Shown: positions 1 to 64,000 of the stretch, one piece after another | Layout: every line of letters starts with the position of its first letter | How positions within the stretch are numbered: position 1 is the first letter of the stretch | Source of the DNA: Corallium rubrum | Lineage: Eukaryota; Cnidaria; Anthozoa; Scleralcyonacea; Coralliidae | Assembly: GCA_964035015.1 (NCBI GenBank) | Contig: CAXIUP010000146.1 | Span: forward strand, 1-64,000 | DNA length: 64,000 nucleotides | Reading direction: 5' to 3' | Made by a program: the position numbers and the translations under genes | Notes under the pieces: generated by a model | Seen by the model: only the letters and a program-made list of their open reading frames with translations | The model's database searches: none | What the model was told of the DNA's origin: nothing

Positions 1-758
1 GTAATTTATTGCTTTCAGGTTATTCTTAAATACTTGCCTCAAAATGCAGGAAATAGTGTTTCCGAGACTCTAGAAATCCAATATTTTCCAAGGGGGGCAT
101 GCCAGATGCCAGATCCTCCCTAGGAGATCGAGGTTCTCGCACACCCAACCCCCCACCCCCCACCCCAAACCCAAGACCCTGGCTACACCACTAGATTACA
201 TAGATTATATTTACTGTATAATAAATTAATAATATCAATATAGAGATCAATAAAAATTGAGTATCTACAGTATAATACCAGACAGTAACCAACAACTGCA
301 GGTTACCATTTGGCATTGCTGTTGGTAGTGGCTGTGTGTGAGTTACACATTTGAAGCATTCCTGGTTTCAAGGCAATGATATCTCTTCACAAAACACAAT
401 AAAATAGATTTTGAAAATATATATATTCATTAATTTTGTATCATTAGATGACATTATATGTAGCAATTCATTTCCAGCTTGATAATGCAAATTTATACAA
501 AAATCATTTTGTAAGATATCATTTTGATTGTTTCTATCTTGCTCATAGTATTTACAAGATAGTGCAAAGTGGTATTCATCCTCTATTTACAGAATTTTAG
601 GTGTACTTTCTCTATTGGTTATTGGTCCCATTTATTAAAGTTATTATTTGTGAATGCACCCCAATGATATCTCTGAGTTGTAGAATAGAATAGGTGAGAT
701 TGTGCTTTCAAATACTTTTATTGAATCATCTCAGGGGGGAGTCATTTCAGGGGGGGAG
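1..758. other. non-coding flank, no gene seen
   Basis: No gene-like ORF or RNA gene is recognisable. Around 85-200 there is a C-rich stretch reading into 'ggctacaccact', which looks like the worn end of a hAT-type repeat without a visible partner. The last bases (754-758, gggag) are the left target duplication of the Ty3/gypsy element that follows. Confidence 0.5.
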
Positions 759-859
759 TGTAGTATCCGGTAAGATAGTCATGCAAGGGATCATGGGTAA
801 GATAGACCACGAGTGGGGACTTGAAACATGGAGACTGAATAAAGTATGTAAATATTACA
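759..859 (+). repeat. 5' LTR (101 bp)
   Basis: TG...CA-bounded repeat matching 5267-5368 except for one missing A in the run after 'gacttg'. It is very short for a Ty3/gypsy LTR. It contains 'aataaa' near its end (polyadenylation signal). Confidence 0.93.
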
Positions 860-860
860 A

Positions 861-878
861 TGGCGACGAGGATACGAA
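861..878 (+). other. putative primer-binding site
   Basis: The sequence beginning tggcgacgagga sits 2 bases downstream of the 5' LTR and starts with TGG, as expected for complementarity to a tRNA 3' CCA end. I cannot assign the tRNA from sequence alone. Confidence 0.55.
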
Positions 879-937
879 GGAATTCAGAGATAAAAACGAA
901 ACAAAACTAAAATTGGTACGTTATTTCAGTGGATACT

Positions 938-3900
938 ATGCAAAATCTTCCTGCATTTCCGTCTTTTGATTGTGAAACCGACAAGGTAAACGCAGGAACA
1001 CGCTGGAGAAAATGGCTTGGCCGATTCGAAAACATGCTCATTGGGATGAATATTACGAATGACAAGAGACAACGAGCTCTCTTACTGCATTATGCCGGGG
1101 AAAGGGTGTACGATATTTATGAAGCAGAAAAGGCCGAGAGTGAGGACACATACAAAGCAACTAAAGAAGTACTTATAAAATATTTTGAACCAAAAAGAAA
1201 CGTGCAGATGGACATTTACACCTTCAGAAGCTGTAAACAAAAGGATGAGCAGTCGTTGGATGAGTTTGTGACTGAACTTCGACAGCTAGCGAAAACCTGT
1301 GCTTTTGTAAACACGGACGGTGAGATCTTATCGCAAATTATTCAGCATTGTAAATCCACCAGATTTCGGAAGCGAGCGTTGCGAGAACCTGATAAATCCC
1401 TAGCTGAAATCCTGGAGATTGGTCGATCTCTTGAGCTTATTGATCAACAAGCAGCTCAAATGGAGCGTGAGACGGTGAATAAGATAGGAACAGATCGCTC
1501 GAACAAACGAAGTACCACAACAGCACCGTTCAAAACAGCTACGTCAAATACTCAAAGTCAACATGCGGACACACACGCTCCGTCTTCCCGTAACCAAAGC
1601 AAAATGTGCATAAATTGTGGTGGAGAATACCCTCATCAACATGACTGCCCAGCCAGAGGTAAGATCTGTAATTACTGTAAGAAACCAAACCACTTTAAGA
1701 ACATGTGTTTCAAGCTAAAGAAGAGAAATGAGTTTGTCAGAAACTTAGAAAAACAAGATAAATCAAATTCTGCTAAGTGTGAGGAGTCTGACTCTGAGTC
1801 AAGTGGAGATGAATATCTGTATGGTTTAAATGAGCAAAATGAGCAACAAAATGAGGAACATAATGAGGAACATTTTGTAAGTGTGGTTGGAAACCAAACA
1901 CCCAAGGTGACAATAAAAGTAAACAACATTGGCTGTGAACTAATGATAGACACTGGAGCTACTGTGAACATCTTAGATGAGAACACCTATCAGCAACTAG
2001 GCAAGCCAAAACTGAGCAAACATGGCATTAAGCGTTTGCATCCGTATGGGGGAGGTCCTCCACTAGAAGTAAAGGGACGGTGTGAGTTAGTGGTGGAATC
2101 TAGCAAGAAAATGCAGTGCCACTCTTTCTATGTAGTCTCAGGAACTTATGGAGCATTACTCGGATATTCAACGGCAGTAGAGTTAAATTTAATCAGTATT
2201 GTGAACCGAGTCAGTGATCCAAGTGTCAAATACCCCAATCTGAAGAAAGGAATAGGCAAGCTTAAAGATATTACTGTAAAGCTCCATATTGATGAGTCAG
2301 TGAAACCTGTGGCTCAGAGACACAGGCGCACACCCTTCCATTTGCGAGAAAAAGTAGAGAAAGAAGTAGAAAAGTTACTTGAGCAAGATATCATTGAAAA
2401 AGTCGAAGGGGTCCCTACTCCATGGGTGTCCCCAATTGTGACACCTCCCAAGAAAGACTCAGAGTCAATCAGACTCTGTGTTGATATGCGAGAGCCCAAC
2501 AAGGCAATTATCCGTGAAAGACACTTGACACCAACAGTTGAGGAGCTCATAAGTGATCTAAATGGGTCAAAAGTCTTCAGCAAATTGGATTTACGTGCAG
2601 GATATCATCAACTAGTGTTAGACCCTGACTCTAGATACATTACAACCTTTAGTACACACATTGGTTTGTACAGATACAAGCGTTTGAGTTTTGGCATATC
2701 ATCTGCATCTGAAGTATTTCAGAAGACCATCCAAGATGTCATTAAAGACATTCCAGGAACAAAGAACATTGCAGATGACATTATCATTTTTGGAACGACG
2801 CAACAAGAGCATGACGTAGCTTTAGAGAAGACCTTCCAGCGGCTCAGTGAAAGGGGTCTTACAATTAATGAGAAGAAGTGCGAGTACAACAAAGAGCAGA
2901 TTGAATTCTTTGGGCTAGTATTTAGTTCAAGAGGAGTTTCCCCTGATCCGAAGAAAGTAGAAGCTGTCCAGAAAATAGAGGCTCCAAAGAATGCGTCGGA
3001 AGTTCGAAGTTTTCTGGGTATGCTCAACTATAGTAGTCGTTTTATACCAAACTATGCGACAGTTAGTGAACCATTGAGACGTCTTACACGCCAAGATACC
3101 CAGTGGTCATGGTCCAAGGAACAAGAAGAGGCTTTTGAATCATTGAAAGGAAAACTTACTGATAGCCCGGTAATGGCTTATTTTGATCCAAGCCAGAGCA
3201 TTAACATAATTACAGATGCCAGCCCTGTTGGGGTAGGTGCGATATTGGAACAAAATGAAAAAGTTGTTGCATATGGCAGCCGAGCTTTAACACCTACTGA
3301 ACAGCGGTATAGCCAAACGGAAAGAGAAGCTCTAGGTGTGGTATGGGCATGTGAACACTTTGATATGTACGTCAGAGGTGCTAAACACTTCACAGTTACC
3401 ACAGATCATCAACCACTAGAGAGAATTTGGAAGAAACCCAAACCACCACTTCGCATAGAGCGCTGGGGCCTCCGATTGCAGCCTTACAAACTATCCCTTC
3501 AGTATCGTCCAGGCAATAAGAATCCATCGGATTATATGTCCCGACACCCAACTGCTACTTACTCTGAAAGTATGGTTACTTCACGTGAACAAAAGATGGG
3601 CGAACACTATGTAAACTTTATCACTGACACATCTGTGCCTACCGCCATGACTCTCGAAGAAATCAAGACAGCCTCAAGTTGTGACAAAACGATTCTCAGA
3701 GCAATGGAGCTCACACGTACAGGACGATGGTTTGAGGTCAAGTTGGGGAACAATCCAGATATAAATTATAAGGAACTACGGGAGATTAGCAATGTTCGTG
3801 AAGAATTAACTGTTCATGCCGATAACATTTTGTTACGAGGAGACAAGATAGTTCTGCCAGCCAAGCTTCGAGACAAAGCAGTGACTCTGGCTCATGAGGG

Positions 3901-5044
3901 ACATCAAGGTATGAGCAGAACAAAGTCTTTAATCCGATCCAAGGTTTGGTTTCCTGGACTTAATGAAAAAGTAGAAAATACAATTCACCACTGCTTAGCC
4001 TGTCAAGCAACTTATGTTGGTCCCAAGCAAGTAGAACCATTGAAGATGTCCATGATGCCAGACAGACCATGGCAGAACTTGAGTCTTGATTTTTGTGGTC
4101 CACTTCCCACGTCGGAATATCTCATGGTCCTCACCGATGAATTTTCGAGGTATCCAGTGGTGGAAATTATAAGATCAGTGTCAGCTAATGCAACCATACC
4201 GGTATTAGATAAAGTATTTTCTACATTTGGATACCCTGAAGTAATTAAGACTGACAATGGCAGTCCATTTGATTCCCAAGCATTTGCACAATTTGCATCA
4301 CACAGTGGATTTCAACACAGACGTATAACACCACACTGGCCTCAGGCTAATGCTCAAGCAGAGTCTTTCAACAAGCCCATGATGAAGGCTGTTAGAGCAG
4401 CTATAGTAGAGCAAAAGAATTGGAGACAAGAGCTGTACAAGTTCATGAGGCAGTATCGAGCAACACCACATCCCTCAACAGGTTTTGCCCCATTTAAACT
4501 GCTGTTTGGTCGAGATCCAAAAACAAAGTTGCCTCAACCAGTTGCCAAAGTTGTGGAGTCGAAAGATGAAGTGCAAGCAAGACAGACGGATGCTAGAGCA
4601 AAAGAGAGAATGAAGAAGTATGCGGATCAGAGAAACCATGCATGTCCTTCCGGAATCAAGGTTGGAGATACGGTTCTTTTGAAGTATGATGACAAGCGAA
4701 ACAAGATAACACCAAAGTTCAACCCAAACCCACATCGAGTTGTTGCACAAAAGGGTAACATGATTACAGCGTCGTCAGGAGAGAAACAAGTCACGAGGAA
4801 TTCTTCCTCATTTAAGAAGATACCAGCTCAAACGGACGTGCATTCAGATCAGGCAACAGCAAATAAGTTGAAGAAAACAGTTACAGACATCAAAAAGAAG
4901 AGTGAAGAAAAACAATCAATAATGGGAGAAGATGATAAATGTCTAAAAGCACCAGCATTGGGAGATGTTGGCCCTGACAAAAGTGTGAGACCAGTTAGAA
5001 AAAGACGTGAACCTGTATATCTTAAAGATTATTATAAACCCTAG
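938..5044 (+). CDS. Gag-Pol polyprotein of the Ty3/gypsy element
   Basis: A single open frame of about 1,368 codons encodes everything needed for retrotransposition, so gag and pol are fused without a frameshift. The ATG at 938 is chosen because the frame-extending triplet upstream at 929 is GTG. In order: capsid-like Gag (about 1-220), Cys-rich region ending in a CX2CX4HX4C zinc knuckle (about 230-265), aspartic protease with DTGA (about 345), reverse transcriptase with catalytic ADD in 'NIADDIIIFG' (about 620), RNase H with TDAS and TDHQPL, integrase with an H-H-C-C zinc finger (HEGH...CLAC), and DDE residues in 'LDFCGPL', 'KTDNGS' and 'AQAESF'. RT style suggests the Mag-like branch, which is a guess. 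No stop or frameshift was seen, so it is potentially active. Confidence 0.95.
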   Translation: MQNLPAFPSFDCETDKVNAGTRWRKWLGRFENMLIGMNITNDKRQRALLLHYAGERVYDIYEAEKAESEDTYKATKEVLIKYFEPKRNVQMDIYTFRSCKQKDEQSLDEFVTELRQLAKTCAFVNTDGEILSQIIQHCKSTRFRKRALREPDKSLAEILEIGRSLELIDQQAAQMERETVNKIGTDRSNKRSTTTAPFKTATSNTQSQHADTHAPSSRNQSKMCINCGGEYPHQHDCPARGKICNYCKKPNHFKNMCFKLKKRNEFVRNLEKQDKSNSAKCEESDSESSGDEYLYGLNEQNEQQNEEHNEEHFVSVVGNQTPKVTIKVNNIGCELMIDTGATVNILDENTYQQLGKPKLSKHGIKRLHPYGGGPPLEVKGRCELVVESSKKMQCHSFYVVSGTYGALLGYSTAVELNLISIVNRVSDPSVKYPNLKKGIGKLKDITVKLHIDESVKPVAQRHRRTPFHLREKVEKEVEKLLEQDIIEKVEGVPTPWVSPIVTPPKKDSESIRLCVDMREPNKAIIRERHLTPTVEELISDLNGSKVFSKLDLRAGYHQLVLDPDSRYITTFSTHIGLYRYKRLSFGISSASEVFQKTIQDVIKDIPGTKNIADDIIIFGTTQQEHDVALEKTFQRLSERGLTINEKKCEYNKEQIEFFGLVFSSRGVSPDPKKVEAVQKIEAPKNASEVRSFLGMLNYSSRFIPNYATVSEPLRRLTRQDTQWSWSKEQEEAFESLKGKLTDSPVMAYFDPSQSINIITDASPVGVGAILEQNEKVVAYGSRALTPTEQRYSQTEREALGVVWACEHFDMYVRGAKHFTVTTDHQPLERIWKKPKPPLRIERWGLRLQPYKLSLQYRPGNKNPSDYMSRHPTATYSESMVTSREQKMGEHYVNFITDTSVPTAMTLEEIKTASSCDKTILRAMELTRTGRWFEVKLGNNPDINYKELREISNVREELTVHADNILLRGDKIVLPAKLRDKAVTLAHEGHQGMSRTKSLIRSKVWFPGLNEKVENTIHHCLACQATYVGPKQVEPLKMSMMPDRPWQNLSLDFCGPLPTSEYLMVLTDEFSRYPVVEIIRSVSANATIPVLDKVFSTFGYPEVIKTDNGSPFDSQAFAQFASHSGFQHRRITPHWPQANAQAESFNKPMMKAVRAAIVEQKNWRQELYKFMRQYRATPHPSTGFAPFKLLFGRDPKTKLPQPVAKVVESKDEVQARQTDARAKERMKKYADQRNHACPSGIKVGDTVLLKYDDKRNKITPKFNPNPHRVVAQKGNMITASSGEKQVTRNSSSFKKIPAQTDVHSDQATANKLKKTVTDIKKKSEEKQSIMGEDDKCLKAPALGDVGPDKSVRPVRKRREPVYLKDYYKP

Positions 5045-5258
5045 CAACTGGTTTATATCAAGTGAACATAGAACTGTTTCTGAGATTATTATATAAGACT
5101 TATTGTAAGTGCTAGTAACTGTTTAATCCCAAATGATTTTGAAACATTTCAAAGACTACAGGTATTATAAGGTTATAATATTAAGTGTTTGGGATCTTGC
5201 AACTTGATATTCTGTTCATGTTAATCGTTAAATAGTGTATAGGTTTATGTTCAATGTC

Positions 5259-5266
5259 AGGAGGGA
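5259..5266 (+). other. polypurine tract
   Basis: The purine run aggaggga lies directly before the TG of the 3' LTR, the usual position of the plus-strand primer of LTR retrotransposons. The 5045-5258 interval upstream is a non-coding 3' leader with no further feature. Confidence 0.7.
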
Positions 5267-5368
5267 TGTAGTATCCGGTAAGATAGTCATGCAAGGGATC
5301 ATGGGTAAGATAGACCACGAGTGGGGACTTGAAAACATGGAGACTGAATAAAGTATGTAAATATTACA
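5267..5368 (+). repeat. 3' LTR (102 bp)
   Basis: Copy of 759-859 with one extra A, followed by the target duplication gggag at 5369-5373. Bases 5374-5514 after it show no feature. Confidence 0.93.
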
Positions 5369-5942
5369 GGGAGTAGAATAAACTTGTAAAAGTAACACAT
5401 AATATTCTGATCTTTATTACTGTACATACCTCAGTTGATAGCTGGGATAACTTGGGGTAAAGCAGTAGCATACAGTACAGATGTTAGATGTGAAACAGAG
5501 TTTCCCAATTAGTTATCCCAACCAGGGGTGCCGGAGCCACGGGGGCAGCGGGGGAAGCTGCCCCCCTGCCCTCACAGCGCAGGGGCAGCACGGGGGCAAC
5601 CAATTGCCCTTTCTCGTAAGAGGAATGTTTTCTACAGGAATTGCCATTTGTATTATATATTGTATTAAATGACTTTTGTATTAATACCTCAAATGACTCA
5701 TAAGCTAACTTATTACTGCAGACCATGCAGAAGCAGCAAACTAGTTTTGCCTTGGGTTAGCTGTGTCCAACCTCGTTCTCAGGGCATTTTTGAAATTTGG
5801 AGGGTGGAAAAAAGCCCTGGGTGTAATAAATTAGCAATTAATTTAGTATGCAAAATCACTCTGAGTAATGGCAGCCCCGTGGGAGAAGTTCATTGTAATG
5901 GCAGTCCTATTTGTCCCATTGGCGGTCCTGTTGAAGCTATTT

Positions 5943-6216
5943 TATGGCGCGCCAGACGGGACAAAAATACTTTGGAGCTGAAACATAATACTTCACACAA
6001 TATGCAAGACTTGTTCGAGAAAATCAAACTTGTAAACGTACGCGCATACAACTTTCAAAATAAAATAAAACACATTTTGCAAAAAAAAAAAAGACTTCTT
6101 CGAAAATAAGACTTCTTCGATAACAAGACTTCTTCGAAAAAATAAAACTATTCTGAAAATCACAACTGATCGCGGGCTCAATATATCGCGGGCGCATGAA
6201 AGTTGACCGCTGACCA
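5943..6216 (+). repeat. Element A left TIR (~274 bp)
   Basis: Matches the reverse complement of 30148-30436 with few differences. It holds three tandem copies of a ~17-bp unit (aagacttcttcgataa-like) at about 6091-6140, against four copies in the right TIR, then ends just before the transposase ATG. Confidence 0.9.
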
Positions 6217-6254
6217 CACAAACTGTACACTCAATTTATACTAATAAATTTAAT

Positions 6255-8258
6255 ATGGCGGAAAATGAAGCGGCAGTTGGGATCAATACGCCAAATCCAT
6301 ACTTTCAGCAAATTTGTTCATACCTTTTACTCGGTAAAGATCTTTTTAATGAGATGAACAGAAATATCTTCACATCTCAAGAGGGCTATGCCGAAGTTCT
6401 TTGCTCTCGAAGCACTACATTTGTCGAGGGACTTGTTACAATTTCAAGGAATCCAGTTTGGCCACAAAATATTCTGGATGGTTTCTGTCTGCTAATAAAT
6501 GAATTTCAACGGTTACAGAATAGATACGAGGAGCGCTTTGACGGTTTTAGTGGAGAAGATTCACAATACGTGTGCCCTAACCAACAGCGCAATTCCGGGA
6601 AAGGACGTCCAAAATTTTTAATTCCTCGTTCTCAGCTTGTCGGTCTCCGTTCATTAAATTTTACTTGGAAGGCAATTTCAGTAATGCTTGGGGTGTCCGA
6701 GAAAACCATTTTGCGTCGCAGGTATGAATTCTCATTGCCAATTGGCGAGGATACTTTCACCGATATAACGGACGAAGAATTAGATGCGAAAATAGCATCT
6801 ATTCTAAGCTCTTCGCCAAATTCTGGGGAAAGAATGGTTATTGGGGCTCTTACTGCCATAAATATCAAGGTTAAGAGAGAGAGAGTACGTGCTTCAATTT
6901 CTCGAGTAGACCCAGTAAATCGGATGCTTAGAAGACATACATCTATTCAGAGGAGAGTTTATAGTGTTCCAACTCCAAATGCCTTATGGTTAGTATATGT
7001 ATTTTTAACTTCTCGTACAGTTCAACCACATATAAGTGTTATAAGCCCTTGGGGTATTTGGGTAGTTTAACAGCATCTCCCCATCCTTTGGGATCCCACT
7101 ATAGTAAGGTATCTAGTAAGGTATATGTTACATGTAAACATGAAAGAAAAGATGCTTAAGGGAAAATACACAACTTTCCCAAGACTTGCCATGTCTTGAT
7201 ATATATGGTGTTATGTATTGTTGTTTGTGACACCTCCTGTAACACCCCAGTGAGTAGATATACTACCAGATTTGGCATGTAGCATGGTGGGAAAAGTCCT
7301 TTCCAGCAAGTAAGCAATTCCCCTAAAAAGCTAAATGTGCTATACTTGAAAAGACTTTATGAAAGTCTAGATAGAATTTTCCATTTGAAACCTTCCAACT
7401 TGCACATTTCAATTAACATTGCTCCATACAAACTACTGTCTATATTTGTTTAGGCATTTGGATGGTAATCACAAGCTCATAAGATGGAGAATGGTTGTGC
7501 ATGGTGGAGTGGATGGGTATTCAAGGGCTGTGGTATTTCTCCAGTGTTCGAGCAACAATAAAGCTGCAACTGTTTTGGAACAATTTCTGATTGGCACAAG
7601 AACGTTTCATTTCCCCCGCCGTATCCGAACAGATCATGGAACTGAAAATGTTGAGGTTGCAAGATTCATGCTTCAAAGATACAATGCAGCCTCTAATCCA
7701 GTTATTACAGGCAGGTCTGTTCACAATCAGCGAATTGAAAGATTGTGGCGAGATGTGTTCACTTATGTGCTTCAACATTACTACAATCTTTTTTATTTTC
7801 TCGAGTCAAATGGAGAGCTTGATCCAAACAACGAAGTTGACATGTTTGCATTGCAGTATGTCTTTTTACCTAGGGTAAACAGAGCACTTGATCATTTTAT
7901 TACACAGTGGAATAATCATCCCCTCCGAACTGAAGGAAATAAGAGTCCATTGCAGCTATGGACTGCTGGTTTTTACCAATTTGCAGAGTCTGACTACCAA
8001 GCAGTGAGGGATGTTCTAGATTCAGAAGCTGTCAGTTTCAATGAATATGGTATTGATGATAATGGACCTGTACCACAAGTGCAGACCAATAATCATGTAG
8101 TTGTGCCAAGGTCCCTGGTGGAACTTTCAGAAGATGAGGAAACATTTCTAAGTAGTCACATAGATCCATTGCTTGATGATGAAAACTATGGAATTAACTT
8201 TTTTAGGAGAACTGTTAGACTTGTGGAAGAGTTTCAAGAAGATGACTCAGATGTGTAG
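6255..8258 (+). CDS. Element A transposase, integrase-like DDE protein
   Basis: Two exons, 6255-6988 and 7454-8258, joined by a GT..AG intron, give 1,539 nt or 512 aa without interruption. The ATG lies about 40 bp inside the TIR. Residues ~110-160 form a helix-turn-helix region (GVSEKTILRRR), likely the TIR-binding part. The catalytic core follows: first Asp in 'WHLDGN' (~248), formed across the splice; second in 'RTDHGTEN' (~304); Glu in 'NQRIERLW' (~339), a D-x34-E spacing typical of retroviral-type integrases. It should cut and join the TIR ends. It converges on the HECT gene of the same element. Element C carries a clearly related but broken copy. It looks intact. Confidence 0.88.
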
Positions 8259-8269
8259 GCATACTCTAA

Positions 8270-8593
8270 GGGACCGGTCATTAAATATAGAGGGGGCTAG
8301 AGGAGAAATTGGGGGGGGGGGTCCTGAGATTTTTCAGCATTGTGAAGGGGGGTTGCAAAAATGTTTTATAAAAATTCATTCTTAAAAAACTAAAGTATTA
8401 AAGAGGAAAGAAGTCGATCCATTTTAAACCAGAATTTTATAGACATTAAATAAACTGTCATCACTTCTACAACAAAACTATATTTTGCACTTTTTTTAAA
8501 TTTGAAGAGGTTTGGCAGTAGGGGGCCCAGAAAATTTCAAAAAAAAAATTAATTTCTCCTCCAGCCCCTCCTCTATATTTAGTGACCTGTCCC
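8270..8593. mobile_element. Harbinger-like MITE
   Basis: 324 bp with ~40-bp imperfect TIRs (GGGACCGGTCAtta... / ...gtgacctgtccc) and a TAA duplication on both sides (8267-8269, 8594-8596). It inserted just after the stop of the element A transposase. TWA targets suggest PIF/Harbinger. No coding capacity. Confidence 0.75.
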
Positions 8594-8776
8594 TAAGGCC
8601 CCTATGCCATGAATACAGGAAGCAAACCTGTTGTCCAAGAAAAACAATACGTTTATGTGGGTTTCCAGTTGCCCAATGGTTTTTTGACCACAAAAATGCT
8701 GACAATCTTTTTATAGAATATTGCAATGAGTTTTGACCAAAGTTGCAGCATGATAAGCATACATGTATATATTTCT

Positions 8777-9069
8777 CAGGGGTGTAGTGGAGGGGGGGGG
8801 GGGGGAGATGTTTGAAATTTCTGTGAAAGTTCTGTAAATATATTCAGTCATTTATAACAAGAATGATTTCAGTAATCTCTACTTACTCCTACCTACTCCT
8901 AGAGCACTAATCATGCCATTTGTCCCAATATATTACCTTTTACGAACACTGTTAAATGTTAATTACAGAATTGCTCCAAGTTTAACATTTTTTCCCTCCC
9001 ACCCCCTCCCAAATTCAGAACACTGTCAGAGAGCCCCCCCCTTGTTAAAGCTCCAGGACTACACCCCTG
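8777..9069. mobile_element. hAT MITE
   Basis: 293 bp starting CAGGGGTGTAGTGG and ending ctacacccctg, with a perfect 8-bp duplication atatttct (8769-8776, 9070-9077). Interior G- and C-runs, no ORF. It sits between the two convergent genes of element A. Confidence 0.88.
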
Positions 9070-9290
9070 ATATTTCTGTATAGATATATTCTGTATTTCT
9101 ATCACAACAGTTTAGAAATCTACAGTGAGTCTAATGCCTTTCTCAATAATCACATTTTTTTAAAAATTTAACTGTAACGTTTAACAAACCAACAGAACTT
9201 TTAACAAAACATGAATTTCTTATATTACCACTGTGTTGTCCCCTAACAGTGTTCATGTTCCAGTATCAGAATATAATATACAATGTCAAT

Positions 9291-9353
9291 GTAGTCTCAT
9301 GCCTGCAAGCAGTGTGGAGTGCAAGGCATTAATGGTCTAAGGCATGAGACTAC
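9291..9353. repeat. hairpin between convergent genes
   Basis: gtagtctcatgcct at 9291-9304 is a perfect inverted repeat of 9340-9353, with a 35-bp loop. It lies 24 bp beyond the HECT stop codon in the shared 3' region of element A. It could be a transcript-end structure or a tiny palindromic insertion. Confidence 0.6.
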
Positions 9354-9376
9354 CTATGATATCAAAGAATGCTCCT

Positions 9377-12300
9377 CTATACATTTCCAAAGCCACAGCA
9401 ATCAAGCAAAGCTGAAATCAACAGGTCGCCAAGTTCTTGTGATTTGCACGAATGAATTGGCAATGTAAGCACTAATGCACATGTTGACGATGTTGGCCTA
9501 CATTTGCATCCACCTTGACAACCATGCTTAAAGTGCACATTAAGGTCCATGGGAAAACCCACTGGTGGGATAGTTTCACAGCCAGTCATAAATTTCAACA
9601 CATGTTTCAATTGTAGCTCTGGAGCCTCACTTATGCCTACATGGAAGAGATTAAAAAACAATTACTTACAGGCAGGCTGTACTGTCTTGAAATTAAAGCT
9701 CGTCCCGAGGTCCTTTGTACGGTGGCCCACAAGTGCAATGCACAAAACAAATGTTTAGTGCAATAAAAAACTTTATAAAACACTAAAACTTTTTTCAATA
9801 CAAAACAAAATTATTCGATACAAAATAAAAGTATTCATGATGCAAAATACATATTTACAATTACAATGCAAAAACATTATCGATCAATGCAAAAACAAAG
9901 TTTTGTTCAATGCAAAAAAAGTGCCGCAGGACACTGACAGCGCGGGCGCCGGGTTCATTACCGTGCGATCCTCCATTGGAGACCATTACTCGTTTGCATA
10001 TTTGTTTCCCTTTGGCAATTTACCATTCCGTACCGATTGTTTTTTTCATGAATAATTCATGAAACACTGTTATGTTTTGCTGTAATTGTGGAGGACAGCT
10101 TCAACAAAAGTTCAAGTTTTGTCCAAGTTGTGGTACGCCAAGATCGTCCATAAATGGCAGCGTGAGCGAGGAGAGCACAAGCCAAGCCAGCAGCTCGGCC
10201 ACAGCTACCTCTACAAACGTCCCAGCCACCGCCAGAAAGAATGTAGCAGTACCTAGCTTTTCCTCGTTCAAAGAAGTGAAGGAAGCAGAGAGAAGGTCAC
10301 GTTTTGAGCCGAAGGCAAAGAAAAGGAAAGTGGAGAAAAAGGAGGAAGTTTTGATAAATGTTGGCCTGATGGAGATTTATTTAACGGGCAATCTCAGAAG
10401 AGTCTTTGGCAAGACCTTCCCTGTTAAGCTGTCAACGGACATGAACTATGACCAGGTCTTAGAAAAATCTTTACAAAAATGGCAGGATTACGACAAAACG
10501 TTCTCTCGAGAACGAGATTATGTGCTGGCCTATCCAGATACGAAATTGGCCCGTACCATTCCTGGAACAGACGAAGAGTTCATATTAAAGAAGTACAAGG
10601 AAGATCTAGGCAAATCCTACTCAAGAATAACACTATTTTTGGCTCCTGTCAATGCACCAGAAACCGAAGATGACAGTGGACCAAACGCCAATCCAATCGA
10701 CGACTACACAGAAGTTCCTGATATATTTCAAGACATCAATGAGGTACTAAATGAAGACATGGCATTCCTTCAAGACAATGGTTTCCCGGATCCTGTTCCT
10801 GAGCCCAGTGCAAATATGAGTAATTGTGATACAGATGATTTTATAGAATCTTTTGAAGTTGCAGATTTTTTGTAAGTGTACCTATTTTAAGTAATGTTTA
10901 CAACACGAGCGGCCGTGTTGTATTGAATTATACAATCACGAGCCGAAGGCGAGTGATTGTATATTCAATACAACAAGGACGCGAGTGTTGTAAACAACTT
11001 GTGAAATGAATAAATAGTAAAAATCCCTTTGGGATATTGAGATGCTAATTTGCTAATTAGTTACAAGGACTAGTGGTTGTATCAGAAGAGTATACATCCA
11101 CTAGTGGTTGTAACTAATTAGCATCATTGGTTTTAGTTTGTATGGGGTTTACAGGGGTATACATGTGATGTAATTTCTGAAATTGGATTGGCTGCAAAAC
11201 TCATGAATTAGTAATGAATTTCACAAGTGTATTTAAACTTGAATTTTGTTGATATGTAGATATGATATGTAGTTAATAATTCCTTCGAATATTTTTATTG
11301 AAATTTAGGCTGTTCAAAGAGCAATTGATAATAGCTTAAACACAATTACACTGTTGGATGATGATGATGATGATGATGAAGATGCTGGAGCTGCCAATGA
11401 CACACCTGCTCATTCCAGTGATGATTTTCAGTTGAGAATCAAGCAGTTTGCAGAAACTAAAATTAGTGGGGCAAATCGCACTGTTGTAGTCAGCCGATTA
11501 AGCATCTGGCAAACTGCATATCCCTACTTTGAGAGGAAGTGGTTCCTAACAGGATGTGGCTTGTTACAAGTTACATTTGCCACATTTGAAAGTGAAGATG
11601 CAGTTGATCTTGGGGGACCGCGAAGGGAATTTTTCCACTTGTTAATGGGAGCTATAGCAAGAGAAAGTGGAACAGTTACCAGTAAGAGTTTGTTTACAAT
11701 ACTTAATTCTTCAATAATGTCAAATTGTAAGGTTGCTTTGACACATGGGAAGTGGAATAAGGGGAGCTGGGTGCTAATTATGTGTTGTAGAAGTTCAAGA
11801 AAAGTACATTCACAACAAGGGTATGGCTAGTAGGCAGTAGCCCACACTTTGAAAAACGTTCTGCCATCCCTGCTTTGACAAGTATGATTTTGATTAAAAA
11901 GTGAAAGTTTTAAAGGTGCTATCCACTTGCTAGCCTGTGTACAGCCTGTAGTATAAGGAAAAAACTATGGGCTGTACACAGGCTAGCAATCTGTGGATAG
12001 CACCTTTAAAATTTCCACTTTTTAATTACAACCATACTTGTCAGAGCAACCTTACAGGTTGTTTATATTGGATTGGCCAGCAGACATCATCATACAATAC
12101 ATGCTAGAATTGCATCTGATTGGCCATTCTGCTATTTCCAACCTGGTTACCTATGTGTGGACTGTTAACCAATGGAATGCAACTCTGAGCATGTGTCATG
12201 ACTATGTTCTACGCAATTACTTGTTCATTTGGTCATTTGAATATTATAAAGGTCTGATAATTGATAACCAATATTTTTATTCAATAGACACAGTTCGTGG

Positions 12301-15300
12301 CCATGTCATACGATATAATGTTGGTGCATTGCAGAAAAGTGCTTTTCTAGTCGTTGGAAGGATGTTGGCAACCATGGTGGTGCAAGGAGGGGAAATTCCA
12401 CGTATATTCAGCAATGCCATCTGTCAGTATATCCAAGGTGGTTTTGATAACTCCCTTCCAATTATAGACGAGGTTGCTGATAAAAGTGTAAGGGACTCTC
12501 TCAATAAGGTATGTACAGTACCGCTTGGAAGTATTGAAGCATTTGACCGCGTGCAAATTTCGGGCATACCGCGTCTGATGGACGCGGTCACTTTCGGTCA
12601 GGACGCATGCTTGCCGCGGTCAGCTTGCGGTTTGACCGTACTTTGATCGCGGTCGACTGTGGCCGCGTCCAGAAACCACACGCGGTTAAACATCCGTTGT
12701 GTAATATGAACTTTTGGCCGCCTGTCAATGTCTGATAATCTGTGATAAGGTAATATTTGCGAAACTTATTTAGGATGTTTGTGTTGTGTTGTGTTTGTGT
12801 TTGTGTTTGTGTTTGTGTTTGTGTTTGTGTCTGTGTTTGTGTCTGTGTCTGTGTCTGTGTCTGTGTCTGTGTCTGTGTCTGTGTCTGTGTCTGTGTCTGT
12901 GTCTGTGTCTGTGTCTGTGTCTGTGTCTGTGTCTGTGTCTGTGTCTGTGTCTGTGTCTGTGTCTGTGTCTGTGTCTGTGTCTGTGTCTGTGTCTGTGTCT
13001 GTGTCTGTGTCTGTGTCTGTGTCTGTGTCTGTGTCTGTGTCTGTGTCTGTGTCTGTGTCTGTGTCTGTGTCTGTGTCTGTGTCTGTGTCTGTGTCTGTGT
13101 CTGTGTCTGTGTCTGTGTCTGTGTCTGTGTCTGTGTCTGTGTCTGTGTCTGTGTCTGTGTCTGTGTCTGTGTCTGTGTCTGTGTCTGTGTCTGTGTCTGT
13201 GTCTGTGTCTGTGTCTGTGTCTGTGTCTGTGTCTGTGTCTGTGTCTGTGTCTGTGTCTGTGTCTGTGTCTGTGTCTGTGTCTGTGTCTGTGTCTGTGTCT
13301 GTGTCTGTGTCTGTGTCTGTGTCTGTGTCTGTGTCTGTGTCTGTGTCTGTGTCTGTGTCTGTGTCTGTGTCTGTGTCTGTGTCTGTGTCTGTGTCTGTGT
13401 CTGTGTCTGTGTCTGTGTCTGTGTCTGTGTCTGTGTCTGTGTCTGTGTCTGTGTCTGTGTCTGTGTCTGTGTCTGTGTCTGTGTCTGTGTCTGTGTCTGT
13501 GTCTGTGTCTGTGTCTGTGTCTGTGTCTGTGTCTGTGTCTGTGTCTGTGTCTGTGTCTGTGTCTGTGTCTGTGTCTGTGTCTGTGTCTGTGTCTGTGTCT
13601 GTGTCTGTGTCTGTGTCTGTGTCTGTGTCTGTGTCTGTGTCTGTGTCTGTGTCTGTGTCTGTGTCTGTGTCTGTGTCTGTGTCTGTGTCTGTGTCTGTGT
13701 CTGTGTCTGTGTCTGTGTCTGTGTCTGTGTCTGTGTCTGTGTCTGTGTCTGTGTCTGTGTCTGTGTCTGTGTCTGTGTCTGTGTCTGTGTCTGTGTCTGT
13801 GTCTGTGTCTGTGTCTGTGTCTGTGTCTGTGTCTGTGTCTGTGTCTGTGTCTGTGTCTGTGTCTGTGTCTGTGTCTGTGTCTGTGTCTGTGTCTGTGTCT
13901 GTGTCTGTGTCTGTGTCTGTGTCTGTGTCTGTGTCTGTGTCTGTGTCTGTGTCTGTGTCTGTGTCTGTGTCTGTGTCTGTGTCTGTGTCTGTGTCTGTGT
14001 CTGTGTCTGTGTCTGTGTCTGTGTCTGTGTCTGTGTCTGTGTCTGTGTCTGTGTCTGTGTCTGTGTCTGTGTCTGTGTCTGTGTCTGTGTCTGTGTCTGT
14101 GTCTGTGTCTGTGTCTGTGTCTGTGTCTGTGTCTGTGTCTGTGTCTGTGTCTGTGTCTGTGTCTGTGTCTGTGTCTGTGTCTGTGTCTGTGTCTGTGTCT
14201 GTGTCTGTGTCTGTGTCTGTGTCTGTGTCTGTGTCTGTGTCTGTGTCTGTGTCTGTGTCTGTGTCTGTGTCTGTGTCTGTGTCTGTGTCTGTGTCTGTGT
14301 CTGTGTCTGTGTCTGTGTCTGTGTCTGTGTCTGTGTCTGTGTCTGTGTCTGTGTCTGTGTCTGTGTCTGTGTCTGTGTCTGTGTCTGTGTCTGTGTCTGT
14401 GTCTGTGTCTGTGTCTGTGTCTGTGTCTGTGTCTGTGTCTGTGTCTGTGTCTGTGTCTGTGTCTGTGTCTGTGTCTGTGTCTGTGTCTGTGTCTGTGTCT
14501 GTGTCTGTGTCTGTGTCTGTGTCTGTGTCTGTGTCTGTGTCTGTGTCTGTGTCTGTGTCTGTGTCTGTGTCTGTGTCTGTGTCTGTGTCTGTGTCTGTGT
14601 CTGTGTCTGTGTCTGTGTCTGTGTCTGTGTCTGTGTCTGTGTCTGTGTCTGTGTCTGTGTCTGTGTCTGTGTCTGTGTCTGTGTCTGTGTCTGTGTCTGT
14701 GTCTGTGTCTGTGTCTGTGTCTGTGTCTGTGTCTGTGTCTGTGTCTGTGTCTGTGTCTGTGTCTGTGTCTGTGTCTGTGTCTGTGTCTGTGTCTGTGTCT
14801 GTGTCTGTGTCTGTGTCTGTGTCTGTGTCTGTGTCTGTGTCTGTGTCTGTGTCTGTGTCTGTGTCTGTGTCTGTGTCTGTGTCTGTGTCTGTGTCTGTGT
14901 CTGTGTCTGTGTCTGTGTCTGTGTCTGTGTCTGTGTCTGTGTCTGTGTCTGTGTCTGTGTCTGTGTCTGTGTCTGTGTCTGTGTCTGTGTCTGTGTCTGT
15001 GTCTGTGTCTGTGTCTGTGTCTGTGTCTGTGTCTGTGTCTGTGTCTGTGTCTGTGTCTGTGTCTGTGTCTGTGTCTGTGTCTGTGTCTGTGTCTGTGTCT
15101 GTGTCTGTGTCTGTGTCTGTGTCTGTGTCTGTGTCTGTGTCTGTGTCTGTGTCTGTGTCTGTGTCTGTGTCTGTGTCTGTGTCTGTGTCTGTGTCTGTGT
15201 CTGTGTCTGTGTCTGTGTCTGTGTCTGTGTCTGTGTCTGTGTCTGTGTCTGTGTCTGTGTCTGTGTCTGTGTCTGTGTCTGTGTCTGTGTCTGTGTCTGT

Positions 15301-18300
15301 GTCTGTGTCTGTGTCTGTGTCTGTGTCTGTGTCTGTGTCTGTGTCTGTGTCTGTGTCTGTGTCTGTGTCTGTGTCTGTGTCTGTGTCTGTGTCTGTGTCT
15401 GTGTCTGTGTCTGTGTCTGTGTCTGTGTCTGTGTCTGTGTCTGTGTCTGTGTCTGTGTCTGTGTCTGTGTCTGTGTCTGTGTCTGTGTCTGTGTCTGTGT
15501 CTGTGTCTGTGTCTGTGTCTGTGTCTGTGTCTGTGTCTGTGTCTGTGTCTGTGTCTGTGTCTGTGTCTGTGTCTGTGTCTGTGTCTGTGTCTGTGTCTGT
15601 GTCTGTGTCTGTGTCTGTGTCTGTGTCTGTGTCTGTGTCTGTGTCTGTGTCTGTGTCTGTGTCTGTGTCTGTGTCTGTGTCTGTGTCTGTGTCTGTGTCT
15701 GTGTCTGTGTCTGTGTCTGTGTCTGTGTCTGTGTCTGTGTCTGTGTCTGTGTCTGTGTCTGTGTCTGTGTCTGTGTCTGTGTCTGTGTCTGTGTCTGTGT
15801 CTGTGTCTGTGTCTGTGTCTGTGTCTGTGTCTGTGTCTGTGTCTGTGTCTGTGTCTGTGTCTGTGTCTGTGTCTGTGTCTGTGTCTGTGTCTGTGTCTGT
15901 GTCTGTGTCTGTGTCTGTGTCTGTGTCTGTGTCTGTGTCTGTGTCTGTGTCTGTGTCTGTGTCTGTGTCTGTGTCTGTGTCTGTGTCTGTGTCTGTGTCT
16001 GTGTCTGTGTCTGTGTCTGTGTCTGTGTCTGTGTCTGTGTCTGTGTCTGTGTCTGTGTCTGTGTCTGTGTCTGTGTCTGTGTCTGTGTCTGTGTCTGTGT
16101 CTGTGTCTGTGTCTGTGTCTGTGTCTGTGTCTGTGTCTGTGTCTGTGTCTGTGTCTGTGTCTGTGTCTGTGTCTGTGTCTGTGTCTGTGTCTGTGTCTGT
16201 GTCTGTGTCTGTGTCTGTGTCTGTGTCTGTGTCTGTGTCTGTGTCTGTGTCTGTGTCTGTGTCTGTGTCTGTGTCTGCGTGTGTCTGCGTGTCTGCGTGT
16301 CTGCGTGTCTGCGTGTGTCTGCGTGTGTCTGCGTGTGTCTGCGTGTGTCTGCGTGTGTCTGCGTGTGTCTGCGTGTGTCGGCGTGTCGGCGTGTCGGCGT
16401 GTGTCTGCGTGTCGGCGTGTCGGCGTGTCGGCGTGTCGGCGTGTCGGCGTGTCGGCGTGTCGGCGTGTCGGCGTGTCGGCGTGTCGGCGTGTCGGCGTGT
16501 CGGCGTGTCGGCGTGTCGGCGTGTCGGCGTGTCGGCGTGTCGGCGTGTCGGCGTGTCGGCGTGTCGGCGTGTCGGCGTGTCGGCGTGTCGGCGTGTCGGC
16601 GTGTCGGCGTGTCGGCGTGTCGGCGTGTCGGCGTGTCGGCGTGTCGGCGTGTCGGCGTGTCGGCGTGTCGGCGTGTCGGCGTGTCGGCGTGTCGGCGTGT
16701 CGGCGTGTCGGCGTGTCGGCGTGTCGGCGTGTCGGCGTGTCGGCGTGTCGGCGTGTCGGCGTGTCGGCGTGTCGGCGTGTCGGCGTGTCGGCGTGTCGGC
16801 GTGTCGGCGTGTCGGCGTGTCGGCGTGTCGGCGTGTCGGCGTGTCGGCGTGTCGGCGTGTCGGCGTGTCGGCGTGTCGGCGTGTCGGCGTGTCGGCGTGT
16901 CGGCGTGTCGGCGTGTCGGCGTGTCGGCGTGTCGGCGTGTCGGCGTGTCGGCGTGTCGGCGTGTCGGCGTGTCGGCGTGTCGGCGTGTCGGCGTGTCGGC
17001 GTGTCGGCGTGTCGGCGTGTCGGCGTGTCGGCGTGTCGGCGTGTCGGCGTGTCGGCGTGTCGGCGTGTCGGCGTGTCGGCGTGTCGGCGTGTCGGCGTGT
17101 CGGCGTGTCGGCGTGTCGGCGTGTCGGCGTGTCGGCGTGTCGGCGTGTCGGCGTGTCGGCGTGTCGGCGTGTCGGCGTGTCGGCGTGTCGGCGTGTCGGC
17201 GTGTCGGCGTGTCGGCGTGTCGGCGTGTCGGCGTGTCGGCGTGTCGGCGTGTCGGCGTGTCGGCGTGTCGGCGTGTCGGCGTGTCGGCGTGTCGGCGTGT
17301 CGGCGTGTCGGCGTGTCGGCGTGTCGGCGTGTCGGCGTGTCGGCGTGTCGGCGTGTCGGCGTGTCGGCGTGTCGGCGTGTCGGCGTGTCGGCGTGTCGGC
17401 GTGTCGGCGTGTCGGCGTGTCGGCGTGTCGGCGTGTCGGCGTGTCGGCGTGTCGGCGTGTCGGCGTGTCGGCGTGTCGGCGTGTCGGCGTGTCGGCGTGT
17501 CGGCGTGTCGGCGTGTCGGCGTGCCCGCGTGCCCGCGTGCCCGCGTGCCCGCGTGCCCGCGTGCCCGCGTGCCCGCGTGCCCGCGTGCCCGCGTGCCCGC
17601 GTGCCCGCGTGCCTGTGTTTGTGTTTGTGTTTGTGTTTGTGTTTGTGTTTGTGTTTGTGTTTGTGTTTGTGTTTGTGTTTGTGTTTGTGTTTGTGTTTGT
17701 GTTTGTGTTTGTGTTTGTGTTTGTGTTTGTGTTTGTGTTTGTGTTTGTGTTTGTGTTTGTGTTTGTGTTTGTGTTTGTGTTTGTGTTTGTGTTTGTGTTT
17801 GTGTTTGTGTTTGTGTTTGTGTTTGTGTTTGTGTTTGTGTTTGTGTTTGTGTTTGTGTTTGTGTTTGTGTTTGTGTTTGTGTTTGTGTTTGTGTTTGTGT
17901 TTGTGTTTGTGTTTGTGTTTGTGTTTGTGTTTGTGTTTGTGTTTGTGTTTGTGTTGTGTTAGTAATGATCATGGAAATGACAAAGGTACTAAAACTCTGA
18001 CATGTACAGTATCTACAATATTTGGTGAGCTAGCACACTGGAGCTGCTGTATTTTAATCGCGGATATTTAGTTTCGGATTAATTGCTGGTTGGAAAGCTA
18101 GGTCAATATGAGACAACAGCGTATATAAGTATCAATCATCAATATGACATTAGCCATTCAACACTAGACATCATTCAAAGAGTTCACTTTGAACTAAACA
18201 AAATGCAAGAAATTATACAAGAAGACGTTTGTGGAAACTCGAAGGGCGAAATTTTTCACGCGAAGTGACATTTCTGTTGTTGAAATTGAAAAGCTTTGAT

Positions 18301-21300
18301 TAGGTTTCTGATTATATGTTACATGAAACCGAAATTGATGGTAATTGATATTGCATGCCTCCATAAAGCTTGCGGGAAGTTTTGACCAGGGAGCCGTATT
18401 GGCAATTCTTTCACGCTAAGACTTTATTTTCGAACTAGAAGTAAAAGCAAATCACCAACATAGTTCCCTGGGGGGCGAGTTAAAACCTATTTGTATGGAC
18501 GTTGCTAATATGCATGTTAAGTTTTCAATAATATTTCAAAAAACATAGCCATAGGATTAGACAGAAATAACCAAAATCGAACATACTACCATTTCCTGTT
18601 ATTTTTGCTTTCGCACGCATCATTGCTTTGTGAAATATAGTTCATGTAAAAAAATGACACTTGGTATAGAACTGCCTGGTTCTTTCAAAATTGAAATTTC
18701 ATAACCTGCTACTTACTGAGAGTTATGATTTTATAGCATACAGAATAACAGCTGCATGTGCCTTGTTTACATGGCTCCATGATAGTCTTGTAAACGTCTG
18801 TCATGTTTCAAATTATCAATGTAACAAGTTTGGTTTAAATCACAGATGTTGAGCTTGATTTTATTACTTACAGCACAAACGTTAGACCTAGACAATATTT
18901 TATGCTGAACAGAAGTTTGTCGACTGTTGGCGATTCTACCGGTAAGCCCAGACAAATATACTTTGTGGGAAGTAAACTGTTGAAATTTGAAACATGACAA
19001 GTGGGCGGAGAAAACTTAAATAGTTTAGTTTGAGGCGGTCAGAGCACATATTTTATTGAGTTTGGGTTTTGGTCGAGGATCGAGTGTCGAGGGTAGTTGG
19101 TCGAAGTTCGAGGGTAGTAGGTCGAGGGTTGTAAAACACGCTAAAATTATTTTTGAAATGTAATAAATAAGAATTATAGTTATTTTGTCTTATTTTGTGT
19201 TAAGCGCAAGGGGCGATTAATCAGATTATGTTTGCCCTGAGGTGTACAAATATCTTTCATTATTAATATAGCTTCCTGTCGCGACATTTACGCAAAGCCA
19301 AAGTGAATGATGCTTCAATGTTTTGGAAGACTTCTCAAAAGGTTTTACTCAACTTAATACTGGCCTATATGTTGATTATCACTTACAAAAATAGCGCGGA
19401 GTTTGTTATGCATACCTGTATTTACGCACATAATTTCCTTCTAGTGGCTCAAATACTTCAACATAGGCTACATAAAAAACTGGGGCGGAGGTTTTTGGGT
19501 TTTTTTCATAAAGACGTTCGATACGCGCAGCAAAGTGTTTACTCGGGACAGACATCGCATTACTTCTTCGTGTATTATCTTTGCATTCCTTTACCGCGTC
19601 CATCAACATTTCGCAAGCGGTATGAGCAATTTGAAGCGACAAATATAGCCAAATCTCCGCGCTATTTTTGTAAGTGATAACAGAGTTGCATATACCTAAT
19701 GTACATTAAATTTCGACGCTGGAAATAGGCCGTAATATACAAATTCCTGGTTGCCAGTATTAAGTTGAGTAAAACCTTTTGAGAAGTCTTCCAAAACATT
19801 GAAGCATCATTCACTTTGGCTTTGCGTAAATGTCGCCACAGGAAGTTATATTAATAATGAAACATATTTGTACACCTCAGGGAAAACATAATCTGCGGAT
19901 TAATCGCCCCTTGCGCTTAACACAAAATAAGACAAAATAACTATAATTCTTATTTATTACATTTCAAAAATAATTTTAGCGTGTTTTCTACTACCCTCGA
20001 CCCTCGACCAACTACCCTCGACACTCGACCCTCGACCAAAACCCAAACTCTATTTTATTGAGTGTTCACGCTTCGGATGCAAACGACGGTACAGTGCGCA
20101 TAGTTTATTTGAAGATTGATTAAATTGTCATGAGTCACGCTAGCCTGCGTGCCGACGCTTGTAATCACCGAAAAGAAAGTTCATCATTCTCCTCCAACTT
20201 TTGGTCAATAAAATCCAAATGACACTTCTTCACTAAAGAAGGACGTCCACTGCCTTTTTTGTCTGCCAAAGAACCATTCGCTCTAAATTTCTTGTACCAC
20301 CTTGCCACAGTGTTTCGGCTTATCGCAACGCCATCACTTTCTTCAAGTTCCCGAACGGCCTCGCATTTTTGTTTTATTTTTCTTGAACAATGCATAAATT
20401 CGCAATTTTACATACTCTGAAGTTCTTCCCATAATTATTTAATTTTTAGAAGGCAAATAGTTTTACTGCACAACTCCACTAACAAAGAACTAGAAGATAG
20501 TTTCCGTTTTTAGCACTTTAATAGTAACTAACACTAATAAGTGATATCCTACTTCCCACACACATCAAGGGTCCGGTTTCCTGAGCTTACCAGATGTTTA
20601 CTATCATAATTACTAATCAGAAACAGAAAAGACTAAAGAAAAATCTAGCCTGCGTACAGACTCTGCTAGATGAAACGCATATACCTTTGTCAATTAATTA
20701 ATCAAATGATTTTTCTTTCACAGGCTCTCGTTATAGATAACTTTATAAAAAACGTTGTAAAACTTCTCGTGGCTGTGTTATGCAATATTCTTGTCTTCAG
20801 ATTAAAAACAGATGGCCAGGAGCTACAGTATGCTAACAAGATTGATAACCTCTTAATCCCCTGGCATAATTTTGTCTGCGGGGCAGATTGAAAGATGAGT
20901 CAAAGAACTCAATCTTTTTTTTTGCTTGATTGATTATTTACCTATCTTCGAAGTATGCGTTTACACTATTAAACAATGTACTGAGCTTGATTGAATCAAT
21001 AAACAGAAGACACAGATTCGCAACGCAAATGAGAGTATATTTGTGGTCTCTTGAATCTGATTTTGCTTTTCGCCTTGCATCTGGTTTGCGTTGTCTATCG
21101 CCAGTATGTCAACAAGTTATCATCTTTGTCTTGTAAGCCATAAATACATACAGTAAGTCTATTATCTTTAGGTTTAGGAGGCACTTAGGAAAAGACGCGG
21201 TTTGTCAAGGACGCGTCTTCGTTCAATTAAGGACGCGCTCCGACCGCGTCTTCGTTCTGGCAGGAGCGCGGTCTGGTCGCAAAAGAACGCGGGAAATTTG

Positions 21301-24300
21301 CGGTCGACCTCGTACAGTGCACGCGAGAAACCCGCGTCCAGTGCTTCAATACATTTAAGCGGTACTGTATATAATATATAAATATCTACATATAAATATA
21401 GTTATATAAATGTATAAATATAGTTTATTAACAAGTTGTGTAAATTTTTACTTTGCACACGTAAGGATTTGTACTGCAATTTAATGGATTAACCCTACTA
21501 TGCCTACATGTAACTCTAACAAGAGACCTGAAATTTCTAGGGTTTTTACCGGCCTCCCCTTGGATATCCAGTCAAAATTGCATATCTCTCTGAAAATTGT
21601 AGTTTGATCACCATCCCTTGGGATTCCTAAGGTGTTTAGTCCTAGGGGTATGTACATGTACCACCCTGTTGGAATTTCCAAGCTGAAAAAACTACTGTTT
21701 GGAATTTCCAGGATTTGAAAACATCTACTGGTGATCATCTGTTATGTGACATATCGTGGTTAAAGTGGCAGTATGATGAAAAATCACCAAATTTAAATTT
21801 GTTGTCAATGAAATATAATGTAAATAACCACAAATTAACCACGAAGGCATTTTAGTTTTTCAATATCATGTCTCGTTCTCGAGTTGTTTATGTCTTTCGG
21901 ATATGCAAATTATTGTGACGTCATCTACTCAATGCATACAACTAGACTAAGTTTGTCTCTGAATAGTCTTCATGATAACAAAGTAATGCAAGTTCTAACG
22001 CGTAAGCAGCCCCTCTCTATACTCATATGAGTTTGAATAAATGCTGTCTGTTACTTTTGGAGATTTCATCGTACATACTGCCCCTTTGAGAGAGTAAAGA
22101 AAATTAGTAAGTACATGGATGCATTGTGACTTCATGGTAATGTAGAATTTAATGAGTAAAAAACTGATAATTGTACATTTATGGGTCATATTTGATTTTC
22201 TGTAGCTGAAATTATGCACAACCCAGAAGGAGCTTGATTCATGCTTGGCACAGTGTGAATGGAAACATGAAATTGATGGGTTACCCGTGTTTGTTAAAGT
22301 TGAACAAAAGGATGAATTCATCAATGAAGTTGTCAGATATTTTGTCATTGTTAAATGCCAATCCATGCTAGATCAGCTACTTGAAGGACTAAAATATTAT
22401 GATGTAAGTACTCAGTACATTTTATGGTTATCAACAGAACTTCATTGTTTCACTATTGACAAATACAAAGGGCTACTGATGGCTATTTCAAGAAACCTGA
22501 TAGAAACAATGTGTTCCATAATTATTACAGTATATCATATTGAATAAAAATTCCATCATCTCAAATCAATCAGTTACAGTACCAAAACTTGCACCAATCA
22601 TTAAAATGTCATTTGGCTATCAATGACTTTGGTTGAATTTTTTGAATATCATTTGTTCATTTTTATAATTATTTTCAGTGTTCTAATAAATATCTGAATT
22701 AAAATAATGGACAGTTGCTTTTTTCTGCAGGTTCTAAATTTCATTCGTGGAAACAAGGGAATAATGGCTGAGCATTTATTTAAATTCACTGATGAAACCC
22801 TAGATGCAAGAAAGGTTGTCAAGATTTTAAAGCCGGGTTTTTCACCAATTGGGAACATTCGAAGACAAGCAGAAGAAATAATCATGGTCAAATTTCTTGC
22901 ATTCCTCAAATCTGCAGAAGGTATGCACTGTATTGCTATAAAATAATTGTTTTTGCAACACATTAAATACATGTCAATCTCTTGCTTTTAAGTAAACTTC
23001 AAAAGCCTTTGTTTTGTGCAAGTTTAACTGTATGGCTGTCATGATAAAGCATTAGATCCCAGGCTTCATGACTTCCAAAACACAATTCTCTATTTTCTAT
23101 TCGGTAACAACACTTTTCAAGCTGGTACTTCCTGGACAGATTAAGTATGTCAATGCAAATCTGTTCAAGCAGTACGAACTTGAAAATAGTTGCAACCGAA
23201 CAGAAAATAAACAATAACGTATTTTGGAAATCATGATGATGTAATGGTTTACCATGAAAACCATAAAACTTGCACAGTGTAAATATTTGTGTACAACCAG
23301 TGACATGCAATGTTACAAGTGACTCCATTCAGTAATTCAAACGTTGTATGTGATTTTCCAATATATAAATTTGCTGTGTACAACCAGTGATGTCACAGGG
23401 GTTTTATTTGAATATAAATATCTCAAGAACAAGAAGAGATATGGAAAAACTGTCAACCAGTTGGACTTTATCATTTCAAATGGAGCAATGCCCAGAATAA
23501 TGAAAATATTGTTTATAGGCACTTTGATGTCTACTTCAGCAAATGATATGAATAAATTAAAATACAATTTTCTTTTTCACATAGATGGCACATTGAGGCA
23601 AGAGCTGGAAGATAATGGGGTTGAGTTGACAGAAACTGAACTCAATTTCATCCCATTGGTCAAACCAAGCCACTTTCTTTTGTTCGCTACTGGGGCAACA
23701 TCTATTCCAACAATTGGCTTTGATCATCCCCCAAACATCTCATTTGTTCATGATGAGAACAAAATGATACCATCATCCCAAACGTGCTCAAACATGCTCT
23801 ATCTGTATGTCAACAAGCATACTAAAGAAAAGAGTATTGCTCATCATTTGCTAACAGCGTTGATAAATGGAGGGATCTTTAGTAAATTATGAACTTTCTT
23901 GGTTCAGCAAACATTATAGCTACATGAACATTCATTGATAACTTTATGCTGAATACTCGATTTGTTCCAGATTTGTTTTGTTCTGGGTTTTTTTGTTTTG
24001 TTAATTTAACTGTGGTCAGATTCAGAGCACAAAATACATATTTACATGTAATTTATATTATACCAGCCTAAAGATAAACTGTCAAAATGTCCTCAAAAGG
24101 ATGACCTAATGCATCAGACTTATATACAATTACGGTATACATTCTACTAAATCCCAGGACAAAAGAAATTTCCTTTATTAATGTAAATTTAATTTTCTTA
24201 CATTTTGAGTCCTGTGCTTTATAATACAGTGGTAAATTCATTAAAAGTTAATTTATAAAGTTACCCAGTTATATTTTTTATTAATACTATATACTGTACA

Positions 24301-27300
24301 GCATACTAAAGGGGGCCTTCATAATTTATGAGGTGGGGACTGGGGACATTATGAAGACTTCGTGGAGGTGGTCAGGGATTTTGACCAGATCATTTTAGAG
24401 GGGTCAATTCATTCAAAATATTTTTAAGAGTCAAGTGGAAGCAAGCCAAGTTTGCTAGTTACATTATATATTTTATTTCTATATAGAATTAGGAATTAAT
24501 TAGTATGTCCTAGTCTGTGGTTTGAAAAGGGGTTCACTGGAAAAATATCAGGTTTGGAAAAAAAATCATATTTCATCAAAATACCCCCAATCATTAATTA
24601 TGTATGCTTACTAACAACTATTTTAGTAATAAAGAAATGTCAGGTCATTTTTTGTAGCTGCCTAGCATCAGTTTACAAATGCACTGTTTCTTTCCGTGCA
24701 CCGTGTTTGAAACAGAAATGGTTCTACTTATAGCTACATGTAGAAATCTCAGGTTTGTGCAATTTCACATAAGTGGCAATACATATTTAGTGCAGCTCTC
24801 CAGTTTGTGGGTGAGGGAATGGCAAGTTGTTCAATAGCCATCTGAAAATATTCTTGGAAAATGTTGTCTTCGTCACTATATTGATGGCAGTATGTTGACA
24901 TGTCTTGAAAATCCTCTTCATCAACAGGTTGAATATGGTCAGTTGCACCACAACACTCAGGAAGGAAGTACAGCTCATTTGGTCGACCAGCAATAGTGTC
25001 AAACCTTGATCTCCGTATATAATGAGTATTCCAGTGATTCTGTACCATATTTAAATCAGCTTGTATTAGATCTGAGAAGCAGAACCATAAACACTCTTTT
25101 TGTAAATCATCAGCTGTATTTAACTGCCCTTGGTCAATGAGGTCCTTAAAAAAGTTGATCCACCAGTTAGATCTATTTTTCCGGAAAAATGACCACCAAG
25201 CTTCTATGCGCTGATTGGCAGGTGATGACCCATATCTATGTGCTTTAGCCCCAGCTAAATCATCTTCTGACGAACTGCGCAAAAAGGCTTGTATGGCAGC
25301 CATATTAACATTCTCGGTTCCATTATCAGTTCTTAATAATGTTGGGCAGCCACCATACTTTGCAATGGCATCTGGAAAATGTTGCCCGGTAACTGCTGGG
25401 TCACTATTTGTCCTAGATACCTTTAACCACAAGATTTTCCTGCTGTACCCGTCGATGCAACCATGTACTGGGAATCCATATGGTTTTAATTTGTCATAAC
25501 CATGGACGTGCCATACATAATTGGGTCCCGGTGATCTATATGTTCTTCGCCGAAGGGTTCGTGCTTGTCTTTCTCTAACCCCTTCAGGGTCTAATTCCTT
25601 TACAATAAGTCGAACAGTTTCCCTGGGCACCTGCATTCCTTCAAGCTTTAAAGTATGCCAGACCGAACGATAACCACCCGAGTTTCCTGGACCATCTAAT
25701 TCCCGTCGGATCCTATCACGGAGAAGCTCCATGTTTACTTCGTTGTTTCTTCTTTGTAAACCGAGAGAATTAAGTTTAGTTTTTAGAGTACGAAGAGACA
25801 TATGAATGCCATGATACTTAGACAGGAATAGCAGCATTTTTTGGTAGACAAAGCCTTGTCTGAAATAACGCATGATCAATTCCTCACACGATGTTTCGTT
25901 GCCAAGGAAAACCGGTTCCACATCTTCTGCTGGTTCATTTGTTGTATTTGGTAACTCGCCTCCACAAGAAGTACAAAACCTAAATAAATCTTCCACAACT
26001 ACACCACAAAAAGGACAAAACATTACCGTATTTATAGTGGACTTTAGATGTTCTCGAGTAGGAAACGATACGTTTTCGCGCCCGCGCTGTCAGTGTCCTG
26101 CGGCAATTTTTTTGCATTGACAAAACTTTGTTTTTGCGTTGATCGATAATGTTTTTGCATTGTAATTGTAAATATGTATTTTGCATCATGAATACTTTTA
26201 TTTTGTATCGAATAATTTTGTTTTGTATTGAAAAAAGTTTTAGTGTTTTATAAAGTTTTTTATTGCACTAAACATTTGTTTTGTGCATTGCACTTGTGGG
26301 CCACCGTACCTTTGGGGCTAATGAGTCCACCTTACTGTACACATGCACAGTTAACAGACAGCATCACCTGAGAGTGTGAGGTCCGAAACTTGGGTCACTG
26401 TAGGAGCCAGTGGTGGCTGGAACAGCTGGTTCAGCTCTCTTTCTGTTGGTCATTGCATGTCTCTTTGGAGGGGGGTGGCTAACAGTAACCAGAACAAAAC
26501 TTCCTAAGCAAATTAGATGTCATGTGCCTGAAATCTCAACCATTTGCCAGATGGCAAGTATTATTCATATTTAGTGTAAAAATAGTGTCTAAAATAAGTA
26601 CTCAGTAGAAGTTCCATAATTTAATTTCAATCAGGTCGAAATAGAAAGTAACCACGAAGCAGAGGGTAGCACCAGATTTGAGAAAAAAAATGAATATAGA
26701 ATATAGTGTGTAAGATACCTTCATAGTATAAGGCTTGGACAAAATCTGAAAAATACTTTAGAATGTCTTCCTCTTTTGATTTTAGCAACTGTTCTTTGCT
26801 GAAATGAACAACCAGTCTCTGCAGAAAGTCATCTACTGTCATATCAAAGCAAGAGGACGCTGTGAAGACAGGTTCGAACACTGATGGATGTTTTCGAATT
26901 TCACTTAACAAACCACACAGCTGCAGGCCTTCTTCTATCTCTTTTAACATTGCTATCTTTGGTGCAATGGCATCTTTTATACAAATACATCTAAACATTG
27001 CAGTAAGGTAAAAAAAGGTAAATGTTGTCTCTGATTCAATGCTAAGATTCATGTGTAACAAAATATACATTCACTGATATTACATAATTAATTATTTGTA
27101 ACACTTAAGTACTTTAACAAAGTTATAATATTTTTGTTAAACATGGTTGTTCAGTAAAAAATTTCTAACTCAGCAAGTCCAAGTCCACCTGCTCTCATCC
27201 CATTGGGGGACCATTCCCCCTGGCCCTTCTCCACGTAGTTTATATACAAGTAATGAAAATTAAAAGACAATCTACCTTAACAGGGAATCTTTGTTCTTCA

Positions 27301-30098
27301 TAGTTTCCCTAGTAGGGATCCGTCTGTATCCAATTGCATCCAACTCAGTCATGACCTCATCCTGCACCAGAATTTCCTGCAGTTCTGAATCTGAACTCGC
27401 ACCTGAAATCTTTTAAGATGACAAATAAGCAATTCCAAAGTCATTTAATTTCATTAGACTAGGCAGGAATTTAGCCCATGCACCCCATCACTACATTGTA
27501 CAGTGTATTAACTTTTGACAAGTTGTCATTCAATTTATAACACAAGTACAGGAGGGAAAGAACATTGGGGCAAGCCTGATTTTTTCTCTCTTATACAATA
27601 GGTTTGAAAAGCATTTTGGAAGTTGTACAAAGCATGCAATGCAAGTATATGGCATAACATAAAGTACAGTATCCAGAATACTGTGAATTCTTACCTTCTC
27701 AGCCATATGCCTACAAGAATCACTTCTGATGTCTTCAACACTGATGGAAACCATATCAAGACCTCCAGAGAGGTACTGATAAACCCAACCAGCAAGGAAA
27801 TTAGGTGCTGGACCACCTTGTATGACACTGGATGCCATTATCTGACCTGCAATCTTGAAGTGTCCCTCAGTCAAGGACATTGTGCTATTGACTGGAGCAC
27901 CATCACTGAATAAGCGAATTTCCATCTGCTTTAGCGCTTCTAAAAATATTGAAAATTGACACGACTTAGTTAATAATACATTTTTAAAAAATGAATATGG
28001 TTTTAACATACATTCATGATCACATCATAAATACTTTAATAATTATATACAGTATTCATAAAATATTAATAATATTCATCATAAATATTTTTAAATATAT
28101 ATTGTAGTCTGCACCACTTACTATTTTTTTAATTATTATTTTTTTAATTATTATTTTTTTAATTATTATCTTTTTAATTATTATTTTGTTAATTATTATT
28201 TTTAATTTAATATTATCATAATTTATTTTTAATTTAGGAGGGGGTGCATAAGCGAGTGCTTGCTCTATAGTGTTCGAAAAAGCATGGAAATTTCCATCAA
28301 AATGATAACACTGGTCATTTTTTTGCCTTTCTTAGGGGGGTGCTGGAGACTTCATGGGGTGTGCACCCCAAGTAAATCTGCCTATGAATTTTGTTGGTTA
28401 TTATTTGAAAATTGCTCTTGAAAGCAAGATTTTGGGAAAGTAACAAGTTATCGTGCAGCTGCTCAGTGCTCTTTACAAGGCAGATCAGCCCTGGCAAGCA
28501 GCTGATTTTTCTCATCTAAATGCACAAGTAAAAACTAGCCCTAAGAGGGCTAGCTAGCCCTTCAGGTAGGACTCAGGTAAACATCTCCAAAGACTCCCAC
28601 CTGAATCTTCACTTATGACAATATCCAATATTCAGAATAATATTTCAGAGCTAGTAATAGCAGACACATATTTAATCTACATTTACCAGGCTTCTGAAAA
28701 ATGTTAGCTACAAAGTGTAAGTCTACAAGTAATTGCAAAGATAGTTTAGAAACAACGTTGTTTTTACATACCACAGAAAAATTCTCTTTTTGGTCCTCCA
28801 CCATCAACAGCAGGCTCCCCAACGAAGGTGACTTTAAGGGAATTCTCAGGTTTGAACCACTTCCTATGCTTACTTGCTTCCACATAATCTTCCCAGAGAA
28901 GTTTGCGGCGGACATAGATTGAACTTCTTGCTTGTCCGACCTTCTCCTGTAGAGATTCTAGACATTCTTTCAGACTTGTTAGGCCACTGTTTGGACTTTC
29001 TTCAACAGAAGTTGAATTTTCTTCATCTCCATCCGATATCACTTCATATGGAAATTCCATCAATATATTTCCATATGTTTGCCTACTGAATGAAATACCT
29101 TCAGCAGCTTCAGCACACCCATCTGCATGTTCGGCAATTTCTGTGCTTGGAAAATTGGTATTACATGTTGGGCAATTGACTTCAGTGACGATCGGACTAC
29201 TCCTGATACTGGGACCATGAGTGCTCAAACTACCACTGCGTCCTTGCACTATATTTTTCGTAATGCTTTCAGTACCAGTGCCAGTGCCCATCTCATTCTT
29301 TCCGAATGCAGAAATGAGCAAAATATCATCATCGCTTTCCATTGGAAATTTTTCTTCCTTATCACTATCCCAGTTGGAGCTGTCATCACTTGCGTCTTGT
29401 TGGGAGAGTTTCAGGCTAATCGCAGAAACAGCACGGATATACACCGGTCCTTGCTTGTTAAGGTATTTCAAGACTTTACCGTTATAGTTCTCACAGGCTG
29501 GGTCCATAATTTTATTCCCAACAGCTCTCATGAACTTGAACTTTGGTTCGGGGAGATCTTTGAAATTTTCGTTAAATGCCGTGATCATCTTCCTTCGTAT
29601 TTCCTCCTCGGTGTCGGCGTCCCGAATTTCAAATGCAGAAATAACACACCCATGCGTATATAGCTCTTCGCGTTTTGAACCACGCGGTACGTCCTCCATT
29701 TTGGGTGATGGAAAAAGCACGACATCTCGCAACACAGGTTTATCGTTTGATGTTGACTTCTCCTCCCCACTTGCCTGCCGCTTCCGTTTTTGGCCTTTGC
29801 TTTCATTCTTCTTACCTTTTTTAGGCTTGTAGTTGGTCGATGGGTGAAAATTGCGAATACTTGGAACATAATTTCTGTCTGGCACATTTTGATTTTCGGT
29901 TTGACTAGTTTCACCCCTGGCACTGCCACTGAACTGTGTGCACGCACGTGCGGAATTTACGCTGGGATAAAGGCGCCCAATTTGTTCCTCGACCGACTGG
30001 CTATTTGCTCTATTCGCATTTTCATTATTAAGGTGATCTCCATTGTCTCTTAAATTTTGCACGGCATTAATCAAACGATTCATAAGTTCTTCCGCCAT
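9377..30098 (-). CDS. Element A HECT E3 ubiquitin ligase with UBZ-like finger
   Basis: Five predicted exons on the minus strand (30098-28772, 27939-27695, 27409-27276, 26990-26719, 9636-9377), all GT..AG and all phase-consistent, total 2,238 nt or 745 aa. Order: Lys/Arg-rich low-complexity N-terminus, a ~100-aa domain (~130-240) shared with element C, a C2HC ubiquitin-binding-type finger 'CPTC...EHADGC' (~308-327), then HECT from 'VTFVGEPAVDGGGPKREFF' (~423). The catalytic Cys is in 'SSTCALVLTLP' (~711), 34 residues from the end, as normal for HECT ligases. It should transfer ubiquitin from an E2 via that Cys. The substrate is unknown. Element B sits in the last intron (26718-9637, ~17 kb) without touching an exon. 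The start at 30098 (MAEELM) is preferred over an in-frame upstream ATG at 30161 within the TIR. Confidence 0.85.
9718..9951 (+). repeat. Element B left TIR (~234 bp)
   Basis: Matches the reverse complement of 26076-26308 almost base for base. It contains several 'caatgcaaaa'-type short repeats. It ends before the HECT start codon at 10072. Confidence 0.9.
10072..23892 (+). CDS. Element B HECT E3 ubiquitin ligase with N-terminal zinc ribbon
   Basis: Predicted exons 10072-10871, about 11320-11681, 12288-12508, 22206-22403, 22731-22920 and 23585-23892 give about 692 aa with consistent phases. The exon 2 acceptor is uncertain (11309 or 11320; only 11320 keeps phase). It opens with a CX2C...CX2C zinc ribbon (CCNCGGQL...FCPSCG, ~3-23), then a basic stretch (~85-95) and a ~100-aa domain of unknown fold (~100-200). 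HECT starts at 'DLGGPRREFF' in exon 2 and continues with 'ATMVVQGGEIP'. The catalytic Cys is in 'SSQTCSNMLYL' (~657), 35 residues from the end. Unlike A and C it has no UBZ-like finger. Intron 3 has swollen to 9.7 kb through the 12516-21367 insertion, 8 bp past the donor. Confidence 0.8.
10894..11130. repeat. two palindromic repeats in intron 1 of the B HECT gene
   Basis: 10894-10996 is an imperfect palindrome built from 'acaacacgag / cgagtgttgt' arms with an inner 'atcacgagccgaaggcgagtgat' core. 11041-11125 is a second one with arms gatgctaatt...tagtgg. Both look like MITE-type insertions but no target duplication is clear. Confidence 0.55.
11870..12050. mobile_element. foldback MITE in intron 2 of the B HECT gene
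   Basis: Arms of about 75 bp (11870-11945 and 11970-12050) pair through 'ttaaaggtgctatccac' and 'gctagcctgtgtacag', with a ~25-bp loop. No convincing target duplication, so the superfamily is open. Confidence 0.6.
12781..17957. repeat. 5.2-kb graded hexamer/octamer satellite
   Basis: Blocks in order: (gtgttt)n to ~12834, (gtgtct)n to ~16276, a mixed gtgtctgc zone to ~16378, (gtgtcggc)n to ~17520, (gtgcccgc)n to ~17611, and again (gtgttt)n to the end. Each block differs from the next by one or two changes, as in stepwise expansion of mutated units. All frames are open by composition only, so no protein is called. Confidence 0.97.
19058..20050. mobile_element. Mutator-like foldback element
   Basis: Inverted arms of ~300 bp (19058-19362, 19754-20050) begin gagtttgggttttggtcgag and are flanked by a 9-bp duplication tattttatt (19049-19057, 20051-20059). 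Long TIRs with a 9-bp duplication and a G start fit non-autonomous Mutator-like elements. Each arm carries ggtcgagg(g)t-type short repeats at its outer end. The loop holds another palindrome. Confidence 0.82.
19374..19680. mobile_element. small palindromic insertion in the foldback loop
   Basis: tcacttacaaaaatagcgcg near 19379 is perfectly inverted at 19655-19680, enclosing ~250 bp. Flanks TTAT/ATAA are themselves palindromic, so the exact target duplication cannot be fixed. No ORF of substance. Confidence 0.55.
20165..20395 (-). pseudogene. Tc1/mariner-type transposase fragment, HTH part only
   Basis: 76 codons from an ATG at 20395. 'SRNTVARWYKKFRANGSL' followed by 'GSGRPSL' is the classic Tc1/mariner DNA-binding helix-turn-helix plus linker. 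The frame then stops, and no DDE/D domain is found downstream, where the Mutator-like foldback lies. It fits the TA-target element that surrounds it and is a dead remnant. Confidence 0.7.
23893..24748. other. shared 3' region of the two element B genes
   Basis: Non-coding stretch between the convergent HECT and transposase stops. AT-rich, with a short gggggcc...ggtggggac patch at ~24310-24400 that may be a worn MITE end. No RNA gene seen. Confidence 0.5.
24749..26023 (-). CDS. Element B transposase, integrase-like, with zinc ribbon; first catalytic Asp apparently lost
   Basis: Single-exon 424-aa frame whose ATG lies ~50 bp inside the right TIR. An N-terminal zinc ribbon (CPFCG...CTSCG, ~3-23) resembles that of the HECT protein on the same element. 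A helical DNA-binding region (~45-150) precedes the core. The second Asp is in 'RTDNGTEN' and the Glu in 'NQRIEAWW', 41 residues later. The motif aligned to 'WHLDG' of element A reads 'WHVHG': His174 (codon 25504-25502, cat) replaces the expected first Asp, a one-base G-to-C change from gat. If that alignment is right the enzyme is catalytically dead although the frame is open. An Asp three residues on could be an alternative but is out of register. Confidence 0.82.
   Translation of the reverse strand: MFCPFCGVVVEDLFRFCTSCGGELPNTTNEPAEDVEPVFLGNETSCEELIMRYFRQGFVYQKMLLFLSKYHGIHMSLRTLKTKLNSLGLQRRNNEVNMELLRDRIRRELDGPGNSGGYRSVWHTLKLEGMQVPRETVRLIVKELDPEGVRERQARTLRRRTYRSPGPNYVWHVHGYDKLKPYGFPVHGCIDGYSRKILWLKVSRTNSDPAVTGQHFPDAIAKYGGCPTLLRTDNGTENVNMAAIQAFLRSSSEDDLAGAKAHRYGSSPANQRIEAWWSFFRKNRSNWWINFFKDLIDQGQLNTADDLQKECLWFCFSDLIQADLNMVQNHWNTHYIRRSRFDTIAGRPNELYFLPECCGATDHIQPVDEEDFQDMSTYCHQYSDEDNIFQEYFQMAIEQLAIPSPTNWRAALNMYCHLCEIAQT
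26076..26308 (-). repeat. Element B right TIR (~233 bp)
   Basis: Inverted copy of 9718-9951, followed by the cctttg duplication. The 26315-26718 stretch after it is intron 4 of element A's HECT gene and holds no other feature. Confidence 0.9.
28118..28220. repeat. AT minisatellite in intron 1 of the A HECT gene
   Basis: About five to six copies of a ~17-bp unit of the form ttttttaattattatt. A G-rich patch at 28230-28370 downstream resembles a MITE end without a partner. Confidence 0.8.
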
Positions 30099-30147
30099 TC
30101 CGATACGATATGTACTAAAAATTTCAATATATACACATCGCAACATA

Positions 30148-30436
30148 TGGTCAGCGGTCAACTTTCATGCGCCCGCGATATATTGAGCCCGCGATCAGTT
30201 GTGATTTTCAGAATAGTTTTATTTTTTCGAAGAAGTCTTGTTATCGAAGAAGTCTTATTATCGAAGAAGTCTTATTTTCGAAGAAGTCTTTTTTTTTTGC
30301 AAGATGTGTTTTATTTTCTTTTGAAAGTTGTATGCGCGTATGTTTACAAGTTTGATTTTCTCGAACAAGTCTTGTATATTGTGCGAAGTATTATGTTTCA
30401 GCTCCAAAGTATTTTTGTCCCGTCTGGCGCGCCATA
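30148..30436 (-). repeat. Element A right TIR (~289 bp)
   Basis: Inverted copy of 5943-6216 with four rather than three copies of the ~17-bp gaagtctt unit. The HECT start codon lies 50 bp inside it. Confidence 0.9.
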
Positions 30437-30900
30437 CTATTTGGTCATAACTGGCACAAAACTATGCATAAATATGTTTCACGAGGAATGTTTAAGATAA
30501 GCAATCAACCAATGAAAATGCCGAATCCAACAGCCGATATGTCAGAACCTTTTCCCACCTTACCAATTTCAAAAAGGCCCTGAAGAACGAGGTTGAGCGG
30601 TGTGTTGTGCCCAGACTTTTTTCACTTGGTGGGTGTTTTCTGATTCATTAAAGTTGCCATGTTTTCTCAAAGGTAAATAGGAATGTAGCATCAATATGTA
30701 CAATTCAGTCATTGAATTTTCTTTCTCAATACATTGTCATTCATTACATTATACCGTTATGCTTTTTGGTTATTTTATGCTATAGAGAAAGATTGGCAAA
30801 CATTATTTACCATGTGCAAAAATTAATGCTGAGAAAAAGTGCCCTTTTTATAAGGCTGCCCCCACTGCCTTAAGTAGCTTCCGGCGCCCCTGATCCCAAC

Positions 30901-32329
30901 CCCTGAGATACTGTATAACTTGAGACATAATTCATTAAAAAATGTCTTCATGCAACATAAGATGTCAATTGAATTGAAGGAAACTTGAATTTCATTAACA
31001 ATTTAAATAAATACTTTATATCCTGTGTGCCAAGGCTCTGGTCCAAACAACTCATGGAGCCAGTTGAAAATTTCACCTCTATATATATTAACCTTATTCG
31101 TAAATGGCTTGTTAAATCAATATTCTTTTGCATGCATATAAATTAGCTTTTATAAACCCCATTTTCATGTAAGAAATTAAAAAAAAATACTTCAAAATGA
31201 GGTCATTCAAATTTTCCTTGGCGCCATCAATGGGTATAGATTCCATACCAGAGTAATTATGTATTCTTTAAAATACTTGAACTTATTAAAATGACAGAAA
31301 GTACATATATTATATCATATATCACATATCACAATAATCACATACCATATCATATATTACAAATATGTGATATATCAACAGGGGCGTAGCGTGCTGGAGG
31401 TGTGTTGGGTGTGACCCCCCCCTTTTTTTTTGAAAACTTGTTGGGAAAACAGAGATTTTGTAGAGAAAAACGTGATTTCTCAGTAAATTGATGGGAAATT
31501 GATGGGAAATTGGGAAATTCGTGATTCCTCTAGATTACTACAAGCATTTTACTAAATTTGCACCACGATTCTTAATAAAATCAAATCTTTAGAGTCTTAA
31601 ATCTTATTACTCTTACAAATTCTTAATTTGTTCTTCATTGAGGCGTCTGTTGTCTTCGTAGAGTTTTTGCCACTCCTTGGATTGAAATTGTGGTCGCCAT
31701 TTTGAAAAATCCGAGTACAAAAATCCGAATCCCGGTGATTGTTCTGAAGATGACTCGGACCTAGTACCTCGCGGTCACCTCAACTGCGAGTATCCCATCT
31801 AGCCACGACCGGTTCAAAGCCCCGCGCAAAAATTTTCATTATTTATAAAATTTTCATTATTTGCTGAAAGATTCAGGTATTTTAACATAAAACTGGTATA
31901 ATCAGCCAAATCAGGTTATAATACAAAATTAACGTGTATAAAAAGTTAAAAGTATCACTTCGAAAGATTTGGTAGATTTTTTTGCATCAACGCATACCAA
32001 ATGTAATATTGAACGTGGGCGCAGAAATGGTGTTTACACGTGTTTTATAACTGATGGCGTTCGTTCGTGCCAGTCGTGGATATTTTTTGTTGAAATATTT
32101 ATAATACAAGCTTCAATTCCATTTATAAAAAGGTATGTTTTCTAAATTTGTGTATAGAAGACTGTTTATATTAATGCACTTTTATATATGCAACATAAAT
32201 ATATTAAATTTGAATTTTGTTTTGTTCAGGTTAATAATTTGAATATTTAATATGTTGAAATTATAAAATGGCTTTGTCTCAAGTTCAAGTGGCAGTACGT
32301 ATTTGTGAATCGAACCGTATATTATTGCC
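30901..32329. other. non-coding region with one solo hAT-like end
   Basis: A CAGGGGCGTAGC start at ~31381 followed by a C-run looks like a hAT left end, but no matching right end is in the window. 31740-31815 has a degenerate tRNA-like stretch with ggttcaaagcc. An ATG frame at 32268 overlaps the start of the next gene in another frame. Nothing else recognised. Confidence 0.5.
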
Positions 32330-33071
32330 ATGGAGATTCGTGCAGCTGAATCATGGTACAACCAGTTATGGGCCGATATCGTTCAAGAGAAACATGGAAA
32401 GTTTGATTTTATTGACTTAAAATGCAAACCTACGAGCTACAGCTTCCAAGAAGCAACTACATTTCCATCTTTTAATATGTCAAAACAAAATGGAATTAAA
32501 GGTGATGCACAAAGTGATATATTGGAGATCGTTAATTTCTTTAACATGAGATATTTTTCGATGAGCATTAAACATGATGATAACTGTGAAGTATGCTGTG
32601 CTGTTGCTGGTGAAACTGTAAATCCACGTCCTACAGTTGATGCCTTTAAATTGATGATGACTGCTGCTAAAGATGCTGCTGCAGCAGACGTACCTCAAGT
32701 GTGTCAAGATCCTAAAAATAGCCTTGATAAATTGAAGAATACAATTCTTAGATACCTCCAAGGAAAGAACTGTGTTTTCCCTGCCAATTGTGGAAAAGCA
32801 GCCAACATGTTTGTTAACAAACTTTCTGACATTGTATATTATCTTGATGGTCAATATTGCAAGATTGAATTAGAAATAAACAAGGCAAACAATTTTCCAG
32901 ATGTTTTCAAGAGGACACTTAGTGGTTTTAATTGCCCAGAAAAGTCCAAGCATCGCAAACATCAAATCAGCAACCTCTCGGAGAAGAAGTTGGAGAGTCA
33001 TGCTATTGGCCTTAGAGAGGTTATGCATTCCCTACCATTCCTTGATAGTAATCCATGGGCAGAAGTTAAGC

Positions 33072-35261
33072 CAGAGGCGGACTGGCCCACCGGGATACCG
33101 GGAAATTTCCCGGTGCGCCCCTTTGTTTTGCGTTTCAGGCGCCCACAAAGACAAAATACAGCTCATCAACGTAAATACAGTATTATGAAATACAGTTGTT
33201 ACTAGTTACATTGCTAGGCTACTAGTCGTAATCTCCAAACACAATGATATACAATTTGTATTTTCTGAACTACTGACTCTGCATTAATTGTGTTATCTTT
33301 TCTTTGTTATTCACTCTTCATAAGATGTAACCTAATTATGTAATTTTTCTGGTATATAATAAATTATGTAACTGTAAGACTAAGACTAAGACTAAGACTA
33401 AGACTAAGACTAAGACTAAGACTAAGACTAAGACTAAGACTAAGACTAAGACTAAGACTAAGACTAAGACTAAGACTAAGACTAAGACTAAGACTAAGAC
33501 TAAGACTAAGACTAAGACTAAGACTAAGACTAAGACTAAGACTAAGACTAAGACTAAGACTAAGACTAAGACTAAGACTAAGACTAAGACTAAGACTAAG
33601 ACTAAGACTAAGACTAAGACTAAGACTAAGACTAAGACTAAGACTAAGACTAAGACTAAGACTAAGACTAAGACTAAGACTAAGACTAAGACTAACTAAG
33701 ACTAAGACTAAGAGTATAGTTGAATCGTGGAACAGTAGTTCCACTTGTGACTTAAATATATACTCATACATAGTATATAATATATTATTGTCTATTAAAT
33801 ATTGTATAGTCACAAAAAAATATGCGCATACACAATAAATAAAATTGTGCTTAAAATTATTAATGCCGCTCTCAAAATCGAGGAAATACGATTTCAGAGG
33901 CCGGGGTGCGCGCCTCTGTGCGCCCGGGGCGTTCCAGCCGGGACCATTAGAGTCAGGGCGCTTATATACGGGGCGGTGCAACGCGCTCGTATCGCGCTGA
34001 TCGATGTGTGATGCACAAAAGGACTGGCACGAGCGTGCTTCTGAGCAAAAGTTGATCAAAAGTGGATTTTTGGGCACTGTGATATTCTCACTGTTTTTCT
34101 TTAACTATGTAATTTCGGAGGAACCTTTTGCAATGTACTGACGAAGTACTTATTCGTTTAATGTATGAATATTTGTTTGGCGTAAAACGTTGTACTATAA
34201 AGGAGTAATTATGGATAATGACTCGATTTTTTGATGACTTCTATTGAGGGAAAATTTCATTACAAGATTTGAGCATGTTAACAGGTTGTCCACGCCTAGG
34301 AATTCAGGTATGTTGAAGATTATAATAGTGTGGTTATATCTTAAAGTTTTCATAAAAATCGGAGTTGATTATTTGGAGATATAGCGTTCGGATGTTAGGT
34401 ATTTTTATGGTTTACCTCTTGCCTGTTTAGTTCCTCAATTGCTGCAAGAGCAGTAAACAAAACTTATAGTTTTGCCATGTTACGATTCTTCGTAATTATA
34501 TCAATAACTTTATCGGGTTTTTGAAGCATTGGATTAGAATAACTGTAAGCTGTAAACAAATTTTACTCTCCGATCAATTTATTAAAATACGACTTGCTGG
34601 GACGCATGCCGAGCGCATTATGTGATAAACTGTCGTCCACACCTTGTAATTTTGTCATCAGATAGCCAAGATGACTTCTTGTTAGGTTTCATTGAGAAAA
34701 TGCAAATTGGAGTTGATTATTTCTTGATATTCAATTGGAAAGATGACCTACCAGCTAAAATTCAATGCAAGATGTTGTCTTCTATCGAACATGGCCGAAT
34801 GATAACGTGCACAAACAAAGATTTCCAAAGACTTCTTGCGTCATTTCTCTTGCGAAAGCAACGGTACGGTTCATATTTTTCAGCAACATATTGTTCATGT
34901 TTCAGCAACGACTCCGAATTTTTGGGAGTAACACCAGAGAATATATTAGCTGAATCCACTGATATATCGTATGGCTCGGCAATTTCACCCACGTCCTCTT
35001 CCAAACTCAACTCAGAGACTTCCACATCAAGCGTATTTTACCCGCCATATTTTGGACTTTCCCTGGCTTAGCGTTCGTCGCTATGGTGACAGGGGACTTG
35101 TTACCAGTCCTCTGCATCACATGCACATCGATCAGCGCGCCCATTGCCGTTTTACCGCCCCCTATATAATCGCCCTGATTAGAGTATTCAGGCTTTGCGC
35201 TCAGCCAGGCGCCCCTTTCATATAATTTCCCGGTAACTTTTCTGCTGCCAGTCCGCCCCTG
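33072..35261. mobile_element. hAT-like element inserted in an exon
   Basis: 2,190 bp starting CAGAGGCGGACTGG and ending ccagtccgcccctg, with a perfect 8-bp duplication agttaagc (33064-33071, 35262-35269). The host exon resumes in the same frame after it. No transposase. It contains an (actaag)n array, a GC-rich block at 33895-33990, and short ORFs with no recognisable homology at 34600-35230. Confidence 0.92.
33376..33712. repeat. (ACTAAG)n microsatellite
   Basis: About 56 copies of the hexamer with one slip (actaactaag) near the right end. It lies inside the hAT-like element. Confidence 0.98.
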
Positions 35262-38200
35262 AGTTAAGCAGGAGGTCCTTCAATTTGTTCAAGTTGTTGA
35301 ACAATATTGTTTGCATCTCAGAGTGAAAAATTCAAGAAACAAAGTGTCAAGAGAAACACCCCGAAGTGAAGTTGAAAAGAGAACAAACGCTACGCTGATG
35401 AAAATTAACAAGGGCCCAGTCCATCCATCCTTAAGTGAGATTGAAAAGCAGCTTTTAGATGCCCAACTTTATAGCCCAATATCTGTCCGTGAATTTCTTC
35501 CCACCTGTGATAGAAGGAGAGTACATGATATTATTGAGGAGCTGAAGCAAAAAGGGCTAAAGTACAAGTGTATTCATTATGCTCACCATATAGGTGGGAG
35601 CAAGCAAGCTTTGCACTTTGTATGGAAAATTGATGAAGCTGAATCAGAGGGAGCAACTATTGATAGATGCTTACAAGTGATCAAGCAAATTGAGGCAGAA
35701 ATACCTGTCTATGAAAGAAGAATAACAAGAAAGCAGTTTATGCAGTCGTTCGGATTTGTTGCCAAGCCAGTCGCCCTTCGTGCTATATTTCGAGAGTTGA
35801 AGAGAGATCAGTCTGCCCCAACAAACTTGACTGAAAAGGAGATAGACAATCGCTTTCAATATGCGATGCAGTGTGAAGATGCTGGAATTGTTGTTGATCT
35901 GAGAAACCAGTCAACTGACAAGAGAAAGGACACTTTCAAGGAATTTTTCTTAGAAACAGAGCGATACTTGGCAGAAGATATAGGTGTAGCATGTCATGAA
36001 AGGCGACACGGTGAACAGTTGTACCTGGCCAAAGCAGTAAGCATCAAAGATCTTCATCAACGAATCAAGGAAAGAGTACCACACGGAACCAATGTGCCAT
36101 CGGTGAAATGGTTACGTTACCAATTCCAGCCAATTAATCCAAGGGCGAACACAGCTAAGTATTTCAAAGGATTGCTAAATGTAAAGATGATGGTACAAAA
36201 GAGACAGGTAAAGTTTTTATCATTACTATTATTTGTAGTAAGTACTACTGTACCAATACTATAGTAGTAGAAGCGTGGTGTTAGCAGAAGTGGTAGTATA
36301 TTGTATTTCCCTTTTCTAGATCAGAGTTAATCATGTGGATGCACACTATTGTGCAGCTGCATGGCGGTACATGCGAGAGTTGGCTGTAACCCATAGAGAT
36401 ATGGCAACTTTGGTCAGCATGGACGATAAGCATAAAGTTAAAGTTGGAGAGCCCTTCTATCCATTGGCAGCAGCCGAAAGAGGAAAGCAAGTTATAGTTG
36501 GTGCTAATCAAGTCATGGCAGTGGGAGACCATGACTTCAGCAAATCTACTTTGACTCCCTCTGTAAACTTGGTGGTAAGTTACTTATTGTGAAACTTTTT
36601 ATCAAAGTACAGTATAACCATATTTGATTGATTTGATTGATGACTTCTTATGTTAATTTTGACATCATCTGAGTGTAAATAACTGATGAGGCAACAGACT
36701 TATATCATATTCTCTTCATGTTTTACAGATTGATATTCCTCCAACAATTAATGGAAGCTTCTATCGGGGTGATGTTTATGTAGGCTTCAAGGATTCAATC
36801 TTACAGCCATCTTCACCTTTACGTCATGCAACTGAGTTGGCAGAAATTCTGAAATTAAGGGAAAGTATGTTAATTGTGGATACACATGATGTTATGATAT
36901 ATTTATAGTGTAATTTAATATTTCAATTGACAGATGACAAGTTAAACTACAGGAACTATATAATATTTTTCAATTTGTATCTTATTTTTAGATGTCCATC
37001 CTGTCCTTCTTCTATACTCTGATGGAGGGCCAGATCACAGATGTACTTACATGTCGGTGAAGCTATCCATGATAGCACTGTTTCAAGCTCTAGACCTTGA
37101 TATGTTGGTTGCCTTAAGGACAGCTCCCAGCAACTCGTGGGCAAATCCTGTAGAGAGGATAATGAGCATTGTAAATACCGGTCTCCAAGGTGTTGGTCTT
37201 ATGCGTCAGAAGATGAGTGACAATTTTGAAAAAGCCATAGGTGTGTAGATGTTTCACCTTACAACAAAAATAATAACAAATTCAGATGATTTTTGAAAGA
37301 ACTGAAATAGGCTTTCACATAACCTAAATTATTACAATAATACATAACTCAGTGACATTAATAAATTTTATCTTTCAGCCGATGCCAAAAGTGTTAAAGA
37401 TATGAGAGACAAGATAACTACTGCTGACCTCAAGAAAGAGCTTTCCGAATCCTTGCCATTTCCTGTTGATCTGCTGAACAGCCAGATGTCTAGACTAAGT
37501 CTAAAAGATAAAAGTTTCAAGACCTTCAATCCTTCCACAGAAGAAGAAATCAACAATCTCTGGCAACACTGTCTGAAAATTGAAAAGAGATTACAGGTAT
37601 ATTAAGAATGTGTAATATGTACATTTATCTAAAAAGTGGGCAAAGTACTGCATCTTAATATTTTGTTATTTTTTGTGTAGCGTGACCATCTAACTATGAA
37701 GGGCGTGAAAGACTTTGAATGTCTTAAAGCTTTTCTGAAGCACTGCTGCATTGAAGGACATTATTTCTTTCAGATCAGAAAGTGTGGTGCTGACAAATGC
37801 ACCATTTGTAGGTTAGAAAACCTCTAAATCATATGCTTATGTGATGCACTAAATGTTGATGTCAAGTTTACTCAATTTTATATAGACCATTACGAGACCA
37901 ACGGAGCAAAGATGTGGCTAACCTACCTTTCCCAGTTCCAGCTGGTGATGGCCATTATCACCCTTTTCAAGACGTTTACAAGACCACCACTGAAAAGATA
38001 TTTTTAAAATAAATATTTATCATGTTTACCAAGTCATGTTCGACCTTTTATACTACACCACCATGATGATTTTAAGATATATGCACCATGTGTCCTTTTG
38101 TATTCTGTTATACTTCTGGTATTCTAATTGCTGGTTGTTTGTTTCTTTTTAATAGAACAGACCAAGTAAAACGTCCAGACCCAAGACTGCCAGGGCAAAA

Positions 38201-38997
38201 CTTCCTTTCTCTCCATCTGTGCAACACGCGAAGAACACAGACGTCATGGTGCAATGCACTGAGTGTGATAAATGGCGGATTGTCTTTGCAAAGAAGAAAC
38301 TGACCAGGAGACAGAAGGTACAACTGACAGATCTTCTGGAAGATCTTGACTTTACTTGCGGTTTTCAATTCGGTAAGAATTATGTCGTGGATTTTTCCTT
38401 AACATTTTTGTCAGCTTTAGATGGGGAAAACTTTGTTGTTTGATCACTGACAATACTAGATATATGCTAGTTTTCCAAAGGGTTTGATACATCTTTAGTA
38501 AAATAAGAATGTTCTAAAATGCCAATAATTAAAACTATATTACTTCGATCCAAATTCCCAACCAATTCAATTATCTTATTTCAGATGATGTACTTTCTTC
38601 CTCATGGCCTTCAAGTTTATATTAAAGACCATGACTGTGAAGACAACATAGAAAAGCTATACTATGCTTGTAACTATGAACCGTGCTGCATCTATTGTGG
38701 AGAGTATGTTCATGATGTTGATGAAGGTGATGAGGTGTATCCTCAGTGCCAGAATTGCACCCAGGATCCTGTCAGGAAACGGAAATGATAATGGATTATT
38801 GACACAAATAAATGTATTTGAACTTGTTGTAATAGGACTCATTTCAAATTCACATTGTTGCTTAGTCTGATCAGGGTCCAGCTCGAAAGTCAGTATTTGT
38901 AGTTCTTGGTACTGTAGTTCATTTCAGTTATTTTCTGAACACTTCTCTACGTATATAGCGCTCAATTTATTTAATACATTTTGGTGGTGGTTTTTAC

Positions 38998-39053
38998 TGT
39001 TTTGGTTTTGGTTTTGGTTTTGGTTTTGTTTTGTTTTGTTTTGTTTGGAGAGG
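38998..39053. repeat. (GGTTTT)/(GTTTT) microsatellite
   Basis: Short G/T array in the 3' flank of the DDE-like gene. 39054-39356 holds nothing else recognisable. Confidence 0.9.
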
Positions 39054-39355
39054 CAGTTTTAATATCTGTCTGAATATAAACAAAAGCACACCTCTAAAAA
39101 CGCACAGATGAGTATATAAAACGTTCTTGGGGTTTGTATTTTCTGCAAGTTCCTATAAAATGTCATGCATAATCTGCCAAGACAAACTGCGCATGACTTT
39201 ATTGTGGGAGCATGTACCTTTAAAATCACTTTTATGCACCAAAAATATGTACTTTTTATCAAAATTGCTAAATAATGAATAATGAAAAATACCCGCATTA
39301 CTTTTCAAATATTTTCGGACGGTGTATCTATTCTACCTATTTCATTCCTATGGCC

Positions 39356-41537
<2,182 letters not shown>

Positions 41538-42931
41538 TGTGGGTTTTGGTCTACGAAACGCAAAGAGTGCTCGATAACATATAGTTAGAGCAAATATAGA
41601 TTTTCGCTTACCTCAAAAGTCTGCAACAGGCTGTTTCATCTAAAAAAGAATCTTCAGGCAGATGACAATTTTCGAAAACAGGGGGTGCTTATATCCTTCT
41701 TGCCGGAACGTGGGAGTGTGGGGGCGAAACAATATATGCATTCATGGCTTTTGTTGCGCTGTTTGCGCGGAATTTGTTTCGATGACGACATTGACTGATA
41801 ATTTCTGCTCTTTTGTTGAGTAAACAATTCTTGTTTTTATCTTTCAAAATATAAAATTTTTCTTCTAAACATAAATTACATCGTTTTGAACCTCCCCGTG
41901 TACGAAATGGAATGTTTTAAAATTTGCCAATTAATACTAAAATCCTTATTGTTTTCTTTCAATGCCCAAATATATTTCGAAAGTTCGGTGTCGTTTGCAT
42001 GCTTTTTATGCTGAAAAGATTTAGTGTGGTTGGCCAATCGCTCTTTGAATGTGGTTGAAGTCATGCCAATGTAATTCTTGATCGTGTTTGTGTTGTTTAC
42101 TGTGACTGTTGCTTTGTATACTATGCCCCTAGTCATGCCTTGTTTTCTAAGTGGACAATTTGTGTTTTTCCTACAATTGCAACTGCTAGTGTCCTTATCC
42201 TGTGCCATGCTGTTCCTAGATATGTGTGCATTGTGTTTAGTGATTATTGACTTAACATTGTTCATGCAGCTGTAACTTACTTTGACTGTCTTTCTGTTAA
42301 AAATCTTATGGAGCTTGTGGTGTGGTGGGAAGTGCTTGTCAATTAGGTTTAGGAAATTACGTCCTATGTTTGTGCTTACACTTTGCTAAAAGGTGGGTGA
42401 ACCAAGTGATGTTGCGTTGGCTATTCCTGCGTGGTTGCTGTGCTGTGTGTTGAGTGTAGCTAAGATCATGATCAAAGTTGCTGTGCCTAAGTGCGTTCTG
42501 ATATATGGGTGCAGATTCCTGAAAAATTTGTTCATCTGATGAGAGAAGTGCAATGCGCTTGTTGATTGATGCAGGTAACTGTCTTGTGATGCTTGGTGGG
42601 TGGTTAGAGTGCTTATTTATGTAAAGCGGATCGTCATTGGGCTTCCTATAGGGCCTATAATTTCCATTGTTAAGGTCGAAAGTTACATCTAAAAAGTTTA
42701 CTATGCGTAAATTTGATTCGGCGGTAATTTTTAGGTCAAACTGCTCGAAAATTTTGTAGAGTTCTTTCCTTGTTTTGTCTGCTAAACGTGCTGATTTACT
42801 TTTTATAATAGCCAAACCGTCATCTCTATATAGGCCAATGCTTTCTTTGCCAAATTTCTTACTTAGGTGATTTAAAATGAAAAGGCCTACTAACTCACAA
42901 ACTTCCGCACCGTCGAAACAACCCATGGTAA

Positions 42932-44439
42932 GGGAGCAGTCATTATTAATGGTGGGGGGTGGGCCGGAAGATATTTGGAGGGGCCATGAAAAATTTTAGA
43001 GTTGCTAAGATGGGCCGGGAATAAAAAGCACAACAAAAAGGGGGGGCTACAAAAATAATGTACAATCATCTCACAAAACATCAATTCACTATCCTGTTAA
43101 TATATAAACTTCAAACAAACTTCAACGCCAATATATATATATACATGTATATATGTACATACAGCTTTAGTGGAAGGCTGGTCAAGTACACAAGCAGACC
43201 AGCTTGGGTTCATGGGCTGGCTTGTATCCACATAAACACTCCCTATTAAGTCAGCCACAATACTGTTATTTGAGTGATCAGTCTGAATCTGATTCTGAAT
43301 CCAAACAGGTTTGGTCATTAATTCTAACAGCATTTGCATTTGCTGTTTGAAGTGACATTTGTTGCAATCCTGTCTTTCTCTTTTTCTTCAGGCTTCAGCT
43401 CTTTTCTTTTCCAGTCGGTGACGTTTTGTGTGTTGTACTGTACTGTTCTATACTGCACTGTGATGTATTGTACTGTATAATTGTACTGTATAATTATACT
43501 GTGCTGTATATATCCACTGTACTGGTACAGATATACTGAATTGTAATGTATATACTGTATCGTGATGTACTGTACTGTATTTTATATACTGTACTGAGAT
43601 GTACTGTTATCATTTATAGACCTGGAGCGAGGGGAATTCGATGAAATATTACCCCGAGGTATGATATATAGCGAAAGGTCTATAAATGATATATTATATC
43701 GAACCATATTAACCTTTCCAAAAAAAGCTGAAATAATGTTAATAAAGTTCACTTAGCTTAACTTTTGTCTACTTTTCATTGTCTGTTTCCATTCTGTTGT
43801 CGTCTCAAGGCTTCTGGATACATTGTTTGTTGCTTTCTTTGTATTCCCTGAATGGCTGAATCCTTATTTTCTTGTAACCTACCAATCTTCTTGTCAACAT
43901 CTGAATGTTCAGGCGAAACGTTTTCTTGTCTCGCCAAACTCCGCCATTGTTGACAGCTTCGTGAATCGTGCGTGACATTCGCGCGTGGTACACAAACTCG
44001 AATACCACGGCCACAGCGGGGTATTCGAGGTTATACCCCGTTGTGGCAGGTAATTCTACGATAAATTAACTGGTCACGAGGTACAAATCAAGCTCTCTGA
44101 CTGGACAATTTACAGTTGAGATATAATATTACTGCATATACTACACTGTAATGTCAGAGCAAACAAAGGTAACAAAGATGACACTCGGGTTTGTACAAGG
44201 CAACCATTTTTGTATGGAAGATAAGTGCTTCTGAGTATTTACTAGTATACACATTAATATAAATAGATAAATTTAAAATTGCATTGGGCAAGGGGGGGGG
44301 GGGGGTCACGAAAATAGAAAAACATTTTGGTGGGGGCCATGAAAAATTTCATCAAAGAAAATGAGGGGCTACGAAAAATTTACCATGTTTTGCGAAATAT
44401 CTTCCACCCCACCCCCCGCCATTAATAATGACTGCTCCC
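42932..44439. mobile_element. PIF/Harbinger-like non-autonomous element
   Basis: 1,508 bp beginning GGGAGCAGTCATTATTAATG and ending with its inverse, flanked by TAA (42929-42931, 44440-44442). No transposase. The inside holds a tgtactg-type minisatellite (43430-43612) and a palindromic block (43620-44080) with 'ataccccg' arms that may be a further nested MITE. Confidence 0.78.
43430..43612. repeat. tgtactg-type degenerate minisatellite
   Basis: Repeated 'tgtactg', 'tatactg' and 'tgatgtactg' words without a strict period, inside the Harbinger-like element. Confidence 0.75.
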
Positions 44440-45445
44440 TAACGTCAAACAAACTATTGCTATCTTTTTTTATCCATGAAATTCCGGTATTGAAAAGGAG
44501 AGATTTTCTAGCGTGTTTTATTATTGAAATATTGTTTTCAGTTATAGTAGCCAAATTCGAAGCCCAAGATAATGCTTGGTCCAATAGTTTTTCAGAAATA
44601 GACGGATAGAAATCGACAATGTCAAACGAAATAAAACTATGTCTGTCCTTATCTTTTATATTGCCAAACCACTCAATTACTTGTTTTGTATTTCTCCATT
44701 GGTTTAAATTCAGTTTTTGTCTCAAATTAGAATTAATTTTGTCCAAAATCACCTTACTTAGTTTTCCGGATTCGCTTTTAGCGGGGTTAATTAATCGGCA
44801 TTTTGGATTGTTTTCGAAATTTTCTTTGTGGTCTTTTAAAGATATAAATGCTTCGCGTTTTTTCATTTTTTCAATTGTGTCGCCGATTCCTAAACTGTTC
44901 GAAATTTCTTTTAGTTCCGAATCAATTTCATCTATAGTGTCCTCGGATCCATGCTTATATGTTTTTGTGATGTTGTCATGTAGGAGCTTGTTGTATGTGT
45001 CGAGCGGGGTTTCATAAATGTTCCTAGTTTTGTCTGCAAAAATGAAAATGTTGGGAGATGAATTAATTTTCTTTAAATCGGTAGCCAAACATTTCTGAAA
45101 CTGGTTCGTATATGGCCGAAATTGTATATTTTCGATGAGTTTTATAAGGTCGTCTTCGAAAGGTTTTATTTCCGGAATAGAAGGAGGTGTTTTGTTGGAC
45201 GCAAGGCCGAAAGGGTTGTTTTGATTTTCTCTCTGTTTGTTTTTAAGAAAGAAATTGGCTTTCCATCTCATACGTTTTATTACACTTTCCACTTTTTCAA
45301 TCAAATTCTTCAAATAAGCGTCCTGTGATGGTATTGGGATATTCTTTAGTGAATAGTCAAATCGAAATTGCCGCATTTTGAAGTTAAATAGAAATGAATA
45401 ATAACGTAAACAAGAGTGCACAACCGATATACGGGTGCGAATATA

Positions 45446-45503
45446 CGTGTGGGTTTTGGTCTACGAAACGCAAAGAGTGCTCGATAACATATAGTTAGAG
45501 CAA
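45446..45503 (+). repeat. PLE terminal repeat, right copy
   Basis: 58 bp identical to 41536-41593 in direct orientation. It marks the boundary between the main PLE copy and the inverted partial copy. Confidence 0.85.
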
Positions 45504-45716
45504 TACAACAAGCTCCTACATGACAACATCACAAAAACATATAAGCATGGATCCGAGGACACTATAGATGAAATTGATTCGGAACTAAAAGAAATTTCGA
45601 ACAGTTTAGGAATCGGTGAGAAAATTGAAAAAATGAAAAAACGCGAAGCATTCATATCTTTAAAAGACCACAAAGAAAATTTCGAAAACAATCCAAAATG
45701 CCGATTAATTAACCCG

Positions 45717-46414
45717 GGATTTTCACTGTTTTGAATTATTTCATGTGTTCAATTGTATATTGGGTTTGTTGTTTATAATTATGTGTTACAGAACGTTGAT
45801 AAATCAATTAAACAGGTCATTTATTGCTGGGTCCGAGATTGATTGAACTAACCAATCAGGTGCCGAGTTTCATCGGAGTTTCCCAGAGCCTCCGTTCCTT
45901 GGTACTGACCAAAAGGATCGCAGGCTCTGGGTACGAGATTGAATCTGTCAGTATTTTGCTTTCGTTTATAAATGAAATGGAGCCTGTTCTACTTTAAATT
46001 AAAAGACAACAACGAAGAAAAGGATACAAACAGCCGGTTTAATATATCTTGAAGCGAAACAGAGAACCTGAAGAAACCAAATGCCGTATGGTAAACAAAA
46101 ACTCGATCTGAATTGCAGTGGTTGTTAACGGTAGGGGATTTGTATTTTGTCCTTATGTCCTAAAACAATATACAGCTTCACGTTTTCGTACTTTCCCTTT
46201 GCTCGTCAAAACCATAAGTCAGCTTAACTATTAAAAGCTAACTTAAAACACTATCTTAATAGGCGTGATTAAAAATACTCATAGGCTTTGTCGGTTTTAA
46301 TTTATTGGCTGTATTTCCAAATTTTCGACTGACACGTCTGTTTAATACTTCTTTCCGGAATCTGATTCTACTGAATTGTTTTCATCTCAGACTATATTAT
46401 AAATGTAATTTTTG
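45717..46414. other. non-coding spacer
   Basis: About 0.7 kb of AT-rich sequence between the PLE and element C. No gene, RNA or repeat recognised. The last six bases are the tttttg target duplication of element C. Confidence 0.6.
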
Positions 46415-47003
46415 TATGGCGTGCCAAGATGGACAATATTACTTTACGTCCATTCATACAATGTATATATCAAATATGTAATTTCAAATATATTTTTGTA
46501 AGCCGAAATTACCATATATAAAACGAAACAGAAGTATATATAGCGAAACAGAAATATATACAACGAAACAGAAATATATAAAACGAAACAATCATATATA
46601 AATCGAAACAACCATATATAAAACGACATTAGTATATATAAATGATATTGGGCATTTCACTCGATTACATAGCATGTTCTAAGGATTTAGGGTGAAGGAA
46701 AACTCGAGTGTAGAATATATACATTTTAAGACCAAACCGGGAGCAGTTGCGAAAAATGCAACTACACAGGCCCTCCGGCAGGAATTGAACCCACGACCTT
46801 GCGATTCTAGTGCAATGCTCTGACCATATATCTGAAATATTCTCAAATATAAAACGAATATCCCCAAATATATGAAACGAAATTCGTCAAATATATAAAA
46901 TGAAATTCCTCAAATATATAAAACGACATTTCCCAAATATATAAAACGACATTTGAGTCAATTTGACTAAAATTAAACGACATTTTTGGCGAGAAAGAGT
47001 GCG
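46415..47003 (+). repeat. Element C left TIR, split by a SINE
   Basis: Pairs with 55027-55417 once the 46644-46833 insertion is set aside. Built from about 20 diverged copies of a ~17-20-bp 'atatataaaacgaaacagaa' unit, grading into 'aaacgacatt' units near the gene. Confidence 0.85.
46644..46833 (-). mobile_element. tRNA-derived SINE-like insertion
   Basis: Interrupts the left TIR of element C relative to the right TIR. On the minus strand it begins near 'atatggtcagagcattgcac' (A-box-like) and carries 'gtgggttcaattcctgcc', a good B box (GGTTCRANNCC), spaced as in a tRNA. A ~100-bp non-tRNA body follows. Boundaries are inferred from the TIR break. Confidence 0.7.
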
Positions 47004-49295
47004 ACTAATTTATCCGGAGTAAATTTTCTGTAACCACGCTTATGCAAATATGGCGGGCAACAGAAATCTGCAAAGTTTATCAAATCTTGTCAAAGCAATT
47101 TCTCGATTGAGTCAAAGTAGCACAGAGACCCGTAATAGTGGGGAGACGCAAGAAACTACAGACGACGTGGAAGCAACGATACCAACGCTCTTTCCTTCAA
47201 CGAATGGTCAATTAACATCGACACAAGCAAACCGAAATGAAACTCGCGTGGTCGCGGAACATGGCGCGCTGAATATGCCTGGTCGTCGGTACCCCGAAAA
47301 CGCAGAAAGATTCGTGCCTAATCGCAAATATGGTACCAAGTAACGGCCAAGAAACGTGAAGAATTCGACCAGCAAAAAGCCCAAGTGCAACGAACAGCGG
47401 ACAGTACTGAAAGACGTAATTCTTTTGCATGGTCCAAAGCAAGACAAAGTCCCTCGTGGCATAGCACGAGAAGCACTGTTTGCGCTTGGTTTTAGCACGA
47501 CGTTTGAACTGAGCATTACTATGCAAGAAAGTGAGATCAGGAGTTTACTGGAAGAAAAATTTAAAAACAAACTTGAATCTATTTCCAGAAAAGGCAACAA
47601 GTTTCAGTTCGTAAGAGGTATAAACAGCAAAATCATCTCTTTTGAAAATATTAATCAACAAGAGTGCCAGGCGCCATGTGACGGGAGACTTCTAAAACAC
47701 ATTTCCGGTCAAGGGCCATTGTACATTCGCGCAAATGAAGATATTAGTGCACCTCTGCAGGCATACTTCAATTCCAAACAAAGGAGACATGAGAAAGATG
47801 ACAACACAGATGATGAGATGGAGTCGGAGAGTAGCACTGGAGACGAGGAAGCAATTATGCGAAATACAATGCATAAGCCTCGCCCAACCCCCAATGTAAG
47901 AGTAGACCTAAGTAATTTGGATGATGGCACTGCACCTGGCGAAGATAGTGTTCCAGACTGTGACCCGTTACCTGCCACAGGTGAATCATCAACTACAATG
48001 CCTTCAACATCTACAGCCCGTGCACCAGAACAGCTTATACGTGTACGTTGCCCTACATGCGAGGGAAGTTTTTCCAGCCATGAAATCGAGGACCATGCTG
48101 ATGGATGTGCTGAAGCTGCCTGGACTGGTTCAGAACACCTAGTGTATGCTAGATTAATGACAGACATAGAGACTGATGACCAAGATCCCTTGGAAAACCA
48201 ATCAGCTGCAGGGGAGAACAATTCAGACCCTGAAACTGACGATGTCAATCCAGGCATCCCACCACCTGTTGATCAGCAGGATAATTGGGACCCTACAACT
48301 GATGGAAGTCCAGCAGACATGAAGGCTGAATTGATTGGTACCTTGCAAACATTGCAAACAAACCTCAACACACGTACCAATAGGATCAATGTCCAGAGAA
48401 CAAGTGTCCTTGATGATTACATTGATGCACGCAAACGATGCCATTGGATGCGTCCTGAAAACCGAATCAAGGTTGTTTTCATCGGAGAACCAGCAATTGA
48501 TACTGGTGGGCCAAAACGTGAATTTTGTTCTGGTAAGTAAGTTTAATTTTACAAAAACTACATTTTAATAGGCAAATCAATTTGGATTTGTTAAACATTG
48601 GAGATTTTCATTTTTGTAAAGCAAAAACTTTTGGCATGTGAATATAAGGTATGTAAATATTTTTAAGCATTGCCATGTTCACCAAACGCAAAAGATGTTT
48701 TTGTTTTCAAGTCCTGTCATATTAATGCTGAGTCCTGTGTGGTGACTGGTGTGTTTGCCCTTATAATTTATTTGAAATGAATAATCTTCTAATATGAAAT
48801 ATACTTTTATCTTTGTAAGATGTGCTTGGGTACAGAATCGACTATTTGACCGGAATGGAATGCCAGTTGCAAGCACTCTGGCATTGACACAGGACCTCTT
48901 TAAATATGCAGGTGAATTGATGTCAATATCCATTATCCAAGGTGGGCCTGCACGAAACTTCTTGTCACCTGTCATATTTGATGTAATTGCTAAAGGTCTG
49001 TCAAAAGCTGTGTATTCCCTGGAGATGATTGAGGAACCAAATTTGAAAGAAATTGCAACCCAGGTACAGTATTGACTGATTAAAATTAAAGTAATGATTT
49101 TTCTTATGTTTTGTTAATTAAACTATTTGTTCCAGCCAATTGACCTAGGGGTGGATTTACCAGGGGTGGACAAGGAATGAGTTTATGGTATTCAAGTTTT
49201 AAATATTTGAGATATTCAACATTTGTTATCAGTCTTACTGTAGCTCCTTAGGCCTACTTAAGTTTTGGAATTCAAACCAGCACTGCAGTGGCACA

Positions 49296-49472
49296 CAGTG
49301 GCGGTTCTAGAAGTTAGTCACATAAATTAGCAGCTCGCAATTTGAAATTCAAAATACCTGAATAACAATCCTATTGGTTATCTGAATTATTCTTTGCAAA
49401 TGCCTAACAGTAACCAATAAGGTTGTTATTAAGGTATTTTGAATTTCTGACATACTTCTAGATCCGCCACTG
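49296..49472. mobile_element. small CAGTGGCGG-type MITE
   Basis: Inverted ends cagtggcggttctagaagt and acttctagatccgccactg enclose ~140 bp. The termini look hAT-like but no 8-bp duplication is visible. It sits in intron 2 of the C HECT gene. Confidence 0.6.
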
Positions 49473-50029
49473 GACTGGTATAGTACTAGTTCAAAATACC
49501 CAATATTAATAATTGCCATGCCTCTTGACTCATGACTTGTGTAATGTTGACTGTTGAGGTTTTGGGAATTTATATCATAATAAATAATGAAATTGTATTT
49601 ATTCAACATATCTGCAAATTGTGCAATTAATGTAATGAACAAACTTCCAAAGGTGCAACCTTGCTTGCCCATGACAGTAACTTTATACAATTATTTTTTA
49701 TCCTTGTTACTTTTGGATTGGCTCCCAATTTAAAACTTAAAGTATTAAATGGTGATTGGGTTTTCTAAACAATCGAGTTACCATAATTACTGTACATGTT
49801 TATAGATTGATTCTGTGGATACTGATGCTGATCTACAATCTAAACTCATGGAGGATAATGTTCTTGTTGTGCTTGGCCAAGTTGGCTATAGAGGGATCCC
49901 CAACAGAGACTCTTGGATCAAAGGATAAAATAGTCAGGTATTATCACACATCTTTCGGTATAAGTATAGGTAATCATGCAATGAGGAGTACAATCAAGGA
50001 TTAACAGTGCAAATGATGTTTGAAAATGT

Positions 50030-50391
50030 TGCCAAAATTGCACGAGCCGTTAGGCGAGTGCAATTTGGCAAATCTTCAAATATCACGAGTAGTGTAAATA
50101 CTTAATTGCACAAGCAAAATCATATGATTACTTGTTTATTATTTACATGACAAAATTACGTTTAGCAACTTACTATTTCACTTTCTTTTCCGCCCTTTAA
50201 TAATTGCACTCTCCTTTATTGCACTCGAGTGCAATTAATGAGGGTAATAGAACGACGAGGAGTGCTATTAATGCCAAAATCATATGAGTGATTACAAAAT
50301 CGACCGACCGCGAAGCGGGAGGTTGATTTGTTAATCACGAGTATGATTTGGCATTAATAGCACGATTCAATTCGTTCTATTACCCATTAAT
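50030..50391. repeat. palindromic 'cgag' repeats in intron 3 of the C HECT gene
   Basis: Arms such as tgccaaaattgcacgag / gcgagtgcaatttggca (~50032-50075) and further inverted words to ~50385 around a 'cgaccgcgaagcggg' core. Similar in style to 10894-10996. Probably MITE-derived. Confidence 0.55.
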
Positions 50392-51127
50392 TATATATAC
50401 TTCTGTAATCAGGTCATTCAGGTCATGTCCTCGTCTTCTTTGTTTTCGACAGCAAATACTTCATAGTAGCCCAACTTTTGGGTTTTAGACCTAGGCCTCT
50501 CAACATGGCCCGCAAAAAATGCAAATGTCAGGCGGCCATTTCTTTTAATATACGGAGACTCATCGAGGAGTTTTTTTAATAATAAAGTGAATTTATGAGG
50601 AGTTCATACAATTGTATGTGAGGTCAAACCGGGAGTTATTGATAAAGAATGACAAGAACCAAAAATGTGAGTAATTTAGTGCTGTTTGTCTTTACTTTAT
50701 AGCGTGTTTATACGCATGTTTTTATAAACACACTCATGCAGTTTAAGTTTACTGTATTTCACCGAGTGTTGCTACTTTACTGACTAAAATATTTAAGAAA
50801 TACCCGGGTGCCAATCTGGGTAATACTTTGTTTTTAATTTGTTGGGGACACGACACTGTTTTCAAAACGTATACAAAAAAATACAAATTTAAATTCTATA
50901 TTTTAATATTTAAAATCCTCCATTTTTTAATTTTTTTGAAAAATCCCGGAAAATCCTACAGCTTAGGTGCTGAACTGTGATTGGACAATTTTGATAGCTA
51001 GCTTGATTTCCATTGGCTGAAGCAGGTGTGCGATTACAGCTAGCAAGAGGTGCGATTAATGTTCAAATCGCACTCCTCTAAACCAATGAAATTGCAGTAT
51101 TTGGGCCTGATTACAGAAGGATATATA
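50392..51127. mobile_element. non-autonomous TIR element with possible 6-bp duplication
   Basis: 736 bp with ends tatatatacttctgtaatca and tgattacagaaggatatata. Flanks are attaat on both sides (50386-50391, 51128-51133). Since attaat is palindromic the exact boundary is ambiguous. No ORF. Confidence 0.6.
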
Positions 51128-51258
51128 ATTAATCATTTTATTGTACTCCTCTCCACCAATCAGCATCCAGTAATTTTGTCATGTATATAATACTATATAC
51201 TGTACTGCATGGTGAATTGTGTTCACCTGATGTCAAAATAGCCAAGTACATGTAAAAC

Positions 51259-51727
51259 CAGGGGTGGATTTACCAGGGGGTGGCAAGGGTGTACACCCCT
51301 GTTGGCCTTGGTCAACATGGGTGCAAAGGGGTAGGGACATTGCTAAATGGAGTCAGCAAATTTAGAAGTGAGTCAGGTAAAATAAGGTTAACCTAACCTT
51401 GGTTATGTGGACACTTTCCAAAGGGGAGCTTTAATGGGAGTCAGCGAGTTGGTGCCACACAACCCCCTGCACAAATAGTTCTAGCTACACCCCTTTGAAA
51501 GGGGGTGCAAAAAACTAAGTTTATATTATTTTTAAATAATCTATACATAGAGACCCCAGAATCCCAAAATTCCTTGCACCCCCCGGACCAATTTTGTCCC
51601 CACAACACAATCCTGCCTTCACCTCTCCCCCCCAATAAAAACTACAGCCCTGGTTGATGTGTTCTCCAACAACACCCAGAAGTCAATTAACCCCCCCCCC
51701 CTAAAAACCTTGCTGGATCCACCCCTG
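51259..51727. mobile_element. hAT MITE
   Basis: 469 bp from CAGGGGTGGATTTACC to ggatccacccctg, with a perfect 8-bp duplication tgtaaaac (51251-51258, 51728-51735). Non-coding, inside intron 3 of the C HECT gene. Confidence 0.9.
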
Positions 51728-52264
51728 TGTAAAACAACATTCCTGGTAAAAGAACAAAATATATTCATTCTTCCTGCAGGTCTATAATAATCAAGTCACA
51801 AATTGAACCAAAGTTGGGCATGATAACGCAGTTAGAAGAGGGCCTGTCTGTCTGCAAGCTATTAGATGCCATTCGTGCAAGACCAGCCTTGTTCAGAGCT
51901 GTTTTTGTGCCTGGTTGCATATTTGATCATGATGCAGATGAGTTCTTGGATGGGTTGAAGGTTACCTTTAGTGAGAACCAGAAGGAAAGAATTGTTGAAG
52001 CAACAGTTTACAAACATTTTTGTGATTTTGTACTGTTTCTTCATAATGATGGTTAGTACTTGATGGTTAATCTCATGCATGGTTCTGTGCAACAATTGCC
52101 ACAAATTGCCTTGCATGTTGTAGCAAAAATGCCTTGTGTTTAATTGGCTTTTTGCCATTTCCTTTTATACAGTTTTCCTCATTATTTGAAATTTTGTATC
52201 ATGAAACTGGAAATATTTTTTAGCTTTTTAATTTCAAATTCCATTTAAAAGTTGGATTTCTGGC

Positions 52265-52312
52265 ATCATAGACAATCCAAAACACAAATATCTTTTGGAT
52301 TGTCTATGCTGG
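52265..52312. repeat. short hairpin
   Basis: agacaatccaaa...tttggattgtct inverted repeat with a ~20-bp loop, in intron 4 of the C HECT gene. No known motif. Confidence 0.5.
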
Positions 52313-52654
52313 CATGAATAGTTCGCTCAAAATATTTCATAGGTTTATGATATCACATTTATACTGTACATCAAGCTATATATACTGTACTTTCAGGGAT
52401 AGAAGAGCACGATTTGAAGTTACCGCATCTTTTACGTTTCGTAACTGGATGCTATTCATTCCCTCCACTTGGTCTTCCTGATTCTATCAAGATCAAATTC
52501 CTGCATGGTTGTCACAATGGCTGCAAGTGTTGTCCAACAGTGTCAACATGCCAATTGTTCATCAGGCTTCCAGTTCATGCAGCTACATTTCAGTATATGA
52601 AGGAGTTGATGGTATTCTGCCTTGCTGGAAGGTTTTGGGTTTGGCAAAATATAA

Positions 52655-53180
52655 ATTGCCATATTAACACATTGCTTGTTATTATTACCATACATTGTAT
52701 TTATAGTATGAATGGAAAAGCAAAAACAATCATATGTATTTTCTACATTATTTTCTATAATAACCTTTTTACAATATATATATATATACAGTAGGGTACT
52801 ACATTACAATTTACTTTATTTAATTTTGTTTTGAGTGACAGTAAAGACTTGAAATTTGTGTTATCCACATGGTACTAAATGTATTTGGGAAACTAGATGT
52901 GTAATTTACAAATTACCTATTGAGGTTCTTAACCAAACTATCAACTCATGTATGTCACTCAATTCTTTCATCACTCATATTTTGCCCTATTTCTAGCAAT
53001 TTTTCTTGGACAGTGAATGAACTTTAGTTCCTTGCACCCACTTTTAAAATTGTGCAACCTGCACTAAAATAATCTGAGTTCAAATGTCAGTTTTTTCATC
53101 ACTGTCAAATATTTTCCTGTACTTTACATGTTTGTTGTTCCAATTAGGTTTTTTGTCCCTGTTTATAATATATTGTCCAG
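52655..53180. other. shared 3' region of the two element C genes
   Basis: Non-coding AT-rich stretch between the convergent gene remnants, with a short (ta)n run at ~52779-52790. Nothing else seen. Confidence 0.5.
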
Positions 53181-54989
53181 TCAGGCATCAAGGATCATTT
53201 CAAGTGCTTCACATGCATTCACAAAGAGATATTTACCGTGTTCGTTATCTTCATCTAATGGATTCACTAACAATACTAATATGGCCATCTCCTTATCTTC
53301 AAGAACGATATTTGATTCAGGTATCTCCACATGATTCACTGTTCGAATTTCAGGCATTGGACCATCATCATCAATACCATAGGAATTCACATCCAGTGTT
53401 TCTGGGTTTACAACATCTCTCACCGTTTCATAATTAGAGTTGGCAAATTCATAAAAACCCTGCACCCATACTTGATAGGGGCTCCTATTTCCTTCAGTTG
53501 AAAGAGGGTGGTTGTTCCATTGTGTTGCAAATAATGTGAGTGCCCTGTTAATTCGAGGTTTAAACACATAATGAAGGGCAAATAGGTGGACTTCGTCCAA
53601 TGGATCCAGTAAATCGAGAGATTCCAGATAAAAGAAGAGATTACGGAAGTAACTGATGACATATGTGTTGACATCTCTCCACAATCGTTCAATCCTTTGA
53701 TTATGGACAGAAAGGCCAGTTAAAATTGGTTTTGAAGTGGGTCCAAAATGCTGCAGCATCCACCTGGCAACACCAACATTTTCTGTCCCATGATCACTCC
53801 GAATTCGACGAGGACATTGTATGTGGACATGCTATTGAGAAACAGTTGAAATACTGTCTGACTTCTGTTGTCACAAGCACAGCCAAGATAAACAATAGCT
53901 CTTGAAAACCCATCAATTCCTCCATGAACTACAAATCTCCATCGGATCATCTTGTGATTACCATCTATGTGCCTGAAATTTTAAAACAATAATATTCATA
54001 TTACAATTACATCATGCTTGATGTCTTACAACTACTCAATTTTGGCTCTTTAAAATAGTGTCTACCGTAACATACTACAATGAATTACAATCTGGTTGTG
54101 ACCCTCAAATCTTGGAAGGAGAAATAGTATATTGGTCCATACCCCTCCCCCCATTAAATCCATCATTAACCTCGTTCCCAGGGCCTTTCCCCAAAAAATA
54201 TAAGGTAATGACATGAGATACCGATAACATGCATAGTTGCCATGATTCATTGCTTTTGGCATCAGTTGCAGCTAAATATATAAACATAAAAAATCATACC
54301 ATAATGCATTAGGTGTTCTAACACTGTATAGTCTCCGATGGATGGCAGTTCTACGTAATTCCCTGCTAACAGGATCTATTCTTCGGATAGATTGTCGTAC
54401 TCTCTCTCTTTGTACTTTGACACCATACCCCTTTAATGCTCCTATGACCATTCTTTCACCAGAGTTTGGAGAATAGTGTGAGATGCGTTGGACAAATACG
54501 TCTAGCTCATCATCATCTATTTCACAATAGTTCAATACCTGACCTAATGTCATTCCAAGTTCACTCCGGCGTCTACGCACTGTTTTCTCTGAAACACCAA
54601 GCATCAGGGCTATCTTTTGCCAGGAAAAATGCAGTGAACGTAAGCCTTCAAGTTGCTGCTTTGGGATGAGAAATCGAGCTCGACCTGCACGTCTTCTAAC
54701 GTTCTCTTCAAGCGGGCAAGCATAGTTACAGTCGTCATTATCATCGAAGAAGTTAAATCGCTCAATAAGTCTCGAAATACGTTCTTGAAATTCCCCAATG
54801 ACTTCTTGAAAAATAAGACAAACGTCCTCCGGCCATGGCACAGCATGGTAGAACAAAGATAAACCGCAAACGAATTCCTCACATCAACAGCAGCATCGTC
54901 AGTAAATGAATTACACACCAGTTCTTCATAAAGGTTAAAACCATGTCTAAATATTCGATAACGTCTTCTCTTGCGGCTAGTTCCGCCAT
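53181..54989 (-). pseudogene. Element C transposase, integrase-like, decayed
   Basis: Two exons as in element A (54989-54300 and 53972-53181) with the intron at the same codon, 'W|HIDG'. Helix-turn-helix 'LGVSEKTVRRRR' and the catalytic set 'WHIDGN', 'RSDHGTEN', 'NQRIERLW' are all recognisable. The frame shifts twice near the N-terminus (54990-54840) and once at ~53815-53830, just before the second Asp. The intron carries a solo cctcgttcccagggc repeat end at ~54172. It is non-functional but clearly the sister of the element A protein. Confidence 0.85.
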
Positions 54990-55026
54990 GTTTCTACGAT
55001 TTTTGGCGCGACATTTACTTCCATTG

Positions 55027-55417
55027 TATCGCTCTTTCTCCGCCAAAAATGTCGTTTTATTTTAGTAAAATGTCGTTTTAAATATTTGGGGAATTTCGTT
55101 TTATATATTTGACGAATTTCGTTTCATATATTTGGGAATATTCGTTTTATATTTGAGAATATTTCGTTTTATATATATACTAATGTCGTTTTATATATGG
55201 TTGTTTCGATTTATATATGATTGTTTCGATTTATATATGATTGTTTCATTTTATATATTTCTGTTTCGTTGTATATATTTCTGTTTCGCAAAATATACTT
55301 CTGTTTCGTTTTATATATGGTAATTTCGGCTTACAAAAATATATTTGAAATTACATATTTGATATATACATTATATGAATGGACGCAAAGTAATATTGTC
55401 CATCTTGGCACGCCATA
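55027..55417 (-). repeat. Element C right TIR (~391 bp)
   Basis: Uninterrupted counterpart of the left TIR, with tandem tttcgttttatatat-like units, followed by the tttttg duplication. Confidence 0.87.
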
Positions 55418-55623
55418 TTTTTGAGCTGTTAACTTTTAATTCTGCCTTTGCAAAACATCTATTGCATGGGGAAGCCATTTTAATAAACGCTTGCTAAAAA
55501 TAATCCCTTTTGAAACCTCCTATTAAAAAACAATATAATTTTTAGAAATGAAATCTAAGTTTTGGTTTGATATGTTCAACTTTCATTAACTTGGATCTTA
55601 AGGAATTAACTTGGATCTTAAAC

Positions 55624-56943
55624 ATGGCGGACAACATGTCGGGAGAATTGCTCGTGAAAAAACAAAATCTAAGTAGCTTAAAGGTTGTTCAACTAAAAAA
55701 AGAACTCGCAGAGAGAGGTCTAACTGTGTCAGAGAACAAAAATGATCTGATTGCGAGATTAGAAGATTATTTAACAGGTCAGGATGGAAAGGATTGTGAT
55801 ACCGAATTGATTATTAGCGAGACGTCTGTGGCCAGATGTAAATCGGCAAAGTCTGTTGCTCAACGAGAAGAAAGCCAAGAAATTGATTTACCTGAGGAAG
55901 AAGAGGCTTATTGTAAGGACTGCAATAAATTAGAAATCGAGATGATGGAAGTCAAACTTGAATTGGCCATGTTATGGGCGACAGTAAACCAAATGAAAGT
56001 AAAGTCATGTAATGGCGACATGCAAGAAGACGAACATTCGAGCGGTTTGAAGCCAAACGTCAATAAGTTACTGGAGGAAAATAGAAAACTGGAAAATGAG
56101 CTTGATAACCTAAAAGCCAAATTTAAAGATCTAACAAGTGAAAATGAAGCGATTAAGCTTATGTTAGATTTAAAGGCAGAACAATCCTCGTGGTCAAAGC
56201 CGAAGCGAACTTGTTCTAACGTTAGCTTGTTGTCCAACCATGACAATGAAATACCGACAACCTCAAATCGTTTCGAAGTTCTCGAAGTCTCTCAGCCACT
56301 ATGCGATGAAGAAGCAAAACAGGCAGAAACCAATTTACGCATTGAAGCTCAGATTACTGATTACCGTGCTGTGCAAAAGTCCAAACACAACCAGTTTGCG
56401 TCGCCTCGTAATACTGATTGTGATCAACCCAGTGGAGCTGAATGTCAGACTAAACGGGTTTTATTGGTAGGAGATTCGATGGTAAAGAACATTAATCAAT
56501 CAAAAATTGGGAAAGCATTTGGTGGGAAAGCTGTTTGCCATTCTTACAGTGGAGCAACGGTGGTCGATCTTCACAACAAAGCACAGGAGGGTTTGTATAA
56601 CCACGAATATAATGCTATGATATTTCATGTGGGTACTAATGACCTGGTAAACAATGATCCTCAGGACGTCGTTGCTAGGCTGGATAGTTTCATTAAGGAC
56701 GTTAAGTTATATTCGAACACGATAGCAATTTCTAGCGTCATTGAACGGAATGACGGCAGAGTACCTCGAAGTAAAATTACAAGTTTTAATAATCTGACTC
56801 GCGATTTGTGTGCAAAGCGAGCTGTCCATTACATTGACAATGACAATATAGATAAGTCATATTTGAACAGATCTAAACTTCACCTAAACAATAATGGTGA
56901 GAGCATTAGGCAAAAACATATGCACATTTTCAAAATCAGTTAG
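55624..56943 (+). CDS. LINE ORF1 protein: SAP domain, coiled coil, SGNH esterase
   Basis: 439 codons from the ATG at 55624. The frame opens earlier but only with a TTG. Residues ~12-45 form a SAP-like DNA-binding motif (LKVVQLKKELAERGLTV...LIARLEDYL). Residues ~105-195 are heptad-rich coiled coil (KLLEENRKLENELDNLKAKF), likely for multimerisation. Residues ~275-435 are an SGNH/GDSL-type esterase: 'LVGDSM' (Ser), 'HVGTND' (Gly/Asn), and a late His in 'SKLHLNN'. Esterase domains are known in ORF1 of CR1/L2 relatives. A SAP at the front is less usual. The frame is open throughout. Confidence 0.85.
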   Translation: MADNMSGELLVKKQNLSSLKVVQLKKELAERGLTVSENKNDLIARLEDYLTGQDGKDCDTELIISETSVARCKSAKSVAQREESQEIDLPEEEEAYCKDCNKLEIEMMEVKLELAMLWATVNQMKVKSCNGDMQEDEHSSGLKPNVNKLLEENRKLENELDNLKAKFKDLTSENEAIKLMLDLKAEQSSWSKPKRTCSNVSLLSNHDNEIPTTSNRFEVLEVSQPLCDEEAKQAETNLRIEAQITDYRAVQKSKHNQFASPRNTDCDQPSGAECQTKRVLLVGDSMVKNINQSKIGKAFGGKAVCHSYSGATVVDLHNKAQEGLYNHEYNAMIFHVGTNDLVNNDPQDVVARLDSFIKDVKLYSNTIAISSVIERNDGRVPRSKITSFNNLTRDLCAKRAVHYIDNDNIDKSYLNRSKLHLNNNGESIRQKHMHIFKIS

Positions 56944-57168
56944 GCGTAACAATGTTAATATGGTTAGTTCGCATAACGATGGCTCGATTTTTCGAGGGAG
57001 ATTCACGAATCATACTCCCTTACAAACCCGTGCCCAAGAGTGGAGGAGATACCTCGAGTACGTTCACCATGTGACAAGAGTAATTTTAGTTTAAATGTGG
57101 AAAGTGTGAGCAGCAATCTTTCAGGTAAATTTGATTTTGATTCGATCCCTCATGTTAGAGGCTTTAAA

Positions 57169-59997
57169 ATGGCTTTGCTGAATATTGTTAGCATACCTAA
57201 ACATTATGACGAAGTTAAGATTTCAATGTCTAGTCAATTGATTGATTTAATGGCATTTAATGAAACTAGGCTTGACCAAACTATAACTGATGGTCAGGTA
57301 AAAATTGATGGCTATGACATTGTTAGGAAAGATAGATCACGAAGAGGGGGTGGTGTGTGTATTTACCTCAGAAGCACTATTAACTACCTAAATCGGACTG
57401 ATCTCGTGCCATTAGATTTGGAAGCTGTATGCATAGAAATTCGTAAGCCAAATAGTCACCCTTTCATTGTTGCCTCGGTGTACAGGCCACCAGATTCTTC
57501 GCTTGCTTTTTTTACAAGCTTTGAGAATCTCATTAAGGCTATTGACAATGAAGATAAGGAATTATATATTCTTGGTGATCTAAATGGCGATTTGTTAAAA
57601 ACCGTACCAGACCAGCCGACAAGAAAATTGACATCTTTATATGAATTGTACCAATTATCTCAATTAATTAATGAAGCAACTCGTATAACCAAAACCTCGG
57701 CTAGTCTTCTTGACCATTATATAACAACCAACCCAGAAAAGATCACAATTTCTGGAGTTATTCATACAGAAATTAGCGATCATAGTCTTATTTTTGGGGT
57801 CAGGAAAATAAACATAACTGACAAACGCAGGGTAAACTATACCGAAGTTAGAAATATGAAAAGATTTAATGAACTACATTTTCTTGAAGATCTTATAAAT
57901 CAACCCTGGGAACAAATCTATTTCCAGGGAAACGATCCAAATCAAATGTGGCAAATTTGGAAGCAGTTGTTTCTTGAGGTCTTAGATACACATGCTCCCC
58001 TTCAGCACAGAAAGGTAAAATCATATAAAGTACCGTGGCTAACAAGTAATATAAAAGAGCTTATAAATACTAGAGATAAATTAAAGCGTAAAGCAATAAT
58101 AACAAAATCTGAAACCGATTGGAAAAACTATAAACTAGCAAGAAATTTGACAAATATTGAAATAAGAAAAGTTAAATCGGAATACTATTGCAGGAGGATT
58201 GCTGATCAAAAGTCTAACCCCAAAGAGGCATGGAAAACAATAAATAACTTACTTGGAAGAAATTGTAAAGCAACCTCTGTTAATGAACTAAACATAAATG
58301 GTACTAGCACAACGGTTCATGCAGAAATTGCTGAAAGTTTCAATGAATACTTTTCAAAAGTTGGGCCTAATCTGGCTCAGTCAATTGGTAATTCAAATTG
58401 CAACTTCGAAAGTTATGTTAAACAACCTAATACTGAATTTTCATTTTTTGAGACTATAACTGTTAGCAAAATTTGTCATCTTCTGGGGCGTTTACCAAAT
58501 TCTAAAGCAACAGGGATTGATAAAATATCTAGTAAAATTCTAAAAATTGCCTCTCCTGTTATTTCAGCAACGCTAACTTATATTTTTAACCAGGCTATTC
58601 TAAGCAATTTTCCAATTGATTGGAAAATGGCTAGAGTAACGCCTATTTATAAAAGCGGCCAGCGAAATTTGACCGAAAATTATAGACCAATCTCTGTTTT
58701 ACCAGCAATTAGTAAAATCATGGAACGAATCCTGTATGATCAACTTTATAAGTACTTGACTGAAAACAACATACTTTCTAAAAACCAATTTGGCTTTCGG
58801 CGGTTTCATTCCACTGCGACAGCTCTCCTAGACTGTACCAATAACTGGTACATAAATATGGATAGAAAAATGTTTAATTTGGTTGTATTTATTGACTTAA
58901 AAAAGGCTTTTGATACCGTCAATCATAAAATATTATTGAAAAAATTAGAACTCTACGGTGTGAAAGGAGATGCTCTATCCTTAATAGAATCGTATCTAAC
59001 TGATCGCATCCAAAAATGTCAAGTAAATGGAGTTGTTTCATCGGAGCATTCAGTGACGTGCGGGATTCCTCAAGGGTCTATTTTAGGCCCCTTACTATTT
59101 TTGCTTTATATAAATGATCTGCCAGAATGTCTGAATCATACAGATTCACGACTGTTTGCAGATGATACAAATTTAACTGCAGCTGGTAGGACAATAAATG
59201 AGGTTGAGACAGCTATGAATTTGGATCTGGATGGCCTCAGAAGATGGTTACAGGCTAACAAATTAAGTCTCAATGTAGCCAAAACTGAATTTCTGTTGAT
59301 TGGATCAAAGCCTTTACTGAGGAGTAAACAAGATAGAGAACCTGAAATTTTTATTGAACAAGAACCAATTAAACAGGTTTTTGAAAGTAAGGTACTTGGG
59401 GTCGTTGTTGATCAGCATTTGTCCTGGAATGCAAATACCGATAAAATTTGCAAGAAGATAACGTCAGGAATTGGAGCTATAAGACGGTTGAGGGATTTTG
59501 TTGACAAAGATACGTTACTTTCAGTTTATTTTGCCTTGGTTCAGCCACATTTTGATTACTGTTGTGAGGTTTGGGATGTGCTTGGTTTATGCCAAGCCAA
59601 AAGATTACAAAAACTACACAACAGATCAGCAAGAGTTCTTATGAATATGAGTAATGAAGTCAGTCATGTCGTAGCACTGAGTTCATTAGGCTGGGAAACT
59701 CTCGAGGCTCAACGAAAAAATAATAAAGCAAAATTAATGTTTAAAGTATTAAATAATTTGGGACCTCAATCTCTTACAGATCTGTTCATTAATAAACGTG
59801 ATATAACTAATTACAACTTAAGGGAAGTTAGTTCTTCACTTCAGTTGCCACAGCCTCGTACCAATAATCTAAAAAAGAGCTTCAGCTATGATGGAGCAAT
59901 TATTTGGAACTCGTTACCTACTAAAATACGAGAATGCGAGTCACTGCCTGAATTCAAAAGAAACATTGCTGCTCACTCTTTCCCAGTTCCTGTGTAA
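57169..59997 (+). CDS. LINE ORF2: AP-like endonuclease and reverse transcriptase
   Basis: The ATG at 57169 ('MALLNIVSI') is the first in frame and sits where the endonuclease begins. The frame is open back to 56977 but offers only GTG (57040). 942 aa. The N-terminal ~220 residues are an exonuclease/endonuclease/phosphatase fold ('FNETRLD', 'RRGGGVCIYL', 'VYRPPDS', 'LGDLNGD', 'ISDHSLIFG'). The RT follows with 'NYRPISVLP', motif A 'VFIDLKKAFDTVNH', 'GIPQGSILGPLLF' and catalytic 'FADDTNL'. The tail ends with 'IWNSLPTKIRE', common in the CR1/L2 group. ORF1 and ORF2 share a reading frame but are separated by several stops in ~36 bp, so ORF2 needs reinitiation. No lesion seen. Confidence 0.88.
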   Translation: MALLNIVSIPKHYDEVKISMSSQLIDLMAFNETRLDQTITDGQVKIDGYDIVRKDRSRRGGGVCIYLRSTINYLNRTDLVPLDLEAVCIEIRKPNSHPFIVASVYRPPDSSLAFFTSFENLIKAIDNEDKELYILGDLNGDLLKTVPDQPTRKLTSLYELYQLSQLINEATRITKTSASLLDHYITTNPEKITISGVIHTEISDHSLIFGVRKINITDKRRVNYTEVRNMKRFNELHFLEDLINQPWEQIYFQGNDPNQMWQIWKQLFLEVLDTHAPLQHRKVKSYKVPWLTSNIKELINTRDKLKRKAIITKSETDWKNYKLARNLTNIEIRKVKSEYYCRRIADQKSNPKEAWKTINNLLGRNCKATSVNELNINGTSTTVHAEIAESFNEYFSKVGPNLAQSIGNSNCNFESYVKQPNTEFSFFETITVSKICHLLGRLPNSKATGIDKISSKILKIASPVISATLTYIFNQAILSNFPIDWKMARVTPIYKSGQRNLTENYRPISVLPAISKIMERILYDQLYKYLTENNILSKNQFGFRRFHSTATALLDCTNNWYINMDRKMFNLVVFIDLKKAFDTVNHKILLKKLELYGVKGDALSLIESYLTDRIQKCQVNGVVSSEHSVTCGIPQGSILGPLLFLLYINDLPECLNHTDSRLFADDTNLTAAGRTINEVETAMNLDLDGLRRWLQANKLSLNVAKTEFLLIGSKPLLRSKQDREPEIFIEQEPIKQVFESKVLGVVVDQHLSWNANTDKICKKITSGIGAIRRLRDFVDKDTLLSVYFALVQPHFDYCCEVWDVLGLCQAKRLQKLHNRSARVLMNMSNEVSHVVALSSLGWETLEAQRKNNKAKLMFKVLNNLGPQSLTDLFINKRDITNYNLREVSSSLQLPQPRTNNLKKSFSYDGAIIWNSLPTKIRECESLPEFKRNIAAHSFPVPV

Positions 59998-60245
59998 ATA
60001 ATAATATATATTATAATTTTAGTCTTATTACCAAATATTTTCCTATTATATATTACATTTTAGTTTATATCTTAGCCTGTTTTTACATTTTTACTATAAT
60101 TAAGTTAAGAACCTAAAAAGTTTGTAATTAGTTAGTTAGGAACCCAATAACGTTTTAATGTAATTAGTTAGTTAAATTTGCCACACGCCCCTCATGGAAA
60201 CCAACTACACAGTTGATGAGGTTAGCGTGTATAAATAAAGTTTTT

Positions 60246-60264
60246 ACTACTACTACTACTACTA
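60246..60264 (+). repeat. LINE 3' (ACT)n tail
   Basis: Six copies of act directly after the aataaa-containing 3' UTR. Simple-repeat tails are characteristic of CR1/L2-like LINEs. Confidence 0.8.
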
Positions 60265-60900
60265 AATGATTTAAATCAGTTTTGTCATCCTACATCCATA
60301 AATTCCAAGATTTAATATAATTTGGTTTTATATCTGTTTGTTTTTATATTGGCTGTATACCAGGAGTGCTTATTTTAATCAGCCCTGGGTGGGTTGGTGG
60401 TGTTTCAAAAAAGCATGTAAAAGCGGGTGAGGGGTTGTTGCATTCATGTATAATTTTCTAGTAATTTTTGTGGCACCGTTCACGTTTTCACGAGCTTTTC
60501 TTTAGCTCTTCGGTGATACGTGGGTAAATAAATTATTATTATTATTATTACAGTCCGTAAATAAAGACTGATTTGAGGATTGTTCAATTTCTGAATGCCA
60601 TCATACTGTTCCCAACCATTATAACTTTCTTCATGTTTATCACTAAAAAAAAACGTTCGCTCCAATATACTTTTTATGTTTGTACTAACTGAACTGTAGT
60701 TCGATCTAAATCTCAAAACTGTCTAAGTAAAACCATACTTTGGTTTCACAATTAAAGCTTTGGCTTATTAACGTAAAGGGAACAAGGTAAATGTCAGAAG
60801 AATTTAGTATAAATTTAGTATAAATTAAATTACTTTTAAGATGACTTTGTAAACATTTTACACAGTTTATGTTGGTAGCCGCAGTTGTATGGAAGCTACA
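60265..60900. other. non-coding, no gene seen
   Basis: AT-rich sequence with a short (att)n at 60529-60550. No recognisable gene. Confidence 0.5.
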
Positions 60901-60909
60901 TTGGTGCAG

Positions 60910-61020
60910 AGGGATAGTCGTCAGCCTCAACCGAAGTGAAGTGAAGTTAAGTCCGGCAGGTAAGGGACAGCACTTGGATGGGTGACCACCTCCAAATATG
61001 AGGTAACACAGCAACAAGAC
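60910..61020 (+). repeat. 5S rRNA-derived repeat (SINE3-like or 5S pseudogene)
   Basis: Contains 'gtgaagttaag' (A-box region) and 'cacttggatgggtgaccacc' (box C), spaced as in the internal promoter of 5S rRNA, with 'ccgaagtgaag' upstream. Flanking parts do not look like a full 5S gene and the 5' third is poorly matched, so a 5S-derived SINE or pseudogene is more likely than a functional gene. Confidence 0.7.
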
Positions 61021-61740
61021 TGACACTCCAATAATTAATGGGGTAAAACATTTTACTATATTTAAGTGCTATATATATTACCCCAAATTTAAGGGCACCT
61101 TTTGCCCCTCATTTGGGAGTAATTTTTACTCCTTATTTAATATTTAGTTTAATTTAATCGAATTTCTGTCCGAAAAAAACTGATGGGGCGTTCTGGAGAC
61201 AACTATTTACCCTTAATTTTCGGAGTAATTTTTACTCCCTGAATGTTACTGTGTGCGCATGCTCTTACATTATACACTTAGAATATCTCTCCTGCAATCA
61301 GAGAGTATACCCATGAGTTCGATTCCCAAGAAATTAAAGGACCCAGATAAATTTTCTGAATAAACAGCTTGATAGAATGAACATTCTATGCCGGTTTTTT
61401 AAGTCATAGCTTCTGATAATCCTGTAAGATACAATGGTTACTGTCGCGCTACAAATTGTTGTTAAATCAACACTGCTCAGGACGGATAGTGATGAAAAAT
61501 CTCACGTGTTTTGGCGATAATACACACAAGCACTATTTTCCATCAAGTCTCCGTGAACAAGTGTTATTTCCTCAAATCTCGCCCGTCCACTCCCATCCCT
61601 CACCGCGCGCCTTAAACCACCCAGAAGCCTCTGCGGAGGATAGAAGGAATTTACTTTATCTTCTGTAAAAATAGGTACGCAATGCGTACATGCGGATACT
61701 GGTATTTATTTCACCTACCGATAATGATTGAACAACGTAA
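61021..61740. other. non-coding region
   Basis: Contains repeated 'ggagtaatttttactcc' words (~61127 and ~61222) that can form small hairpins, suggesting a MITE. An isolated 'gagttcgattccc' near 61316 resembles a B box but no tRNA fold follows. No gene. Confidence 0.5.
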
Positions 61741-61744
61741 ATTG

Positions 61745-63020
61745 TTCACTAAAACATACTGAAAATGCTAGATAACCTTGTGACATATCAGAATATGCTC
61801 TTACGTATCATCTAGAATCGACAATAATTATTAATTTTTAAAGGCCCTTAATAACTTAACAATAATGTTTAATTCTAGCCCTTACTTAAACTCCAACCCA
61901 ATCCCTAACCCAAGCCCGGTCCCAACCCTAATCTTAACTCTAACCTTGAAATGACAATTTTATAGGTAAATTGGGAAAAACAGGAAACCCGATCGCTAAT
62001 CGCATTGTTAAAAGAATGTGATAATATATCGCTTTCATTCTAATCTTTACTTACGTTAGACTCTGGTAACACATGAATTGATTTGTCTCAACAATGATCA
62101 ACATGCTTTTTGAATAAGTATTTTATACACCTACATGTAACTCAAGCAGTACCAAGTTATTGAAGTACAGTTGATTTCTTTCTGCGTATATATACAGACA
62201 ATCAGACATATAGCTAAGACATCTTGGCCAAGGGCCTAACATGTCAACAGTATACATTATTTAAAACATGAAACGCGGTCCCTATAATCGCATTAAAAAA
62301 TATGATACTTATATCGCTTTAATTTCGCTCGAGTGCAATGTTAGAACTCAACACAATAAGCGTGTGATCTGCCACACCTATATTCGAATTAAAGCATTAG
62401 AGCCGGCGCAAAAAAACAGCCTGAAAATTTCCGCTTGTGAATTATAGTTAAACATCTCGGCCCAGCGCTTATCATGTTAACACTTCAAACATTAATTCAA
62501 AGGCTATTCAGGTTTCAGAAATATTGATTCGAACTGTTTAACACTCTTGTCTGAGCAAAAACGTTATAAATTGACTACACCCTTCAACATGTACTGTTAC
62601 GTCTCACCTATAGAAATAACAATAATCATTAATTTCTAATGATTAACCCCAATCTGGCAATCTCTAACCCCTATACTAAAATGTTTGAACACATGGTAAG
62701 GTTAGGTAAATCGCCAAAAACAGGAAACGCGGACGCTAATCGCATTGTTAAAGAATATGATATTTTTATGTTTTATATGGCTGCTATGTTTTAGACTCTG
62801 GTAACATATGCGTTGATGCGTCTCAATAAATCAATGTTCAACGAGTTTTTTGTAGAAGTATTGAATACGTCTACATGTAACATAAACAGTGCCAAGCACG
62901 GTTGGATTTCTGCGTGTAAACCTATAGCTAAAACATCTTAGCCGAGCGCCTAACACGTAAACACTTGGGACATTTAATAGTTAAAAGGGCATTCAATTTC
63001 AGAAAGATCTTTAATCCGAA
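61745..63020. repeat. diverged tandem duplication, ~740-bp period
   Basis: Order-preserving matches recur about 740 bp apart: 'acaataattattaattt'/'acaataatcattaattt' (61830, 62620), 'aaacaggaaacccgatcgct'/'aaacaggaaacgcggacgct' (~61978, ~62715), 'agactctggtaacacatg'/'agactctggtaacatatg' (62058, 62793), and 'acatcttggccaagggccta'/'acatcttagccgagcgccta' (62219, 62934). A partial third copy of some words lies at 62266-62330 and 62450-62480. Function unknown, no ORF. Confidence 0.7.
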
Positions 63021-63549
63021 GCCAAACAAGCGCTGATACTGTTTCTTCGTCCTTGAAAAGCTTGTCGTTTAGGCGACAAAGTCGAAACGCGTTCCGGAAT
63101 TATTAGAGTATAAACACCTTGTATGGTTTGATTACGTGATGCTGAGATGAACACGAGAAAGTATTGTATGTAAATATGCAGTCACCGCGCGCTTGTATTT
63201 ATAGTATAAAACAACAGAGTACATACATACATGTGCATAAAAATGTATTAAAATGCTGAAATACATATTGTTTCGAAACCAGATAATCCGCAAAATTCTC
63301 AAAACCGTTCAAATTTATACCGACAGACCAGTAGCCCACTGTCAGCTGTCGACTTGTCATATATTTCTTGGCGTCTTGTGATAGCGCGCAAATGTTCATT
63401 ACCTGAAACAAAACTCAACTTTCTATCTTCCATTCATTGTTCTGGTACACGTTCATAAACCCTTCAGACATACAAATAAGACTTCTGAAGTATGCTGATT
63501 CGGATCCGCTATTGGTCGTTTGCGTTGATCACGTGATTGACGAAAACAT

Positions 63550-63551
<2 letters not shown>
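63021..63551. other. non-coding region
   Basis: No gene, RNA or repeat recognised. Short ORFs have no family resemblance. Confidence 0.45.
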
Positions 63552-63610
<59 letters not shown>

Positions 63611-63650
63611 AACACACAAACACACAAACACAAAAACACACAAACACACA
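63552..63650. repeat. (CA)n and (ACACAA)n microsatellite
   Basis: Pure ca dinucleotide to ~63605, then mixed acacaa units. 63651-64000 after it shows no feature. Confidence 0.95.
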
Positions 63651-64000
63651 ACCGGGCTCATGACATAGCGGATATGGTTTAGCAACCAGTATCCGCAAAA
63701 ACTCAAGAGACCTCCGGTCTGACATCAGTGAGTTAAATTAAACTTAATATCACATGCGAAAAATGAAACATTTATGCAAACATAACTAGCCAATCAGAAA
63801 AAAAGTAGAATTGATTGAGATGGAATTAGTAATCTAATTCCTAGACGTATAAATTGTACAAAATTAAATACTTTATATCTTGTCCTGATTCGTTTGAACT
63901 CTACAGAACGTTTAATTCAATTTGCTGTCTCATTGCATCTTCAAATACTGCGTTTTCTTTGCACAATTTCTTCAGAAGGTATTTCACAGAATTACTTCCC

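Follow-up and report, generated by a model that had tools for sequence, protein, structure and literature searches.

The IS3EU/GingerRoot DNA transposons, as far as the accessible text of PMC10045372 describes them, have a 6-bp target site duplication (TSD), TA..TA termini and an integrase-type DDE transposase without HHCC. Their fungal IS3EU relatives, according to the accessible part of PMC12730594, have TAYGG..CCRTA termini, terminal inverted repeats (TIRs) of more than 30 bp, a 6-bp TSD, and a second enzyme gene oriented opposite to the transposase gene. The elements described here have all of these features. They differ from the fungal ones in the second gene, which in fungi is an alpha-kinase, with TET/JBP between the two. 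The words "HECT" and "ubiquitin" are absent from the accessible main text of both papers, although some of the 17 autonomous Repbase entries in PMC10045372, as accessible, may carry an unnamed HECT gene. No report of HECT in IS3EU/GingerRoot was found in the literature searched (Repbase and Dfam entries and subscription papers lie outside this scope), and papers on transposon-linked domains did not contain the word "HECT" in their main text.

The window analyzed here, the whole 64,000-nucleotide stretch of Corallium rubrum contig CAXIUP010000146.1, contains three elements, A, B and C. Each has TAYGG termini, long TIRs, an exact 6-bp TSD and convergent genes for a DDE transposase and a HECT E3 ubiquitin ligase. 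From the sequences we consider it probable that these are autonomous-type IS3EU/GingerRoot-like transposons for which the convergent transposase and HECT layout is standard in this host, and in which the ligase would be a selected core component working with the transposase.

Structure and placement of elements A, B and C

A strict scan of the window (TAYGG..CCRTA, a 20-bp TIR at 70% or more, exact 6-bp TSD) returned exactly these three elements, and 30 Markov-1 resamples of the window returned one in total. Element A (A-type) occupies 5943..30436 and is flanked by the TSD CTATTT at 5937-5942 and 30437-30442. It starts with TATGGCGCGCC and ends with its complement, and its TIRs (~5943-6216 and ~30148-30436, about 274 and 289 bp) match at 92.7%. 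Element B (B-type) is inserted in intron 4 of the HECT gene of A, at 9718..26308, with the TSD CCTTTG at 9712-9717 and 26309-26314; minus this nested element, A is about 7.9 kb long. The terminus of B is TACGGTGGCCC, and its TIRs (~9718-9949 and ~26078-26308) match at 98.7% over 232 bp. B is itself interrupted by a further nested insert at 12516-21367. Element C (A-type) is degenerate and spans 46415..55417, with the TSD TTTTTG at 46409-46414 and 55418-55423. It has the terminus TATGGCGTGCC and TIRs at ~46415-46642 and ~55190-55417 (outer TIR 228 bp at 94.7%), and is broken by a stop in HECT exon 1 and by frame shifts. Nested transposons and simple repeats are abundant in this region.

The coordinates, TIRs, 6-bp duplications and convergent gene pair given in a preliminary description of this DNA are right to the base. 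Its three separate elements stand as three exact TIR/TSD structures, but B lies within A. It had also missed the known superfamily. All three elements appear to fit IS3EU/GingerRoot, a placement made by termini, 6-bp TSD and lack of HHCC. Membership in Ginger1 or Ginger2 (TGTNR, 4-5 bp TSD and H2C2 in the accessible text of PMC2836005) was ruled out, as A, B and C have TAYGG, a 6-bp TSD and no H2C2. Integrase_H2C2 gave no match at E 0.1 in the scanned frames of the three elements, where rva_4/rve matches are present.

The transposase and HECT genes

The transposase gene of A lies on the plus strand. Exon 1 (6255..6988) is an open reading frame for the N-terminal region, with a profile match at 6696-6995 and a donor read from the sequence. 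Exon 2 (7454..8258; acceptor read from the sequence) encodes the DDE catalytic core, and this second frame matches Pfam rva_4 (PF24764) at E=1.5e-76. The transposase of B (24749..26023, minus strand; rva_4 E=5e-33) has 424 aa, with an N-terminal zinc ribbon, an HTH-like part (weak HTH_21-like Pfam match) and a DDE core formed by D191, D233 and E274. In C, broken pieces of the gene were located at 53181..54856 on the minus strand by reading frames, Pfam and profile, one of them matching rva_4 at 9e-35. The DDE residues are kept in 24 of 26 transposases. A search of viral contigs did not reveal a relative of the B transposase, and the transposase alignment gave no match by sequence to solved structures.

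The HECT gene of A is on the minus strand. Exon 1 (28772..30098) encodes a UBZ-like zinc finger, below the Pfam cut-off, and the start of the HECT N-lobe. It is followed by exon 2 (27695..27939), exon 3 (27276..27409) and exon 4 (26719..26990), with B inserted in the next intron. Exon 5 (9377..9636) encodes the C-lobe with the catalytic Cys (STC) and the -4 Phe (GFGNV end). In B the gene is on the plus strand and opens with an exon (10072..10871) for an N-terminal zinc ribbon, MFCCNCG..FCPSCG, and the following domain. The HECT domain starts in exon 2 (11329..11681), whose 5' splice site was fitted by frame and is uncertain. Exon 3 (12288..12508) is separated by the nested insert from exon 4 (22206..22403), and exon 5 (22731..22920) and exon 6 (23585..23892) follow, the last with the C-lobe, catalytic Cys (QTC) and -4 Phe. 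The HECT pieces of C, five exon-like stretches broken by the stop and frame shifts, lie at 47050..52654 on the plus strand.

Before exon joining, none of the single HECT frames of the window elements matched Pfam HECT. The joined exons match PF00632 at E=2.8e-10 (A, 745 aa) and E=6.8e-16 (B, ~692 aa), and the pieces of C were detected with a HECT profile built in this analysis. Pfam also recognizes the domain at loci L020, L025 and L031 elsewhere in the genome. At E 0.05 Pfam gave no match for the HECT of L026, which does match our own profile, one that L026 helped to build. Phenylalanine at -4 is a hallmark of HECT E3 ligases. The C-lobe is readable in 29 elements (26 plus L037-L039). The catalytic Cys is present in all of these and the -4 Phe in 27, the exceptions being C, which reads out of frame, and L038, which has Tyr in its frame.

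The HECT proteins of L020 and L025 have a CUE module above the Pfam cut-off, and Pfam UBZ found no match in the frames of C and L027. For 12 aligned relatives of the L025 HECT, the best sequence match in the PDB was E6AP (1c4z, E=1e-19). A related octocoral protein carries the database label "SMURF2-like", and predicted coral ligase genes with this and similar names can be transposon genes, which is a warning for annotation. Several element HECTs are single-exon genes and others have 5-6 exons. A and B have two intron positions in common, phase included: one at profile ~158 in phase 0, and a phase 1 intron at ~290 in A and ~286 in B. This suggests that the HECT genes of the A and B types descend from a single ancestor.

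Transposase and HECT genes are paired across divergent families

Pairing was surveyed in the 474-Mb genome to which the window belongs, and this one genome supplied all elements whose context was examined. The match lists hold 99, 139 and 150 transposase and 131 and 68 HECT matches among 515-1351 first-look candidates per query. Because the lists are partial, the numbers of pairs are minimum values; the HECT exons of the window are themselves absent from the HECT list, and the 68-match HECT list was left out of the counts. Of the 112 HECT loci listed, at least 43 have one of the 283 listed transposase loci within 6 kb, for a chance expectation of 0.86. All but one of these 43 listed pairs are convergent (42 convergent, 1 tandem).

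Convergent pairs were found at 26 of the 28 loci fetched for the pairing test. Loci chosen by their transposase have a convergent HECT in 18 of 20 cases, and L019 and L022 have no HECT within the fetched stretch. HECT genes mostly lacking a transposase, the pattern that the preliminary description had set against its own claim, did not emerge: all five seemingly lone HECT loci fetched have a convergent transposase, in a check that leaves out 65 of the 69 HECT loci unpaired by listing. Of these five, 3 came first in a seeded random draw from the 54 HECT loci that had a single match and no listed transposase, and the other 2 were hand-picked. A scan of 25 further loci showed a complete element with an exact 6-bp TSD at 7; for many of the remaining loci the stretch does not include both ends. 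At L025 the duplication is identical at 5 of 6 bp, within an AT repeat. The outer TIR stretch is 188-430 bp long in L017, L018, L020, L026, L027 and L028.

In the three unsaturated pairs between families, dN/dS of the HECT gene is 0.11 (L027/L028 and L024/L028) and 0.17 (L012/L009), and that of the transposase is 0.06-0.07; such pairs are few and their dS is 1.5-2.6. The near-identical copies L024 and L027 give a ratio of about 1. Judged from the sequences, the pairing extends across very divergent families of this genome, with catalytic residues kept in both proteins and purifying selection on both genes wherever a pair allows measurement. For this genome, the earlier claim is upheld that the association is old and retained by selection, and not the product of a single capture.

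The expectation of congruent trees was borne out in part. Distances of the two proteins correlate (Spearman 0.54; 0 of 2000 permutations as high), but in one lineage a B-type transposase is accompanied by a HECT domain of the A type. The catalytic domain is therefore not bound to one transposase type. The swap looks like an exchange between relatives rather than repeated capture from the host.

Possible roles of the ligase and comparison with known systems

A zinc ribbon opens both proteins in most B-type elements with visible starts, and it is present in both proteins or in neither in all 14 elements with two judgeable starts. The TIR of L025 reaches into the transposase and HECT genes alike, and the two proteins are identical over their first 40 residues. 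A TIR that supplies two distinct proteins with one N-terminus is a striking means of keeping partners alike. When L025 is left out, the ribbons of partners are no more alike within than between elements (7 pairs tested; 4743 of 20000 permutations as high), and residue-level matching of partners is thus unsupported. No ribbon was seen in A-type elements or in the frame of the B-type transposase of L038, so that the ribbon cannot be a general recruiting device.

We propose that the ligase would be recruited to the transposase or the element ends, in B-type elements perhaps via the common kind of zinc ribbon. Its substrates there would be the transposase itself or proteins located on the transposase-DNA complex, and their ubiquitination would set the transposase level or help to clear the complex for subsequent repair. 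The CUE and UBZ-like modules of several ligases would bind ubiquitin already attached, favoring chain growth. Taken together, and tentatively, the elements may represent an old two-enzyme transposition system with built-in ubiquitination. The two enzymes would be a matched pair, distinguished in one large branch by a kind of zinc ribbon common to both, which the TIRs can encode for the two genes at once, and the pairing of ligase and transposase would then be set by the element ends. Lineages would be able to exchange the catalytic half of HECT, with the N-terminus following the transposase (L024, L027, L028).

The ligase could instead be aimed at the host, marking silencing or defense proteins for destruction and so shielding the element with no direct role in transposition. 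We regard this as rather unlikely. From family to family the HECT N-terminal regions are very different, as parts that bind substrates should be, and the author of the fungal IS3EU study ties the TET/JBP genes to escape from silencing (accessible part of PMC12730594). However, most B-type ligases with visible starts open with the transposase's kind of ribbon. This is not decisive, but it speaks for a partner or DNA site common to both proteins and against a host target of the ligase's own. It is unlikely that the ligase is a form of self-restraint, a brake on the transposase that keeps copy number tolerable. A brake agrees with all of the sequence results, and antisense transcripts from the convergent genes could couple the two levels; yet selfish copies would easily lose a pure brake, and wide retention argues that elements without HECT do worse.

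Several captures of a passenger HECT from the host, with co-occurrence reflecting amplification of a few lucky ones, are improbable. The same convergent slot recurs in the 26 fetched pairs and in A, B and C, and the conserved Cys, the mostly conserved -4 Phe, the low HECT dN/dS and the intron positions common to A and B all speak against it. Very divergent HECT domains in some families, the range of exon numbers and the swap lineage would suit it; the host outgroup (L034-L036, outside the 28 test loci) gave two aligned rows, too short to root the HECT tree. That the features are accidental, produced by repeat nesting and by normal host HECT genes that happen to lie close to unrelated transposases, can be dismissed even in a region so dense in repeats, chance being ruled out by the resample scan and the genome pair count, together with the predominantly convergent orientation and the complete elements at the scanned loci.

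Within the literature searched, with Repbase and Dfam outside its scope, the IS3EU/GingerRoot superfamily is known and no HECT ligase has been reported in elements of this type. This natural enzyme pair makes the question of ubiquitin control of eukaryotic transposition directly testable. The element HECTs resemble cellular HECT E3 ligases in their HECT domain, catalytic Cys and, mostly, -4 Phe. They differ from them in residing in a mobile element beside a transposase, and several have N-terminal zinc ribbon, CUE or UBZ-like modules. Ginger1 elements with OTU or Ulp1 protease domains, as described in the accessible text of PMC2836005, likewise link an integrase-like transposase to the ubiquitin/SUMO system. 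Unlike A, B and C, they have TGTNR ends, a 4-bp TSD and an H2C2 zinc finger, and their deubiquitinase or SUMO protease is fused to the transposase rather than encoded as a separate ligase gene. Proteases that remove ubiquitin or SUMO are thus already known in transposons, and a ligase that many families retain as a regular companion gene of the transposase would represent the opposite arm.

Element architecture and encoded proteins

Transposons A (5943-30436), B (9718-26308) and C (46415-55417) each carry a DDE transposase gene convergent with a HECT E3 ligase gene. The coordinates claimed for them in the preliminary description are all correct, and each element has a TAYGGYG start, a complementary end and an exact 6-bp duplication. 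A strict structure scan for terminal inverted repeats (TIRs) with target site duplications (TSDs) returned A, B and C as the sole matches in the window. The same scan gave 1 match altogether on 30 Markov resamples. B is nested in A, within the intron separating exons 4 and 5 of the A HECT gene (TSD CCTTTG). The A HECT frame is open across the insertion, so this gene seems to have been intact when B landed. C retains both ends, and both of its genes are broken.

Intron 3 of the B HECT gene contains an 8.85-kb insert (12516-21367) with TA on both flanks. It is element-like, with ends CAGTACCGCTT... and 32-bp inverted ends at 84%. Simple repeat fills ~5 kb of its interior, where a ~310-bp inverted repeat also occurs (arms at about 19055-19364 and 19753-20053, 93%). 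An LTR-type retrotransposon polyprotein lies at 929-5044 as a single 1371-aa open frame without a stop, matching reverse transcriptase, RNase H, H2C2 and integrase, with a weak gag match. Two frames resembling a non-LTR retrotransposon (55567-59997) begin just past C; the first has SAP and GDSL-like matches, the second endonuclease and reverse transcriptase.

The A transposase gene has two exons, whereas that of B is a single frame of 424 residues with a zinc ribbon at the N-terminus. The rva_4/rve integrase core is common to both. When B was aligned with 28 relatives, D233 and E274 were invariant, and D191 and the ribbon residues C3, C6, C17 and C20 were at least 90% kept. The HECT gene has 5 exons in A (745 aa) and 6 in B (about 692 aa, one splice site being fitted by frame). 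Pfam recognised the HECT domain in both after exon joining. A UBZ-like zinc finger, under the Pfam cut-off, is present in the A HECT protein. A UBZ-like Cys-His pattern, judged by eye alone, also occurs in the HECTs of C and of two further loci of this genome, L027 and L028. A CUE domain exceeds the Pfam cut-off in the L020 and L025 HECTs. The best PDB match of an alignment of 12 L025 HECT relatives is E6AP (1c4z, E=1e-19), and the Tollip CUE structure 1wgl is also matched. Residues 5-170 or so of the L031 HECT, in its N-terminal part, match ~40 further places in the genome at 34-45% with no HECT part in those matches; these may be first exons from other HECT families.

Pairing of transposase and ligase across the genome

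The assembly searched comprises 474 Mb in 312 contigs. Listed matches numbered at least 99 for the B transposase, 139 for the A transposase core, 150 for the rva_4 family and 131 for the HECT family. They merged into at least 283 transposase loci (99 + 139 + 46 rva_4 matches judged new by eye) and at least 112 HECT loci. Among the matches listed, 43 of the 112 HECT loci have a transposase within 6 kb, against 0.86 expected, and these close pairs comprise 42 convergent, 1 tandem and 0 divergent. The tandem pair (G000:C103:579798-585986, 5.3 kb apart) may be two elements.

Some of the 69 unpaired HECT loci look like multi-exon host genes, and others appear to have a transposase outside the list. 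Before the rva_4 list was added, 79 were unpaired. A convergent transposase adjoins HECT in L032 and L033, picked among those 79, and in 3/3 loci (L037-L039) that were the first of eight random draws from 54 single-match loci. Four of these five belong to the 69, so that 4/69 have been inspected for a transposase. A convergent HECT stands at 18 of the 20 best B-type transposase matches after B (10 kb each). L019 and L022 have none in their 10-kb stretch, and the long frames following their transposases look like a retroelement. The pair is also held by L029-L031, selected because HECT stood nearby. Overall it is present in 26/28 loci, a count excluding the host HECT controls L034-L036.

Both ends with an exact TSD fall within the stretch at 7/25 scanned loci (L017, L018, L020, L026, L027, L028, L032). 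At L010-L015, L021, L023 and L024 the transposase-side end alone does so, of TACGGTGGCC type; at L016 neither does. No complete pair of ends was found in the 5-kb stretches scanned at L037-L039.

Public collections hold 1615 relatives of the B transposase (organism names among those examined: the corals Dendronephthya and Montipora), 45 of the L031 HECT (Paramuricea, Oculina) and 14 of the L025 HECT, one of which, P0051, is a transposase with the ribbon alone in common. Some may stem from the same species (P0134 is 100% identical). With coral names among these relatives, the host is probably a cnidarian. The octocoral Paramuricea clavata has two relatives of a transposon HECT, P0152 and P0178, recorded as SMURF2-like or pub2; they are probably misread transposon genes.

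Selection, gene trees and the shared zinc ribbon

All 29 HECTs aligned (A, B, C, 23 loci and L037-L039) have the catalytic Cys. Phe at position -4, a hallmark of HECT domains, is found in 27; C is out of frame there and L038 has Tyr. L038 (815-5340) combines a B-type transposase with a 384-aa HECT frame, and is perhaps a derived or decaying family. The DDE triad is intact in 24 of 26 transposases examined (L013 is without E, L014 is cut).

We compared dN/dS in 16 pairs. Three between-family pairs are unsaturated at synonymous sites in both genes, and their ratios are rough because dS is 1.5-2.6. HECT gave 0.11 in both L027/L028 and L024/L028, which amount almost to a single comparison, and 0.17 in L012/L009; the transposase gave 0.065-0.069 and 0.06, respectively. 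Young copies gave 0.18-0.63 (HECT) and 0.22-0.39 (transposase) in the L009 group, and 1.25 and 1.04 in L024/L027. The remaining nine pairs show saturation in at least one gene. Low values between families and higher ones between young copies are the pattern expected if both genes were selected and copies decayed after jumping.

The preliminary description looked to congruent trees as support for co-evolution, and this stood in part. Distance matrices of the two proteins over 24 elements correlate (Spearman 0.54, Pearson 0.75, 0/2000 permutations as high), near-copies among the rows raising the correlation, and families are common to both trees. One deep conflict is firm. The transposases of L021, L024, L027 and L028 are B-type (A/B split 100/100), but their HECT domains cluster with those of A, C and L030 (96/98; 97/99 in another tree), the L021 row being less than half filled. 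With groups chosen after the first tree was seen, transposase data reject the HECT-based grouping (p-AU 6e-10), and a group made up of just the six A-type elements is rejected by the HECT data, though with less force (p-AU 0.0125). The HECT half thus appears to have crossed between lineages one or more times, and such elements still retain a HECT.

A C-x2-C ... C-x2-C ribbon starts the transposase in 21/21 elements (B, L009-L028). The L038 transposase, also B-type, shows no ribbon in its frame, its profile match beginning beyond that region. The HECT protein also begins with a ribbon in 10 elements (B, L009, L017, L018, L020, L024-L028), L024 and L027 being near-copies. None was found in the HECTs of L010-L016, L021 and L023, where the HECT-side element end lies outside the stretch. 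The seven A-type elements (A, C, L029-L033) show a ribbon in neither protein. Four of them (A, C, L030, L032) have a judgeable HECT start; that of L029 is not in view, and those of L031 and L033 are uncertain. Ribbon status therefore agrees in 14/14 judgeable elements, representing few independent events. L024/L027 and L028 join an A-type HECT domain to a ribbon start, so the N-terminus there follows the transposase. In L025 (83-7428) the TIR of ~633 bp, largely short tandem repeat, extends beyond both start codons, and the two proteins are identical over their first 40 residues. With L025 left out, the two ribbons of an element resemble each other no more than they resemble those of other elements (six other elements tested). 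We read the sharing as having probably arisen by repeat extension into the coding start, followed by divergence.

Possible role of the ligase and known systems

Judged from sequence, an apparently working ligase is retained together with its transposase. We consider the identity of these elements, and the place of HECT among their core genes, probable. Tentatively, the ligase would act on the transposase-DNA complex, a reading favoured by the ribbon common to both proteins in one branch and by the ubiquitin-binding modules. That it is aimed at a host target is rather unlikely, and that it is a pure brake a little more so; the three readings overlap.

No description of the transposase-HECT pairing was found in the full-text literature on HECT with IS3EU, transposon, cnidarian and Repbase terms, which was partly sampled, with Repbase entries outside its scope. 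According to two papers (PMC10045372, PMC12730594), the IS3EU/GingerRoot superfamily is marked by a 6-bp TSD, by ends of the form TAYGG..CCRTA and by the lack of an HHCC domain, all of which A-C fit. In fungal IS3EU elements that also have TET/JBP, the gene opposite the transposase encodes an alpha-kinase (PMC12730594). The second enzyme is thus an alpha-kinase there and a HECT ligase in A-C, and the fungal arrangement offers a precedent for placing another enzyme gene at this position.
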